The translations under genes and the position numbers were made by a program. A DNA stretch of 64,000 nt from Deroplatys truncata (lineage: Eukaryota; Arthropoda; Insecta; Mantodea; Mantidae). Positions 1-64,000 of this stretch are shown here, one piece after another. The DNA is taken from NCBI GenBank assembly GCA_030765065.1, contig CM060978.1:216833498-216897497 (forward strand), in the 5' to 3' direction. Under the pieces are notes generated by a model. The model searched no databases and was not told where the DNA came from. It saw only the letters and a list, made by a program, of their open reading frames with translations. Numbering within the stretch: the first letter of the stretch is position 1; each line of letters starts with the position of its first letter.

Positions 1-1020
1 TGTACTAAAGTTAGCGCTTATTTCTTAATCCGAAATCATTCTGGGGCAAAAATTAATTGTGAATAACGTGATGAGGATAGAAGGATATCTTGATTGAATA
101 CATTGTCTATATACGGTATGTAGTATGTGAATTTATAATGGGTAAAGAAATTTTGTGAGTATACCACGCCAGCTTTTGCTTCTTTTCTTTTGGGGGAGGT
201 TTTCTTCTGTCCCCTCCACCGAAGGTCGTTCGTCAGTTTTATTCAGCAGTGTGGCGCTGCCAATGCTTTATACTCTTTTGCTAATGTTTCCATCCACATG
301 CTACGTTGTAATATTCTTTATATTGTTTCACCAATCTGTTGAACTCTCTTTTATTTTTGTTTCTATATCAACAATGTAGTTAATATTTTATTTGATAGTC
401 TTATTAAATATATTTACTTGTATGTTTGTATTTTTAAGCACTATTTTTGCTCTATTTTTGTTTATTTTTTTACCTCTTAATTGTTTCCTTTAGTTTGTTG
501 GACACCAGATGTGTGGGCATATGTTTATCAGTTTTTGTTTTGTTTTCAGGAAGAAGTCTATCTCCTGCACAGACGCTGGTGAACGCGGCGTCCGTAGGCA
601 CGGATCACGGTACGCAAGTTATTGTTGAACTTCCTGAGTTTGTGTGCAAGGTCTACAGTAGTCACTTCCTTACTCAGTTTGCGGTAAACTCGACGAACAA
701 TACCTTTCACTTTCACTAGCTGTGCGTATTGTGTTGTTCTTGAAAAAGGAAAAGTAAGGCTTTGTAACCTAGTATTGAGTTCTCTTTTTCCCAGTAATTG
801 TCAGACTCAGTAATGCCTATTTAGGAGTTCATCAGGAAGATATACGCTATAGGGGAGGGGGACCGATAGTTCATATCTTAATATATTCCAATCCAGTAAT
901 CTCAAAACACGAATGCAATGAAGTTTACTTTTTTAAAATTGACACTACCTACTTTACACAAAAAATGTTGTGGTACTTGTAAAAAGCAACTAAAGAAAAA
1001 ATAATAACAATAGGTATAGG
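1..1020. other. unassigned AT-rich DNA with one possible exon
   Basis: No transposon or known protein is recognised here. The one gene-like signal is a good splice-acceptor context on the plus strand: a pyrimidine tract ending in AG at 548-549. It is followed by an open frame of about 55 codons to a stop at 717-719 (begins GRSLSPAQT) that is more GC-rich than its surroundings. A weak donor (GTACGC) lies near 611. I do not recognise the peptide, and it may be chance. Confidence 0.3.
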
Positions 1021-1024
1021 TTAT

Positions 1025-1492
1025 ACAATGGAGGCATGCACCTCGCGCACTGCGTACATAGATCTGTTCTGGCTGCCACCCCCAAGGAGGAAGGGATGAA
1101 GTGAAGACGCAGGAAGACAGGCCACAGTGACGCGCGGAAATCCTAATAGCTCCAGGTCCAAGACCCGTCCCACTGCTGGTGATGCCTAGAGAGGGCGAAG
1201 AACGACCAGTCGACCAAGCAGCCCTCTAGCCCTCTTTGAGCAAGCAATTGCGCCATTTATCCGGCACCGCCATATACCACAAAACCTAGAAGCACACCTG
1301 AAAAATGAGAAAGAAATGAAATGAAAGAGATATGATGGAAAGGAAATCGTGATAAATGATAAACCACTCCAGCATTCTCCTACCGACCACGGAAAACCAC
1401 GAAAAAACCTAAGGTCACAGTGGACGGTTGACGGGAATCAAAACCGGATCTTCCGAATGCGAACCTCGCACTTAAGCCATCTCGCCTTGTAA
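1025..1492 (-). repeat. tRNA-related SINE-like repeat, family B, copy 1
   Basis: The copy matches 23742-24186 along most of its length, for example the shared stretches around TCCGGCACCGCC, CCTACCGACC and CCACGAAAAAACC. Read on the minus strand it begins with a tRNA-like head of about 70 nt. That head has an A-box-like GATGGCTTAAGTGC and a B-box-like GGTTTTGATTCCC, as in Pol III-driven SINEs. The body is GC-richer than its surroundings. No protein is encoded. The tRNA parent and exact ends are uncertain. Confidence 0.6.
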
Positions 1493-2511
1493 GAAAGAAT
1501 AACTTTTGTGTTTAGAAAAACACGGGTGCGGGGTTAGGAGGTTGGAATTAACCCCCCCCCCGCAAATGCTGAGATAAAAATGGAAATTTTGTATAATATA
1601 AATATACATTCAATAAAAGTTTAATAAAAATGCTCTTACAAATAAGCAATTGTGTAATTCAGTTAGTTTTTGGTATTGCCTGTACAAGGAGTGAACTGTG
1701 CGCTTGTGAGCATAGGTAAGACACGATACGAGCTGCTAGCAGGCTGGGGTTCAGCCTGAAGATTTTGCTGCGTGCCCACTCTCAATAGGGTTTTATCTCA
1801 AGGTTTTTATTTCAGAATGAGTTTAAGAATGACTGATTTCAGTTTAGAGTGGATAGATGTGTAGTAGCATGTTGCTCCTCGACCGCTGTCAGGGAGCAGC
1901 GGCCCTTCTGCACCTCTGATGGATAGTCCATCTATTCTGCAACAGCCATCAACATCAAGTGCCTTTGTGAGTGAGAAATAAGAGTCGATCAGTACATTTT
2001 AGCAATGAACGCAACATCACACTTAATAACTCCTCTCATAATTCTATAACTGGTGCAGGAATAATGGGGAATAATTTTGAAGGCAATCACTTTTGGATGA
2101 AAGTGGGAAGAAAACCACTAGATTGTTGGAAAAATGTGTAATTGTTATTTGACAGAGACTAAGTGAATTATTTAACTGAAATCATGTAATTAAATGCGTC
2201 TACAGAGGCGGATAAGAAAGGGACATAACGTTCGTTGTTAGTTATCTATACTTTCTACGAATCTTCTTGTTTATATGTCTACATTACAGATGCAGCAAAT
2301 AAATTTTAAAAGTAGGCTATATCTGTCAGCCATGTGATTCGTCACTCATAAGAAAAATGTTAAAGAGAAATCCAAATATTGCTCTAGTTTGGTCATACAA
2401 TTGTGCTTGGGATATCAATTTATAGGCTTAGTATTAGTTTTTTATTATAACTTGAATTATGGGTATTAGCTTTATCATTTTCCTCCGTAGGTTATAAAGA
2501 TATAACAGAAA
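1493..2511. other. unassigned
   Basis: AT-rich DNA with a C-run near 1551. No protein homology, inverted-repeat pair or repeat-family match was recognised. Confidence 0.4.
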
Positions 2512-3350
2512 TCCGACGTAGTACATTCACATGACTTTCACTACCCTCTATCTTTTAGTGGATATACAAACTATTCCTGCTAAAGCTTGTTTTTCGATCT
2601 ACTGTATTTTAATCCAAATAAGCCTTTGCAGAAATAGCTACATTACATGTTTCGTTATACATACAAAGGGAACAGCGATAGTCAAATGTTTAATAACCGG
2701 ACGCCATATGCCGGCCTTAAATTCCACAGCTTCCATGTAATCGCGAGAAACAAGTTGACAGAACTTTGAGAGAATGACCAAGTAATGAACAACTCGAACC
2801 ATTAATAACGGATATCTCAGAAATGGCTTATGCCACAAAAAATCTTAAGGAAATAAATTGTGTGTTTAAAAGATAACTACATTTTTTGTGCAGTAAGTTT
2901 TCGTCTATCGCTTAACGTTTTGCAAGATTATACAAAATTCCTTCGGAATGAGAAAGACTTCAGAGAAGATTTAAGAGATGCATTTTATTTGGCATGTAAA
3001 TATCTTTAATGTGTGTTATTTTAATCAAAATAATCAGAGACATTTTTAGTATTCCAAAATTTTCGAAATACATTCCATCTAAAGGGTAGTTGGAGTGGAT
3101 TTTCTTGAAAATCTTTGTGTCACATCCTTGGAAGATACTGAGCTTGAATACCAAGTTTGGTATTATCCGAGTTTTCGTTCTTGAGTTATGCTGTTCACAG
3201 ACACATTGACACATACACAGATCTTTTCCTAAAAATACATTTTTCGTTTTAAGGGCCTCAAAACGTGCATTTCCGGTGAAATTTCGGTATCGGATTTTTG
3301 GGTGGATTGCAATATCTTCTGTACCTAATATGTACATGGTAGAGAAACTA
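2512..3350 (+). mobile_element. HINE-like element, old full-length copy
   Basis: Both ends are recognisable despite divergence. The start is TCCGACGTAGTACATTCAC with an ACTTTCACTAC box, and the end is a hairpin region followed by GGTAGAGAAACTA. The conserved middle (GTTATGCTGTTCACAGACAC, near 3188) and the block TTTTGGGTGG near the end are present. The CA tract has decayed to a few imperfect units. The short ORFs inside are by-products of the repeat. Confidence 0.75.
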
Positions 3351-3693
3351 AAAAGTTAGTGCTGCTGGAATGCGTAATTTTACGGAGAATATTGACACCA
3401 TTTTTGTTTCCGGAAAAATATTTTCTCACTAAAACGTTGCATATGAAATATTACAGTTACGACATATGAAGTTTGATGATCAGTCTAGGGCGTATAATTC
3501 GTAGAACAAAATCAGCGGCTCGAGCCCAAAGAAGTTCAACTGTTTTGTGTTTTAAAAACATACAAATAAAAGTATTATTATTATTATTATTAATTATACT
3601 TTTCTCATCAAATATGGCAAGTTATTACGCTTTTACCAACTTAAACAATTTAGTATGCCGTAAGTAGGTAAATCTTTACTTTGGTCCAATTTT
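3351..3693. other. unassigned spacer
   Basis: AT-rich DNA between two HINE-like copies, with a short TTA run near 3572-3595. Nothing else was recognised. Confidence 0.4.
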
Positions 3694-3822
3694 TACTTTC
3701 TCTACTACGTATAGTAAGTATGGGAAGTATTGCATTTCACCCAAAAATTCGATACCGAGATTTCACCGGAAATACATGTTTTGAGACCTCCTGAATCCAA
3801 AAAAAGCATTTTTAGAAACATG

Positions 3823-3857
<35 letters not shown>

Positions 3858-4546
3858 GTGAACACCATAACTCAAAAACTAACAGTCGGATAAACACCAA
3901 ACTTGGTATTTACGTTCAGTATCTTTCAGAGATGCGACACGAAGATTTTCAAGAAAATCCCCCCACCCCAGACTACCCTTTACATGGAACATTTTTCGAA
4001 AATTTTAATTTTCTCAAAAATGGCTCTAACGATTTTGATGAAAATATCATATGTGTAAGATAATGTCATGAGAAATGAAATGTATATCTCGAAATTTCTG
4101 GGAATGTCTCCAAAAGTATTCTTCATTATGAACGACTTTTGCATAACTGGTAAACCATAAGAGATAGACAAAATTTTACTACACAAAAAATGTAGATCGC
4201 GTTAAAATACACAACTTGTATCATATACATTTTTTTGTTGAGTGAACCGTTTTCGAGATATTTGTTATTTCCTTAAATTTTCCAATACTTTACTTTTTCT
4301 CAAATTCGTTATTCATTTTTTTATGTCCTGGACATACAAAGAGAATGGAATGCGCCACATAGCAACCAGCGATAAAATATTTGACTATCGCTTAAAAGCT
4401 AACATATTCCCCTTGCATCTACAAGCAAATTACAAATAAGATTGACATCTCGATATCTCGATTAATATGAAGCATATGGAGAATAGGCGTTTGTAAAAAT
4501 AGATTGTACAAGAGTAGAGAAAGTCATGTGACTGTAACACATCAGA
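3694..4546 (-). mobile_element. HINE-like element, subfamily A, full length
   Basis: Read on the plus strand, the copy opens with TACTTTCTCTACTACG and the palindromic hairpin. It runs through a (GT)n tract at about 3826-3855 and ends AGTAGAGAAAGTCATG...ACATCAGA followed by a T-run. Both the terminal box and the subterminal inverse box are intact. The head is the short type. Confidence 0.88.
3826..3855. repeat. (GT)n microsatellite inside a HINE-like copy
   Basis: A nearly pure GT run. It sits at the same internal position as the CA/GT tracts of the other copies, between GAAACATGTCCG and the conserved CTGTGAACAGCATAACTC-like block. Confidence 0.9.
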
Positions 4547-4913
4547 TTTTTTCTTAAATTATCCACCTATTTGTACAAATACCACAACGTTATATCAGTT
4601 CAGTATGTTTACAATCAGTATAATGTTTCGAAATTCGATACAATAAACATATTCTAGAAGCCACAAAATCACCATTTCCATTCCTCTTGTGAAAGCTTCA
4701 TCTTAATACGTTTATAATGGATGTCGTATATTACAGTTTGTTGATTTTAGCTACTTTCTGCTGTTTGTTTTCAGGTTTGGTTTTTAGACTTGGGACTTAT
4801 GAGAGCTCAAGTGGCGGCTATAGTTCATGGCCTCCTTGAATAATTTCTACCATTATATTTACTACGCATAGTATAAACCCAAAATGCCATTCCCAGGAAG
4901 GGAAACGAAAAAA
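4547..4913. other. unassigned spacer
   Basis: AT-rich spacer between two HINE-like copies. No coding or structural signal was recognised. Confidence 0.4.
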
Positions 4914-5665
4914 TCTTGTGTTGCAATCACATAACTTTCTCTAGTCATTCTTCTATAAAGTATTCTTACAAACACTTGTTCTTCTATTTACATCTTGTTA
5001 ATACATATAAACCTCCGTTACTCATTTGCATATTTCGCCAAAGTATAAGAAGTATACAGTAAGGTAAAGCGACTGTCAAATCTTCTCAAAGTTAGTCGCT
5101 ATTGTTGGCTTTGAAATTCTGTTGTCTTTGCATGAACACGAAAAACAAAGAAATAATAATAACAAAAAGAATGCATTTGGGAGAAGTATAAATATGGGAA
5201 AATTCAAACCAATAACAAAGAATATCTCGCAAATGATTAACGCCCAAGAAAAGAAAATCAACATAAATTGAGTGCCTTAAGAGGTCTATACTTTTATGTG
5301 TACAAAAGTCATTCATAATGAAGAGGACTTCACAGGCTATTCCTATAAAATTCATGATGTACAGTTTGTTAGGCATGCAAATATCTTAAACATATAGTAT
5401 TTTAATCAAAATCGTTGAAGCCATTTTGTATAAAATAAAAAATAACCCATTTTTTCCATGTTAACGGTAGTTTGGAGTGGGGACTTTTCTTGAAAACCTT
5501 CGTTATTAAACTGTCTTTTCGTTTGAAATTATGTTATTAACAGCAGACACACACACACTTCATGGAGTCTGAAAACGTGTATTTCTGATGCAATCCCGTC
5601 GGTATCGAATTTTTTGGTGGAATGCAATACCTACTTCCTCTACTTAGTAAGCAGTAGAGAAAATA
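4914..5665 (+). mobile_element. HINE-like element, diverged full-length copy
   Basis: It begins TCTTGTGTTGCAATCACATA with an intact ACTTTCTCTA box and ends with a hairpin at 5640-5657 (stem CTACT/AGTAG) followed by AGAGAAAATA. A short CA tract lies near 5545. Internal blocks match the consensus, but indels shorten the copy to about 0.75 kb. Confidence 0.78.
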
Positions 5666-5800
5666 AAAATTGTACCTTGACTAAGTATCCCGTTCCTGAC
5701 TCCATTAACATTGTAATACTAATATTTTACATTCCCATTCTGGTAACCGTTCCCGATTGTTGTGAGCCAGCCTTAGTCAACAGCGGTTTGCAGTTATTTA

Positions 5801-7027
5801 CACTACGTGATCAAAAGTGTCCGGACACCTGGCTGAAAATGACGTATAAGTTCGTGGCGCCCTCCATCGGTAATGCTGGAAGTCAATATGGTGTTGACCC
5901 ACCCTTTAGCCTTGATGACAGCGTTCACTCTCGCAGGCATACTTTCAATCGGGTGCTGGAAGGTTTCTTGGGGAATGGCAGCCCATTCTTCACGGAGTGC
6001 GGAACTGAGGAGAGGTACCGATGTAGTTCGGTGAGGCCTGGCACGAAGTCGGCGTTCCAAAATATCCCAAAGGTGTTCTATAGGATTCAAGTCAGGACTC
6101 TGTGCAGGCCAGTACATTACAGGGATGTTATTGTCGTGTAACCACTCCAGCACAGGTGCTCGATCGTGTTGAAAGATGCAATCGCCATCCCCGAATTGCT
6201 CTTCAACAGTGGGAAGCAAGAAGGTGCTTAAAATATCAATGTAGGTCTGCGCTGTGATCGTGCCACGAAAACAACAAGGGGTACAAGCCCCCTCCAGGAA
6301 AAACACGACCACACCATAACACCACCACCTCCGAATTTCACTGTTGGCAGTACACACGCTGGCAGATGACGTTCACCAGGCATTCGCCATACCCACACCC
6401 TGCCATCGGATCGCCACATTGTGTGCTGTGATTCACCACTCCACACAACGTTTTGCCACTGTTGAATTGTGCAATGTTAACGCTCCTTACACCAAGCGAG
6501 GCGTCGTTTGGCATTTTCCTTCGTGATGTTAGGCTTATGAGCAGCCGCTCGACCATGGAATCTAAAGTTTCTCACCTCACACCTAACTGTTATAGTACTT
6601 GGAGTAGATCCTGATGCAGTTTGGAATTCCTATGCGATGGTCTGGATAGATATCTTCGTAATACTCTTTACGACCCTCTTCAAATGTGGAGGTCTTTGTC
6701 AGTCAGCAGACGAGGTCAGCCTGTACGCTTTTGTGCTGTACATATCCCTTCACGTTTCCACTTCACTATCACATCAGAAACAGTGGGCCTAGGGATGTTT
6801 AGGAGTGTGGAAATCTCACTACAGACTTCTGACACAAGTGACACCCAATCACCTGACCAGGTTCGAAGTCCGTGAGTTCCACGGAGCGTCCCATGCTGCT
6901 GTTTCACGATGTCTAATGACCACTGAGGTCGCGGATAATGAGTACCAGACAGTAGGTGGCAGCACAATGCACCTAAGATGAAAAACTATGTTTGTGGGGG
7001 TGTCCGCATACTTTAGATCACATAGTG
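5801..7027 (-). mobile_element. Tc1-like DNA transposon, copy 1 (full length)
   Basis: The ends are inverted repeats: CACTACGTGATCAAAAGTG at 5801 and the inverse, with substitutions, ending at 7027. Both are flanked by TA (5799-5800 and 7028-7029), the duplicated target of Tc1/mariner elements. The length of 1227 bp is normal for a minimal Tc1-like element. A related copy, missing one end, lies at 31831-32968. Confidence 0.93.
5890..6894 (-). pseudogene. Tc1-like DD34E transposase, broken
   Basis: Cut-and-paste transposase of the Tc1 family. The start MGRSVELTDF matches copy 2. A helix-turn-helix region (LNIPRPTVSDVIVKWKREG) is followed by the catalytic motifs WSGES (the aspartate is lost; copy 2 keeps WSDES), IFQHDRAPV and PDLNPIEHLW, the last with its glutamate. 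Compared with copy 2, a short deletion after the second aspartate (HDRAPV runs directly into LEWLHD) removes the HTARAVA segment and shortens the D-E spacing. Frameshifts split the gene into at least four frames, and the C-terminus has shifted frame. Not expected to be active. Confidence 0.92.
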
Positions 7028-7028
7028 T

Positions 7029-7232
7029 ATATACCGGCTAGATTTTAAACATCTGACTACTGTCCCGGTTTGCTTTTCTTCCTTATACCTAGAACGAAAT
7101 GTGTAATGAAATATTTCTGCAAAGCTTTATTTCGATTAATATGATAGAAAAGTCAGCTTTCGCAACAATAGTCTATATGAGCTAAATAAAAATAAACCAT
7201 AGTGAGATGAGAAAGTCAAGTGAATTTAACAC
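7029..7232 (-). mobile_element. HINE-like fragment, subfamily B, 5' end only
   Basis: The stretch matches the 5' part (read in reverse) of the copy ending at 17355: ACGAAATGTGTAATGAAA, CTGCAAAG, then GAGAAAGTCAAGTGA and a T-run. The rest of that copy is not visible on the other side of the neighbouring Tc1 element. It was therefore already partial, or was lost. Confidence 0.6.
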
Positions 7233-7266
7233 ATTTTTTCAAGTGGGAAGTCGGTATTCGTTTTTT

Positions 7267-7772
7267 TACTTTTTTTACTACTTACCAAAAAGTCGATACA
7301 GAGATTTCACCGGAAATACACACTTTGATGCTTCCTGAAAAGCAATAGATAAAGGTGTGTGTCTCTGTGTTTGTGTATTTTACAATTTCCACTATAATTG
7401 GAAAACGAAAAGTAAGTTAAATATCAAACTTGGTATTCAAGTTTAGGACTTTCCAAGAATGCGAGACAAGGAATTTCTAGAAAATGCCACCTCAACTACC
7501 CTTTACAGAAAAATGTTTCGTTATTTGTTTATTTCCTCAAAACGCCTCTAATGATTTTAATTAAAATATCACATTTTTAAGATATTTTCATGAAAAATTA
7601 TATGCATAACTATGTTGAATGTGCTGGGAATAGCGTGTGAAGTCCTCTTCAACATTTGAAATAATTGATGCGCCGTAAGAGATAGAAAACTCTTACGACA
7701 CAAAACTGTAGATCTCGTTAAAGCACACAGTTTGTGGCATTAATCCTAGTTATTGGTCGGAATCTTCAATTA
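7267..7772 (-). mobile_element. HINE-like element, truncated old copy
   Basis: Recognisable blocks appear in order: TTTCACCGGAAATACA, a degenerate GTGTGTGTCT tract, ACTTGGTATTCAAGTT, CTACCCTTTACA, AAAATATCACAT and GTAAGAGATAGA. The outer 5' end is missing and is replaced by a second short fragment at 7786. Confidence 0.7.
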
Positions 7773-7785
7773 CTTATAATTCTTC

Positions 7786-7912
7786 TACTTACCTATAGTA
7801 AAAAGTGGAAGTATTGTATTCAACCGAAAAATTAGACGCCGACATTTCACTGGAAATACACATTGTGAGACTCCCTGAATAAAATAAAAATAATTTTTTA
7901 GAAACACTAATA
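7786..7912 (-). mobile_element. HINE-like 3'-end fragment
   Basis: About 125 bp matching the terminal part of the family (plus-strand reading: TCTACTTACCTATAGTA, then GGAAGTATTGTATTC, TTTCACTGGAAATACA, GACTCCCTGAAT). The match stops abruptly. Confidence 0.6.
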
Positions 7913-8803
7913 CTGTGTATTATTTCTGGCATCGTCCTCGTATCTGGGCCCTGCAAACCTCCAGTATTTGACTTGGAGAGTCTATCACACACTTGTATTT
8001 GATTTTCTACCTGTATGTTCTGACACCTGTTATTTCTAAGCCACAAATTATATCCCTAAGCTCTTTAACCGAAGTGCTTCAGTACACTATATTGAATGCT
8101 TTATGAATACAATATACAATCTTTTAGGACCTTGTATTTTTCTCGTGTATGAAGATCAGAACTTCCAACTAAAATACTCTGATGCTAACAGTAGCTTCAC
8201 CGAAACATATTTTGCAATATCACGATTTAAGAACACTTAATGGCTCAATACTAATGTTTCTTTGAATTTCAAAAATATCTAAATAGTTCTAATTTTTACA
8301 TTTCTGTTTATTATGTTTATACGTGTCTAGGACAGTGGTGGTGATAAAGCGAATCGCGAGGCAATGTGACTCGCAGGCGCAACTCCTTTTCTAGCCGTCT
8401 ATTCATTTGTTTTCCATGTGCTGCTGAGTGGTGTAGTGCGTGTTGCATATTTGATGGCTCGAGAGAGAAAGGCATTTTCGCCAACCTTGGTCTAGGGGGT
8501 TAAATATCACCGCACGTAGCCTGCACGTGACACAGCTGGGGTTGCCGTCTGAGGTGCGGTTGTTTCAATCCCCGGCACCAGTATGGAATTTTTCAAATGC
8601 TAGTGGGTCTGGTACGGAATTCATTCAGCCTTGTAAGGCCCGTGGGGTTTTAAGGAGTCATTTGATTAAATAACAGCCACTGCAACAGTGAAATGCGCTT
8701 AAGCAGCCGAGGTAGCTCGGCGTGCTGATCACATATCCTCACTGCTGCACTTCCATAACGCCTGTATGAAAGGAGGCAGAGGACGTAGCGGCTGTGTAGT
8801 ATA
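7913..8803. other. unassigned; possible tRNA-like remnant near 8500-8580
   Basis: No coding homology. At 8519-8578 the sequence has a B-box-like GGTTGTTTCAATCCCC followed by GGCACC, suggesting a decayed SINE head. No second copy was found in the window to confirm it. Confidence 0.3.
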
Positions 8804-10088
8804 GGTTCTTTCAACAAGAGTGTCATATCTTTGAACTTAAATAAAACACGTTCTATAAATGATAGAGGTTTCTTTCTTTTTTTATTTTGGAACATAATGT
8901 CATTACGTGTGGAAGAGAACATCAGTTAAGTGACCGCCGCGACTTCGTTGGGTTGCGCGTATACCGTTGACCCAATTTTCAATTACAGAAAAACGTAAAT
9001 TAGCTCCAACTTCACGAATAACACACGTGATGTTATTCATAAGATCATTTACTGTTTCTGGCTTGTTGACATAAATTTGAGATTTAACATAACCCCACAA
9101 GAAGTAATCCAACGGCGTTAAATCACATTGCCTCGGGGGCCAGTTAACATTACACCACGGGAAATGATGAAAGCTCTGAACTTCACCTTCAAAAGATCGA
9201 TTGTTTCGAGAGCAGTATGACATGTTGCACCATCTTGCTGGAACCAGATGTTTCTGAGATCCATACCATCCAATTGAGGCCATAAATAATCACTTATAAG
9301 AGCCCAGTATCTTTCTCCATTGACAGAGCTTCTCCATCTTCATCTTGGAAAAAAATATGGACAAATGATTCCACTATACCAAAGTCCACACCACACAGTA
9401 ACCTTTTGGGGATAAAGTGGTTGTTCTTGAATCTGCATTGTATTGTGATTGCTCCAATAGCGGCAATTTTGTTTCTTAACACAACCATCCATCCAAAAGT
9501 GTGCTTCGTCGCTGAAGATGATTTTTTGACAAAAATCCGGGTCAGCTTCTAATTGCTTCATAGCCCAGTCAGCGAATACACGGCGCAACCTATGGTCGTT
9601 GGACTTTAGTTCTTGAGTTAACACCATTTTGTAAGCGTGAAACTTCAAGTCCAGATGCAGAATTTGCCAAGTTGTGGTCGGCGAAAGCCCCAATTCATGC
9701 GCTCGAAGAGCAATTGATTTGTTTCCGTTCTCGTGTACACTCTCACGAACGGCGCTATGTTTTCGTTGGAGCGCTTACGTCGATTACGTACAGGCGTTCT
9801 TTGATTGCTGACAGAACCACTTCTTTCAAATTTATCGATCAAACGGCGAATCGTTCTCTCGCACGATTATGCACACCGTAAACTTCACGCAATACACGGA
9901 ATGTTTGGCGAACAGAGATCATTTTGATAATAAATTTTCACAATTTCTACGCGTTGCTGAATGCTGTAACGTTCCATGGCTATTTGTCAATAACAACTGT
10001 AACCACATGAAAAAAATGACTGCTGTAACTCAATAACAACTGCAGCTATCACATGTTAAAGACAGGACACTCTTGTTGAAAGACCCTT
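8804..10088 (-). mobile_element. mariner-like DNA transposon (DD37D type)
   Basis: Terminal inverted repeats: GGTTCTTTCAACAAGAGTGT at 8804 and its near-perfect inverse ending in GAAAGACCCTT at 10088. Flanking TA dinucleotides lie at 8802-8803 and 10089-10090. The size of about 1.29 kb and a single transposase gene fit a complete mariner-type element. Confidence 0.9.
8903..9977 (-). pseudogene. mariner-like transposase (DD37D), frameshifted
   Basis: The start MERYSIQQR follows the right-hand inverted repeat, and the stop is the TAA at 8903-8905. Motifs: an N-terminal helix-turn-helix region with RRLIDKFERSGSV, then FSDEAHFWMDG (first Asp), WFQQDGATCHTA (second Asp) and CDLTPLDYFLWGYVK (third Asp). 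Counting residues across the repaired reading gives about 36 between the last two acids, which suggests the DD37D (maT-like) group. Full length would be near 358 residues, normal for the family. Several frameshifts break the gene. The last 100 residues are continuous and well preserved. Confidence 0.88.
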
Positions 10089-10090
10089 TA

Positions 10091-12129
10091 GTTCTTAACC
10101 TTCTTGGCTATTGCATCATGAAGCTTATATTTTTCAGTTTAAATAGAAAGAATTTTCTTTAAATTTTATACAAGCTGTTTGGCTCATACCTCCGAATTTC
10201 TAATTCACTACCTGCGTTCAAGATAATAACTCCGACAGAGCGCTTAGATAACACATGCAACCCTAGTGAAAAGGTTCATGGTTTTAACAGTTTATTGTCC
10301 AGTTACTATAGTAATTAAACAAAGGACAAGCCAAACCAATTAGTTATCCTCTACATAAGGATAGCAGAGTTAGCTCCAACAGTTTGATAATCTGAAGGTA
10401 CAAACACCCGATTTGGGATTCATTTTCTTGTTTCTGTTTGATTTAAGGAAGAGAGAGCTAAAAGGAATGATAAATTGGTACATTTGGACCAACACTGGGA
10501 CTTAGAAAGCAGTGTGTTGGTGGGAAAGGTTCGGTGACCCGGGATTTAAATAATCCTTAACAAACTAAGGAATCCTTACACTAGTTTTCTATTTCTGATA
10601 AATGCGATTTACGATTTAGGTAGGTAGGCTGTGAACGCATTTTGAGAGGCCCCCACAGCTTGTCACTTTCATTCCGGGCCCACCAAAGGTGAAAGGCGAA
10701 TGGAAATATGCACTAATTCAGGCGCCGGTCAGCCATAAATTAGATCAGATCTTTGTTAGAGGACACGTAGATATAGGAAACATGTTTGTGATCCGTGGGC
10801 GCATACCAAGGAATTCCAAAACATACAACTTCCGCATTGGTTTCCTATTAATTTTTCATTTACTTATTTTCTCCTCTTAATCCCATATGCTACCTTTTCC
10901 TGTTTCTATACAAGCGCTAGGCAAGCTGTGGAGAAACCTCTAAACTGTAGGTGAGACCAGCGTATCCAGGGGCACGTTTTATAACTTGCATAACGCCTAC
11001 AATTTGAAAGGAATGTACAAACAAGTTATTGATATAAAGTGCACTCTTAGGAGAATAACTTCACTGGCTGTTTATAATTTTAACTCACACTGCATTATAG
11101 AAACCTCTGCCAATGGCCCTGGGTAAAACGCAACCTTTAAGCTAGATGATTTATACTTAGGATTTACTTATTAAATGTGTTTTTTCATAGATGTGAATAA
11201 TTCAGTTATGCATTTATAGTGTATCACAAACAAAATCAATACTTTAGCTTTAATGTTCAACATTATAAGTAGCAAAACCTACACAAAATGGCAAACGAAA
11301 ACGTCATTGAGCAGATCCTCCAACCGAAATACATAGATGATGGAATCTTCTTAACAAATATTACTTCGGAATGTATTAAATAATCTCTATAGTTTATTTT
11401 GTTCCACAGTGTAAGGAAATGTACTAGTTTCCAAATTAAAAGCAGTGCGAAAATAGAAATGTACAATTCACAAGCCATATGCCAAGCTAATGCTTTACCA
11501 ACTTACGCACAAAAAGTTTTATCACAAAAATATTTCAATTTGGAGTGGGATAATACCTCATAATAATGTCAAATATGAATACTAGAATAATATTTATTAA
11601 ATACCACGACACTCGCAAGCACTTTGGGTTTTTTTTAACATTGTTCATGGAAAAAATCTGATATGATATGTGCGCACGACTTTCCCTACCAATAGGAAAT
11701 TCACATAATATATCTAATATATGTTGTATTTATATAAAAAGTTATTCTTCTACTCACGCTACCTTACTCGGGATTATATATGCTTAGGAATTATTTAAAA
11801 TTAGACAAGACGGGCTTAGTTACACATGCGGAAACAGTATTCAGATGTTTATGCGTGGTAACAAGCTCTCTGATTGGAAAGAAAAAAAGGGGAATGAAAA
11901 GTTAACAATCGCAAACGTTAAATCGTGTCAGTTAGATGGCGAACAGGATGGAATATTTCCAAAATGGTTTACACTACGAAAGGTTTATATTACACAAATT
12001 TTGTATGTAAATGATCCCGACCTTTTTCCTGCAGTAAGGTTTCCTTGTAATTCAAAATATACAAAACAAATCAAATAAAAGGGGCTTCACGCCTTCCCAG
12101 AAGATGCAAGATGTAAATTTTATCTATAA
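10091..12129. other. unassigned 2-kb stretch
   Basis: AT-rich DNA with no recognisable protein, repeat family or inverted-repeat pair. Small ORFs (for example 10689-10880 and 11263-11478) have no familiar motif. Confidence 0.4.
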
Positions 12130-12427
12130 TTCAGGTAGCTTAAACATATACAGCTTTTTTTGAGAAAATCAAAAGTAACGAAGATTGTTCCATGTAAAAG
12201 CAGTTTGTTGTCAGGGGATTTTCTGTAAAATCTTCATGTGGAATTCTTGGAAGATTCTGAAATGAAATACTCAGTTTGATATTAAACACACATTTTGTTT
12301 TCGATTTATGTTGTTAACAGATAGAGATGTTTCTCTAAAAATGTTTTTTTTTTTAATTTAGGGAATCTCAAGACGTGCATTTACGAAGTTTTGGCTTACT
12401 ATAGGTAAGCGGTAGAGAAGTTAAAAA
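12130..12427 (+). mobile_element. HINE-like element, 3' third only
   Basis: Matches the family from TTGTTCCATGTAAAAG through TTTATGTTGTTAACAGAT to the 3' end GGTAGAGAAG. The microsatellite is reduced to almost nothing. Instead of the usual stem, the hairpin here is CTTAC/GTAAG at 12395-12409, so pairing is kept with different bases. Confidence 0.65.
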
Positions 12428-12597
12428 TTTATGGTAGAAAATCTCGCTCAGCGTAACTAACAGAAATATTAAATTTTCTGAACACAGAAAAAAATAAACC
12501 GCGACACTCTGAATTTTATATCGGCATATAACGGACGGTGTTTCTGAGGACATCTTTGACATAGATTCCAATTTCAATTTTAGTCATAATATTGAAA

Positions 12598-12618
12598 TTC
12601 ATATATATATATATATAT
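12598..12618. repeat. (AT)n microsatellite
   Basis: A short pure AT run in unassigned DNA. Confidence 0.85.
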
Positions 12619-12716
12619 TTAAAGTATTTAATGGAATACAATGACAATTATAGTGTTTAAATCCCAAAGTGTAAGTGCATTTAATGTTCGGTATTCCACT
12701 CCATATGAGATAATCG

Positions 12717-12718
12717 TG

Positions 12719-12759
<41 letters not shown>

Positions 12760-12780
12760 CGTTATTATTATTATTATTAC
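12717..12780. repeat. (TTA)n microsatellite
   Basis: About 20 TTA/ATT units with one CGT interruption near 12760. The rest of 12428-12862 is unassigned AT-rich DNA. Confidence 0.9.
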
Positions 12781-12862
12781 ACTGATGAAATACTGAATAC
12801 TGTTTATATTATAGCAAAAAATGCTGCCTCTAAGTATACAGTTAATACAGTATACAAAAAAA

Positions 12863-13095
12863 TCTGATGTGTTACACTCACATGACTTTCTCTACTCTTG
12901 TACATATTATTTTTACAAACGCTTATTCTCCATATGCTTCATGTTAATCGAGATATCGAGATGTTAATCTTATTGCAAATTTTCTTGTCGATGCAAAGGC
13001 AATATGGTAGGTTTTAAGCGATAGTCAAATCCTTTAAGCGCTGGTTGCTATGTGGCACATGCCATTCTCTTTGCATGTCCAGGACATAAAAAAAT
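12863..13095 (+). mobile_element. HINE-like 5' end (short-head type) abutting another copy
   Basis: It starts TCTGATGTGTTACACTC with the ACTTTCTCTACTC box, follows the short head (ATGCTTCATGTTAATCGAG, TAAGCGATAGTC, TGCATGTCCAGGACAT) and stops in an A-run. There a second copy starts with its own TCTGATGTG. The missing 3' part is not found after the second copy. Confidence 0.85.
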
Positions 13096-14054
13096 TCTGA
13101 TGTGTCACACTCACATGTCTTTCTCTACTCTTGTACAAACTATTTTTACAAACTCTTATTCCCCATCTATTTCATATTAATCCAGATAAACATTTGCAGA
13201 AACGATCTTTTGACATGCAAAGAGAATTACATTTTACACATAGCGACCAGTTCTAAAAATATTTGCTATCGCTTAAGGCGTACTAGGTTCACCTTGTTTT
13301 TTAATTACAAGGGCAATATAGAAATACAGTAGGATTTAAACCTAGACATAACTCTTAATAGCTGGTTGCTAGATGCAGCACCATTCTCTTTGCCACAGAT
13401 CAATACTCTTTGCATATCCAAGACAAAAAAATGAATAACGAATTCCCATTTGAGAAAAAAAGTATTGAAAAATTTAAGGGAATAACAAGCAATATCTCGA
13501 AAATGGTTCAGTCAACAACAAAAAATGTATATGACATAAATTGTGTATTTTAACGCGATCTACATTTTTTGTTAGTAAAATTTTGTCTATCTCTTATGGT
13601 ATACCAGTTATGCAAAAGTCGTTCACAATGAAGAATACATTTGGAGACGTTTCCAGAAAATTCGAGATATACACTTAATTTGTCATGAAAATATCTTAAA
13701 CATATGATATTTTAACCAAAATCGATAGAGCCATTTTTGAGAAAATTAATATGTTTGAAAAATGTCCCATGTAAAGGGTAATCTGGGGTGAGGGGATTTT
13801 CTTGAAAACCTTCGTGTCGCATCTCTGGAAGATACTGAACCTAAATACCAAGTTTGGTGTTTATCCGACGGTTCGTTTCTGAGTTATGCTGTTCACAGGC
13901 ACACACACAGACACACACATGGACATGTTTCCAAAAATGCTTTTTTTTTGGATTCAGGGGGTCTCAAAACATGTATTTCCGGTGAAATCTCGGTGTCGAT
14001 TTTTTGGGTGGAATACAATACTTCCCCTACTTACTATGCGTAGTAGACAAAGTA
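13096..14054 (+). mobile_element. HINE-like element, long-head type, full length
   Basis: A complete copy of about 0.96 kb: TCTGATGTGTCACACTC start, subterminal ACTTTCTCTAC-like box (CTTTCTCTACTC), long head with two related modules, (CA)n near 13898-13918, and end hairpin followed by TAGTAGACAAAGTA. It shares the long head with 41587-42535, 24890-25822 and others. Confidence 0.9.
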
Positions 14055-15652
14055 ACTAGTTACAAAGGCGAATTGACTGTTAATAACACTGTAGCCAGCA
14101 TAAGAAACACTTAAATTTTCCAACACAACTTCAAATACAGTATGAATTTCCTCGATACGCTAATCTACCCTACATCTATGTTCAAATTTAGAGATATTTT
14201 TAATCCCTTAAGAAACCAAACCATACTTCCACACCTCCCCATTTCAGATAAAATTCTAAGGCAGCTACCAAGTATTCTCTAATGTTCAACTAACAACAAT
14301 AATCACAAATCTGCCAAGGCCAATGGTAAAGCTATTTAAGTCGATACGCATTTATAGGGGCAAAGCTGTTTGTTCATTGTCTCATGCGACAGGTATTTTA
14401 AGGATAGACAATTTTTGTTCCTTTTAAATTTAACGTCTTTTAACCGGGTAGGTCATATTGGACAAGAATGAATGAAATGGGCAAAATAATGTTCAAATAA
14501 GCTCAGAATTACCCAACATTCGTCTTCTCGCAACAAGAAAAAGCCCCGAGAAAATCTTATCTTTGTAACTCATCCTAACGAGATTCGACCTCTTGAATGT
14601 GAGACAGACCCACACCATGCGTATCGATTATTAATCTTTTCTGAATAAACTGATTCATTTTTATGTTAAAGTACCGATGTAAAAAAATTGATTTTTTTTT
14701 GTAAAACTCTAAAAAGTTCAATAAAATTTCGAATATTTTATTTTTAAAAAAAATAAACTATATGAGCAACTTTAACTAAAGCAACTCCACATGATTATGG
14801 GGTTGTTTTTACTATGTGCTCGAATTTTTATGTAGATCCACCTTGTAGTTTCAGAAAAAACGGATCATTTATGTTGAAAAATGTTATTTTGAGTAATCTC
14901 ACATTTAAAGTGGAAGTGTTTATAAAACTCGCTTAATCATAATATTTTTATAAATTAATTTATAATAGTAAATATTTGAATTTTGTTATGAACCAAACAC
15001 AAAATTACGCACAAAATATTTTCATAAATGCAAAAAAAAGTAATGTCTTTTAATTTTTGGCTTGACGACTCCCCTTAAAGTCCTTTATATGCATTTGTTG
15101 CTAAAGAAACTGAAATAAAGTTTTCATGTAAATAAACTGATTTTCTGAACAATACTGTGTTGCTGCTTGTATAATTGTTATATTTTCAGTTTGCCTGACT
15201 TGTACATTACCAACTACGTAGAATCTAAATAATTTTATATTTGGCGTTCCATCTGCCTGTCTAGAAATTCGCTTTAGAATTAGTTTAGTTTTTACAATCT
15301 TTTAGTGCACGGAACTCTTGAGACAACAAGACATCGGTGTGAAGGTAAACTATTGTTTAAATGTGGGAAGTATGCAGATTCATTTTCTGCTTCGTTGATG
15401 TGCGACAGCTTTCGTCATGTGCATGCATTCTCAATGTCACTGTCTAAATACTGCTTTTCTTTCTCTTTTCTGTTACGCAGGTGGCCCATTAAACAAGCAT
15501 TCAAAACAGCATAAAGCAAGAATAATGTTCTAGAATTTGACGCTATGCGGAGATCAATAAAGGGAACTCAGTTTAGTATGGTCTGCACCACGAAAATATT
15601 CAACAGCTATCGATGCAGATGGACTATACTTTTAGTAATACAGCATATCTTT
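14055..15652. other. unassigned 1.6-kb AT-rich stretch
   Basis: No protein or repeat family was recognised. Homopolymer A/T runs are frequent at 14680-15060. Confidence 0.4.
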
Positions 15653-15960
15653 GTTTTCTCTACCAGTACCTAGCAGGTAGAAAAGATACCGTATTCCATT
15701 CCAGAATTCGAAATCGAGATTTTACCATAAATATATATTTTGAGATTCCTTAATCCAAAAATAGCATTTCTAGAAAGGTCGTGTGTGTGTGTGTGTGTGT
15801 TTTCTGTGAACAGCATCACCCGAAAATGAAATGTCGGATAAATACCAAAATTGGCGTTTAAGTTCAGTATCTTCCAAAGACGCAACACGAAGATTTTCAA
15901 GAAAGTTCCGACATTCCAAACTATCCTTTAAATGGAGAATTTTTCTAAATATTCTATTTT
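15653..15960 (-). mobile_element. HINE-like element, subfamily B, 3' half (interrupted copy)
   Basis: The left part of an older copy. The plus-strand reading starts TTTTCTCTACC with a hairpin at 15660-15680 (stem CTACC/GGTAG), then a GT tract at 15781-15800. It breaks off in AATATTCTATTTT, where a younger copy begins. It resumes at 16796. Confidence 0.85.
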
Positions 15961-16789
15961 TACTTTCTCTACTACGTAGACGATAGGGGAAGTATTGTAT
16001 TCCACCCAAAAATTCGATACCGAAATTTCACCGGAAATATATGTTTTGAGACTCCCTGAATCCAAAAAAAACATTTTTGGAAACATGTCCGTGTGTGTGT
16101 CTGTGAACAGCATAACTCAGAAACGAACAGTCGGATAAACTTGGTATTTAGGTTCAGTATCTTCCAGAGATGCGACACGAAGGTTTTGAAGAAAATTTCC
16201 CCACCCCAGATTACCCTTTACACGGAACATTTTTCGATAATTTTAATTTTCTCAGAAATTGCTCTAAAGATTTTGATTAAAATATCATATATTTAAGATA
16301 CTTTCATGACAAATAAAATGTATATCTTGAAAATTCTGGGAATGTCTCCAAAAATGTTCTTCATTGTGAACGACTTTTGCATAACTGTTAAACCATAAGA
16401 GATTGACAAAATTTTACTACACAAAAAATGTAGAACGCGTTAAAATACACAATTTATGTAATATACATTTTTTTTATTGAGTGAACCATTTTCGAAATAT
16501 TGCTTGTTATTCGCTTAAATTTTCCAATACTTATACTTTTTCTTTAATGGGAATTCATTATTCCTTTTTTTTTATGTCCTGGACATGCAAAGAGATTGGG
16601 ATGCGCCACATAGCAACCAGCTCTTAAAATATTTGACTATCGCTTAAAGCCTACCAATTCCCCTTGCATCGACAAGAAAATTAGCAATAAGATTAACATC
16701 TCGATTAACTTGAAGAATATGGAGAATAAGCGTTTGTAAAAATAGTTTGTACAAGAGTAGAGAAAGTCATGTGAGTGTAACACATCAGA
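15961..16789 (-). mobile_element. HINE-like element, subfamily A, nested inside another copy
   Basis: A complete young copy: TACTTTCTCTACTACG start and ACATCAGA end on the plus-strand reading, with a short GT tract near 16090. It interrupts the older copy of 15653-17355 within a T-run, so both boundaries are defined by the flanking family sequence. Confidence 0.92.
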
Positions 16790-16795
16790 TTTTTT

Positions 16796-17355
16796 CAAAA
16801 TGACTCTAACATTTAAATTAAATTGCCATGTGTTTAAGATACATATATGCAACTAAAATGTACATCAAGAGTTTCTGGGAATAGCCTATGAAGTCCTCTT
16901 CATTCCGAAGGAATTTTGTTTAATTTTGTATAATTGGGAAACCGTAAGAGATAGACAATGGCGTACTATACAAACAATTTAGATCTTTTTGAAACACAAT
17001 TTATTTCAAATATCATTGTTTGTGCATCAGTCATTTCCGAGATATCCGTTGATATGGGTTCGACTTTTCAGTATTTGGCAATCTTTAAAGTGTTGTAGCT
17101 CAGCTCAGTTCAGTTGTTTCTCGTGATGTTGGAGAGTGGAATTTCTAGGCTATCATATAGCGACCCGGATAAACATCTGACTATCGATTCGGTTTCCTCT
17201 ATTCTTCATTGTACCTTCAACGAAATATGTAATGAAACTATTTCTGCAAAGGATTATCTCGATTAACATGAAGCAGGTAGATAGAAATATAAGCTTTCGT
17301 AAGAATATTTTGTAGAACCTACAGGGGTAGTAGGTAGAGAAAGTAACACGTCAGA
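16796..17355 (-). mobile_element. HINE-like element, subfamily B, 5' half (continuation)
   Basis: Continues the interrupted copy from AAAATGACTCTAAC, the block that follows TTTTCT in intact copies, to the end GTAGAGAAAGTAACACGTCAGA. It carries the subfamily-B head (TACCTTCAACGAAATATG, AATGAAACTATTTCTGC). Confidence 0.85.
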
Positions 17356-17772
17356 TTTTATCTCATACACTCCGCATATTTTCACAGGTTTTCCGGCTAT
17401 CCAGATCAATATGAATACTTCGTAAATGTTTTACTGCCATTTACGTTCGGCATGTTATCAGATTTTATAATTCCCAAGTAAAAGTCTTGAAATAAATGGG
17501 TAAAACTTTGTCACCGCAAGATTTCAAGTAAAACGCCAGTTATTTGTTCTGCCATAATTAAATAGGTCAAACTCTAAACTAGAAAAGCTGTATTAGGGTA
17601 GACAATATTGATCTTGAACAGAAAATTAATATTAGGTATTTTTAAACATTCCAAATCGGTTTTATTATTTTGAGCCAGTGCAGGAAATAACTTGAAAGTC
17701 AAATGAGGGAAGAATAATTCACAAAACCATAATAGCCTGATATTGGGATATTGTCCTGGTCAGTCAACCCGC

Positions 17773-17815
<43 letters not shown>

Positions 17816-17997
17816 GTTTTGTACTTCGTTCCCGCTTTAGGGCGGACCTAAAGCATTTTTAGACATTCACTAAACTTTGTTTATTTATTGATTAAATGCT
17901 TGCTGTTTTTAAACGTTCTTTCTGACTTCCTTTTCTTCAAATATTCATTGAAATCGTACAATTTCTTCTCTCTCTTTTACTTTCTTTATCACCTGCC
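17356..17997. other. unassigned with an AT microsatellite
   Basis: No gene was recognised. A pure (TA)n run of about 38 bp lies at 17774-17812. Confidence 0.5.
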
Positions 17998-18990
17998 TAG
18001 TAGGTGAGAGGACAAGGAATCTGAATTTACTGCAGCGCATTTGTTACATACATACTATGGCCTCAGCGAAATTTGGTACCTAGCACAGATTCTGCCGATT
18101 ACGAAACATGACGCACAAAAACTTGAGCAACTCATCGGTTTCTTTTTATGCTCTGGTAAGGTGTATCGGGTGAGCAGACCTCAACTACGCTTGCCACCCT
18201 CCAAAGGCGGATGTGGATTAGTTGACATCGAAAAGAAATGTATGGCATTATTGGGGAAGACTGCCGCCCGGTCCTTGTGTGGAAATGGTTCTTCCATCGA
18301 CAAAAAGTTCTGGGAAGAACAAGCGCATAACCCACATACGGTACTCCCAGGGTTCAAGCCAATTGTTCATCATCTTCAGCGCATGCTGGATACCGGTGAT
18401 GAGATCTCCGCGTTCGATGTACCCGGAGCCAATATCGCCTGTTAGCTTTGGTTCCTTTTACTTCTAGAATTGAAGGGAAACATAGTCGAAGATGGAAGAT
18501 TATCTGGTAGAATGTGTTCTGCAAATATTTCCAACTGATTGGCAAGAGACGACCTATGAAGTCTTAAACGAGACCATACCGACGGCAGAAAAACTCTGGC
18601 GACATGGACGAATACAGTCTAATCAGTGTGCAGTCTCCTCAGGACTTGACACCTTGGAGCACCGGATTGCGGCAGGTTGATGACATCTGGATGGTGCTCA
18701 GGGATCACATATCCCGATGGTGCTAAACGGTGACCCCGCCATGTCTTGAGGAACTGCAGTCTGGAATTTCGCTTTCAGAATATGGCCCTCCAACGCTGTG
18801 TGATTTGGTTGGTAATGGGAACGTTACACTGAATCTTTAAACGGAATGTCGACAATGTAGCAAAGCGGATGGAATGGTTTGGCTTCTTGAGACTGGAACG
18901 GTGGAGGCTGATAAAGTCCGGATTCATCCGCTCAATGTAGCCCTTTATCTCATGTTTTGACGTCACTAATTAATGCTGTTGCACCAATCT
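17998..18990 (+). pseudogene. non-LTR retrotransposon ORF2, C-terminal fragment
   Basis: The frame around 18041-18445 reads like the segment downstream of reverse transcriptase in CR1/L2- or Jockey-like ORF2 proteins: SEIWYLAQILPI, then KLEQLIGFFL and LPPSKGGCGLVDIEKKC. The following frames at 18492-18680 keep DWQET and a zinc-knuckle-like end (LEHR near 18656). The sequence ends in an A-rich tract near 18990-19008, as expected for a 3' end. The catalytic RT domain is absent, so this is a 5'-truncated dead copy. The clade cannot be fixed from this part. Confidence 0.75.
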
Positions 18991-19008
18991 AAAAAAGAAA
19001 AAAAAAAG

Positions 19009-19335
19009 TCTTAAATTTTTGTGTCAGGAGGCATGCAGTGCTATTTACCTTTAGATAATTAAAAACACAATAAATAAATAAAAATAATAAAAATAACAAA
19101 AAATAAATAAATAAAAAATGGCGTTACATGTTGTTTAGTGGAGAAAAGCAAATGCAAGTTTACTTACTACTTGAAAATTGACTTATACAAAAAGTTAAAA
19201 CAAAAAAGTGTAGAAAGAATTATCAAAATTTGTTGGGTAGCTTTACAAAATAAAAAAAATCAGTTTTTTCTCGCGAAAAAAAAGAAAAAAATAACATACT
19301 GAAAAAAGGAGGGAGTAATGAAAGAAGGAAAAAAA
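19009..19335. other. A-rich unassigned spacer
   Basis: Many A-runs and AATAAATAA units. No gene was recognised. Confidence 0.4.
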
Positions 19336-19914
19336 AGTAAGTAGAAATATTGCATTCCACCCCAAAAGAATTGATCTCGATATTTTACTGAAAGTAGATA
19401 CATGAATCCAAAAAAGCACTTTTAACAAAATGGGTGGATGTGTACGCGTGTGTGTGTTTTCTGTGTCTGTGAACTGCATAATTCAAAAACGAAATGTCCT
19501 ATAAATATTAAACTGCGCATTTAAGTTCATATCTTCCAAAAATGCAACCTAAAGATTCTCGAGAGAATCCCCCCCTCGCCAAACTACACTTTACATGGAA
19601 AATGTCACAACACAAATAATGTAGATCTCTTTAAAGAAGAACTTCTTTCCAATAACTTTTTTGTGGCATCAGCCATTTCCGAGATATTCGCTATTATTGA
19701 TTTAAATTTCAATACTTACGCCATTTGAGTGTTGCTTCAATCTCCTGTATCACTTTGTACTGACAGTAAAATGTGTAATGAAACTATTTCGTTAAACGTT
19801 TTTCTCGATCAACATGAAGTAAATATAAAATAAGCTTTTGTAACATTATTTTGTAGAAGATATACAGACAAATTATAGTGACTAGACAAAGTCACGTGAA
19901 TGTAACATATCAGA
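19336..19914 (-). mobile_element. HINE-like element, subfamily B, internally deleted
   Basis: Blocks GTAAGTAGAAATATTGCATTCC, GT tract near 19450, AACTACACTTTACATGGAAAATG, then a deletion directly to GTAGATCTCTTTAAAG, and the B-type head to ACATATCAGA. The 3' tip with its hairpin is mostly missing. Confidence 0.8.
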
Positions 19915-19918
19915 TTTT

Positions 19919-20807
19919 TACTTCCTCTACTACGTATAGTAAGTAGGGGAAGCATTGTATTCCACCCAAAAATTCGATACTGAGATTTCACCGGAAATAC
20001 ATGTTTTGAGACCCCCTGAATCCAAAAAAAAGCATTTTTGGAAACATGTCCGTGTGTGTGCCTGTGGACAGCATAACTCAGAAACGAACAGTCGGATAAA
20101 CACCAAACTTGGTATTTAGGTTCAGTTTCTTCCAGAGATGCGACACGAAGGTTTTCAAGAAAATTCCCCCAACCCAGATTACACTTTACATGGAACATTT
20201 TTCGAAAATTTTAATTTTCTCTAAAATTTAACTAACGATTTTAATTAAAATATCATATGTTTAAGATATTTTCATGACAAATAAAATGTATATCTTGAAT
20301 TTTCTGGAAATGTCTCCAAAAGTGTTCTTCATTGTGAACGACTTTTGCATAACTGGTAAACCATAAGAGATAGACAATATTTTACTACACAAAAAATGTA
20401 GATCGCGTTAAAATACACAATTTATGTCGTATACATTTTTTTTGTTGAGCGAACCATTTTCGAGATATTGCTTGTTATTCCCTTACATTTTTCAATACTT
20501 ATTTTCTCAAATGGGAATTCGTTATTCATTTTGTTGTCTTTGATATGCAAAGAGTATTAATCTGTGGCAAAGAGAATGGTGCTGCACCTAGCAACCAGCT
20601 ATTAAGAGATATGTATATGCTTAAAGACTACTGTGTTTCTATATTGCCCTTGTAAATATATATTCCTCTTACATCTACAAGAAAATTAGCAATAAGATAG
20701 AGTCTGCAAATGTTTATCTCGATTAACATGAAGTTGATGGAGAATAAGCGTTTGTAAAAATAGTTTGTACAAGAGCAGAGAAAGTCATGTGAGTGTAACA
20801 CATCAGA
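19919..20807 (-). mobile_element. HINE-like element, subfamily A
   Basis: Complete copy starting TACTTCCTCTACTACG and ending AGCAGAGAAAGTCATG...ACATCAGA, again followed by a T-run. It starts within 5 nt of the end of the previous copy, in the same orientation. The microsatellite is short (GTGTGTGCCTGTG near 20053). Confidence 0.92.
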
Positions 20808-22091
20808 TTTTTTTCTGTGAAGTTCTGTTTTGAAGTATTATCTTACTGTAATGTGAAATATTTCAGTAGTACATTTTTATCATGTATGTTGGTAAACATG
20901 TACTGCCAAAAATAGTTACTGAATCGTTAAGTTCCGTTTACCAAAATATGAGTATTTTTGGTTTAAACACATAATTTTTATATAGTGAGGGGAAAAAAGC
21001 CTCTTACGGCCTTCATGTAATAGAATAAATTAATATTATGTTTAAGATTCCTATAAACTAGTTCACAGTTGAGTGTAAGTATGTGTTGAGCACACTTAAT
21101 GGATCACTCTGACCTTTTTATTGCATCGACTGTGTTACATAAAAACATGCTTGGAAACGTTTCCGTTCGTTGATTAAAGCTCAACAAAGAACATCTCTAT
21201 TTATTACTAACGAATACGGATTTGAATTGCTTTAAATAAATTCTTGGGCATTATTTATGTTTCAAGACTGTATTTTTATGTTATAAATAACTATTTCGTA
21301 ATTAACAATTAACTGTAATATGAACAGAAAGTACAATAGGTATTCCCTAAATATATTAAGTATCTGACTGCATCTTACATTCTAGAGAAATTAACTTGTA
21401 TATCAAAATGACGGCATTATTTTTGGATCTGTTCTAAACGAACTAAATACGAATTTCTGCTTGTACATCACTTATATCCTTTGTATTCAGAAAGCCTTGT
21501 CTATAAGTTGGTGCTCACAAACACAATGTATTGAAATTAGTTTGATCCTTTCAAACTCGGAGATATTTGTAGTATTGTGACATACACAATAGGGAGGAGT
21601 TGGTGGAACATTCAAACTGCAGGGATGTCAGTCTGTTCATTCCATCCTCAAACTTCATACCATCAATATCACGCACATGCTACTAGTTCAAGCTGTCTTT
21701 TCCCTTTGTGCCCGCAATACATACTAGAACTATTACTATGAGGCGGGTGTATACAGGAGGTAACAAGCTCTATCCCTCTATCACTATCCAGCTTTCATAG
21801 GCCAGCAGCAATCGATTGAAAATCGTCCTATTGTGTCAGTGACATTTAAAATTCATATAATATGACTGATCCGTATAGGAATCGTAAAATAATAATGGTG
21901 GTGAGACAAATCGTTACGAATGTTATTCGCTTCTATACGCAATAGAAAACGAATGGAAATGCCAACCATTTCAATAAAGCAAACTTCATTACTTGCCACC
22001 GTCACTGTTGGTGTATGTTGTTCTACCATCGAGTCAAGTAGCGGCAAAGTACAAACGGTCCTTCTTTGACACCTACAAGTAAAGAAAAAAA
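20808..22091. other. unassigned 1.3-kb stretch
   Basis: AT-rich DNA with no recognised gene, repeat family or structured RNA. Confidence 0.4.
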
Positions 22092-22924
22092 TCTGATGTG
22101 TTACACTCACATAACCTTCTCTACTCTTGTACAAGCTATTCTTACAAACGCTTATTCTCCATATGCTTCATGTTAATCGAGATATCGAGATGTTAATCTT
22201 ATTGCTAATTTTCTTGTAGATGCAAGAGGAATTGGTAGGTAGGCTTAAAGCGATAGTCAAATATTTTAAGAGCTGGTTGCTATGTGGAGTATTCCATTCT
22301 TTTCATTACCAGGACAAAAAAAAATGAATCACAAATTTCCATTTGAGAAAAAGTATAAGTATTGGAAAATTTAAGGGAATAACAAGCAATATCTCGAAAA
22401 TGGTTCACTCAACAAAACAAATGTACATGACACAAATTGTGTATCTTAACGCGATCTACATTTTTCAGTAGTAAAATTCTGTCTATCTATTATGGTTTAC
22501 CAGTTATGCAAAAGTCGTTCACAATGAAGAGACATTCCCAGAAAATTCAAGATATACATTTTATTTGTCATGGCAGTATGTTAAATATATGATATTTTAA
22601 TCAAAATCAATATAGCCATTTTTGATAAAATTAAAATTTTCGAAAAATGTTTCATGTAAAGTGTAATGTGGTGTGCAGGGATTTTCTTGAAAACATACGT
22701 GTCACATCTCTGGAAGATACTGAACCTAAATACCAAGTTTGGTGTTTATCCGACTGTTCGTTTCTGAGTTATGCTGTTCACAGACAGACACACGCACGGA
22801 CATGTTTCCAAAAATACTTTTGGGGTGCAAGAGTCCTCAGAACATTATTTCCGTGAAATCTCGGTATCGAATTTTTGGGTTGAATGCAATCTTCCCCTAC
22901 TTACTATACGTAGTAGAGAAAGTA
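22092..22924 (+). mobile_element. HINE-like element, subfamily A, full length
   Basis: Starts TCTGATGTGTTACACTC after an A-run and ends with a hairpin at 22897-22916 followed by AGAGAAAGTA. It has the short head. The CA tract is minimal (CACACGCACGG). Confidence 0.93.
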
Positions 22925-23741
22925 AAAATACTAAATATTGACAATGTGGATAAATGTGCATTGTGATTGGGAATTCAAAAGATGATCCTATTTGTTTTGC
23001 GATGTGCAAATTATGAGTTAAGTTTTCCAAGCAGTAAGTCCTTAGCGAATATGGCTATAAAAGGCAGATTTTAGTTGAAAGGCGTGAGTACGTAATCACT
23101 AATCAGTTTAATTGTCTATTTGTGTATACAAAATTGAAACGCATAAAGTATATTATATTTATATTGCATTGCATTTACTTCCTTAAGGCTGAACAATTAA
23201 ACAATATTGTTAAACCAGTGTTAGTACTTATAATTTTGTAAGCGCTATGTTTAGTTCGGAGACAATGCACGGGTACACTGTTCATTCACCAGCTCATATT
23301 CCGTGGCAGGAATAGGCAGTAGATAACTACATCTACACCGCGATATCTGATGTGGATTAGTTCCTCTTTATAATGAAATAAACTTAAGGTAATGCGCGAT
23401 AAGCAATGGGCGTGTCTCACATCGTACGCCCCCTTTTATCTTTGGTCTGTTTTTATCTACGCATTCTTACTTGCGCTTTCTACAATCCGTTTCATTTCCA
23501 CTTTCGGTCCTACCTCCCATCATACGTCACTTCCGTTCAACTCCGACAGGCATCTTTCTGCCAACCAACACATCCCTCTCGCGTTGTTCAACGTTACAAG
23601 GTTGGTATGATTTAGCGACGTGACGTAGGACAGGGAGAGGCTGGCAGCAACATTACCCCTCTAACTACGATTTTGTCAGATGTGTTCACCTTGGAGTACG
23701 TATTCTTGCTAGATTAAAGTGAAGAAGTCGCTATAGGGAAT
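22925..23741. other. unassigned spacer
   Basis: A slightly GC-richer patch at 23390-23650 contains overlapping small ORFs without familiar motifs. No promoter or exon could be supported. Confidence 0.4.
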
Positions 23742-24186
23742 AGGGTATACAACGGAGGGGGATACCTTGCGCACTGCAACCTACCCACACAGGAGGTAAC
23801 AGGTGCACACAGAGACACGCGGAAGTCCATAACAGTTCCTAACTCGAAGAAGACCCGCCCCAAAGAGGGCGATAAATAACTCGTTCAACTACGCAGCCAC
23901 GCAGTCCACGAGGAATACTCTTTCCTAGGAGCAAGCATTCACTCAATCTATCCGGCACCGCCTCACGCCACGAAATTTAGAAGAAACCCGAAACATGAGC
24001 AGGAAATGGAGTTAAAGCGAAATGAGGGAAAGGAACTCTGGTAGATGAGAAACCCCAACATTCACCTACCGACCGGGAAAATCACGAAAAAACCAACGCC
24101 AGAGTGAGCGGTCCATGGGAATGAACCCTGAGCTTCCCGAATACGAGCCTCCCACGTTACTGCGGAGCATCTCGCTCGGTGAAGAA
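23742..24186 (-). repeat. tRNA-related SINE-like repeat, family B, copy 2
   Basis: Co-linear with 1025-1492. On the minus strand the first 70 nt carry an A-box-like GAGATGCTCCGCAGTAACG and a B-box-like AGGGTTCATTCCC. The shared core GGTTTTTTCGTG and the TATCCGGCACCGCC block (plus strand) tie the copies together. Confidence 0.65.
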
Positions 24187-24284
24187 GTCCCTAAATAATC
24201 GCGAAACTTAAAATTAAAATGTATAATCTGGCGTAAACCTATTTAACCTATAACTAATATGCATTCAAACAACTGTTAGGGCAG

Positions 24285-24625
24285 CTTTTCGGAGATGCAT
24301 TCATTTTGACTGTTGGAGGAAGAGGAAGGTGAAGAATCACTGTTGTCATCTTCCAAGTGAAACGACAATACTGTTTTCTACTACACCATCCTTCTTTCAG
24401 TAATCACTTTCTACCTTTTTATAAATACCCTGTTTCGGTCACAAGCAATATACCCTCAATGGTTATATCCTGCAATTTCTGCAGCGGTAAGTCGCCTTTT
24501 ATCTAATCATTCACTTTTGCTCAAGCTAGCTCTATGGGATTCAGATCACAATGTATGGGGGCAAGCGACGGGGTGGCCCAAAGAAAGCAAAAATGCGTCC
24601 ACTTTAATTTCTTTAACTTTGTTTA
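24285..24625 (-). pseudogene. DDE-transposase C-terminal remnant
   Basis: On the minus strand, read across frame breaks, the stretch resembles the end of a DDE-3-like (IS630/Tc1-related) transposase. A PPY...NPIELAW-like segment (24510-24570) is followed by an acidic, serine-rich tail (EDDNSDSSPSSSSNSQNE, 24295-24355). This layout is common in insect DDE endonuclease-domain transposases. No inverted repeats were found, and most of the gene is missing. Confidence 0.45.
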
Positions 24626-24889
24626 CCCAGGCTGAAGATGGCTAAGGCAAGATCGCTGGCTTCATTCTGAAATTGTTAGGGACTCCGTCAGGTCGCCCTT
24701 CGGGTTCACTCTTAATCCCTTCCTCCTAGGGGTCACGTTGGAAGCACAAAGGACCTACTATGACCTACGTTCGGTACTGTGCTCCAGTGACTGGAGCCCC
24801 CGCCCGTCTGTTTGCTCCTAATCCTAGATTTGTTTATTTCAATCAGCTGATATACCCATAGAACTGCCGCACTAAATATTACTTTCTTT

Positions 24890-25822
24890 ACTACGTATAG
24901 TAAGTAGGGGAAGTATTGCATTCCACCCAAAAATTCGATACCGAGATTTCACCGGAAATACATGTTTAGAGACCCCCTGAATTCAAAAAAAGCATTTTTG
25001 GAAGCATGTCCGTGCGTGTGTCTGTGTGGTCTGTGAACAGCATAACTCAGAAACGAACAGTCGGATAAACACCAAACTTGCTCAGTATCTTCCAGAGGTG
25101 CGACACGAAGATTTTCAGAAAATCCCCCCACCCCAGACTACCCTTTACATGGAACATTTTTCGAACATTTTAATTTTCTCAAAAATGGCTCTAACGATTT
25201 TGATTAAAATATCATATGTTTAAGATAGTTTCATGACAAATAAGATGTATATCTTGAATTTTCTGGGAATGTCTCCAAGAGTATTCTTCATTGTGAACGA
25301 CTTTTGCATAACTGGTAAACCGTAAGAGATAGACAAAATTTTACTAACAAAAAATATAGATCGCGTTAAAATACACAATTTATGTCAGGTACATTTTTGT
25401 TGTTGAGTGTACCATTTTCAGTTATTGCTTGTTATTCCCTTGAATTTTTCAATACTTATTTTCTCAAATGGGAATTCGTTATTCATTTTTTTTGTCTTGG
25501 ATATGCAAAGAATATTATTATGTGGCAAAGAGAATGGTGCTGCACATAGCAACCAACTATTAAGAGTTATGTCTATGCTTAAAGCCTACTGTATTTCTAT
25601 ATTGCCCTTGCAAATACAAAACAAGGGGAACATAGTACGCCTTAAGCAATAGTCAAATATTTTAGAACTGGTCGCTATGTGTAAAATGTAATTCTCTTTG
25701 CATGTCAAAAGATCGTTTCTGCAAATGTTTATGTCGATTAATATGAAATAGATGAAGAATAAGAGTTTGTAAAAATAGTTTGTACAAGAGTAGAGAAAGT
25801 CATGTGAGTTTAATATATCAGA
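24890..25822 (-). mobile_element. HINE-like element, long-head type, full length
   Basis: Plus-strand reading: TACTTTCTTTACTACG start, GTGCGTGTGTCTGTG tract near 25013, and AGTAGAGAAAGTCATG...ATATCAGA end followed by a T-run. The head contains both long-head modules (GCATAGACATAACTC-type and GCGACCAGTTC-type). Confidence 0.92.
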
Positions 25823-27048
25823 TTTTTTTTGCTTTGCGATCATATCATAGATTTTACGTAACTCCTAGAAGTGGTTAGTTCTTTTCTGTACGTGGTATGC
25901 AGCATTGTCTAAGACAAAAGATGAAATGGGCAAACTCGGAGGTGTATTTTCTCGAATTCACTTTTCAAAGTTCACATGGTTCGTTTATCCATGGTAGTGA
26001 TCTTTAGTTAACCCGGTCTCGTAAACAGGAAGACAAACCCATTTACACCCGCATGAGTTGTTCCCTATATAAATGTTGATATTAACGCCAAATTCCTCCC
26101 TACATTTTGCTAGCACTTTCCAAATGTTTACATTCTTGCACTAGTTACCCCTAAGAAATTACAATTGAAAATGAGATATATCAGCTACAACTATGAGTAA
26201 TTATAGCGTAAAGAACATTAATGCTATTTTGGCAACATTTTACAACAGCAGCATAACCACGATAGCAGAGATGTTACAAACTCTCGGATAAACTTAAGCT
26301 GGGGAATCTCTCCTTTCCCTTCCATTCCCCTGGGAGAGGGTGGTAGTGGATAGACTGCAGTTGGTGCGCCACTGACGGAGCGGGTCATGGTCAATACAAG
26401 ATCGCGAAGGGAGCTGCCCTATTAATGCCGATATTACGTAAATGCAATGAGACAACATAGTTCCGCCCTGGGTCGACAATGCAAACTAATCAATCACATC
26501 ATCATTGCTTGTAGTTAAAAATGGTTGCACTTTACCACATTTGGCTTAACTCTTAACACAGAATACACAATTTTTGATAAGTTACAGGTGTCCTTCCCAT
26601 GTGCAGAAGTGTTCTTTTGGAGTAGTGCACGAGTACCCAGCACCTAAAGCGCGCATGTACAGACCGACTGGCCTTGCTTGAGTTTAAAAATGATAATTAG
26701 ATTGCTGTAAAATAACAAAAATAATGTACTAGATGTATCAACAGGAAATTTTGAACAAGAGGACATTATTATGTTTCGAATCTACGAATATTCCTCACAG
26801 AGGTCATTTTCTTACGAGCGAGCGCATTTTGGTGAGCTTTAAGGGGTTAGTAGTCTGAGACACAGCGATGTACAAACTCTACGGTATTTTGAATGAGGTG
26901 TAATATTATATTGATTATTTATGTCTGTCATTCCTTAATATTAATAATCCATACAAGGATATGAGATAAAATAGCTGGTGGAAACAAACTGCTGAAGAGT
27001 TAAGAATAGACACAAAGTCCGAAATTTCCCGATGACACTGTAAATATA
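25823..27048. other. unassigned 1.2-kb stretch
   Basis: No recognised gene or repeat. A small GC-richer patch lies at 26300-26480. Confidence 0.4.
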
Positions 27049-27050
27049 TA

Positions 27051-28373
27051 CGAGGTGTGATAAAAAAAATAGCGGGAATTTTTTAATTTCGCGAGCTTTA
27101 TGCATCCGATGTTCATATTTTGTTTTATCTTGTTGGTACACGTGTTCCTAATGTATGTTTGCATTTTCAACTGTTTTTAGTATTTAGTTTATTGTTGACA
27201 GTCGAAAAGGTTATACGTGTTTCCGAGTGCTCGGCAAATTTTTATTTTCGAAAAAGATGGATCAATAAACTTGCATTACGTTTTGCTTTAAAAACTGAAT
27301 TAAGTGCAGCACCACATTCGAAATGCTGACTGTGGCTTTTGGTGAATGTACTATGAGTAAGACAAGAATTTATGTGTGGTATAAGCGTTTCAAAGAGGGT
27401 CGAGAAGACGTTGAAGACCAAGTTGAAGACGATGACCGCCCTGGACGACCTAGCACATCAATTACTGACGACAATATGAAATAAGTAAAGAAAATGGTTC
27501 TGGAAAATCGCCGAATCACCATCAGAGAGGTTGCTGATGATGTCGGCGTATCCTTTGGCTCATACCAAGCAATTTTTTCGGATGTTTTGGGCATGAAACG
27601 TGTAGCAGCAAAGCTTGTTTACCGAATTGTTGAATTACGACCAAAAACGACGTCGCGTAGACATCGCTCAGGAATTGCTGAATGAGGTCGAATACGATCC
27701 AGAACTTCTAAATAAGGTTATAACAGGTGATGAAACATGGTTATATGGGTATGACGTCGAAACTAAAGCCCAATCGTTCCAATGGAAACTGCCTGAAGAT
27801 CCAAGACCGAAAAAAAAATTCAAGTTCGATCACATGTGAAGGTTCTTCTCACTGTTTTCTTCGATTACAATGGGGGCATCAGGAGTTCCTGCCTCATGGT
27901 CATACGGTCAATAAGGAATACTACCTGGAAGTTATGCGCCGTTTGCGTGAAGCAATCCGAAGAAAAGACAGAATTGTGGCAAAACCACTCGTGGAAATTC
28001 CATCAATAATGCACCCGCTCACATCTCAATGCTTGTTCGTGACTTTTTGGCAAAAAGCTAAACCGTTATGCTGCCTCAACCACCGTATTCGACGGACATG
28101 GCCCTCTGCGACTTCTTTCTATTCCCGAGGCTGAAGAGAACTTTTAAAGGACGACATTTTGTCACCATTGATGAGATAAAAACATAATCGTTGAAAGGAG
28201 CTGAACACCATAACGAAAAGCGAGTTCCAGAAGTGCTTCCAAGATTGGAAAAAGCGCTGGCACAAGTGTATTATATCTAAGGGGATTACTTTGAAGGGGG
28301 AAAAGCTGATGTTGATGATTAAATAAAACTTCTATAAGAAAAACAAAAGTCCCAACTTTTTGATCACACCTCG
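27051..28373 (+). mobile_element. mariner DNA transposon
   Basis: Inverted ends CGAGGTGTGATAAAAA at 27051 and TTTTTGATCACACCTCG at 28373, each flanked by TA (27049-27050 and 28374-28375). The length of 1323 bp and the single transposase gene are typical for mariner. Confidence 0.95.
27257..28323 (+). pseudogene. mariner transposase, broken
   Basis: N-terminal helix-turn-helix region with the hallmark FKEGREDVED and DDRPGRPSTS. The linker ENRRITIREVADDVGVSFGS follows, then GDETWLYGYDVETK (first catalytic Asp), NKEYYLEVMRRLREAIRRK, and a CDFFLF-type end (CDFFLFPRLK reading near 28105). A stop at about 27481 (after DDNMK) and several frameshifts inactivate it. A 2-nt loss near 28007 removes the second catalytic Asp from the frame. 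Length and order match a normal transposase of about 345 residues. Confidence 0.93.
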
Positions 28374-28600
28374 TACATATAATCAAACCTTAATACTGAG
28401 GTGATTTTCTTGCATTTAGCATTCCCTACATTAGTATAAGTACAGTTAATTAATTACTTGCGGCAATAAATTGTATTTTTGACTATCCATTTGTCTTTGG
28501 AGATCGGCAGAAACAAATCTTAAAAACTGATCTGGCGTGGTCATAAGTTATAACTGGATTGGACAGCAAGCAATAGCAGTCAATCGTGGAATAGTCGACA
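28374..28600. other. unassigned spacer
   Basis: AT-rich sequence between the mariner and the retrotransposon below. Nothing was recognised. Confidence 0.4.
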
Positions 28601-28989
28601 GTGTTCGCTAATGTGGATACAAGAAAAATAAAATGTGTAGAAATTTTGAGGCGGCAACGGATGGGGACTCTTGAGATTGCCCTATTTCAGGGAGTAGCAA
28701 CCCTGCTCACATGGTCTCCATCTCCCTCTAGCTTCAGAGGAATAGTTCCCTATTCTCCCAGGTTACGAACGAAATCCATAACAGCGGATAAGGCGAATGT
28801 TCGGCTAAACCGCCGAAAGTAGTAACCATACATTGGGGTTAATATAATTGGAAAGCAGGAGGATTTCCAGAGCCAGAGTGAAGGCAATCCTCCTAAGGGA
28901 AGAAATATCTACGGAAAATCCACTGTAGAAGGGGCTGGTAACCCCTTCAAAGTAATTGCAAATTACTCTGTTTTCTCACAGTAAACAGC

Positions 28990-30911
28990 TGGTTAGATTT
29001 GTGGGCCAACGACAGGCGAGGAAAAGAAATACACGATTTGAAATTTCTAATAGATTAAATTAACCACTTCGAATGCAGATCTTGGAAATAAGAAATAAAC
29101 TTGAAAGGATACTTAGTGACAGAAAATTAGATATTTCTGTCATAATGGAAACTAACAAAATATGATCAAAATATTTAAATAATTAAGCCAATCCTTATAG
29201 CGGTGTATCTTAGCATGTAAGATCAATAAGTGGAGTTCAAATAAATGAAAATCTAAAACTGAATTTTATAGCTATGAGAATGAAAGAGTATTATCACTAT
29301 GACGATAATAGATAGACGATTTCTAACAGTAGTTCAAATTTATGCTCCTGAAGAAGGGACGAAGGAAGAAACAGTAGTTTTATGAAGAACTTCGGAAGAC
29401 CTACGACAAATTAATAAGAACGGTTACATTGTGGTATGCGGAAATTTTAATGCAGAAGTTGGTAATACACAAATTCCGAACATAATAGGCACCGTTGGAG
29501 AAGCAATATTGAATTTTAATGGATCACAAAAACTAAAACAATATGCAAGCAGTTGTGAATTAAAACTTACAAATACATTGTTTAAAAAGCGAGACATGAA
29601 TAAATTTACATTAAGTGCAAGAGGCCTGAGATCCAAAATAGATTATGTTCTGGTTGATGATAAAATGCCACCACAGCTGCAAAACACTGTGGATATAGAG
29701 AATGTGATATAAATTATGATCATTTCTTAGTAAGAGCAAAAATTCGACTATGGACAAGTTGAATAAAGACTATTGCTTAAAGGAAATCAATGAAAGAGGA
29801 AGTAATGTAGTATAGTTATTGAAAGATGAAAGCATTAAAGCATTATTTCAACAGAGACTATAACAATTCTTATCCAATATTGATAAGATTAATTAAGAAT
29901 GGCAGAATATTAAGAATTGCATTAAAAATAACACAAGAAATGTTTGGGGGAAAAGAATAAATACAGAAGTAGAAAATGCCTACGGATTTAAAATTAAGAA
30001 ATAGAAGCTGTAATAAAAATAACAAAAGCATATAAACAATGGCTTTAGCAACAGTCTGATCAAGCCAGAGAAATATATTTGGAGAAAAGCGAAGCGGTAG
30101 TTAGACATACTCGTCAGGAATTATAGAGTTAGTTCACTAGTGAAATATGGCTTTCATGGCAAACGAAAATTCTCATGTAAAGTAACACAACCATTACACA
30201 AATATGAAAAAGGAATAGCGAGAATTAATGCTACTGAAACAAAATTTACATCCAGAAAATACGTCACTGAGGTGTGAGCCAAGTGAAGAGAATATGATAA
30301 GAACAAATAAATACATATACTGATATGACCTCAATTGAAGAACTGCAGGAACTTTTCAGGAAAGCAAAAGTAGAAAGGCAAATGGACCAGATGGAATTAA
30401 TAAAGTATGACGTGTTTTACAAATCTGAGATTATTATATCCGATAACTGATTGTTGGAAGGGATGAACTCCAGAAATATGAAATATTGCTAAAGTTATTC
30501 CAGTTTTAATAAAGGATACAAGAGAGAATGTCAGAACTATCTTGGTATATGCTGAAACTGCAGCTTCTACGTGTGCTTTAGGTAATCATAAGTGTATTAA
30601 ATATATAGGCTCAACACAGAATACAAAGTCTATGCAAGAATTATAAATAAAAGACTTGGAAGAATAGCTGAAGTACTAATAGAGGATAAACAAAGTGGCT
30701 TTAGACCAGAACGATCAACAACAGATAATAATTTGTTCTACAGCAATTATTTGGAAAAAAGCAAGAATATATATAATTTGCAAAAATATCTGGCATTCCT
30801 AGATTTCAAAATACCGTTTGATAAGGTTAATTAGGGAAAGTTATGGGAAATTGTGGAAAGAAATGGATATATATATATAATTAAATCAATTAAGAATATG
30901 TATACCTCCGC

Positions 30912-30942
<31 letters not shown>

Positions 30943-31838
30943 TACAAATGAGTTCATACAATCTAACAATTAAAATTAATAGAGGGGTAAGACAAGGGTG
31001 TAGTACGTCGCCCACTCTTGTAATTGACAACCATAAATAGGAAAGGCATAATTAAATGAGGAATAGAACTAAATCGATATACAATTTTAAATAGCCTATT
31101 ATATGTAGATGATGCAGATTTTTAAGCCAAGAAACTGAGGATGAATAACAGTATCCATTATGCCACTTGAGTCAGTTATGCCTGCAATATGACCTTAATA
31201 TATGTACAGAGAAATCGAAGATATTGGCCGTTTGGGGAAGAGGATGTATAAGGTCAAAAATATTTTAGAAAACAAACCGTTGGGATCGGTAAAAGAATTT
31301 AATTATTTAGGACATAATTTCAATTGCATGTTAGGAACTGAAATACATATGATTAAAATGCTGCAAGATTCCAAATTATATATGGAACTGTACATAGAAC
31401 GTTGAGAAATAAAACAATAAAGGAAAGAAGGCTGAAGTTCTCTAAAACAATTGCGATCCCTACACTATCTACGGAAATTACACGGGTCATTATGAAGAAA
31501 ATGAAAAGCTGATTACAAAGTGGAGAAGTGAACTTCTTAAATATATTTTTAAACTATAAAGACATTCTTAAAAACTTTTCTTGTTTTTAATTAAAACAAG
31601 GTTCTTCTAATACAAAATTAAGATATAAGAACACAACTTAATGTAATGATTTTCAACAAATAATAAAACTAAAAAATATTAATGATAGAGGGAGGAAGAG
31701 AGAGAAAGTGGATGCAGCATGTTCAAAGAATGTTGGATTCAAGATAGCCTAAGGTTGTATTTTAATATCAACCTAAAGAAGGAGATGTCGGCCTATCCAA
31801 GAAAAGCTTGGAGGAAACAATTGTGAGACGGGACAGAC
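28990..31838 (+). pseudogene. endonuclease-reverse transcriptase (ORF2), many frameshifts
   Basis: Order of motifs: an ETNK-type endonuclease start near 29150, VQIYAPEEGTKEE near 29335, GNFNAEVG at 29437 (canonical GDFNA; the Asp is mutated to Asn), and SKIDYVLVDDK near 29632. The RT motifs follow: QSGFRPERSTTDN near 30693, AFLDFK near 30790, GVRQGCSTSP near 30985, LLYVDDAD near 31093 (canonical YADD) and EFNYLGHNF near 31297. A C-terminal GRPKKSLEE-like tail lies near 31795. Dozens of stops and indels are present, so this is a dead copy. The best-preserved frame is the endonuclease end at 29431-29712. Confidence 0.88.
30911..30944. repeat. (AAT)n microsatellite in the RT pseudogene
   Basis: About ten AAT units interrupting the RT coding remnant. 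Confidence 0.9.
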
Positions 31839-32968
31839 CTCAGTAGTCATTAGACATCGTGAAACAGCAGTATGGGACGCTCCGTGGAACTCACGGACTT
31901 CGAACGTGGTCAGGTGATTGGGTGTCACTTATGTCGGAAGTCTGTACGCGAGATTTCCACACTCCTAAACATCCCTAGGTCCACTGTTTCTGATGTGATA
32001 GTGAAGTGGAAACGTGAAGGGACATGTACAGTACAAAAGCGTGCAGGCCGACCTCGTCTGTTGACTGACATTTGAAGAGGGTCATAAAGCGGAATAGGCA
32101 GATATCTATCCAGACCATCACACAGGAATTCCAAGCTCCATCAGGATCCGGTTCAAGTGCTATGACAGGCGTGAAGTGAGAAACCTTGGATTCCTTGGTC
32201 GATCGGCTGCTCATAAGCCACACATCACGCAGGAAAATGCCAAACGACGCCTCGCTTGGTGTAAGGAGCGTCAACATTACACGATTGAACAGTGGCAAAA
32301 CGTTGTGTGGAGTGACGAATCACGGTACACAATGTGGCGATCCGATGGTAGGGTGTGGGTATGACGAATGCCCGGTGAACGTCATCTGCCAGCGTGTGTA
32401 GTGCCAACAGTGAAATTCGGAGTTGGTGGTGTTATGGTGTGATCGTGTTTTTCCTGGAGGGGGCTTGCACCCCTTGTTGTTTTGCGTGGCACGATCACAC
32501 TACAGACCTACATTGATATTTTCAGCACCTTCTTGCTTCCCACTGTTGAAGAGCAATTCGGGGATGGCGATTACATCTTTCAACATGATCGAGCACCTGT
32601 TCATACTGCACGGGCTGTGGCGGAGTGGTTACACGACAATAACATCCCTGTAATGGACTGACCTGCACAGAGTCCTGACTTGAATCCTATAGAACACCTT
32701 TGGGATGTTTTGGAACGCCGATCTCGTGCCAGGCCTCACCGACCTACATCGATACCTCTCGTCAGTTCCGCACTCCGTGAAGAATGAGCTGCCATTACCC
32801 AAGAAACCTTCCAGCACTTGTTTGAAAGTGTGCCTGCGAAAGTGAACGCTGTCATCAAGGCTAAGGGTGGGCCAACACCATATTGACTTCCAGCATTACC
32901 GATGGAGGGCGCCACGAGCTTGTACGTCATTTTCAGCCAGGTGTCCGGATACTTTTGATCACGTAGTG
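31831..32968 (+). mobile_element. Tc1-like DNA transposon, copy 2 (left end missing)
   Basis: Closely similar to 5801-7027 in opposite orientation. The right end is intact (ACTTTTGATCACGTAGTG to 32968, then TA). The left 95 bp or so, including the left inverted repeat, is absent, and the sequence passes directly into retrotransposon DNA at CCTCAGTAGTCATTAG. Confidence 0.92.
31872..32886 (+). pseudogene. Tc1-like DD34E transposase, copy 2, broken
   Basis: Start MGRSVELTDFERGQV; helix-turn-helix LNIPRSTVSDVIVKWKREG; catalytic motifs VVWSDESRYTMW, IFQHDRAPVHTARA and SPDLNPIEHLW with 34 residues between the second Asp and the Glu; end IKAKGGPTPY. Breaks: a stop after RPRLLTDI (about 32073), a stop at VWV* (about 32362) and others (WPAQSP preceded by a stop near 32660). 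It keeps the HTARAVA segment lost in copy 1, so the two copies have independent lesions. Confidence 0.93.
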
Positions 32969-32974
32969 TATGAA

Positions 32975-33120
32975 CATAAACGTCAGGCTTAAAATAAATA
33001 ATGTTACAGGTTAAACCACTAGAGAGATATCAAGAGGTGTAAGCCAAGGGTGCCCTTTATCACCAATATATAGTATCCTCGCACTCGAGTGTAATTACAT
33101 TCCGAGTTGAACACAATGAA
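32975..33120 (+). pseudogene. reverse transcriptase fragment
   Basis: A short plus-strand remnant with the RT signature SRGVSQGCPLSPIYSILALE (near 33030-33085). It is preceded by VRLKINNVTG-like sequence. Only about 40 codons are recognisable. It differs from the element on the left of the Tc1 copy (GVRQGCSTSP there), so it comes from another retrotransposon. Confidence 0.7.
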
Positions 33121-33295
33121 TTTCACAATTCCTTTCTACATCTTTTTTGCTTAATGCAGGTGTTTTACAAAGGGCATCCTCATTAGTTCACTTATTTAAT
33201 ATAAAATGTCTTAACATTGATTAAGTTTACTGTAAGTTCGCCTTCTCTTATCCATGGTACACGCCTTGTCCACCACTCTGTCTGTAAGGTCAACA

Positions 33296-33300
<5 letters not shown>

Positions 33301-33333
<33 letters not shown>
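33301..33333. repeat. (CT)n microsatellite
   Basis: A pure CT run of about 33 bp. Confidence 0.95.
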
Positions 33334-33335
<2 letters not shown>

Positions 33336-33344
33336 GCTCCTAAG

Positions 33345-33919
33345 CGCTAAAATGCAACTTGGGGATAACTGTTAACGGGCATTCTTTTACATGCCCCTCT
33401 TAAGGGTTCTTCTTCGTCCGATGGCGCTACAGTCCAAAGCAGGCCCGGGTCGTCCTGATCTGAGACCACCAACCTTCTGTATCTAACGCTCTCTGTTGCC
33501 AATTTCTCCATTTCAAGATCTGATCGCAATCGTCCTTCACTGAGTCCATCTTTTCCTGGGTTTACTGTCGGCATTATACCAAATATCATCCCCATCATCG
33601 CCTTCTTAGGCACCTATGTTTCCTTCGTCCATTCTTTGTACATGTTCTACCAATTGTAATCTTTATAGTTTGACAATACTGAATAATTCATGTTCCTTAA
33701 ACAGGTCATATACTCCCTTATTATATCTCATTCTCCATATTTCATTCTAATTTGTAGGGCCACGTATTCTTCTCAAGATCTTTCTTTCGTATGTGTTGAT
33801 TAGTTTTTTTTAGATTTCTTCGTCACAGTCCGGGCTTCACATCATAAACAACAGAATGTATACAGGTTTTATATAATCGTATTTTAGTTTTTCTGTATAC
33901 ATATTTGAATTTAAAAAAA
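33345..33919 (-). pseudogene. RT ORF2 C-terminal part (continuation of 34774-35370)
   Basis: Minus strand. KTKIRLYKT near 33885-33860 and the RNLKK...RKDLEKN block (33790-33740) match the segment after the RT domain of insect non-LTR ORF2 proteins. The frame at 33347-33613 (RSDLEMEKLATES, RYRRLVVSDQDDPGL) resembles the usual end with GRP..RW and a DR..WR block. The upstream half of the same gene lies beyond the HINE-like insertion. Confidence 0.7.
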
Positions 33920-34773
33920 TCTGATGTGTTACACTTACATGACTTTCTCTACTCTTGTACAAACTATTTTTACAAACGCTTATTCTCCATATGCTTCATG
34001 TTAATCGAGATGTTAATCTTATTGCTAATTTTCTTGTAGATGCAAGGGGAATTGGTAGGCTTTAACCTATACTCAAATATTTTAAGATGTGGTTGCTATG
34101 TGGAGTATTCCATTGTCTTTGCATTACCAGGACAAAAAAAATGAATAACGAATTTGAGAAAAAGTATAAGTATCGCAAAATTTAAGGGAATAACAAGCAA
34201 TATCTCGAAAACGGTTCACTCAACAATAACAAAAATGTATATGACATAAGTTGTGTATTTTAACGCGATCTACATTTTTTGTGTAGTAAAATTTTGTCTA
34301 TCTCTTATGGTTTACCAGTTATGCAAAAGTCGTTCACAATGAAGAATACTTTTGGAGACATTCCCAGAAAATTCGAGATATACATTTCATTTGTCATGAA
34401 AATATCTTAAACATATGATATTTTAATCAAAAATCGTTAGAGCCATCTCTGAGAAAATTAAAATTTTCGAAAAATGTTCCATGTAAAGGGTAATCTGCGG
34501 TGGGGGGATTTTCTTGAAAACCTTCGTGTCGCATCTCTGGAAGGTACTGAACCTAAATACCAAGTTTGGTATTATCCGACTGTTCGTTTCTGAGTTATGC
34601 TGTTCACAGTCACACACAGACACACACACAGACACGCACACGGACATGTTTCCAAAAATACTTTTTTTGGATTCAGGGGGTCTCAAAACATGTATTTCCC
34701 GTGAAATCTCGGTATCGAATTTTTGGGTGGAGTACAATATCTCCCCTACTTACTATACGTAGTAGAGAAAGTA
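33920..34773 (+). mobile_element. HINE-like element inserted in an RT gene
   Basis: Complete copy: A-run, TCTGATGTGTTACACTT start, short head, CA tract with CACACACAGACAC repeats at about 34611-34642, hairpin, and AGAGAAAGTA end at 34773. The flanking minus-strand RT gene resumes on each side, so the boundaries can be read against coding sequence. Confidence 0.94.
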
Positions 34774-35370
34774 ATATCCCTATTTGGTATATATGTTCGG
34801 TTCGGATTTGTTCTGTTTCATCATTATTACTGGTAATGGTTGTATCTAAATATGATAATTTCTTTACTACTTCAATGTAGTTATCAACTATTGTTCTGAA
34901 TTGGTATCTGTTCGTGATTGTGTTAGCATTTTTGTTTTGGAATTATTTATCCGTGGTCCTACTTCTCTTACTGCTTGTTCTAAGTTAACTCTGTTTTAAA
35001 GCTTGATGAGATCTTGTTATGATGTTAACATCATCAGCATAAGCTTGTATCTATAGTGATTTATACAGCAATGTTACCTTACTGTCTAGGTATATTTAAT
35101 TTCCTGATTATATATTCTAATGCTATAATAAATAGGAATGGGGTCAGCCCATCTCCTTGTTTGAATCTTTTGTTTACGAGTTAGATTGTGCAATTTCCAT
35201 ATTCATTCTAATTTGGGCAGTAAAGTCCTCCATAGTTGCTTTTATTAGTTATATTTATTTTGGGGGGATCCCAAATGGTAACATAATTTCATATGGTTTC
35301 ATTCCGTTAATCGTATGCCTATTTAAAATCTATAAATATGTTGTACGTCGATTTTGTACGCCTTAAGAGT
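34774..35370 (-). pseudogene. reverse transcriptase, N-terminal half (interrupted)
   Basis: Minus strand, read across frameshifts: HIFIDFK..AYD near 35340, FKQGDGLTPFLFIIALEY near 35160-35110 (canonical RQGD), QAYADDVNII near 35040 (intact YADD), and KKLSYLDTTITSNND near 34860. The sequence then meets the HINE-like copy and continues at 33919. The YADD is present but the gene has many stops. It is a dead copy of a non-LTR element. Confidence 0.82.
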
Positions 35371-37155
35371 TAGTCAGTGTAAGTAAATGGACAAGCACTC
35401 CAGCTATTGATATTCTATAACAGACTTACATCGCACTGCATCATTTTTGCTGAAACGACCTCGAAAGAGAAATGTTTACCTGCCGGTCAAGAAGTAATAA
35501 CGGAATTATGGAAGTAATTATGACTACAAATCTCTCAACTTCCTGCGGAACTTATAACAACAAAATAATTACAGGCGTGTCTTCCTGGAAGTCAGTTCAG
35601 ACACGCCTACGATTTGCGTCTTAAAAGCTACATGTCAGATTCCAGAATTATATACCTACTCGAGTAAAAGAAGAAAGTGGCGCGGTGAGAATTGGCACTG
35701 CTTGTTAGGCCCTCCTAGATGTCGTTGTAGGAACAAGGGCGGCATGTGTGTGTGTCATATTTTCTAGCCCATTAGCGTCTCGTTCTTGTTTTCCAAACCT
35801 GCCCCTTCGTGAAAGTGCTATTTCAAGGCGGAGCTAATACCTGAAAAGAAAGAGTTATCGAGAGGAAGTTGATTTGCATACCAGGGGTGGAGTCAAAGGT
35901 AGAGCTCTTCGGAAGCTCGGAATGTTTTCAATTTGCTGAGTGGTTCCGGGAATAACTTCCACGAGTTTATTTCATGAAACAGTCCAGAAACTTAAGAGCA
36001 TTTAGAAAGTGTAAATCAGTTTACAAAATACCGGATGGGAAGCCGAAACGAAACAGTGTACACTCCTACATGGCTGATAATGTATCGTACACCAACAGAA
36101 GAAAAGGTATGCACCTTCGACGAACCATTTTCTTGCTTAACTTACATTATGTGTCTCTGAAACACACACTTAAGCCTTCCAAATATTTATCGTGTACTCC
36201 TAATAAAAAATTACATACTTTTAAATCTTTTCCCAGACTAATCAAATTGGTCATTCCATATTTTGTATTGTCGTTCAATGTTTCTACTTCCAGTAGGAAT
36301 GTGAAACATATCTCGCTTTATATATCCTGAAAGATGCGTTCTTAGAATACGAAGTTTTCATTTCTTTTGATACTTCTATGTTTCTCTAATATTTTAGATG
36401 TAGGTTTAGCTGTCCTCTCCTCATTCCTGAGAACAGCTAAACTATCTGATGCTTTTATTTCAAGTAGGAACTTGCAAAGGATGTATCTAAATCCAAGAAT
36501 TCTGAATCAATTCAAAATATAGTTACTGTAAAGGATATGTCTAATCTGAAAAATTCTGAACCAATTAAACATATAGTTGGGATACATACTATTTGTTATA
36601 AAAGCAATGGCATTTGTAACATCATTGGTGGAGGAATGCAACAATAACACTACAACATTGAAATTTTGTTTCGATTCCTGCTATATCGATTCTTTGGCTT
36701 ATTGCGTTCTGAACTCCCTCTCTTAGACCAAGAACACATGAACTCTGGGTAATGTCTTTATTAGTAAGAGCCAGAGTTTTGCACGAAAAATGACCAGATC
36801 TTTCTAGACCTAGAAATTTGAATTCCTCTGTTTCAGTTAATCTTTTTATTATGAACACTTACCATTAAATGATTTCGGTCATCGAAAGCCTGCTTGTTCT
36901 TCAACCAAAGTGATATTTTATTATCTTTTTATGTGTTTTGACACTAGAATAACAAAACCTACAAGAAGCTACGTATTCTATACCAGAGGTAAAATATCTA
37001 TTAACCAGAGTTATTAATTAGTTGGAACTTCTATTCAAGACACAAGAGAATTAATTGATAATTTATGATAAACCTGACTGTCGACTCAAGCTAACTGCTC
37101 TTGTGTGCACAATTATCGTGATAGTGTTTTGTTTCTAGAAACTCGTCTCCTTTTT
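35371..37155. other. unassigned 1.8-kb stretch with a small tandem duplication
   Basis: No gene was recognised. The 118-codon frame at 35974-36330 has no familiar motif or codon signature. At about 36478-36590 two diverged copies of a 54-bp unit lie in tandem (AATTCTGAATCAATT and AATTCTGAACCAATT). Confidence 0.4.
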
Positions 37156-38048
37156 ATTTTCCCTACTGCTTATCCATAATAGATTGCAGAGGAAGTACAT
37201 ATGTATTCCATCCAAAAAATCGATGCCAAGATTTCACCGGAAATACGTTTTGAGACTCCTGAATCCAAAAAGGTAATCTTTAGAAAAAGGTCTGCGTACA
37301 ACTGCGCAGGCGCGCGTGTGCGAACGGCATAACTCAAAAATGAAAAGTCGGTTAAATACCAAACTTGGTATTTAAGTTCAGCATCTTACAAGGATGCCAG
37401 ACGAAGATTTTCAAGGAAATCCCTCTACTCCAAACTACCCTTTACTTGGAAAACTCTTCAAAAAAATTTATTTTCTTAAAAATGGCTCTACAAGTTTAAT
37501 TAAAATGCCTATTTTTAATATAATGTTCACGACAAATAAAATGTGTATTTGAATTTTTGGGAGTGGCCTATAAAGTCCTCTTCATTCTGAATGACTTCTG
37601 TACAACTGGTAAACCGTAAGACATAGACAAAATCTTACTAAAAAAAAATTATAGGTCACGTTAAAGCACACAATTTACGTCAAATAAACTTTATTGTTGT
37701 GAAGTTAACCATTTCCGGGATATTCCTCGTTATTGCTTTGAATTTTCAAATACTTACACTTTTCTCAAACAGTAAGTCGTTATTCTTTTCTCTCTGTCTG
37801 TCCGTCTCTCTGTCTCTGTCTCTCTCTCTCTCTCTCTCGTGGTCATACAAAGAGCATGGTATTTAAAAGACATCACATAGCGACACACTCTATAAAAATC
37901 TGATCATCGCTTCTACTGTAACGTACAAGAAATGTTTAAATGTGAATTGAAAGTTCATTTGGACTAACTAGAAGTAGTTAGAATAATAAGCTTTTATACG
38001 AATAGTCTGTAGAAGAGTAAGTCGAGAAAGTCATGTGACCGTGATGAA
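37156..38048 (-). mobile_element. HINE-like element, subfamily B, nearly full length
   Basis: Plus-strand reading starts TTTTCCCTACTGCTTATCC. It keeps GATTTCACCGGAAATACG and ACTTGGTATTTAAGTTC, carries a GC-rich degenerate tract (GCGCAGGCGCGCGTGTGCG, 37304-37322) where other copies have GT, and ends GAGAAAGTCATGTGACCGTGATG. A (TC)n run at 37790-37838 is an added microsatellite. Confidence 0.8.
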
Positions 38049-38699
38049 AAGGTGGGATATATACTTTTTCTTTCTTTCTTCAAAATGTGTGCATTTGATC
38101 AATGGAGACTTCAACATATTTTATGTCTGATTTTTTTTTTTTTGAACTCAGCGAATCACCATCTTCTTCGTCTGTAGCTGTTTCTTGTTACCATATGTTC
38201 ACATTATGAGTACTTCTATAACTATTGCATGAGCTCTTACTATCAGCATTAAACTAAGAAGAGCTGCCATCAGTTGGAGCGCTTAGTGATAGACGTTGGT
38301 TATCAATATACGTAGACGTGACGTTTGCTGCCAGACATACATAAGCACCTTTGACGTATTACGAAATACGTGTAATTTAAAAAAAAAAACGCAGTGTTTT
38401 AATGCGGACTGTAACGTAAGTATTAACATCACGTAAGACTTGAGGAAACGTTAGAGCTCTAGACCTCAGTTCTTTAGTTTTGATGTTATAAGAAACGAAG
38501 TATGATGGCACGCCGAGTGTGACGACTTTCCGATGCTGCCTGATTTCGCGCATGCGCGTGATTTTCTTTTTCTTTCTTTCTTTCTTAATGCCAATTTACT
38601 CCTTTGTTACTTCTTTTGATTGTATTGTATCTTCTGGCTGCATCTTCTTTAAGGGAGCTATGTTTTTATTGTAACATACAGATTATAGGAGTTTAATTA
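38049..38699. other. unassigned spacer
   Basis: Short TTTC runs near 38065 and 38568. No gene was recognised. Confidence 0.4.
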
Positions 38700-39294
38700 A
38701 AATGTTCCATGTAAAGGGGAATCTGAGGTGGGGATGTATATCTCGAGTTTGGTGTTTGTCCGACTGTTCGTTTCTGAGTTATGATGTTCGAACCTACTTA
38801 TTTTCTCAAATGGAATTCATTTTTTATTTTTTAGTCTTGGCTCTAACGATTTGGATTAAAATATCGTAAGTTTAAGATATTTTCATGACAAATGAAATGT
38901 ATATCTCGAATTTTCTGGGAATGTCTCCAAAAGTATTCTTCATTGTGAACAACTTTTGCATAACTGGTAAAACCATAAGAGATAGACAAAGGTTTACTAC
39001 ACAAAAAATGTAGATCGCGTCAAAGTACACAATTTATGTCATATACATATTTTTTTGAGTGAACCATTTTCGAGATATTGCTTGTTATTCCCTTAAATTT
39101 TTCAATACATATTTTCTCAAATGGGAATTCGTTATTCATTTTTTAGTCTTGGATATGCAAAGAGTATTAATCTGTGACAAAGAGAATTGTGCTGCACATA
39201 GCAACCAGCTATTAAGAGATATGTCTGTGCTTATATTGACCTTGCAAATACAAAACAAGGGGAACATAGTAGGCCTTAAGCGATAGTCAAATAT
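38700..39294. mobile_element. scrambled HINE-like copy
   Basis: Pieces in both orientations are joined. Forward 3' blocks come first (TGTTCCATGTAAAGGGG; TGTCCGACTGTTCGTTTC at 38757-38780). Reverse head blocks follow (TATTTTCTCAAATGG near 38800). A long reverse stretch then runs from CTCTAACGATTTGG to CAAATATT, where the next copy begins. Confidence 0.75.
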
Positions 39295-40172
39295 TACTTT
39301 CTCTACTACGTATAGTAAGTAGGGGAAGTATTGCATTCCACCCAAAAATTCGATAGCGAGATTTCACCGGAAATACATGTTTTGAGAGGTGCACTGAATG
39401 CATATAAAGCATTTTTGGAAACATGTCCGTGTGTGTGTGTCTGTGTGTGTGTGTGTGTGTGTGTGTTTGTCTGTGTCTGTGAACAGCATAACTCAGAAAC
39501 GAACAGTCTGATAAACACCAAACTTGGCATTTAGGTTCAGTATCTTCCAGAGATGCGACACGAAGGTTTTCAAGAAAATCCCCCACCCCAGATTACCCTT
39601 TACATGGAACATTTTTCGAAAATGTTAATTTTCTCAAAAATGGCTCTAACGATTTTGATTAAAATATCATATCTTTAAGATACTTTCATGACAAATAAAA
39701 TGTATATCTTGAATTTTCTGGGAATGTCTCCAAAAGTATTCTTCATTGTGAACGGCTTTTGCATAACTGGTAAATCATAGGAGATAGACAAAAGTTTACT
39801 ACAAAAAATGTAGATCGCGTTAAAATACATAATTTATGTCATATACATTTGTTTTGTTGAGTGAACCATTTTCGAGATATTGCTTGTTATTCTCTTAAAT
39901 TTTCCAATACTTATACTTTTTCTCAAATGGGAATTCGTTATTCATTTTTTTTATATGCAAAGAGAATGGAATGCTTCACATAGCAATCAGCTCTTAAAAC
40001 ATTTGATTATCGCTTAAAGCCTATCATATTTCCCTTGCACCTACAAGAAAATTAGCAATAAGATAGTTTCTGCAAATGTTTATCTCAATTATTATGAAGC
40101 ATATGGAGAATAAGCGTTTGTAAGAATAGTCTGTACAAGAGTAGAAAAAGTCATGTGAGTGGAACACATCAG
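39295..40172 (-). mobile_element. HINE-like element, subfamily A, full length
   Basis: Plus-strand reading: TACTTTCTCTACTACG start, GT tract 39430-39466, AGTAGAAAAAGTCATG...ACATCAG end before a T-run. It was inserted into the scrambled copy on its left. Confidence 0.93.
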
Positions 40173-41140
40173 TTTTTTTTAAATGATTGCTACTGCTGAA
40201 ATAATATCTTGAGGCATTTTAGGGCTCAAATCGCTTTTCTGTTGCTAGGTTTAGGTGCTAAAGCGCTTCAAAGTTTCTGAGGTAGTCGAGGTGTGCGTGC
40301 GTGTGCGTGCATGATCTCACTCCTAAAAATACGAACCTTGACCCCCAAAATGTTTCATATAATTGCAACACTGTTGCTCTGTGAAATGGTATTTATTTCG
40401 TAGGAGTTGGATATAAACTGATTGGGCTGTAATCGTTTGAAGTTACCCCTGTTTTCATAACGCCGTAATAAACAATGTAGATGGCCTTAAGGTGCACGAG
40501 TTCAAAGATGATAAGCTGTAAAAAACTTAAATTATAACAATTTCATACATAATAATAGCTTAATAATCGTTACGATTCCGCAGTTAGACTGAATGGATTT
40601 GCATATGAGCGAGTATGAACTAGGGATCAGCACTGTAACTTTATCCTTTTTGCAGTTATACCGATGCTTGTTACGGTTATTCTCTCCCAGCAGGTACTCG
40701 GGATTGTCTTCCATAAGGTTCAGTCATAAACTTCAACCCAGCTGCTTTAGGAGTTATTATTTCTAATCTTTATTGCCTGATCTTCCTACCATAAAATAAC
40801 TGATATAATGTTCTGTAGAATTGTATTGAAGTCCTTAAGCTTATTTTGTTATAGCCCTGCGTATATGAATTCAAATGCTAGTAAATTCCTTTTCCCTGTT
40901 GATAGTCTGCAGTCGCACTAACTGAATATCCTTAAACGCTGTATTTTTAAAAATATTTTCCAGTTGTTGATAATGGGACCTTACCAGCAGAAGAGGATGG
41001 TATCTTAAGGGTCGTGCTAATGAGGCTAAATGACAACGGTGAGGATTAAAGGATAAAATAAAATGAAAATGCCAGGATATGGTTATAAATATAAGTAAAT
41101 AAGAATTTGAGATGAAGTAGTTCAGTAAGAGGTCACTTGC
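40173..41140. other. unassigned spacer
   Basis: About 1 kb without recognised genes or repeats. Confidence 0.4.
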
Positions 41141-41144
41141 AGAC

Positions 41145-41580
41145 ATTTTAGTTGCACTCTATAAGTCAACATGAGCTCTTGTCAAGAACTCAGAAGCTGG
41201 CAATGGCAAAGAAGGTTTTTAATAGTAACATAAGCATCTTCTGAGAAGCCTTGAAGAAAGATCTAAGACACAGATTAATCAAATGAGTTTTGCCGAGAGT
41301 GGCATTGTACGTGCAGGAACGTTGATGTTTCAATGAAGTGATGCGAACAATTGAATGCATTTAAAATGGATTCGGAAATGAATGGAACATGTAAAGTCGA
41401 CATACAAAATAAGCAGTGAAGTAGTTTTAATGAAATGAATAATGAAATTGGCTAGGATACTTAATGGGAAAAAATTGGTTGGTAAGAGATACACTGGAAG
41501 GAAAGGTGAAACAGTCATTTGTGGAAACGAAGATAAAATTGGGAAAGAGGGAAAAGTGGAAGAGAATGGTCTACATAAGA
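41145..41580 (+). pseudogene. non-LTR ORF2 C-terminus fragment
   Basis: Plus strand, across frames: MAKKVFNSNIS near 41203, then LKKDLRHRLIK and VALYVQE (canonical LYGAE), IECI, and NWLGYLMGKNWLVRDTLEGKV (canonical NWLGH...LL.D.LEG) near 41448-41510. This is the familiar tail after the RT domain of a common insect non-LTR ORF2 family. The RT core is missing, and the 3' side is cut by the HINE-like copy starting at 41587. Confidence 0.78.
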
Positions 41581-41586
41581 AAAAAA

Positions 41587-42535
41587 TCTGATGTGTTACA
41601 CTCACATGACTTTCTTACCCTTGTACAAACTATTTTTACAAACTCTTACTCTCCATCTATTTCATATTAATCGAGATAAACATTTGCAGAAACGATCTTT
41701 TGACATGCAAACAGAATTACATTTTACACAAAGCGACCAGTTCTAAAAATGTTTGACTATCGCTTAAGGCGTACTATGTTCCCCTTGTTTTGTATTTGCA
41801 AGGGCAATATAGAAATACAGTAGCCTGTATAGACATATCTGTTAATAGCTGGTTGCTATGTGCAGTACCATTCTCTTTGCCACAGATTAATACTCTTTAC
41901 ATATCCAAGACAAAAAAAAATGAATAACGAATTCCCATTTGAGAGAAAAGTAATGAAACTTTTAAGGGAATAACAAGCAATACCTCGAAAATGGTTCACT
42001 CAAAAAAATGTATGTTACATAAATTGGGTATTTTAACGCGATCTACATTTTTTGTGTCGTAAAATTTTGTCTATCTCTTATGGTTTACCAGTTATGCAAA
42101 AGTCGTTCACAATGAAGAATACTTTTGGAGACATTCCCAGAAAACTCGAGATATACATTTCATTCGTCATGAAAATATCCTAAACATATGATATTTTAAT
42201 CAAAATCGCTAGAGCCATTTTTGAGAAAATTAAAATTTTCGAAAAATGTTTCATGTAAAGGGTAATCTGGAGTGGGGGGATTTTCTTGAAAACCTTCGTG
42301 TCGCATCTCTGGAAGATACTGAACTTAAATACCAAGTTTGGTGTTTATCCGACTGTTCGTTTCTGAGTTATGCTGTTCACAGACACACACACACACACAC
42401 ACACGGACATGTTTCCAAAAATGCTTTTTTTGGATTCAGGGGTCTCAAAACATATATTCCAGGTGAAATCTCGGTATCGAATTTTTGGGTGGAATACAAT
42501 AGTTCCCCTACTTACAATACGTAGCAGAGAAAGTA
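41587..42535 (+). mobile_element. HINE-like element, long-head type, full length
   Basis: TCTGATGTGTTACACTC start after an A-run, long head, pure (CA)n at 42381-42403, end hairpin and AGAGAAAGTA. It interrupts or abuts the ORF2 fragment at 41145-41580. Confidence 0.94.
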
Positions 42536-43228
42536 AAAATTATTGAGTTATTGCTTAGCTCGTTTGTTTATTTATCCTCGGTGCATTTTCTTTAAACGCA
42601 ATGTACTAAACATTATTTATTATGCATTTATGGCATTTTTCAACAATGTTTTCCCTATGGGAATAGGCATATTGCCTGTGAGTAGTGATAACATAAATGG
42701 TGTATATCTTGTCAATAACTTCACGTACGCTTGCTCGACAGAAATGATCTAAAAAGGTGGAATCATGATGGTATTTTCTAAACCTGAATATCGTTCTAAA
42801 AATAGTATTAACACTTACTCTTTCTATTATTATTTAATTTAATGCATTTGCACATACAGCTTTACATATGGGAACGACTTTTCCTGCAGTTAGTTTTGTT
42901 TACTAGCTATAAATAAAGAGTTTTTGAGAAGCTACAACTTAACAGAAAGCTGACAGTCAAGTGCAACAAGATTATTTCGATAAACTTCTTACAGTGATAG
43001 ATGGCTGTGAATTGTTGGAATCGAAACTACTCGCAGATTGGATTTGTCAATATCAAAATTTTAGCATGTGAACGAATAATCTTAAGCAACTTGTGCTTCC
43101 AGTAAGCTTTGTCCTCGTCATCATAATTAATTTATTACAATTGCACAACTTAAAAGTATCCGAAGGATATTTATTGGATTGTATTGTCTGTCTATAAGCT
43201 AAATAGTAAGGCATGCCACTTCTTATTT
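42536..43228. other. unassigned spacer
   Basis: AT-rich DNA with no recognised feature. Confidence 0.4.
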
Positions 43229-44692
43229 CTGTGGGTATGTCACAAACTTTTAGAGGTGATAGAGGACACAATTATGAACAACTTTCATATAGGAACCCAT
43301 GTCCGGAAATGCTTCATAATGATAATAATTGACCTAAACCTTTAAATTTTTATTAAAAACTTGTATTTATTGAATACACTTGAAGATCATAACACTCACA
43401 ACAATACAATTAAAATACCGACACACAATACAAGAACTGTTGAAAATGCCCTCCACTAGCCTCAATACAAGCATTGCAACGCCGCTCCATCAACTGTTGC
43501 ACTCCCTCAAAATTCCTGGCATGTTCCTGACTGTGTCACCGGAATTAGTATCCTTGCTATTAGGTCCTCTTCTGAAACGATAGGTGTGTCATAAACAAGG
43601 GTTTTAAGAAGACCCTACAGGAATAAATCTATTCGTCTCAGGAAAACTGGCAGGCCTCTTCCGATCCACCTCGCCGGAAAGCGTTCATGGAGAAGACTGT
43701 GGACATCCCCGGAAAAGTGAGCAGGTGCACCATCATGCTGCTACTACTTGCGCTGACGAAGATCATCCTCCATCAGCTCAGGTATCACAATCAGATCAAG
43801 CAAGTTGTGATAGGTTTGTCCATTTAAACGAGCTGGCAGTAGAATGGCTCTATGACGTGATCATACCAGCCCGCACGTTGACTGAAATTGCTGTTGATAG
43901 CTTTTAATGATGTGAAAGTGTGAGTTTTCTTGAGCCCAGAGATGGCTATTCCTGGTGAAGCATGGTTCATCAGAAAATAACACAATGCTTATAAAATCAG
44001 GTTGTTGAATACACTTTTGCAAAAACCACTGACAGAATTCCACTCAAGGATGATAATCAGCTGTACTCGGTGTCTGGACTTTCTGACCATGAAATGGGTA
44101 CAGACATTGTTCGAGTAGAGCTCTCCACATTAAAGATTGCGAAGAACCCATAATGTTTTCAATCTCTCCAGTACTCAAATGCAGCTGCTCACTTACAAGA
44201 TTCAACAAATGTTCCTCGAATTGAGAAGTTCTGCGTGTTCTTTTTGCACTATGTTCATTTAAGTTTGCTCGCAGGCTTCTGTTTCTTGCAAACGTCGGCG
44301 AATCTCATTGGCTGCTTGGTACCATAAGAGATATGTCAACCATTGAAGGTTTTCTTCCATTACAGTCTGCTTTTCTATAAATTAAGTGCATATCATAAAG
44401 TTCTCTTAATGTGAATCTTTCAATCATTACAACAATGTTAACATACCAACATGTAAACATCACTATGGCAACATCTTGGCCTACATTAAAGAAAATACTA
44501 CGATTTACTAGACCCTTAATCACTTTATAATGAAAAGCTTCACTCTAGCAGTCTGTTACAGACAGCATTCTGAACACACACTAATGCTCTTATTTACCAA
44601 ACGAGACATTTCCGGACATGGGTTTCTATATGAAAGTTATTCATAACTATCTCCTCTACCATCCCTAAAAGCTTGTAACAAATCACCCCGTA
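43229..44692 (-). mobile_element. mariner-like element with about 80-bp inverted repeats
   Basis: A long imperfect inverted repeat pairs 43229-43312 with 44602-44692. The best shared core is CATTTCCGGACATGGGTT at 44607 and its inverse at 43294-43311. The outermost bases are diverged and a TA duplication is not clear. A transposase pseudogene fills the interior, so this is an almost complete element of about 1.46 kb. Confidence 0.85.
43420..44427 (-). pseudogene. mariner-like transposase with DUF4817-type N-terminus, broken
   Basis: It starts MIERFTLRELYDMHLIYRKADCNG, matching the DUF4817 region of insect Tc1/mariner-like proteins. Helix-turn-helix remnants follow (SLMWRALLEQCLYPFHGQKVQ), then FCQWFLQKC, VLFSDEPCFTRN (first Asp), a QHDGAPAHFSGD block (second Asp, 43720-43745), FPARWIGR and a PGIFEG/RC.ACIEA-type C-terminus near 43450-43520. 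The stretch that should carry the third acidic residue is deleted or scrambled around 43560-43660. Stops and frameshifts are abundant. Confidence 0.87.
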
Positions 44693-45540
44693 TAGTTCAT
44701 CTCAAGGAAGTTGCATATATATGTTTGCTAATTTATACTTGGTGGAAGGGAACCTATTACATTCCTGCTACGGTGGGAGCGTGAGGAACAATTATAACAT
44801 TTTGTTGCATTATCAGCTGTTTGCGAAAAAATCCATTTTTACAACATTGTGGTTAATAATTCCATTAGAATATGTACGTATAATGTTTCGTTCCTTCTTT
44901 GAAGGATAACGTAAAATGGGCTATTTACGAATAGTGGTGTTAAGAGATTTCCTCAATGTGCAGATGCCGAATAGTCACCTAGAAGTGAAAACTGCAATTT
45001 TCGCTTGGCGCCAACAGCAAACACGGATAACACAGTCAATTAGTGTACTTAAGTCTGGCAGCCTGAGTACAGATAGGGCGAATACAGATTTGGTTACGTG
45101 CCTCCAAAGCAAAATAAATGTACGTTGATGACACAAAAGATACTACCTGTCTGATGAAAGAGTGCAGTTTTCAGGCAAGGTCGCTAGTGGGCCATGGCTA
45201 GCTTTAGACAGGAGAGATAACGCCCGAACGAGAGTACAACACATATTGCACACTGAGAATAGTGACGTATGTTTCAATTATGTTTCTGCGCCAGCATCCT
45301 GGTGTCTCTTTTGAACGTATTCTTCAGACAGGTAGTACTTCTGTCCTCACCCACTTGGGCCATGCCTTTATCATCAGTTCTCTTCAACCACCTCGAGAAG
45401 CACACCTAACTGTTTTAGCTAGCTCTACGACTTACCTTACTTGAATTGGAAGGTACCCACGGTGATTATAACACGAGATATCATAATTTGCAAACAGTGG
45501 GCACTTTGACATTTTATTTATGGGGGAGCGACACACAACA
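44693..45540. other. unassigned spacer
   Basis: No recognised gene. Frames at 44916-45128 and 45262-45444 have no family motif I can name. Confidence 0.4.
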
Positions 45541-45544
45541 GCTA

Positions 45545-46027
45545 CAACAGCCCCCTTATATCACCAGAGATTTCCCACCCAGCTCTCAAGAATCGTTGAA
45601 CGAACAGCACAGAGGTTTTGAATATAACGAACCTGCAACCAACCAGCTTATGGAGGAGTTCGATCAAGGAATATTGCTGAAGCTGAGGAAGCGATTTTAA
45701 ATGTTATAGCTGAAGATTCCAGCAGCAGTAACTCTTGAAATGGCTCGGATGGTAAGCGTCTCCCATATTGGCCTTAGAAAATTAAAAGAACAGTTGCTGC
45801 GATCCAGTGGGTTCAGTGTCTTACGAAACAGATCACGTCCACAGATTTACGTTTGCCAATTGGTTCCTGGAACAAAATGCAGATTTTCCAAAAAATAATC
45901 TTAGCAACAGACGAGGCCATCTACATGAAGAAAGGAACTGTGATCTTCCACAACACCCGCACCTGGCCGAAGAGTATCCTCACAACAAACGACAGTATCA
46001 TATTTTTCAAGCCGTTTGCTGTAAATG
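45545..46027 (+). pseudogene. mariner-like (DUF4817-type) transposase fragment
   Basis: Plus strand, across frames: QESLNEQHRGFEYNEP near 45588, then AEEAILNVIAEDSSSSNS (45679-45733), MARMVSVSHIGLRKLKEQLL (a helix-turn-helix remnant), FANWFLEQNADF, and ILATDEAIYMKKGTVIFHNT (first acidic residue region) near 45897. It ends at FKPFAVNGPG, where a SINE fragment begins. It is related to, but distinct from, the 43-44 kb element and is on the opposite strand. Confidence 0.75.
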
Positions 46028-46032
46028 GACCA

Positions 46033-46160
46033 GGTAAAAGAACCTCAAGCCTGATAAAGAGGCCTCAGAGCAAGCGTTTCCAGTCTTTCGCGTCCTATGT
46101 AGAATGGCAAGCTAAGAACCTAGCAGTTAAAAGACCGTCCATAAATAAAAACATAATTGA
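46033..46160 (+). repeat. SINE family A, 5'-truncated copy
   Basis: Matches the last 125 bp of the full copy at 46349: GTAAAAGAACCTCAAGC, GCCTCAGAGCAA, ATAGAATGG-like block, end CCATAAATAAA. It separates the mariner fragment from the retrotransposon on the right. Confidence 0.85.
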
Positions 46161-46348
46161 ATTTCCACATAGTTGGTTCTCTTAGATACATCGGTGTAGA
46201 TCAAAATTCAGTCTGTAACCTGACAAAAATTCTAAAACAACAAGTGCGGATTCTAAAAGCAGGCATCGCACTTCCGGTGTGCCGTCATCTCAAGATCCAC
46301 GTGAGATCGCACGTAACCAAGGGGTATACCCTCTCCCCCTTAGGGGAG

Positions 46349-46640
46349 TCGTCCTCCGTGGTATAGTGGTTACCATGCTACCCTCTAGTTCCCGAGGTCG
46401 CGGGTTCAAACCCGGTGGCGGGCAATGGATTTTTTCGGGCGTAAAAATCCTTATCATGGCTTCCTTCGGAAGGGAAGTAAAGCCGGCGGTCCCGTGTCGT
46501 CGATTTACAGCACGTAAAAGAACCTCAAGCTGATAAAGGAGCCTCTGACCAAAATTTCCGGACTTTCACGCTCAATATAGAATGGGACGCTAAGGGCCAC
46601 AGCAATTAAAGGGCGCCCATAAATAAAACTCAATTTAATT
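46349..46640 (+). repeat. SINE family A, full-length copy
   Basis: tRNA-derived head: 7-nt acceptor-like TCCTCCG, A box TGGTATAGTGG, B box GGTTCAAACC, then GGTGGCGGGC. The body has CCTTCGGAAGG near 46463-46473 and CCCGTGTCGT; the 3' end is CCATAAATAAA. Imperfect target duplication: CTCCCCCTTAGGGGAG just left and CTCCCTTAGGAAG just right. It is inserted in the ORF2 tail of the retrotransposon (minus strand), which continues on both sides. Confidence 0.9.
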
Positions 46641-48144
46641 TTCACTCCCTTAGGAAGCATGCTAGGCATTTCAATATCGTGCCTTCTAAGAAACTTCCGG
46701 AAACGACACCTGCAAGACTTGGATTATGGAGCTGTTCCTGTAATATTCGTTCAGCACGGTGTGGAAAAAGGAAGCGAGATTTGGATGTACAGGCGTAAGC
46801 CCACAGCCATATTTCCTAACAGACATCACGCCGATATTGCAGTCGGCGTAAAGATCATAACTGGGTTAGTTGGAAAAACACCGACAGCCATTCAGATGCC
46901 CCGATTATGGACTGTGTCTGATCTCAGCACAGATGGCCGTGCTGAAGAATATACCGTACACCCATAATCTAACTTGGATCGGATCAGTGCGCGATGCTGA
47001 CGCAGCAAACCTATCCGATCCGCACCTCAAGATTTCCACTTAATGCCCGCAAGATATTCTGAGCACGGTCACGTCGCGTCTTCAGAAGAACTATATGCTA
47101 TGACCAGCTAAGCTTTCTATCAAAAGTCAACCCCAGGAATTTCGTCTCATCTGCGAATCTGACCGAATCGGAGCAAAGATGGTAATCATCTCCTACGCCA
47201 GAATTTACACAGATGGACTTCTCAATTGAGAAACGAAATCAGTTTTTAGAACTCACTTCTATAAGTTTGTATTATAAACATAACTGCATACGACATTCCA
47301 AAAACGGCGTACGCTGAGAAGTACAAAACACGGCAAAGTCGTCGAATAAGCATGACAATACTCCTGGAGGAACACATTACGTGATCTAATTAATCACTAT
47401 AGTAAACAGTGTAACCCATAGAGGCACTCCGTTCTCCTGAACATAAGGACTGGAAAAAAACGAGCTGACCGTTACTCGGAAAATACTATCTTTCATTAGC
47501 TCCTGAATGAACAGTGGTAAGCTCCACGTATGTTCTAGGTATGTAGGGAACGTAGTATCTCTGCACGCCAGCACATATCATAAGCCTTCTCGAAGTCAAA
47601 AATATCCCAACGGTTTGACAATTCTTCATGAATGTGTTCATGATCTGCGTTGATAATGATATAAGGTGGTCCACAGTTGAACGGCGTTGTCGAAAACCGC
47701 ACTGAGTGTCGGTCAGTAGGTTGTGAGTTTTTAGCCACATACCAACCGTCCACTGATCATGCGTCCCATCACCCTTCAAATGCAACTTCTGAGGGAAATA
47801 GGAGACGGTAGCTGGACGGCAGATGGCGGTGCTTTCTGTCTTTCAAGGTGAGTATAACGGTGGCCTCTCGCCACATTTTCGGGAAAGTAACGTCAAAACA
47901 AACACGATTATCGACTTCGAGCAGGAAAGACTTACCTTCAGGAGAGAGCCGTTGCAACATTCATACATGGATACCATCTGGTACTGATAGTCGCGAAGAT
48001 GAAAGAGGATTTTCTACCTCCGTCATGGTGAAAAGGTGATAGTAATCTTCAACGTTTCCAGAACGAAATGAGAAACCCTGAAATTCCACATAAGTTTTAA
48101 CTGGAAGGAATTCGGTCGAATAGTTATCTGAGCTAGACACTTGA

Positions 48145-48530
48145 GCGAAAGCACTGCCAAATATATTGGCACGTCAAATGATCAACAACAGCTCCTGCAG
48201 CTGTTTTAAGACCGGCGATAGGCAGGTAGGTAGCGTTTCCGGCCATACGGCTTAACTTATCCCATACAACAAAGGAAGCGGTATGTAAATTAAATGAAGC
48301 TACAAAATTGTTCTTGTGTATTCTTGCTATCCTAGCGAAAGCACTGCAAAATATATTGGCCACGTCAAGTGGATTAACAACAGCTTCCGCAGCTGTTTTA
48401 TGAACGGCGAAAGGCAGATAGGTAGCGTTTCCGGCTATACGATTTAACTTATGCCATACGACAAAGGAAGGCGTATGTAGATTAAATGAAATTACAAATT
48501 TGCTTCGTTGTGTATTTTTGCTATCCTTAA
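48145..48530. repeat. tandem duplication of about 190 bp within ORF2
   Basis: Two diverged copies start GCGAAAGCACTGC at 48145 and 48335 and end TTGCTATCCT. On the minus strand both encode the same block (NATYLP, LDVANIF-like, FARIA). Allowing for small deletions in the left copy, the original unit was near 192 bp, so the open frame is kept across both copies. Confidence 0.88.
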
Positions 48531-49223
48531 TAGCGTGCCAAGACTTGGCAGGCATTTTCTTGTACTGGATCAGGTTATCCAGTGTAGGGCGACGCTGGAA
48601 AACCCTGAGAGCACGCCCGCGAGCACGAATGGTCTATCGATATTTATCCGTCCACCAAGGGATCGGAAATCAACAGGGTTGGGCAGTCCACCGAGGAATA
48701 GATTGTTCAGCAGCAGAAATAATCATCTCTGTGAAATGTACGGGTAAAGCATTCACAGAGTTCTTTGTAATTAAACACAACCACCTTGGAGTAAAAGTTC
48801 CAGTTGGCTTGATCTTTGCGCCGACTAGGCAAACGTGTGGACTAATAAGACATGGAAAGTTGTCACTAGAGTGTAAATCGGAGATTACAGTCCATTATAA
48901 GGAAACTGCCATCTGTAGAGAACAAACTGCTAAATCAAGATGTGAAAAACTATTGAAGGAGTAGGGCCGGTTTTACAGTTCAGGCCTAAGTCGAACCTTT
49001 ACTAAGCTACGGACGCAGCTTAAACAAAACTTAAGCTTTGGTTAAAGCTTTGCGAGTTTCACAGTAGGGCAACCACGTTTGGCTTTACTGAGCTGAACAA
49101 CTCCTCGAAACTTTAAAGTTGGTAACGCTTGCGCATGCGCATCGAGCGAATTCCCATCATTTGTTTATGGCGACGCTGTCCTGAAAGTAAGGTTTTATAG
49201 GTTATTCAGATACACACATTAAA

Positions 49224-49760
49224 ATGACCAAAAAATCAGAGCCAAAACGTACTGCTAACTTCACTTCTCAAGAAGTTAGCATTCTGTTAGAAATTGTAAA
49301 GCAGTATAAACACATAATAGAGTGCAAGCAATCTGATAAGGTACTGTGGAGCAGGAAGAACCAAACGTGGGGGAAAATTGCGGAGTTATTCAATGCAAAG
49401 AGCGGAATAATATACAGAGATGCTACCGTGTTGAAGAAGAAATATGACAATTTGAAGAAAGTTACAAAAAAGAAATACGCCGAAGAGAAATGTGCTATTC
49501 GGGGTAAAGATGGAGGTCCAGCTGTGCAATCGTTAATTACGCCAATCGACGAGGAAATAAAGGAATTAATTGGTGTCCAAATTGATGGATATGAAACAAT
49601 TTTCACAACCCTGCATGCTGTAGATGAGACGCCGGAAAAATCTCCATCTGCAATTAGCATGCTTCCACTTGCATATAACCTCAACATCAAAAGAAGCATC
49701 GTTTCTGACGAGAAGGTTTTGTTCCTGAAATATAAAGTAATAATACCTTATGAGCAATAA
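49224..49760 (+). CDS. Myb/SANT-like DNA-binding protein of Harbinger
   Basis: An uninterrupted 178-codon frame, the only apparently intact gene here. Residues 8-100 fit the Myb/SANT-like domain found in Harbinger accessory proteins and NAIF1-type genes: NFTSQEVSILLEIVKQYK, IIECKQSDKVLW, W at the core positions (KNQTWGKIAELFNA), then LKKKYDNLKK and a lysine-rich stretch. A C-terminal region of about 75 residues has no known motif. In this superfamily the protein binds transposon ends and helps the transposase enter the nucleus. The start at 49224 follows about 260 bp of leader inside the element, and AATAAA overlaps the stop region (49756-49761). A GT at about 49714 could be a donor, in which case the last 15 residues are intronic read-through. 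Confidence 0.85.
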   Translation: MTKKSEPKRTANFTSQEVSILLEIVKQYKHIIECKQSDKVLWSRKNQTWGKIAELFNAKSGIIYRDATVLKKKYDNLKKVTKKKYAEEKCAIRGKDGGPAVQSLITPIDEEIKELIGVQIDGYETIFTTLHAVDETPEKSPSAISMLPLAYNLNIKRSIVSDEKVLFLKYKVIIPYEQ

Positions 49761-49807
49761 AGTATATTATAAAGGTGTAAGAATATATTTAATATTAAGT
49801 TTTACTT

Positions 49808-50024
49808 ACCAGTCTGTTTTATATTTAATTGCATCATCAATAATCTCTAGTACCATAATCGCAGACTGTTTACTTAACCGAAACCTCTCGTAGAATTGTC
49901 GGTCATTCAATATGTGGAAATGATTTAGACGCATTCTAAACACGTTAGGCCGTCTTATATTGTGGATAAGGTTTAAAATAACTTGCATTTTCTCGTCAAT
50001 AAAATTTTCGTCCTCAGATAACAT
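49808..50024 (-). pseudogene. Harbinger transposase, first exon only
   Basis: Minus-strand frame of 72 codons beginning MLSEDENFIDEK, with RMRLNHFHILNDRQFYERFRLSKQSA resembling the N-terminal region of HARBI1-like nucleases. It ends at an excellent splice donor (GACTG then GTAAGTAAAA, around 49808). No second exon with the DDE catalytic residues exists before the convergent Myb gene. The rest was lost by internal deletion and this copy cannot make transposase. Confidence 0.75.
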
Positions 50025-50749
50025 GGCGACTCCTTAACTTAAACCGCAGTTCAGTACGGTTTAAGTCGAGTCCCGTATAATCTCGGCTTAGCGCTTGAAC
50101 TACGCACTGTAAAACTCAGCTGTAGCTTAACTCTCCGGTTAAGCCCGATTCGAAGTTTAAGCTTATACTGTGAAACCGGGCCTTAGAGAAATGTAGGCTC
50201 TCCGGTATTCAGAAGAGCTAGATTGTAGTTGTCCAAAACAATGGCGATAAATTTGCCTCTCGCACAAGCCCAAGGTGAGCCCCAAGGAGGGTAATGACAT
50301 TGGCGTCTTCCATCAAAAGAAAGGGTATTCGTAACTGGGAAACTAGATCTTTTAAATCAGTGAGCGAGAGGTCGTCAGATGGAGGCAGGTAGTTACTACA
50401 AATGGTAAATTGGATGGATGGCACCTTAATCCTTACAGCGACTGACTGGATGTCAAACAGTATGGATACGGATTCCACAAATATATCATCTTTGATGAGC
50501 ATCATAGTGCCCCCGCGCGCAGGAATAACCCCTTCCGGTGTAAGATCACTTCATGCTATACCATCTGATTTGAAAGCTGTCTTGCCGACGGAGCTTAGTT
50601 TCTTGCAAACACACGAGCAAAGGTTCATTTTTGTCGAGTAAAAGTTCAAGCTCTGGTCGATGTGTTATAATTCTACTGTGTTCCACTGTAGGATAGACAG
50701 AGTAATTATAATGGGATACGTTCTCAGTCGTAAGAAGCCACTACGTTGA

Positions 50750-52390
50750 GAAACCGATGGCTTATTCAATTTACCCTTTTTCTTGGTGTCAGGCTAACAC
50801 CTTTAACGGAGGATTTATCCTAACTCTTTTTCACTGTCGTTGTGGCATTGTGGGCAAAATTCGCCTTCTCCATCTCCTCCACGGGAAAAAACCCTTTTCA
50901 ATTGAAAACTCCGGTTCGAGAACCTCGATCCGATTGGGAGTGGAGATCAGCGAATATATAGATCGCCGTTTTGAGTCCTTCCTAGAAGATTCCTGAATAG
51001 AGGATCTCCGAGGAGATGCTGATGAATTTGTCTTCCCTTTGGATGTTCTGGGTACAGACTTCTCATTTTCTTTCAGGAAATTGGTTCTATCGTAGCTGGT
51101 CCTGAACTTTTTCGCTGATGAATTATACGTACGGGCTTTCAGTCTTATTGTTTGAGGTCGACGGTTTTGATGATGAGTTTACCGAAACAGACCTGGCAGA
51201 TAATGCAACTGTAAGTATTTATTTCGAGGGCTTTGAAAGTGATCTGGCTATGAGAATCTTTTCTGAAATTGTGGCCCCGTTAATATCGCTGGTCTGAGTT
51301 ACAATTTCCCGACTCGGTACCGGTTTAACTGCAACTGAGCTATAGGTGCCGGATTTTGGGGACAGAGGGTTGGCAGATGCGCTGGAGTTTCCAGGCTTTC
51401 GAGGTACGTTCTCGCTAACCCAGATCTCTTGGATCGCTCTTTCCTCCGTAAAATGGAGGCATACTCGGGAACTAGATGAATGTTCACCGCAGCAGTTGAG
51501 GCACGCTGGAGCTGATATACATGCTACATCGTGTGAGATGTCTCCACAATTAACACACATAAATTTGCCGTTGCAAAATCACTAGTGTATCCAAAGCGCT
51601 GACACTCAGCGGGTTCGGGATACTATATGACCTGACTTCAATTACTTTATATACCTCCTTAATTCTTTGAGAGAAAAAATGAAAATTAAATTGAGTTTTA
51701 TTTATGGATGCTCTTTAACTGCTGTGGTTGTTAGCCTCCCATTCTATATTGGGCGTGAAAGACCGGTAATTTTGCTCAGAGGCCTCTTCATCAGGCTTGA
51801 GGTTCTCTTACGTGCTGTAAATCTACGACATGGAACCACCGGCTTTAGTTCCCTTCAGAAGGAACCCATGCTAAGGATATTTAGGCCTGAAAAAATCCAT
51901 CGCCCTCCGCCAGGTTTGAACCCCCGACCTCGAGAATTAGAGGCTAGCCTGGTAGCCACTACACCACGGAGGAATACTACTTTGAGGGAGATCTACCCGA
52001 TCAAATGCAAGGAACAAGGTACGAGTGGGCACGAACTCACCTCTTTCCTTCCGCTGAACCCGATATACAGAGGTTTCACCTTGATCTGCAAGATTTTCTT
52101 GAATCTCCTCATTAGACATATCGTTCAATGCACGGATATTTACCACATCGCGCGAGGAGTTCCTTTGCATCTCAACCCGTATAGGGTAGCTGGCTAACAA
52201 TTTTGTTGTCAGTATTCTCGCTGCCTAGGATGCTGAATACGCTTCAACTAGGAGTGCGCCATTGCGAGATCTAATACATGATTTAGCTGGTCCAGCAATA
52301 TTATCCAGACCCTTTTGAATTGTAAATTGATTCACCTAATAAAATTTCTTTGCTTCCTCAGTTCTTGCAATAATCGCAGATCACTATAAT
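50750..52390 (-). pseudogene. gag-like ORF1 of the I/Jockey-type element
   Basis: Minus strand: KGLDNIAGPAKSCIRSRNGALLVEA near 52300, TKLLASYPIRVEM, IRALNDMSNEEIQENLADQG, FDRVDLPQS at the SINE insertion, then IEVRSY..PNPLSVSALDTL. Zinc-knuckle cysteines follow (CVNCGDISHDVACISAPACLNC, 51555-51490) and a Ser/Pro-rich C-terminal part. This is the CCHC gag of I- and Jockey-group elements, an RNA-binding protein. It is split by SINE A at 51674-51979 and by frameshifts. Confidence 0.85.
51674..51979 (-). repeat. SINE family A, full-length copy in gag
   Basis: Minus-strand copy co-linear with 46349-46640: A box GGTGTAGTGGC, B box GGTTCAAACC, CCTTCTGAAGG and a CCATAAATAAA end. Flanking 9-bp duplication with one mismatch: CTTTGAGAG at 51665 and CTTTGAGGG at 51980. 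The gag reading frame resumes on both sides. Confidence 0.93.
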
Positions 52391-53434
52391 TTATCATATG
52401 GCTGGAAACGCTGGCAGACATTCAAATCCTACGTGCAATTGAAGCAGGATCAAACCTGCATAAAGACCGGTTCAGACTTGTATAATTGTGAGAATTATCA
52501 CACTACACAGAGGGTGGTTGATATTATTCATAATACCACGTTAATGTGATTACTTCTTTAATAAATTATTCATTTATCAAACTAACCAGAAGTGCTGACT
52601 ATTATGCATAATAGCCTGTTATTATGCGTTGCACTATAGCCTCCCTTAAAAGATTTTTCATGTATGTGGGTGAAAGGAGGAATTATCACATAGGTCCATA
52701 CAGAAACAGAACGCCAAGATGCAAGTCTTTCCGTAGAATACTTTATGATTACAACAGTATACATAGAGTTTATATTAATTAAATCAACAATATAATAACA
52801 ATGATAAGTAATCTAATGGCTTCATGAAGTTCACTTTCGAGTTCCCAGGTCCATCAACAATGTATATCAGGTAAGCGGCGTTTAAGAAGAGTTGTCTGCA
52901 TTGCAATTACTGTAAATGTGGTTTGGTTCGCAACGGTACTACCAAATGGTTTAGAGAACACCGTCGTATCACTATCATACCCAATATTATGCTTATTCGC
53001 GGTAACCATTATCAGAATGCCCAAAATCCAGAACTCTTGGCTAACACAATAATGCCATCAGAAAATCATTTACAATAACCGAACGAGCACAGCAATAGTT
53101 GAAAGGTCAAGACAGCCAAGTTACTGTTCATTGTTGTATTTAAATTGCCCACAAAGGCAACTACGGCATCATACTTATCCGGGTTAGAAACTCGCACGCC
53201 ACTGACGACCCGTCGCTACTGAGAGAGGGTCATCAACTATCCTCGGCTAAAGCCCAGAAGTTTTTCTTCCGCAATTTTCACAGACGCTCTCTCTGGGCAG
53301 CAGTGAACACGAGCGCCCTCATCCGGAACTACTGCACAGCACACTAGCGCCCGACGACCGGCATGAACCATAAATTATGAACGCGCGATCATTGAAACTG
53401 TAATTATAACTGGTGCCGAACATAAATCATACTG

Positions 53435-53622
53435 TATCCTTAGCATGGCTTCCTTCGGAAGGGAAGTAAAGCCGATGGTCCCGTGTCGTAGATTTACGGT
53501 ACGTAAAATATCCTCTAGCCTGATAAAGAGGCCTCTGAACAAAATTATCGGTCTTTCACGCGCAATATAGAATGGGACGCTAAGGACCACAGCAGCTAAA
53601 CAGCATCCATAAATAAACAATA
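53435..53622 (+). repeat. SINE family A, 5'-truncated copy
   Basis: Body and tail only: TATCCTTAGCATGGCTTCC, CCTTCGGAAGG, CCCGTGTCGTAGATTTAC, CCATAAATAAACAA. The tRNA head is missing. Confidence 0.9.
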
Positions 53623-53800
53623 AGAAAAGAGCATATTGCCCAAATTTATCAAATTAACGTTAACATAACTACAAACAATAAAGCGCCATTTAACTCACCG
53701 ATTAAACTTAATCATTATTATGCTCTAAAATACGTGTAAACGATGAACAGATCATATTTAAATAATGATTCGCGAGTGCAGATTGATACTACAGTATTTA

Positions 53801-55393
53801 GCATTCTTATTCGTACACTTCAATTTTCTAAGAAAATACCTTAATATTTGTTAGAAGACACAGTCAAATTGATATTTTTTTTCCATATATGTTGAACAGT
53901 ATAACACGTGCTGTTTCAGGAATTAACTAAATATTAACTTATGAACTTACAAACTAAATTAAATAAAATTGTAAAAGAAACATGACCATATTTGTACTTT
54001 TCTATTCGTACATTAGAAATAATAGTTTAATAACAAATACACCACTGATCATCTAATATTTTGTTGGGTTACCTTTGGCTTAATAACTGCCTCACACCTT
54101 CTCTTCATAGAAGTAACCAAGGTTTTGCATTCTTCTAGGCTAATTTTATTCCATTCTTCTTCCACAACACATTTAAGCTCTTGTTTAGACTTTACTCTAC
54201 TTTTACGGATTCGTTTCTTCAGAATTGTCCACAGATGCTCGATTGGATTCAAGTTTGGTCTCTGAGAAGGTGTTTGTAGTAGTGTGGGTACATTCCATAT
54301 CAACCAATTCATGTTCAGTCTTGCCTTGTGTTTAATGTCATTATCCTGCTGAAACCTATAACCAGATGCCATGTCCATTTTCTCGGCACTCTGCTTTACA
54401 TTGTTCTTTAAAATGCCAAAATGCAGATATTTCTCCATAGTGCCATCAAAAATTGTATATTACCAACACCGTTGGATGACACGCAGGCCTAGAGCATAAT
54501 GGAATCACCATCATGCTTAACTGTGGGAAGAGTGTCTCTGTAGTCATTGTGTAAATTTGCTTTTCTCCAGACTCTGTTTATCCCATCTGACCCGAAGTCA
54601 ATCTTATCTCGTCTGACCGTATCACGCTGTCCCAAACGTTCTGATCCTTATGAATGTGATCTTTAGCAAATGCAACACGTTTCTTCCTGTTTGCTGCAAT
54701 TACATAAGGCTTCTTCCTTGGTGTTCGGCCATGGTACCCATACTTCCATAAGACACGACGAACTCTTTGGTCAGATATCTTCTTTCCAGACACATTTTCT
54801 ACTAATGGTCGTAACTGAGGAACACTTAATTTTGGATTTTCTCGGATTTGGCTTACAATGTAACGTTCCTCTCGTACATTCGGCCTACTTTCTTTAGGTT
54901 TTTTTGGTAAATTCTTTGTAGAACTTGCTCCATAAATTTTTTCACTACATACCGAATGGTAGAATGCGTTTATTTACTGTCTCTCCTATTTTTCTGAGAG
55001 AATGCCCGCTAAGTGCCAAGCTTATAATTATTTGCTTCAGATCAGAACTAAGCTCCTTTTGCTCACCCATTTCGATCGCTACTGACAGAACGTATACAAC
55101 TGCGACCGCAGTAGCCTAAGCGACCTTTGAAACATGTGCATGTTGAAGCTGTTTACGACGCAGTGGTCATTCTTAACAACTGTTCGAATAGGAAAGTTGT
55201 ATAACATTGGGGGCTACTTCTTTAACATTGCTGTTTCATGCAATGGTGTAAGTTCTAAAATGCAGTTTTTCATTGGAATTTGTTTGAATTAGATTCATCA
55301 AGCACGTATAAACGACTCACAGAAAAACACAAGTTCTTAAGCAAGAAGAGCATGACTTTTTATTGAAACCCTGATATGTACGAATAAGAATGT
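53801..55393 (-). mobile_element. Tc1-like transposon with IR/DR ends
   Basis: TA flanks at 53799-53800 and 55394-55395. The outer repeats are GCATTCTTATTCGTACAC at 53801 and its inverse ending at 55393. A second pair, CTATTCGTACA near 54002 and TGTTCGAATAGG at 55181, lies about 200 bp inside. Two direct repeats within each long inverted repeat is the IR/DR layout of Sleeping-Beauty-like Tc1 elements. The size of 1593 bp also fits. Confidence 0.92.
54049..55070 (-). pseudogene. Tc1-like DD34E transposase, broken
   Basis: Start MGEQKELSSDLKQIIISLAL with a paired-like helix-turn-helix (LSGHSLRKIGETVNK). Next come ISDQRVRRVLWKYGYHGRTPRKKPYV, a DE pair in SDEIRLT (first Asp), FQQDNDIKHKARLN (second Asp), and RPNLNPIEHLWTILKKR (Glu; 34 residues after the second Asp). 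The C-terminus is RRCEAVIKPK. Length near 340 residues is standard. Stops after the helix-turn-helix and frameshifts at about 54440-54580 inactivate it. Confidence 0.92.
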
Positions 55394-55395
55394 TA

Positions 55396-56286
55396 TATAC
55401 TGTATATGGATTCAAGTAAGTGGAGTCATTAAGAGGGCCGAGACAACACATATAAAGAGCGACGAGTTTACGAGATACTCAAAACGTTTTTATATTATAG
55501 TAATACGTGATTTTTTGTTAGATTATGTGAAATCCACCTCCAGTTTGTGTGCCCGTAATCTGTAAGTGCAAGAAAACACACGATTGTAACAAAAAAAAGT
55601 TATTTGAAAAGATAAGACTGTCACTGAATGCTTTGGGTCATTTCCAGGGAAACTTGTTTTAAATAATAATTATATTTGATGTTATCTTAATTAATACTTA
55701 AATTAGACCACATTGCCAGATATTCTATAAAGTAAAATAAATAAACAAATCGCCTAAACTTCTTCTTTACTGCAGTCATTAGCAAGACATAAAGTATAAG
55801 GTGTTCGTGTAGCATGTGAACGAACTCCGATCGAATCCCTTTCATTGGATTCATTTAAAATAACAATACAGAAGACTAAACTTGCTCGTCATTTATCCCA
55901 TAAAGTTATTGTGCAGGTTGTTGTTTTTTTAACGTTTTCTCTTTCAAATCCTGCTACGCTTTTACTTTCAATTATTACCTCACAACTCAATAGGGATGAC
56001 TGATTACAACAGAGAACAATACAAGCAAAAATCGTGTTTGAAACACTCGTGCGGCTTCTCGACGATGAAATAAGTCACTTGTCGTGACAAAAACGTAATT
56101 TACTGCATTATTGTAATATTAATCTTCTAATTAATACACAAGCACTCTTCCATAAATGGGTCACTAGAATGGCTCGGAGTAGTAAAATTTCAGCAGATAA
56201 AGCTACTCTTTGGTTTCGACAATAGGTGGTTTCTATAGAATGTTCCATAAGTTGTTCAAATTATTACAAATTGTTCAAATGTAAGA
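55396..56286. other. unassigned spacer
   Basis: AT-rich DNA with no recognised gene or repeat. Confidence 0.4.
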
Positions 56287-56346
56287 TTTTTACTTTCTCT
56301 GCCATCTACCTAGAGTAGATATAAGGAAGTATTCCATTCCACTCAA
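56287..56346 (-). mobile_element. HINE-like 3' tip
   Basis: Only the last 60 bp of the family: TACTTTCTCTGCC, hairpin ATCTAC/GTAGAT at 56304-56320, GGAAGTATTCCATTCCACTC. It abuts the P-like pseudogene. Confidence 0.75.
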
Positions 56347-58508
56347 ATCCTCAGTAACGGTAATATCAATCTGGCTCTGACTACCAGTTTGTTCTGAAGA
56401 ATTTGGAACAGTTTCCTCTTCTGAAACATTTTGAATTGTCAAGTTCTTATCCAATGAAACAGTGAGACTCAAAGAGAAAGCACTCTGTAATCTAAGATTT
56501 TTTTCTGCCTCAAGTATTTGTCTCATTGAAACATATTGTGAACCTGCCAACTGTCTGTATAAACCAAATCTGCTTCCAACGTGTCAGTCTCAAACTTCCC
56601 AGTTAGAATATAGAACATTTTGAGCTCATTTGTACAATAATTTGTTATTTCAAGAATGCTATAGGTTGTTAAAGAAATAGCACGGAGTTTCCTTGGTGAG
56701 TTTCCCCTTTACATCTGGAGTTATTCCAGTTATCAAGCCAAGAAAGAAATTTCTGAAGAATTCATATCTAACATCGCCCTGATTATTAATAAGGGGCTTT
56801 TGCATTTCATTATTCAGCCGAAGCTCCCTTGGCGGCATCTTCACATTCATAATGGACTACCAGCTACTAATAATGTTTATAAACTTAGCAGTGTCCTGGT
56901 AATTAAAAATACAATTTGCTTGTCCTAGTTCAACTAAGCCACTTGCTACATATTCATTAAAAATCCTAAAGCCCAATTTAACATTCTCTTTCTCAAACGA
57001 AGATGACTCAAGTGCCTTTACACATATCCAACCTTACAATTTTTTCTCTCTCTCAATGTAAAAGAATGCTCTAATTGCAGAAAAGATGCAAAATAACACT
57101 AGAGTCATGAAAATCCGGATAGCAAGATCTTAAGCCATCATTTTTTAAATTCAGCCAGTTGTTTCTTACACATTTTAAAATATGCACTGAATCATGCAGA
57201 AAAAAAACAGTGGACGAGAACTATCCCTGAGATTTGGATATACTATACTCTCTTTTGGTGGATTTACAAAATTATTAACTGCCTTTCTGTTAATCCTACT
57301 GTTATCTGCAATTGCGCTGATTATTTCAAATGCTATATCCTCTAATCCTAAGATAACTTTCTGTACTACTGGAAACAACATAGCATAATTAATCCTCTTT
57401 ACAGACAAAATATTCACCACATCCTTGAAAGGAAACATTATGCTTTGCATCACAAAAACATGGGCTGTAGTTACGATATCAGTGTTGTCAAGGGTCATTC
57501 CAACAATGTTACCTCCTTTATAATTTAAACATGGCTTTACGCATATTTGATCAGGCATTAGATTAACAGTGAGATCCAAAGGTTTGAGAAAACGTTTCTT
57601 GTCTTTTTATGTAACTAAGAAAATGTTCTGTACTTGCATTATTATACTAATTATATTATTCTTTATGGTATTTGGATGTGGCAAAATTAAGCAGCTACGG
57701 TTTCTTATAAATTTATATGCCTGTCTAGAAATAAGAACAGCAGAGAAGAGAATATAATCGTTTTATAATCAAATTTATGACATTCTTTTGCCTGACTGAT
57801 CAGCAATATTTGTGGCTTAAGGAATTTACAGCTTTTGCTTTGTTTCCTTCACACACAATGTTCCAACAAGTGAACGGTAATATTAGTATAATCAATATTA
57901 CCATTACTTCAGTTAATCAGGATTTCTACACTTTTCATTACACTCTTTATATCATCACAGACTTTAGACTTCGCAGCTTCTGGAACTACTTTCATTGTTA
58001 TTTCAGCACCTTTAAAAAATACTTATACCTTCGGGTCTTCAGAAACAGTGAAGTATGTAACATGTGCGCAGTTTCTTCTAAAATCCAAGTATATAAACAA
58101 AACACACAATTTCTTTGTTACAAAACATCACTTTTCACTTACAGATATGTGCTTCAGTGAACTCATGAAAATTATTAAAGCAATGCTTCTCATTATATTC
58201 ATCTAAACATTTTTCATTCTCTAAGATAGCAGATATAAGGTTATGACCCTCCAATCTCTTTCATGTCTTGATTCTGGAGCTTCTCTTCTGGAAGAAGGAA
58301 CTGAAAGATATGCTGGGTAATTCGGTAGCAGTTCAGGGAGAGCGTCTTCCTTCAGGCGGTGTCTCTTTAAAGGAACAGTTACTGTACTGCCTGTCTTCCA
58401 GTTTATACAGGAAGATGATGTAACAAAATCATTTGCTTTGAAATGACGTTTGCAGACATGAAAAATCAGACACATTTTTATGTTAGAACTATACCTACTT
58501 AAGTACAA
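56347..58508 (-). pseudogene. P-element/THAP-type transposase, decayed
   Basis: Minus strand. The end of a THAP zinc finger comes first (FHVCKRHFKANDFV, then LKRHRLKEDALPELLPNYPAY, 58470-58300). A middle segment with a TIK..PHPNT-like remnant lies near 57700. The catalytic region reads YKGGNIVGMTLDN, FPFKDVVNILSVKRI, VQKVILGLEDIAFEIISAIADNS and PPKESIVYPNLRDSSRPLFF (57530-57200). WWSIMNVKMPPRELRLNNE follows (56865-56800), and the C-terminal hallmark is AGSQYVSMRQILEAEKNLRLQS (56550-56470). This order matches P-element and THAP9 transposases. The first half of the THAP domain (N-terminal cysteines) is missing, and stops and frameshifts abound. No terminal repeats were found. Confidence 0.85.
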
Positions 58509-58513
58509 AATAC

Positions 58514-58588
58514 GGTAAGAGTAGGGCTCTTGTACCAGGACTTTAACTTTCTAAGCCAGTCGACAAATATAAGAGCCCTACTCTTACC
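58514..58588. repeat. perfect 18-bp inverted repeat (hairpin)
   Basis: GGTAAGAGTAGGGCTCTT at 58514 and its exact inverse complement at 58571-58588, separated by 39 bp. It lies immediately upstream of the THAP remnant. Confidence 0.9.
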
Positions 58589-59008
58589 CAAAATACGTTT
58601 AACTAAGCCGATTAAATAAATTAAATATAATTAACTTTTTTATCTTTTGTTTTACTATTAAATAATGACTTATTGACAAGCGCCACATTACAGATTAATA
58701 TTCTCTAAATTTATCATTATTCCAATGGATTCACTGGATATAGCTGAAAAGCTGGAAGGACGTATTCTTATTTAGTTTCTCGAGTAAAGCTTAATTACAG
58801 AGCAAATGCATCAAGTTAACTACCACCTGCCTATTTATCGGACATGTTAAGTTATTTTATGCTTTAGAAACCTGAAGATATTACATTTGCTTTAAATATA
58901 CCATACATATTACAGATAACGTATAACATAACCTACAAATGTATAAAATGTATATTTGAGAAAGCTGTACTGGATAAGCTCTACTACATTGTTGGCTCTT
59001 TTAGATAA
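58589..59008. other. unassigned spacer
   Basis: AT-rich DNA with no recognised feature. Confidence 0.4.
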
Positions 59009-59589
59009 ACTTCGATATTGGATTATGGCGGGTATCACTATATATACTGCATGGCTTTTATTGACTTCAACACATTATTACACATAATAATGAGGTAATC
59101 ATGATGCTTTGCTTATTTTCATGAATATATGGCATATGTCACTTTTGTTCCATATTACTATCAGACGTCGCATCGCATGCATCTCACCCGTGGCATCATG
59201 GGAACGTTGGTTGCGTTGTCTTTCCGTTGCCAACATTTGAAATCCCAACATAGCTGAAATCACGATTGAGGGCACTCAGTCTCAAAGTGTAGCCGAGGGA
59301 TGTTTTTAGAAGGAGAGGAGTGGAGTAGTTGCAGCCTTCGACGACAGAGCGTAGCGGAGGAATCTAAAACTCAAATGATTCACGTTGGCAGCAATTTCTT
59401 CATAAAGGTGCCAAAACGACTATATAAAACGGCCGCATAAAAAGGAGGGTGGGTGGGCAATACATTACCCTGGAGCAGCATCTACTACACCAAGACGTTC
59501 CTCATTAACCAAGAATTACTGTGGGTAGCAAAAAACCTCAATCTCCTAAGTTAAAAGCTTCTATTTTCACCATAATCCAATATCGAAGT
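59009..59589. mobile_element. possible MITE with 20-bp inverted ends
   Basis: ACTTCGATATTGGATTATGG at 59009-59028 and its exact inverse at 59570-59589. TA lies close outside both ends. The interior of 540 bp has a GC-richer section at 59160-59460 and no ORF of note. No second copy is present in the window. Confidence 0.5.
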
Positions 59590-60803
59590 AGAACGACTCT
59601 TTTGAACCATTATGCACTTAAGAGCCATTAAAATAATACTAGAATTTCCGCATAGTCTAAATTTGCTAAAATTGACTACAAACTTACCACTGAATATATT
59701 GATGGAATAATCCAATACTGCAGACAGCCTCGTATTTAAGTAATTTTACACCCATGGGCCTAACAATTTTTCCGGCCATACGACGCCACTCAAAAACAGA
59801 TGTAAGATCTCTATCCACCTATGTACAATTTTCCTCTCACCAATAAATGCTCTTTTTAGCGCATGTGAAAATTTATTTTCAAACATATTCATATATATAT
59901 ATATATATATATATATGCTCTATAAATATAATTTCATTTTTTCTCAATGTTGCCGCCCTGGGCCTGGACCCATGTGTTAATACGTGGCTGACTGTAGTAG
60001 AATCAATTCTACTATGAATTGCGGATAACTATTTATTGCGCCTACATTCATCCTTAGGAAATGTGAACACTTGTGCACTTTCGCCACCAGAATAATTGCT
60101 GGAACATCTAGGAACACAGGACTGTTGCGTATTTTCTAATTAGCCTGTAGCAATGAAACTGGAAATTAAATTCACTAAACACACCATTTGAAACCTCTAA
60201 TGGCCGGCAGGAAGTCGTATGAAGCTGGCAGCTCTCCATCAGTGGTTGCGGATTAATGGGCTCATACACAAAAAACGTTATACAGGTGGACTAATAGTAA
60301 AATACAAGTTTAATGCAAGGTAGAAATATTTGTCAACACTTTGTAAATAAATTATTGTATGCCGGAACACTAATACAATGTGCATTAAAATTATACTTAA
60401 AAAATAATTTTTCGGTGGCAGCATTTTACTGCACTGTGCAGTTGCCGTGCCTAAATACGACCCCGCCCATACGGAACCAAAAAACATATAAAAGTCTGTT
60501 TCGTAAGTAGACCAAATAAGATAAATTACAATATTCTGCAGAAGTTAATCAAATACCACTCTCATAACCTCACTTATTTTAATTAGTTCTTATCTAGCTT
60601 ATTTTTCTGGGAAAGGGTTCCGTAAGGCACAGTTCCATACAGGAATAATACTTATAGAATGTCTAGCCTCTTTATTATGGATTAGTGGTATTTTATACAC
60701 AACATTTAAATTGTTTTTATATGCTTTCAATTATTACACAATATAGAAAATATTCCTCCAGCTTAATTGCATTTAGTTACATTATTCTGTTTTTATTTTA
60801 GAA
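59590..60803. other. unassigned, with an AT microsatellite
   Basis: (AT)n at 59889-59916. No gene was recognised. Two overlapping small frames at 60278-60510 have no known motif. Confidence 0.4.
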
Positions 60804-62708
60804 AATGAACAATAAAACTAAAAAGCAGAGATACTTTGAGAAGCTAAAAACAGATCCAGAATGACTAGCAGCATACCGTGAAAAGCAAAAACAAAGACAG
60901 AGAAGTTCCAGGAGCAAAGACAGAGAACAATTTAAGGATAGGCCATGTTTACAGAAAACAAAAAACCAAGAAACTTTGAGAAAACGCATATACAGACAGA
61001 AAAAGAAATTAATGGTAAATGAACCCACTCATACCTCAAACGCAACTCCAGAACTCGGTTCCTACAGACGACCTCAAAGCTTGAGAGAAGCTGTAATTCG
61101 GCTAAAAAAAATAGTAAAATGCTTCCTAACAGTCCTACAAAAAATATTGCTGTTGTTAAGAAACTAATACACAGTATCCCAGAATTTTCAAATGCTCTCA
61201 AGAAGGAAAAACAGAAAAGAAAACTGAAGCTTTCTGTTGAAGTTAGGGAAAAGGTTGTGCACTTCTTTTGTAGAAGAGACATCAGCAATTTTTAACAGAG
61301 ATAATGTACATCGTATAAAGAAAAGCACATTTTATGAACTGCACTTCAGAAAAGTTTTATTGGTTTCAGATATATCACATGGGTATGTGTGTGTAATTTA
61401 CCAATTCAAATTTTGATTTCTTGCTAGAGCCTTTGCAGAATAATGGAATAACAGGAACTGACTTTTGTAGTTTGTAGCATCAGAAATGAAAAGTGTATGT
61501 TAGTCTTTTGTACAAAGTGCAAAGATGCTAACATTAAACAGATTTTAGTTCCTGGGGTAGGTTATGACCCTCACCAAAAATTAAACTGGAAAAAATAGGT
61601 TGAAGTTGAGAAGCGAGCAAAACAGGTTGAGATGAATGCATGAGTTTCAGAGGTAATTCATGAAATTAAAAATCAACTACCAAAGTTCATGCTTCACTAC
61701 TATGTCAAGAATACTCAGTCCAAAGCTTTTGAATTAAGGAAAGAGAGTAGACCTAAATCAGGTGTTGTGCAAATTGATTTTGCAGAGTATTATTCACTTG
61801 TTTCCCGGATGAAATCTAAAGTGCACACTGGTGACATGGATAAGTTATATTATTTACAGCATGTGCTTGGGTGGGTGGAAGTAAATGTTCATATGCAATT
61901 GTTAGTGATCTCTCATATGGAAAATTACCTGTTAGGGTTTTCCTGTATAGACTCCTTACAGACTTGCAAAATAAGCTTCCTGATCTAACAAACCGGTCCA
62001 TTTTCTCTAATGGAGCTTCATCACAATTTAAGAACAAGTTTTTCCCTTTTTCTCTTGTGTTCAATGAAAAAATACTTTTAGATTCATGTAAAATGGTTAT
62101 TTTTTGCTAAATCACGTGGGAAAGGAGCAGTAGATGTAATTGATGGGGACTTTAAAGGGCAGGGTGCGGAATGCAGTGAAATCCAGAAAACAACAAATAG
62201 ATGATACATATCAGTTTTATCAATGTGCTAAAGAAGAGATCAAAAGGACAACAGTTTATTACATTCCCAAAGTAGAAATGTTAGCATATGAAGACTTCAT
62301 GAACAAGGAATGGGAGAAAGTGACTGCTATTCCTACGTTTTACTACTTTTTACATATGACACAGAAAGCATTCTTGTTGCCACGACTGCAACATCTGAAA
62401 CTAGACATGGCATATTTAAGAAACCAACTGCTCCAAAACAAAATCCACATATGATGAGGCATATTTGAATCATCAGACTGTGTTAAGTGGCCCAAGATCA
62501 GATTTTGAGGAAAATAACTGTTTGAATATATGTGACAAGTCACAGTTAAGTCAGCTTATGAATCTGGAGGGTTTAAGTCGTGGAAAATTCATAGAAGTTG
62601 AACTGACAAGTGATAAGGAGTTGAAACATAAATACTATGCTATTAATGATAGTAATCTTGGAAATGAAGGCATTACAGTTCTCTTTTTAAAGAAGACAGC
62701 AAAAAAAT
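60804..62708 (+). pseudogene. uncharacterised multicopy arthropod protein, decayed
   Basis: A chain of plus-strand frames belongs to one gene. It has a basic N-terminus (MNNKTKKQRYFEKLKTDPE; then AAYREKQKQRQRSSRSKDREQ; RKRIYRQKKKLMVNEP) and PELGSYRRPQSLREAV. VRLVV-like helices with SVEVREKVVHFFCRRDIS follow near 61235-61290, then ELRKESRPKSGVVQIDFAEYYSLVS at 61732-61806, IFSNGASSQFKNKF near 61996 and GKGAVDVID near 62118. A C-terminal KKTVV-like block is degraded. I recall near-identical proteins as uncharacterised, repeated genes in aphids and other arthropods. The D-rich FSDGA..QFKN and HGKGA.D motifs look like an RNase H/transposase fold; that is inference. Stops at about 60863, 61162 and many later ones. 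Confidence 0.7.
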
Positions 62709-63379
62709 GACAGATTCTTCAAACTAGATGAAGAGTCCTTATCATTGTCAAAGTGAATTAGATCATAAGAATTTTGGACGATCCTGATATAGTCCGAAAA
62801 GGAACTGATAGACTTTATTATAAGTTTGTTTACAGATTAAGCCAAAATAAAATTGCACTTTAATATATATGTAAACAAATATTAGAATTTTTGTGTTACA
62901 CGCGTTTATATGTTTTGTTGTAAAATTTGTTTCTAACTATATATTATTATGACAAAAAATGAAAATAATATGGGATGAAATACTTTTTTTTTTCATTTTA
63001 AACCTATAATACTTACTTTCAAAATCATAATCTTCAAATGAAAGCTTTTTACTCACACATATCCAGTAAAGAACCATAATTTTTTTATTATTTAGTAGTA
63101 TTTAAAATGTGCGTTTAGTTAGTAACTACCTTTCTAAAATGGTTCAATGCTTAAAAATTTGTGGTAAAAATTTCAGGTACTTATACAGAAGATATGTCGT
63201 AGACTTTTGCCATTAAAGCTTTTGATTCCAATTGCGGTGTCCAAATAATGCCCCATTTTGGTGAGACACTACTCAAAGAGTGCAGTACAAAATACCAATT
63301 CTGTTTGCAGGGATATGTTTCCTCATGCCTTAACAATCATTCATTCATCATTGAACTTTTAGTATTACAGATAAGAAGT
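62709..63379. other. unassigned AT-rich spacer
   Basis: No recognised gene. It may include the 3' flank of the preceding pseudogene's element, but no repeat end was found. Confidence 0.4.
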
Positions 63380-63804
63380 TTATAACTATTGTATTTTCTA
63401 AGTTGCTCTGTAAAAGTCTGGTACAGAACTGGAATGGCTGTATACTCTTTGAATGATGCCATGAGAAACAAAACAATCCCAGAAAGCTCATGATATGCAT
63501 TTTGCTTGTAATCTGAATATCCTTAATATATGGTATTTTAATCAAAATTATTAGAGCATTCTTCAGAAAATAAATGGAAAAATGTTCCATGTAAAGGGTA
63601 GTTTGGGTGAGAAGATGGAGATCTTGAAAGTTTGGTATTTATCCTACTTTTTGTTTTTGAGTTATGCTGTTCACAGATACACCCATGAATCTTTTCTTAA
63701 AATGCTATTTTTTTATTCAGGGGCCTCAGATATTTTTCTGGTGATATCTCTGTATCAAAATTTTTAGTGGAATGTAATATCTTCTCTACCTATTGGTACG
63801 TGGT
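63380..63804 (+). mobile_element. HINE-like element, old 3' half
   Basis: From TTTTAATCAAAATTATTAG (63537) the match is good: TGTTCCATGTAAAGGGTAG, GAGTTATGCTGTTCACAG, GGGGCCTCAGAT, then the hairpin at 63786-63806 (stem CTACC/GGTAG). The terminal AGAGAAAGTA has turned into a GA run. Sequence left of 63537 matches only weakly. Confidence 0.7.

Positions 63805-63832
<28 letters not shown>
63805..63832. repeat. (GA)n microsatellite at the HINE-like end
   Basis: A pure GA run that begins exactly where the element's terminal GTAGAGAAAG should stand. Confidence 0.9.
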
Positions 63833-63836
<4 letters not shown>

Positions 63837-63884
63837 AAGTACACAACCTACAAGTTAAGTGTTTCTTTAAGATCTTCTGCTAGG

Positions 63885-64000
63885 ATAGTATTGACTACGG
63901 AGGGGACTCGGCACCGATCCATAGGGGGTATTGTACCTACGCCTTGCGAGGGGCGTCCCCGGGAGGAAGGATGAGGCGAGAGGAGACAGCAATGACGGGC
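63885..64000 (-). repeat. tRNA-related SINE-like repeat, family B, partial at window edge
   Basis: Moderate match to the tail part of 1025-1492 (GGAGGAAGG.ATGA.G.GA near 63963, GCCTTGCGAG near 63940). The tRNA-like head would lie beyond the window. Confidence 0.45.

Follow-up and report, generated by a model that had tools for sequence, protein, structure and literature searches.

A probable HINE family with a Helentron partner in the genome of the mantis Deroplatys truncata

The abundant repeat in this stretch of Deroplatys truncata DNA very probably belongs to the HINEs, as a non-coding derivative that spreads by rolling-circle copying and uses for this the Rep/helicase/endonuclease of a Helentron that has the same ends. 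The HINE class is known, and the D. truncata family is a new addition to it. The basis is a set of shared ends, a Helentron gene, T-rich flanks, two duplication-free empty sites and composites that join the HINE 5′ end to different 3′ ends. The original prediction had read the 64,000-bp window (the whole stretch of DNA analysed) as holding such a non-autonomous Helentron family, a reading supported by the flanks, the partner gene and the shared termini. Beyond the window, we lean towards the view that a single, still-expanding Helentron/HINE family makes up about one fifth of the 4.3-Gb genome, and that the 707-Mb sequence C16 has for the most part either escaped its insertions or lost them. 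This chromosome-scale gap is the unexpected part.

The family masked 13,581 of the 64,000 bases of the window (21.2%), in 21 merged segments of near-complete copies and fragments between positions 2509 and 63812 (Table 1), in agreement with the predicted share of about a fifth. As controls, three crude two-base-block shuffles yielded 0 bp, and 218 bp were masked when the window was reversed. When simple repeats were masked and only matches of at least 50 bp were kept, the family covered 12,641 bp and the reversed window 0. The sequence TCTGATGTGTTACACTC matched the window 12 times at up to three mismatches (0.26 expected from shuffling), and the subTIR box ACTTTCTCTAC/GTAGAGAAAGT was found at 28 places at up to one mismatch (1.5 expected). 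Nine near-complete copies of 839–969 bp were aligned, with pairwise identities of 84–93% (median 89%). These and the older fragments, together 21% of the window, confirmed that the repeat family is real. The at least 20 copies or fragments of the original prediction are not all separate elements: some are nested, some lie head-to-tail, and 12856–13088 is a 3′ tail joined to the copy at 13089–14057. At 839–969 bp the copies lack coding capacity. Stop-to-stop frames of 131 aa (2960–3355) and 133 aa (19809–20210) overlap two of them, and the open reading frame list of the window showed no counterpart to either at the equivalent place in other copies.

Table 1. HINE copies and fragments in the window, with strand given in the true orientation of the element.
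Feature	Position	Strand	Remark
Near-complete copy	3690..4552	+	ACTTTCTCTAC end = 5′
Internal GT microsatellite of copy 3690..4552	3826..3855	+	
Near-complete copy	13089..14057	-	subfamily with internal inverted duplication
Extra 3′ tail (HINE positions ~636-864)	12856..13088	-	joined to 3′ end of 13089-14057
Near-complete copy	15958..16796	+	nested in older copy
5′ part (positions ~7-323) of older host copy	15655..15957	+	
3′ part of older host copy	16797..17359	+	resumes at ~position 319; natural empty site, no duplication
Near-complete copy	19916..20814	+	head-to-tail behind older copy
Older copy	19336..19915	+	3′ end meets 5′ end of 19916..20814
Near-complete copy	22085..22927	-	
Near-complete copy	24877..25830	+	inverted-duplication subfamily
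Near-complete copy	33912..34776	-	used as H34 reference
Near-complete copy	39292..40180	+	joined to older truncated copy
Older truncated and rearranged copy	38699..39291	+	adjoins 39292..40180
Near-complete copy	41575..42538	-	inverted-duplication subfamily
Old copy	2509..3354	-	~74% identical
Old copy	4907..5669	-	75-76% identical
Old fragment	7285..7906	+	
Old fragments	11939..12385	-	
Old copy	37188..38044	+	~76-77% identical
Old fragment	63473..63812	-	

Read from 5′ to 3′, the element consists of a T-run, the subTIR ACTTTCTCTAC, an inverted repeat, a GT microsatellite, a core, a 3′ subTIR, a palindrome and a second T-run, in the order published for HINEs. Alignment showed that the two ends carry one 11-bp box in inverted form, ACTTTCTCTAC at one and GTAGAGAAAGT at the other. 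The 5′ box lies 5 bp from the 5′ end, all of them Ts, and the inverted repeat GTAGGGGAAGT sits 12 bp past it, within the 3–22 bp seen in DINE-1. This 5′ structure (subTIR plus inverted repeat) folds more stably than shuffled sequences (z = −2.3). The 3′ palindrome, ATGTG/CACAT, is followed by CAGA and the T-run and has a folding energy close to that of shuffles (z about 0.1); HINE palindromes measure 5–10 bp and lie 8–35 bp from the 3′ end, and the 5-bp stem found here is of that kind. The 3′ subTIR is 26 bp from the 3′ end if four Ts are included, or about 27–30 bp with the usual T-run. The original prediction had the element the other way round, an orientation that we reject since it runs counter to the reading direction of the autonomous Helentron. 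What the prediction called the 5′ end is the 3′ end of the element, and the reverse holds for the other end; the hairpin that it placed at the 3′ end is the 5′ inverted repeat, and the true 3′ palindrome lies inside its 5′ end. Once the ends are exchanged, the layout is closer to that of published HINEs.

An autonomous Helentron, predicted from the window without being seen there, was found elsewhere in the genome. The locus on C4 has a single open frame of 2,441 aa and ends in the HINE family's own 3′ terminus. Herpes_teg_N, DUF6570, Helitron_like_N (PF14214) and PIF1 (PF05970) scored above cut-off in this frame, with Exo_endo_phos_2 (PF14529) just under it (25.6 vs 27.4 bits, E 1.2e-5). Extra RPA or OTU-like genes are associated with Helentrons, and the N-terminal Herpes_teg_N domain of this frame would be an OTU-like cysteine protease fold. 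Rep motif 2 reads QMRGSPHEH, and the S between G and P is a mark of Helentrons (PMC4067079); L009 and L011, from the same genome, have QKRGLPHAH, the Helitron form with L. The Helentron 3′ terminus was identical to the HINE consensus at 35 of 37 bases and was present in all seven copies examined, and the 5′ region is about 90% identical to HINE across about 660 bp. A genome search for a RepHel-type protein flanked by the family's termini, proposed with the prediction, led to a Helentron-type gene that shares the 3′ terminus and is homologous on the 5′ side. In the final 60 bp, 42 of 60 bases agree between the HINE consensus and the one Helentron compared; since a single subfamily requires at least 80% (PMC4067079), the compared element is a family-level partner from another subfamily, and a closer one may exist. 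Eighteen Helentron copies keep frames of more than 2,000 aa and are 98–100% identical over the 465 aa searched. The larger Helentron in this genome is seemingly intact, and the HINEs appear to borrow its enzyme. A viral carrier of the Helentron was considered, and a single scan of viral contigs turned up no relative. The enzyme is frequently missing from descriptions of HINE families. In this genome the non-autonomous family occurs together with many Helentron frames that are uninterrupted and nearly identical, and a natural, not reconstructed, Helentron could therefore be tested in cultured cells.

Insertion sites were T-rich. In 24 copies, T accounted for 79–100% of bases at every one of the five positions flanking either end, compared with a background of 31%. 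Target duplication beyond chance was not found in these flanks, where repeats with at least three non-T bases occurred in 2/24 copies (mean of 1.6 after re-pairing). Duplication was also lacking at two natural empty sites, into which a HINE and a Helentron composite, respectively, had inserted. At 15655–17359 a young HINE interrupts an old one, whose rejoined flanks give a single HINE in alignment. The other site is a HINE on C13, interrupted by a unit that starts at a HINE 5′ end and finishes at the Helentron 3′ end; its rejoined flanks also align as one HINE, with an excess of Ts only. The predicted preference for T-rich targets without classic duplication was borne out by both the flank alignment and the empty sites, which remain compatible with a duplication made of Ts only.

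Ends, flanks and partner together disfavour two other origins. A MITE origin, by deletion from a cut-and-paste DNA transposon that has terminal inverted repeats and duplicates its target, would suit the 11-bp box inverted at both ends, T-runs that could mask a short T-only duplication, and the DDE transposase fragments in the window that match Tc1/mariner-type families. We consider it highly improbable (the prediction called it less likely), given the unequal distances of the boxes from the ends (5 and 26 bp), non-T duplications no more frequent than chance in 24 copies, and a coding element with these ends, found in a non-exhaustive search, that encodes Rep, helicase and endonuclease. Even less probable is a retroposon mobilised by a LINE, SINE-like or of another type, the class in which DINE-1 was formerly filed (PMC4067079): asymmetric ends and a T-run at one of them would suit it, but both ends are of fixed structure with T-runs on both sides, duplications do not exceed chance, and a Helentron shares the 3′ terminus and has a homologous 5′ region. 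Of the results named in the prediction as speaking against a HINE, consistent target duplications with symmetric ends did not appear in the flanks, nor did a partner encoding DDE transposase or RT in a non-exhaustive search for coding elements.

HINE and Helentron sequences also occur as composites. A HINE 5′ half precedes the Helentron inner box in all seven copies and, within the fetched stretch, reaches its own 5′ terminus in five (C4, C13, C9, C10, C5); for C8 and C3 the outer end could not be made out with certainty, the junctions marked there being inner boxes. The inner box on the Helentron 5′ side was considered as the present start of the moving unit and rejected where the outer end was seen, since a HINE 5′ half precedes it. 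Beyond the Helentron 3′ end, four of the seven copies (C10, C5, C8, C3) run into the 3′ part of a HINE and three (C4, C9, C13) into other sequence. Genome-wide there were 12,218 exact double-3′-end pairs and 8,590 exact head-to-tail junctions, each with 0 in the backward-read control.

We propose that the Helentron protein would nick at the 5′ T-run/subTIR, that one strand would be displaced and copied until the 3′ subTIR and palindrome are recognised, and that the product would enter another T-run. HINE copies would land in one another because their internal and terminal T-runs are themselves targets, and missed or alternative stops would leave chimeras, namely extra 3′ tails, HINE 5′ halves joined to Helentrons, and head-to-tail pairs. 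The predicted rolling-circle spread fits the Helentron partner, the T-rich flanks and the empty sites; the copying itself we infer rather than observe.

Ordinary nesting followed by deletion, unequal crossing-over or tandem amplification could instead have produced the double-3′ and 5′-half chimeras, without alternative starts or stops. Plain nesting is present at 15655–17359. Some tails form regular 222- or 232-bp tandem runs, some junctions lie in regular arrays, and HINE sequence is part of a 3.4-kb array close to the beginning of C1; thus, tandem amplification also occurs. (In a telomere check, C1:1-1500 was entirely N.) We nevertheless think this explanation unlikely for the chimeras in general, although it may account for some of them; they switch at the internal T-run or a 3′ terminus. 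The missing host half was absent from the other side in 5/5 cases checked, one of them with only 21 bp; at 13089–14057 with its tail (12856–13088), the 5′ half of the host element was not found there. On C13, the HINE 5′ half plus Helentron interrupts a HINE of which both halves remain, as though it had moved as a unit. The complete HINE at the left of this insert may have entered the boundary T-run at a later time.

Among described elements, HINE-Mo and HINE-Cq of a mite and Culex (PMC4067079) resemble the D. truncata family in having a 3′ palindrome, subTIRs no shorter than 11 bp, T-rich targets at which no modification was seen, and a Helentron partner with Rep, PIF1 helicase and endonuclease that is apparently rarer than the HINE. 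The D. truncata family differs in a 3′ subTIR nearer the 3′ end (26 bp vs 38–60 bp in the mite HINEs, a distance not known to be required of HINEs in general), in a partner that is not a simple HINE parent (70% over the last 60 bp) and in a genome share far above the figures cited there. With DINE-1/INE-1 of Drosophila (PMC4067079) it shares its layout: a 5′ subTIR, an inverted repeat 12 bp later, a microsatellite near the 5′ end, a 3′ subTIR with stem-loop, TT/T-rich insertion and clustered copies; the share of the genome that the two occupy is very different. In the Pacific oyster, Cg_HINE (PMC7492417) likewise has a left module of subTIR, inverted repeat and microsatellite, a right module of subTIR and palindrome, oligo-T insertion and tandem repeats linked to the element. 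Its tandem unit is a central repeat, whereas the tandem runs seen here are built from the 3′ tail of the element itself; an autonomous element with shared termini was identified here, which was not possible in the oyster study.

Two HINE end tags matched the assembly exactly 177,542 and 173,596 times, and blind samples put the family at about 20% of the 4.3-Gb assembly. This one family exceeds the 6–7% that Helitrons of every kind reach in a bat and in Heliconius (cited in PMC4067079) and is comparable to the rolling-circle elements of morabine grasshoppers, at 17–22% of assembled genomes (PMC7754599, PMC7486953), totals that pool all Helitron families and so differ in kind from our blind-sampled share of one family. 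Titles and abstract openings on katydid Helitron content reported no such abundance.

C16, the largest (707 Mb) of 16 large sequences, departed from this pattern: blind samples put the family at about 5%, and none of 52 recent Helentron loci lay there. A suspicion, from its size, that C16 is the X chromosome was unsupported here, although it may still hold. The CaMKII association domain gene and PurA lie on Drosophila Muller element F; the CaMKII association domain was located on C1 and PurA on C13, neither being on C16. Titles and abstract openings of the literature found did not report Helitron depletion on a sex chromosome. If the gap is real, rolling-circle insertion or retention would depend on a chromosome-wide property, and the depletion of C16 offers an internal contrast on what decides where rolling-circle elements land or survive.

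HINE, a family of short non-coding rolling-circle repeats of the non-autonomous Helentron type, occupied 21.2% of the window, in line with the original prediction of an abundant family filling about a fifth of it. The two predicted end tags were found far more often than chance would allow (pattern counts of 12 v 0.26 expected and 28 v 1.5 expected). By BLAST and alignment, nine near-complete copies (839–969 bp, 84–93% pairwise identity) were accompanied by older fragments; with simple repeats masked and only matches of at least 50 bp kept, 12,641 bp of HINE remained, and the reversed window gave none. Across the whole assembly (4.29 Gb, 818 contigs), an exact 17-base 3′ tag occurred 177,542 times and an exact 20-base 5′ tag 173,596 times, each with a backward-read control of zero. 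In the first 20 of a set of blind samples taken at round-number positions (2 kb each, two of them on the large sequence C16), HINE made up 21% (bootstrap 13–29%; 13/20 positive).

The predicted orientation was backwards, because a coding Helentron on C4, the sequence that holds the window, terminates in GTAGAGAAAGTTATGTGAATGTAACACATCAGATTTT, the counterpart of the reverse complement of the supposed 5′ end. In its true orientation the 5′ side of HINE consists of a T-run, ACTTTCTCTAC, 12 bp, the inverted repeat GTAGGGGAAGT and a GT microsatellite; the core is followed by GTAGAGAAAGT, the palindrome ATGTG/CACAT, CAGA and a T-run. With its ends swapped, the element has the published HINE order of left subTIR, inverted repeat and microsatellite, then right subTIR and palindrome, as given in excerpts of PMC4067079 and PMC7492417. 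Single-strand folding of the 5′ structure gave a z of −2.3 (3 of 200 shuffles equally good), and folding of the 3′ palindrome was no better than shuffles (z about 0.1). One subfamily carries an inverted duplication in its 3′ part (Table).

T-rich targets without a classic target duplication had also been proposed, and the flanks of 24 copies upheld this. These were nine window copies and 15 of 20 from C1, the latter picked by exact 3′ tag and hence biased to young copies; L060, L063, L067, L068 and L073 were left out as a clear 5′ box was absent from the fetched stretch. Outside the 5′ end, T occupied each of the five nearest positions in 79–100% of copies, and outside the 3′ end in 96–100%, against 31% T overall. 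Direct repeats near the ends (at least 4 bp, at least three non-T) occurred in 2/24 copies v 1.6 for re-paired flanks. Two natural empty sites were identified. In the window, an older HINE is split by a later copy with a T-run as target, and the joined flanks align to the HINE consensus across the break with nothing duplicated. At the C13 site, the ATTTTTGGAAACATG run of a HINE is interrupted by an insert running from a HINE 5′ end to a Helentron 3′ end; once joined, the two flanks can be aligned through the breakpoint, the alignment containing one extra T. HINE insertions may produce a T-only target duplication.

The predicted but unseen autonomous Helentron was located as a Rep/helicase element that shares the HINE 3′ terminus and is homologous on the 5′ side. 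The Helitron_like_N profile gave at least 152 matches, many in open frames >2,000 aa (150 of 291 candidates scored). The 2,441-aa frame of the C4 Helentron combines Herpes_teg_N, DUF6570, Helitron_like_N and PIF1 domains with a Helentron-type Rep motif and Exo_endo_phos_2 endonuclease homology (E = 1.2e-5, slightly below the curated cut-off). All seven Helentron copies examined had a common 3′ terminus, to which the HINE consensus was alike at 35 of the last 37 and 42 of the last 60 bases; identity on the 5′ side was about 90% across about 660 bp. Under the rules excerpted from PMC4067079, HINE and this Helentron fall in one family but in different subfamilies. A 465-aa C-terminal Helentron query gave at least 97 matches (91 of 460 candidates scored), and 18 of those scored lay in frames >2,000 aa and were 98–100% identical. 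That identity, together with 9/15 C1 HINE copies, picked by exact tag, at 96.9–98.6% to their own consensus, suggests recent, perhaps present, activity. Helitrons with the canonical Rep motif are also present (Table).

In 7/7 Helentron copies the 5′ region lay behind a HINE 5′ half, joined at the HINE internal T-run. In four (C10, C5, C8, C3) the Helentron 3′ end led into the 3′ part of the HINE as far as the HINE 3′ terminus; in three (C4, C9, C13) other sequence came next, on C13 the inside of another HINE that had been split. We infer as the simplest history that a single Helentron landed inside a HINE and that the nest was later mobilised with one or the other of two 3′ termini. The converse chimera, in which a second 3′ tail, beginning at the T-run, is appended to a complete HINE, was found in the window and in the C1 stretches L060, L061 (63 bp only), L070, L078 (internal gap in the tail) and L079. 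No host 5′ half lay left of the tailed HINEs in five checked cases (L070 over 21 bp only; L060 outside the check), and the left flank of L079 held an inverted HINE piece. Genome-wide, exact 3′-tag pairs spaced 196–226 bp numbered 12,218 and exact head-to-tail junctions 8,590 (zero for either pattern read backwards), with exactly five Ts in 57 of 100 junctions listed (hand count).

Chimeras and junctions fit rolling-circle copying that would begin at one 5′ end and have several alternative 3′ ends at which it might stop, a good explanation though short of proof; in excerpts of the respective papers, terminator bypass is known from Helraiser (PMC4778049) and proposed for Helentrons (PMC4067079). 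Deletion or recombination of nested copies could instead have made the chimeras, and simple nesting and tandem amplification do occur in this genome, but the composite insert in the split C13 HINE makes the deletion or recombination reading a little less likely, and we consider it rather unlikely beside copying with alternative stops. Tandem arrays containing HINE sequence were seen on C1 (Table), where a satellite arising from a transposon end is possible at the tandem 3′ tails.

The HINE share differed on C16. Two empty C16 samples and the locations of the Helitron_like_N matches had suggested the comparison. The share was 23.5% (16–31%; 21 positive) in all 38 samples outside C16 v 4.5% (0.7–9.8%; four positive, longest matches 67–86% identical) in 22 on C16. 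Later 20-by-20 1-kb samples, without the two prompting ones, gave 24.4% v 5.4% (permutation p = 0.012); an earlier test that included them gave p = 0.0008. Matches of the incomplete 465-aa search merged into at least 84 Helentron loci. Among matches scored, C16 held 0/52 loci at least 94% identical (8.6 expected by length, P = 9e-5, a value that assumes independence among copies sharing a chromosome, which need not hold) and 2/16 loci <85% identical. Decayed Rep matches from the Helitron_like_N search also lay on C16. C16 is not gene-free: it held 5/104 homeodomain matches, fewer than its 16.5% of the length would predict (roughly a dozen of the 104 form a single C6 tandem cluster). Non-HINE C16 sequence matched a small library of other sequence at 6.0% v 1.4% on other chromosomes, and other blind samples at 2.2% v 9.0%; the gap may or may not be confined to HINE. 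C16 could be a sex chromosome, an idea that the positions of two Muller-F markers, on C1 and C13, leave unsupported.

Excerpts of the literature put Helitrons at 6% in a bat and 6.62% in a butterfly (as cited by PMC4067079) and at 17–22% of grasshopper assemblies (PMC7754599). Titles and abstract openings, with few subscription journals among them, described no such family or chromosome gap. Set against the literature covered, this HINE family would be new, within a kind already described. For Helitrons, chimeric and tandem copies have precedents; what stands out is how much of the genome a single family takes and how far one large sequence departs from the others.

The window also holds other transposon remnants and open frames (Table). 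Myb/SANT-like domains of the PF13873 kind are frequent in transposons and their derivatives. The C10 homeodomain run is possibly a Hox cluster, and if so a very large one.

Features of the window and of the large sequences of the assembly
Sequence	Position	Feature	Details
Window	15958-16796	HINE copy splitting older HINE	natural empty site
Window	12856-14057	HINE with second 3′ tail	
Window	13089-14057, 24877-25830, 41575-42538	Inverted-duplication HINE subfamily	roughly 145 bp; potential long hairpin
Window	5803-6372, 27724-28134, 54049-54973	DDE transposase remnants, Tc1/mariner type	PF13358, PF01359, PF01498
Window	49191-49760	189-aa open frame	Myb/SANT-like DNA-binding domain (PF13873)
Window	48144-48527	192-bp unit, two in tandem	87% alike; inside one open frame (48133-48633, minus strand)
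C1	20528-122802	Tandem array near one end (L001-L008)	3′ tag every about 3,409 bp, single orientation; HINE sequence within the unit (in L001, sole unit measured, 844 bp matched)
C1	24690177-24690889	Head-to-tail HINE 3′ tails	about 232 bp, each with own 3′ terminus
C1	29913975-29914657	Head-to-tail HINE 3′ tails	about 222 bp, each with own 3′ terminus
C1	38116489	Helitron (L009)	QKRGLPHAH; stop inside match
C4	128870265	Helitron (L011)	QKRGLPHAH; stop inside match
C10	114459401-126009188	Homeodomain matches	one strand, about 11.5 Mb
C16		707 Mb; samples L098-L119	HINE about 5% v about 23% elsewhere
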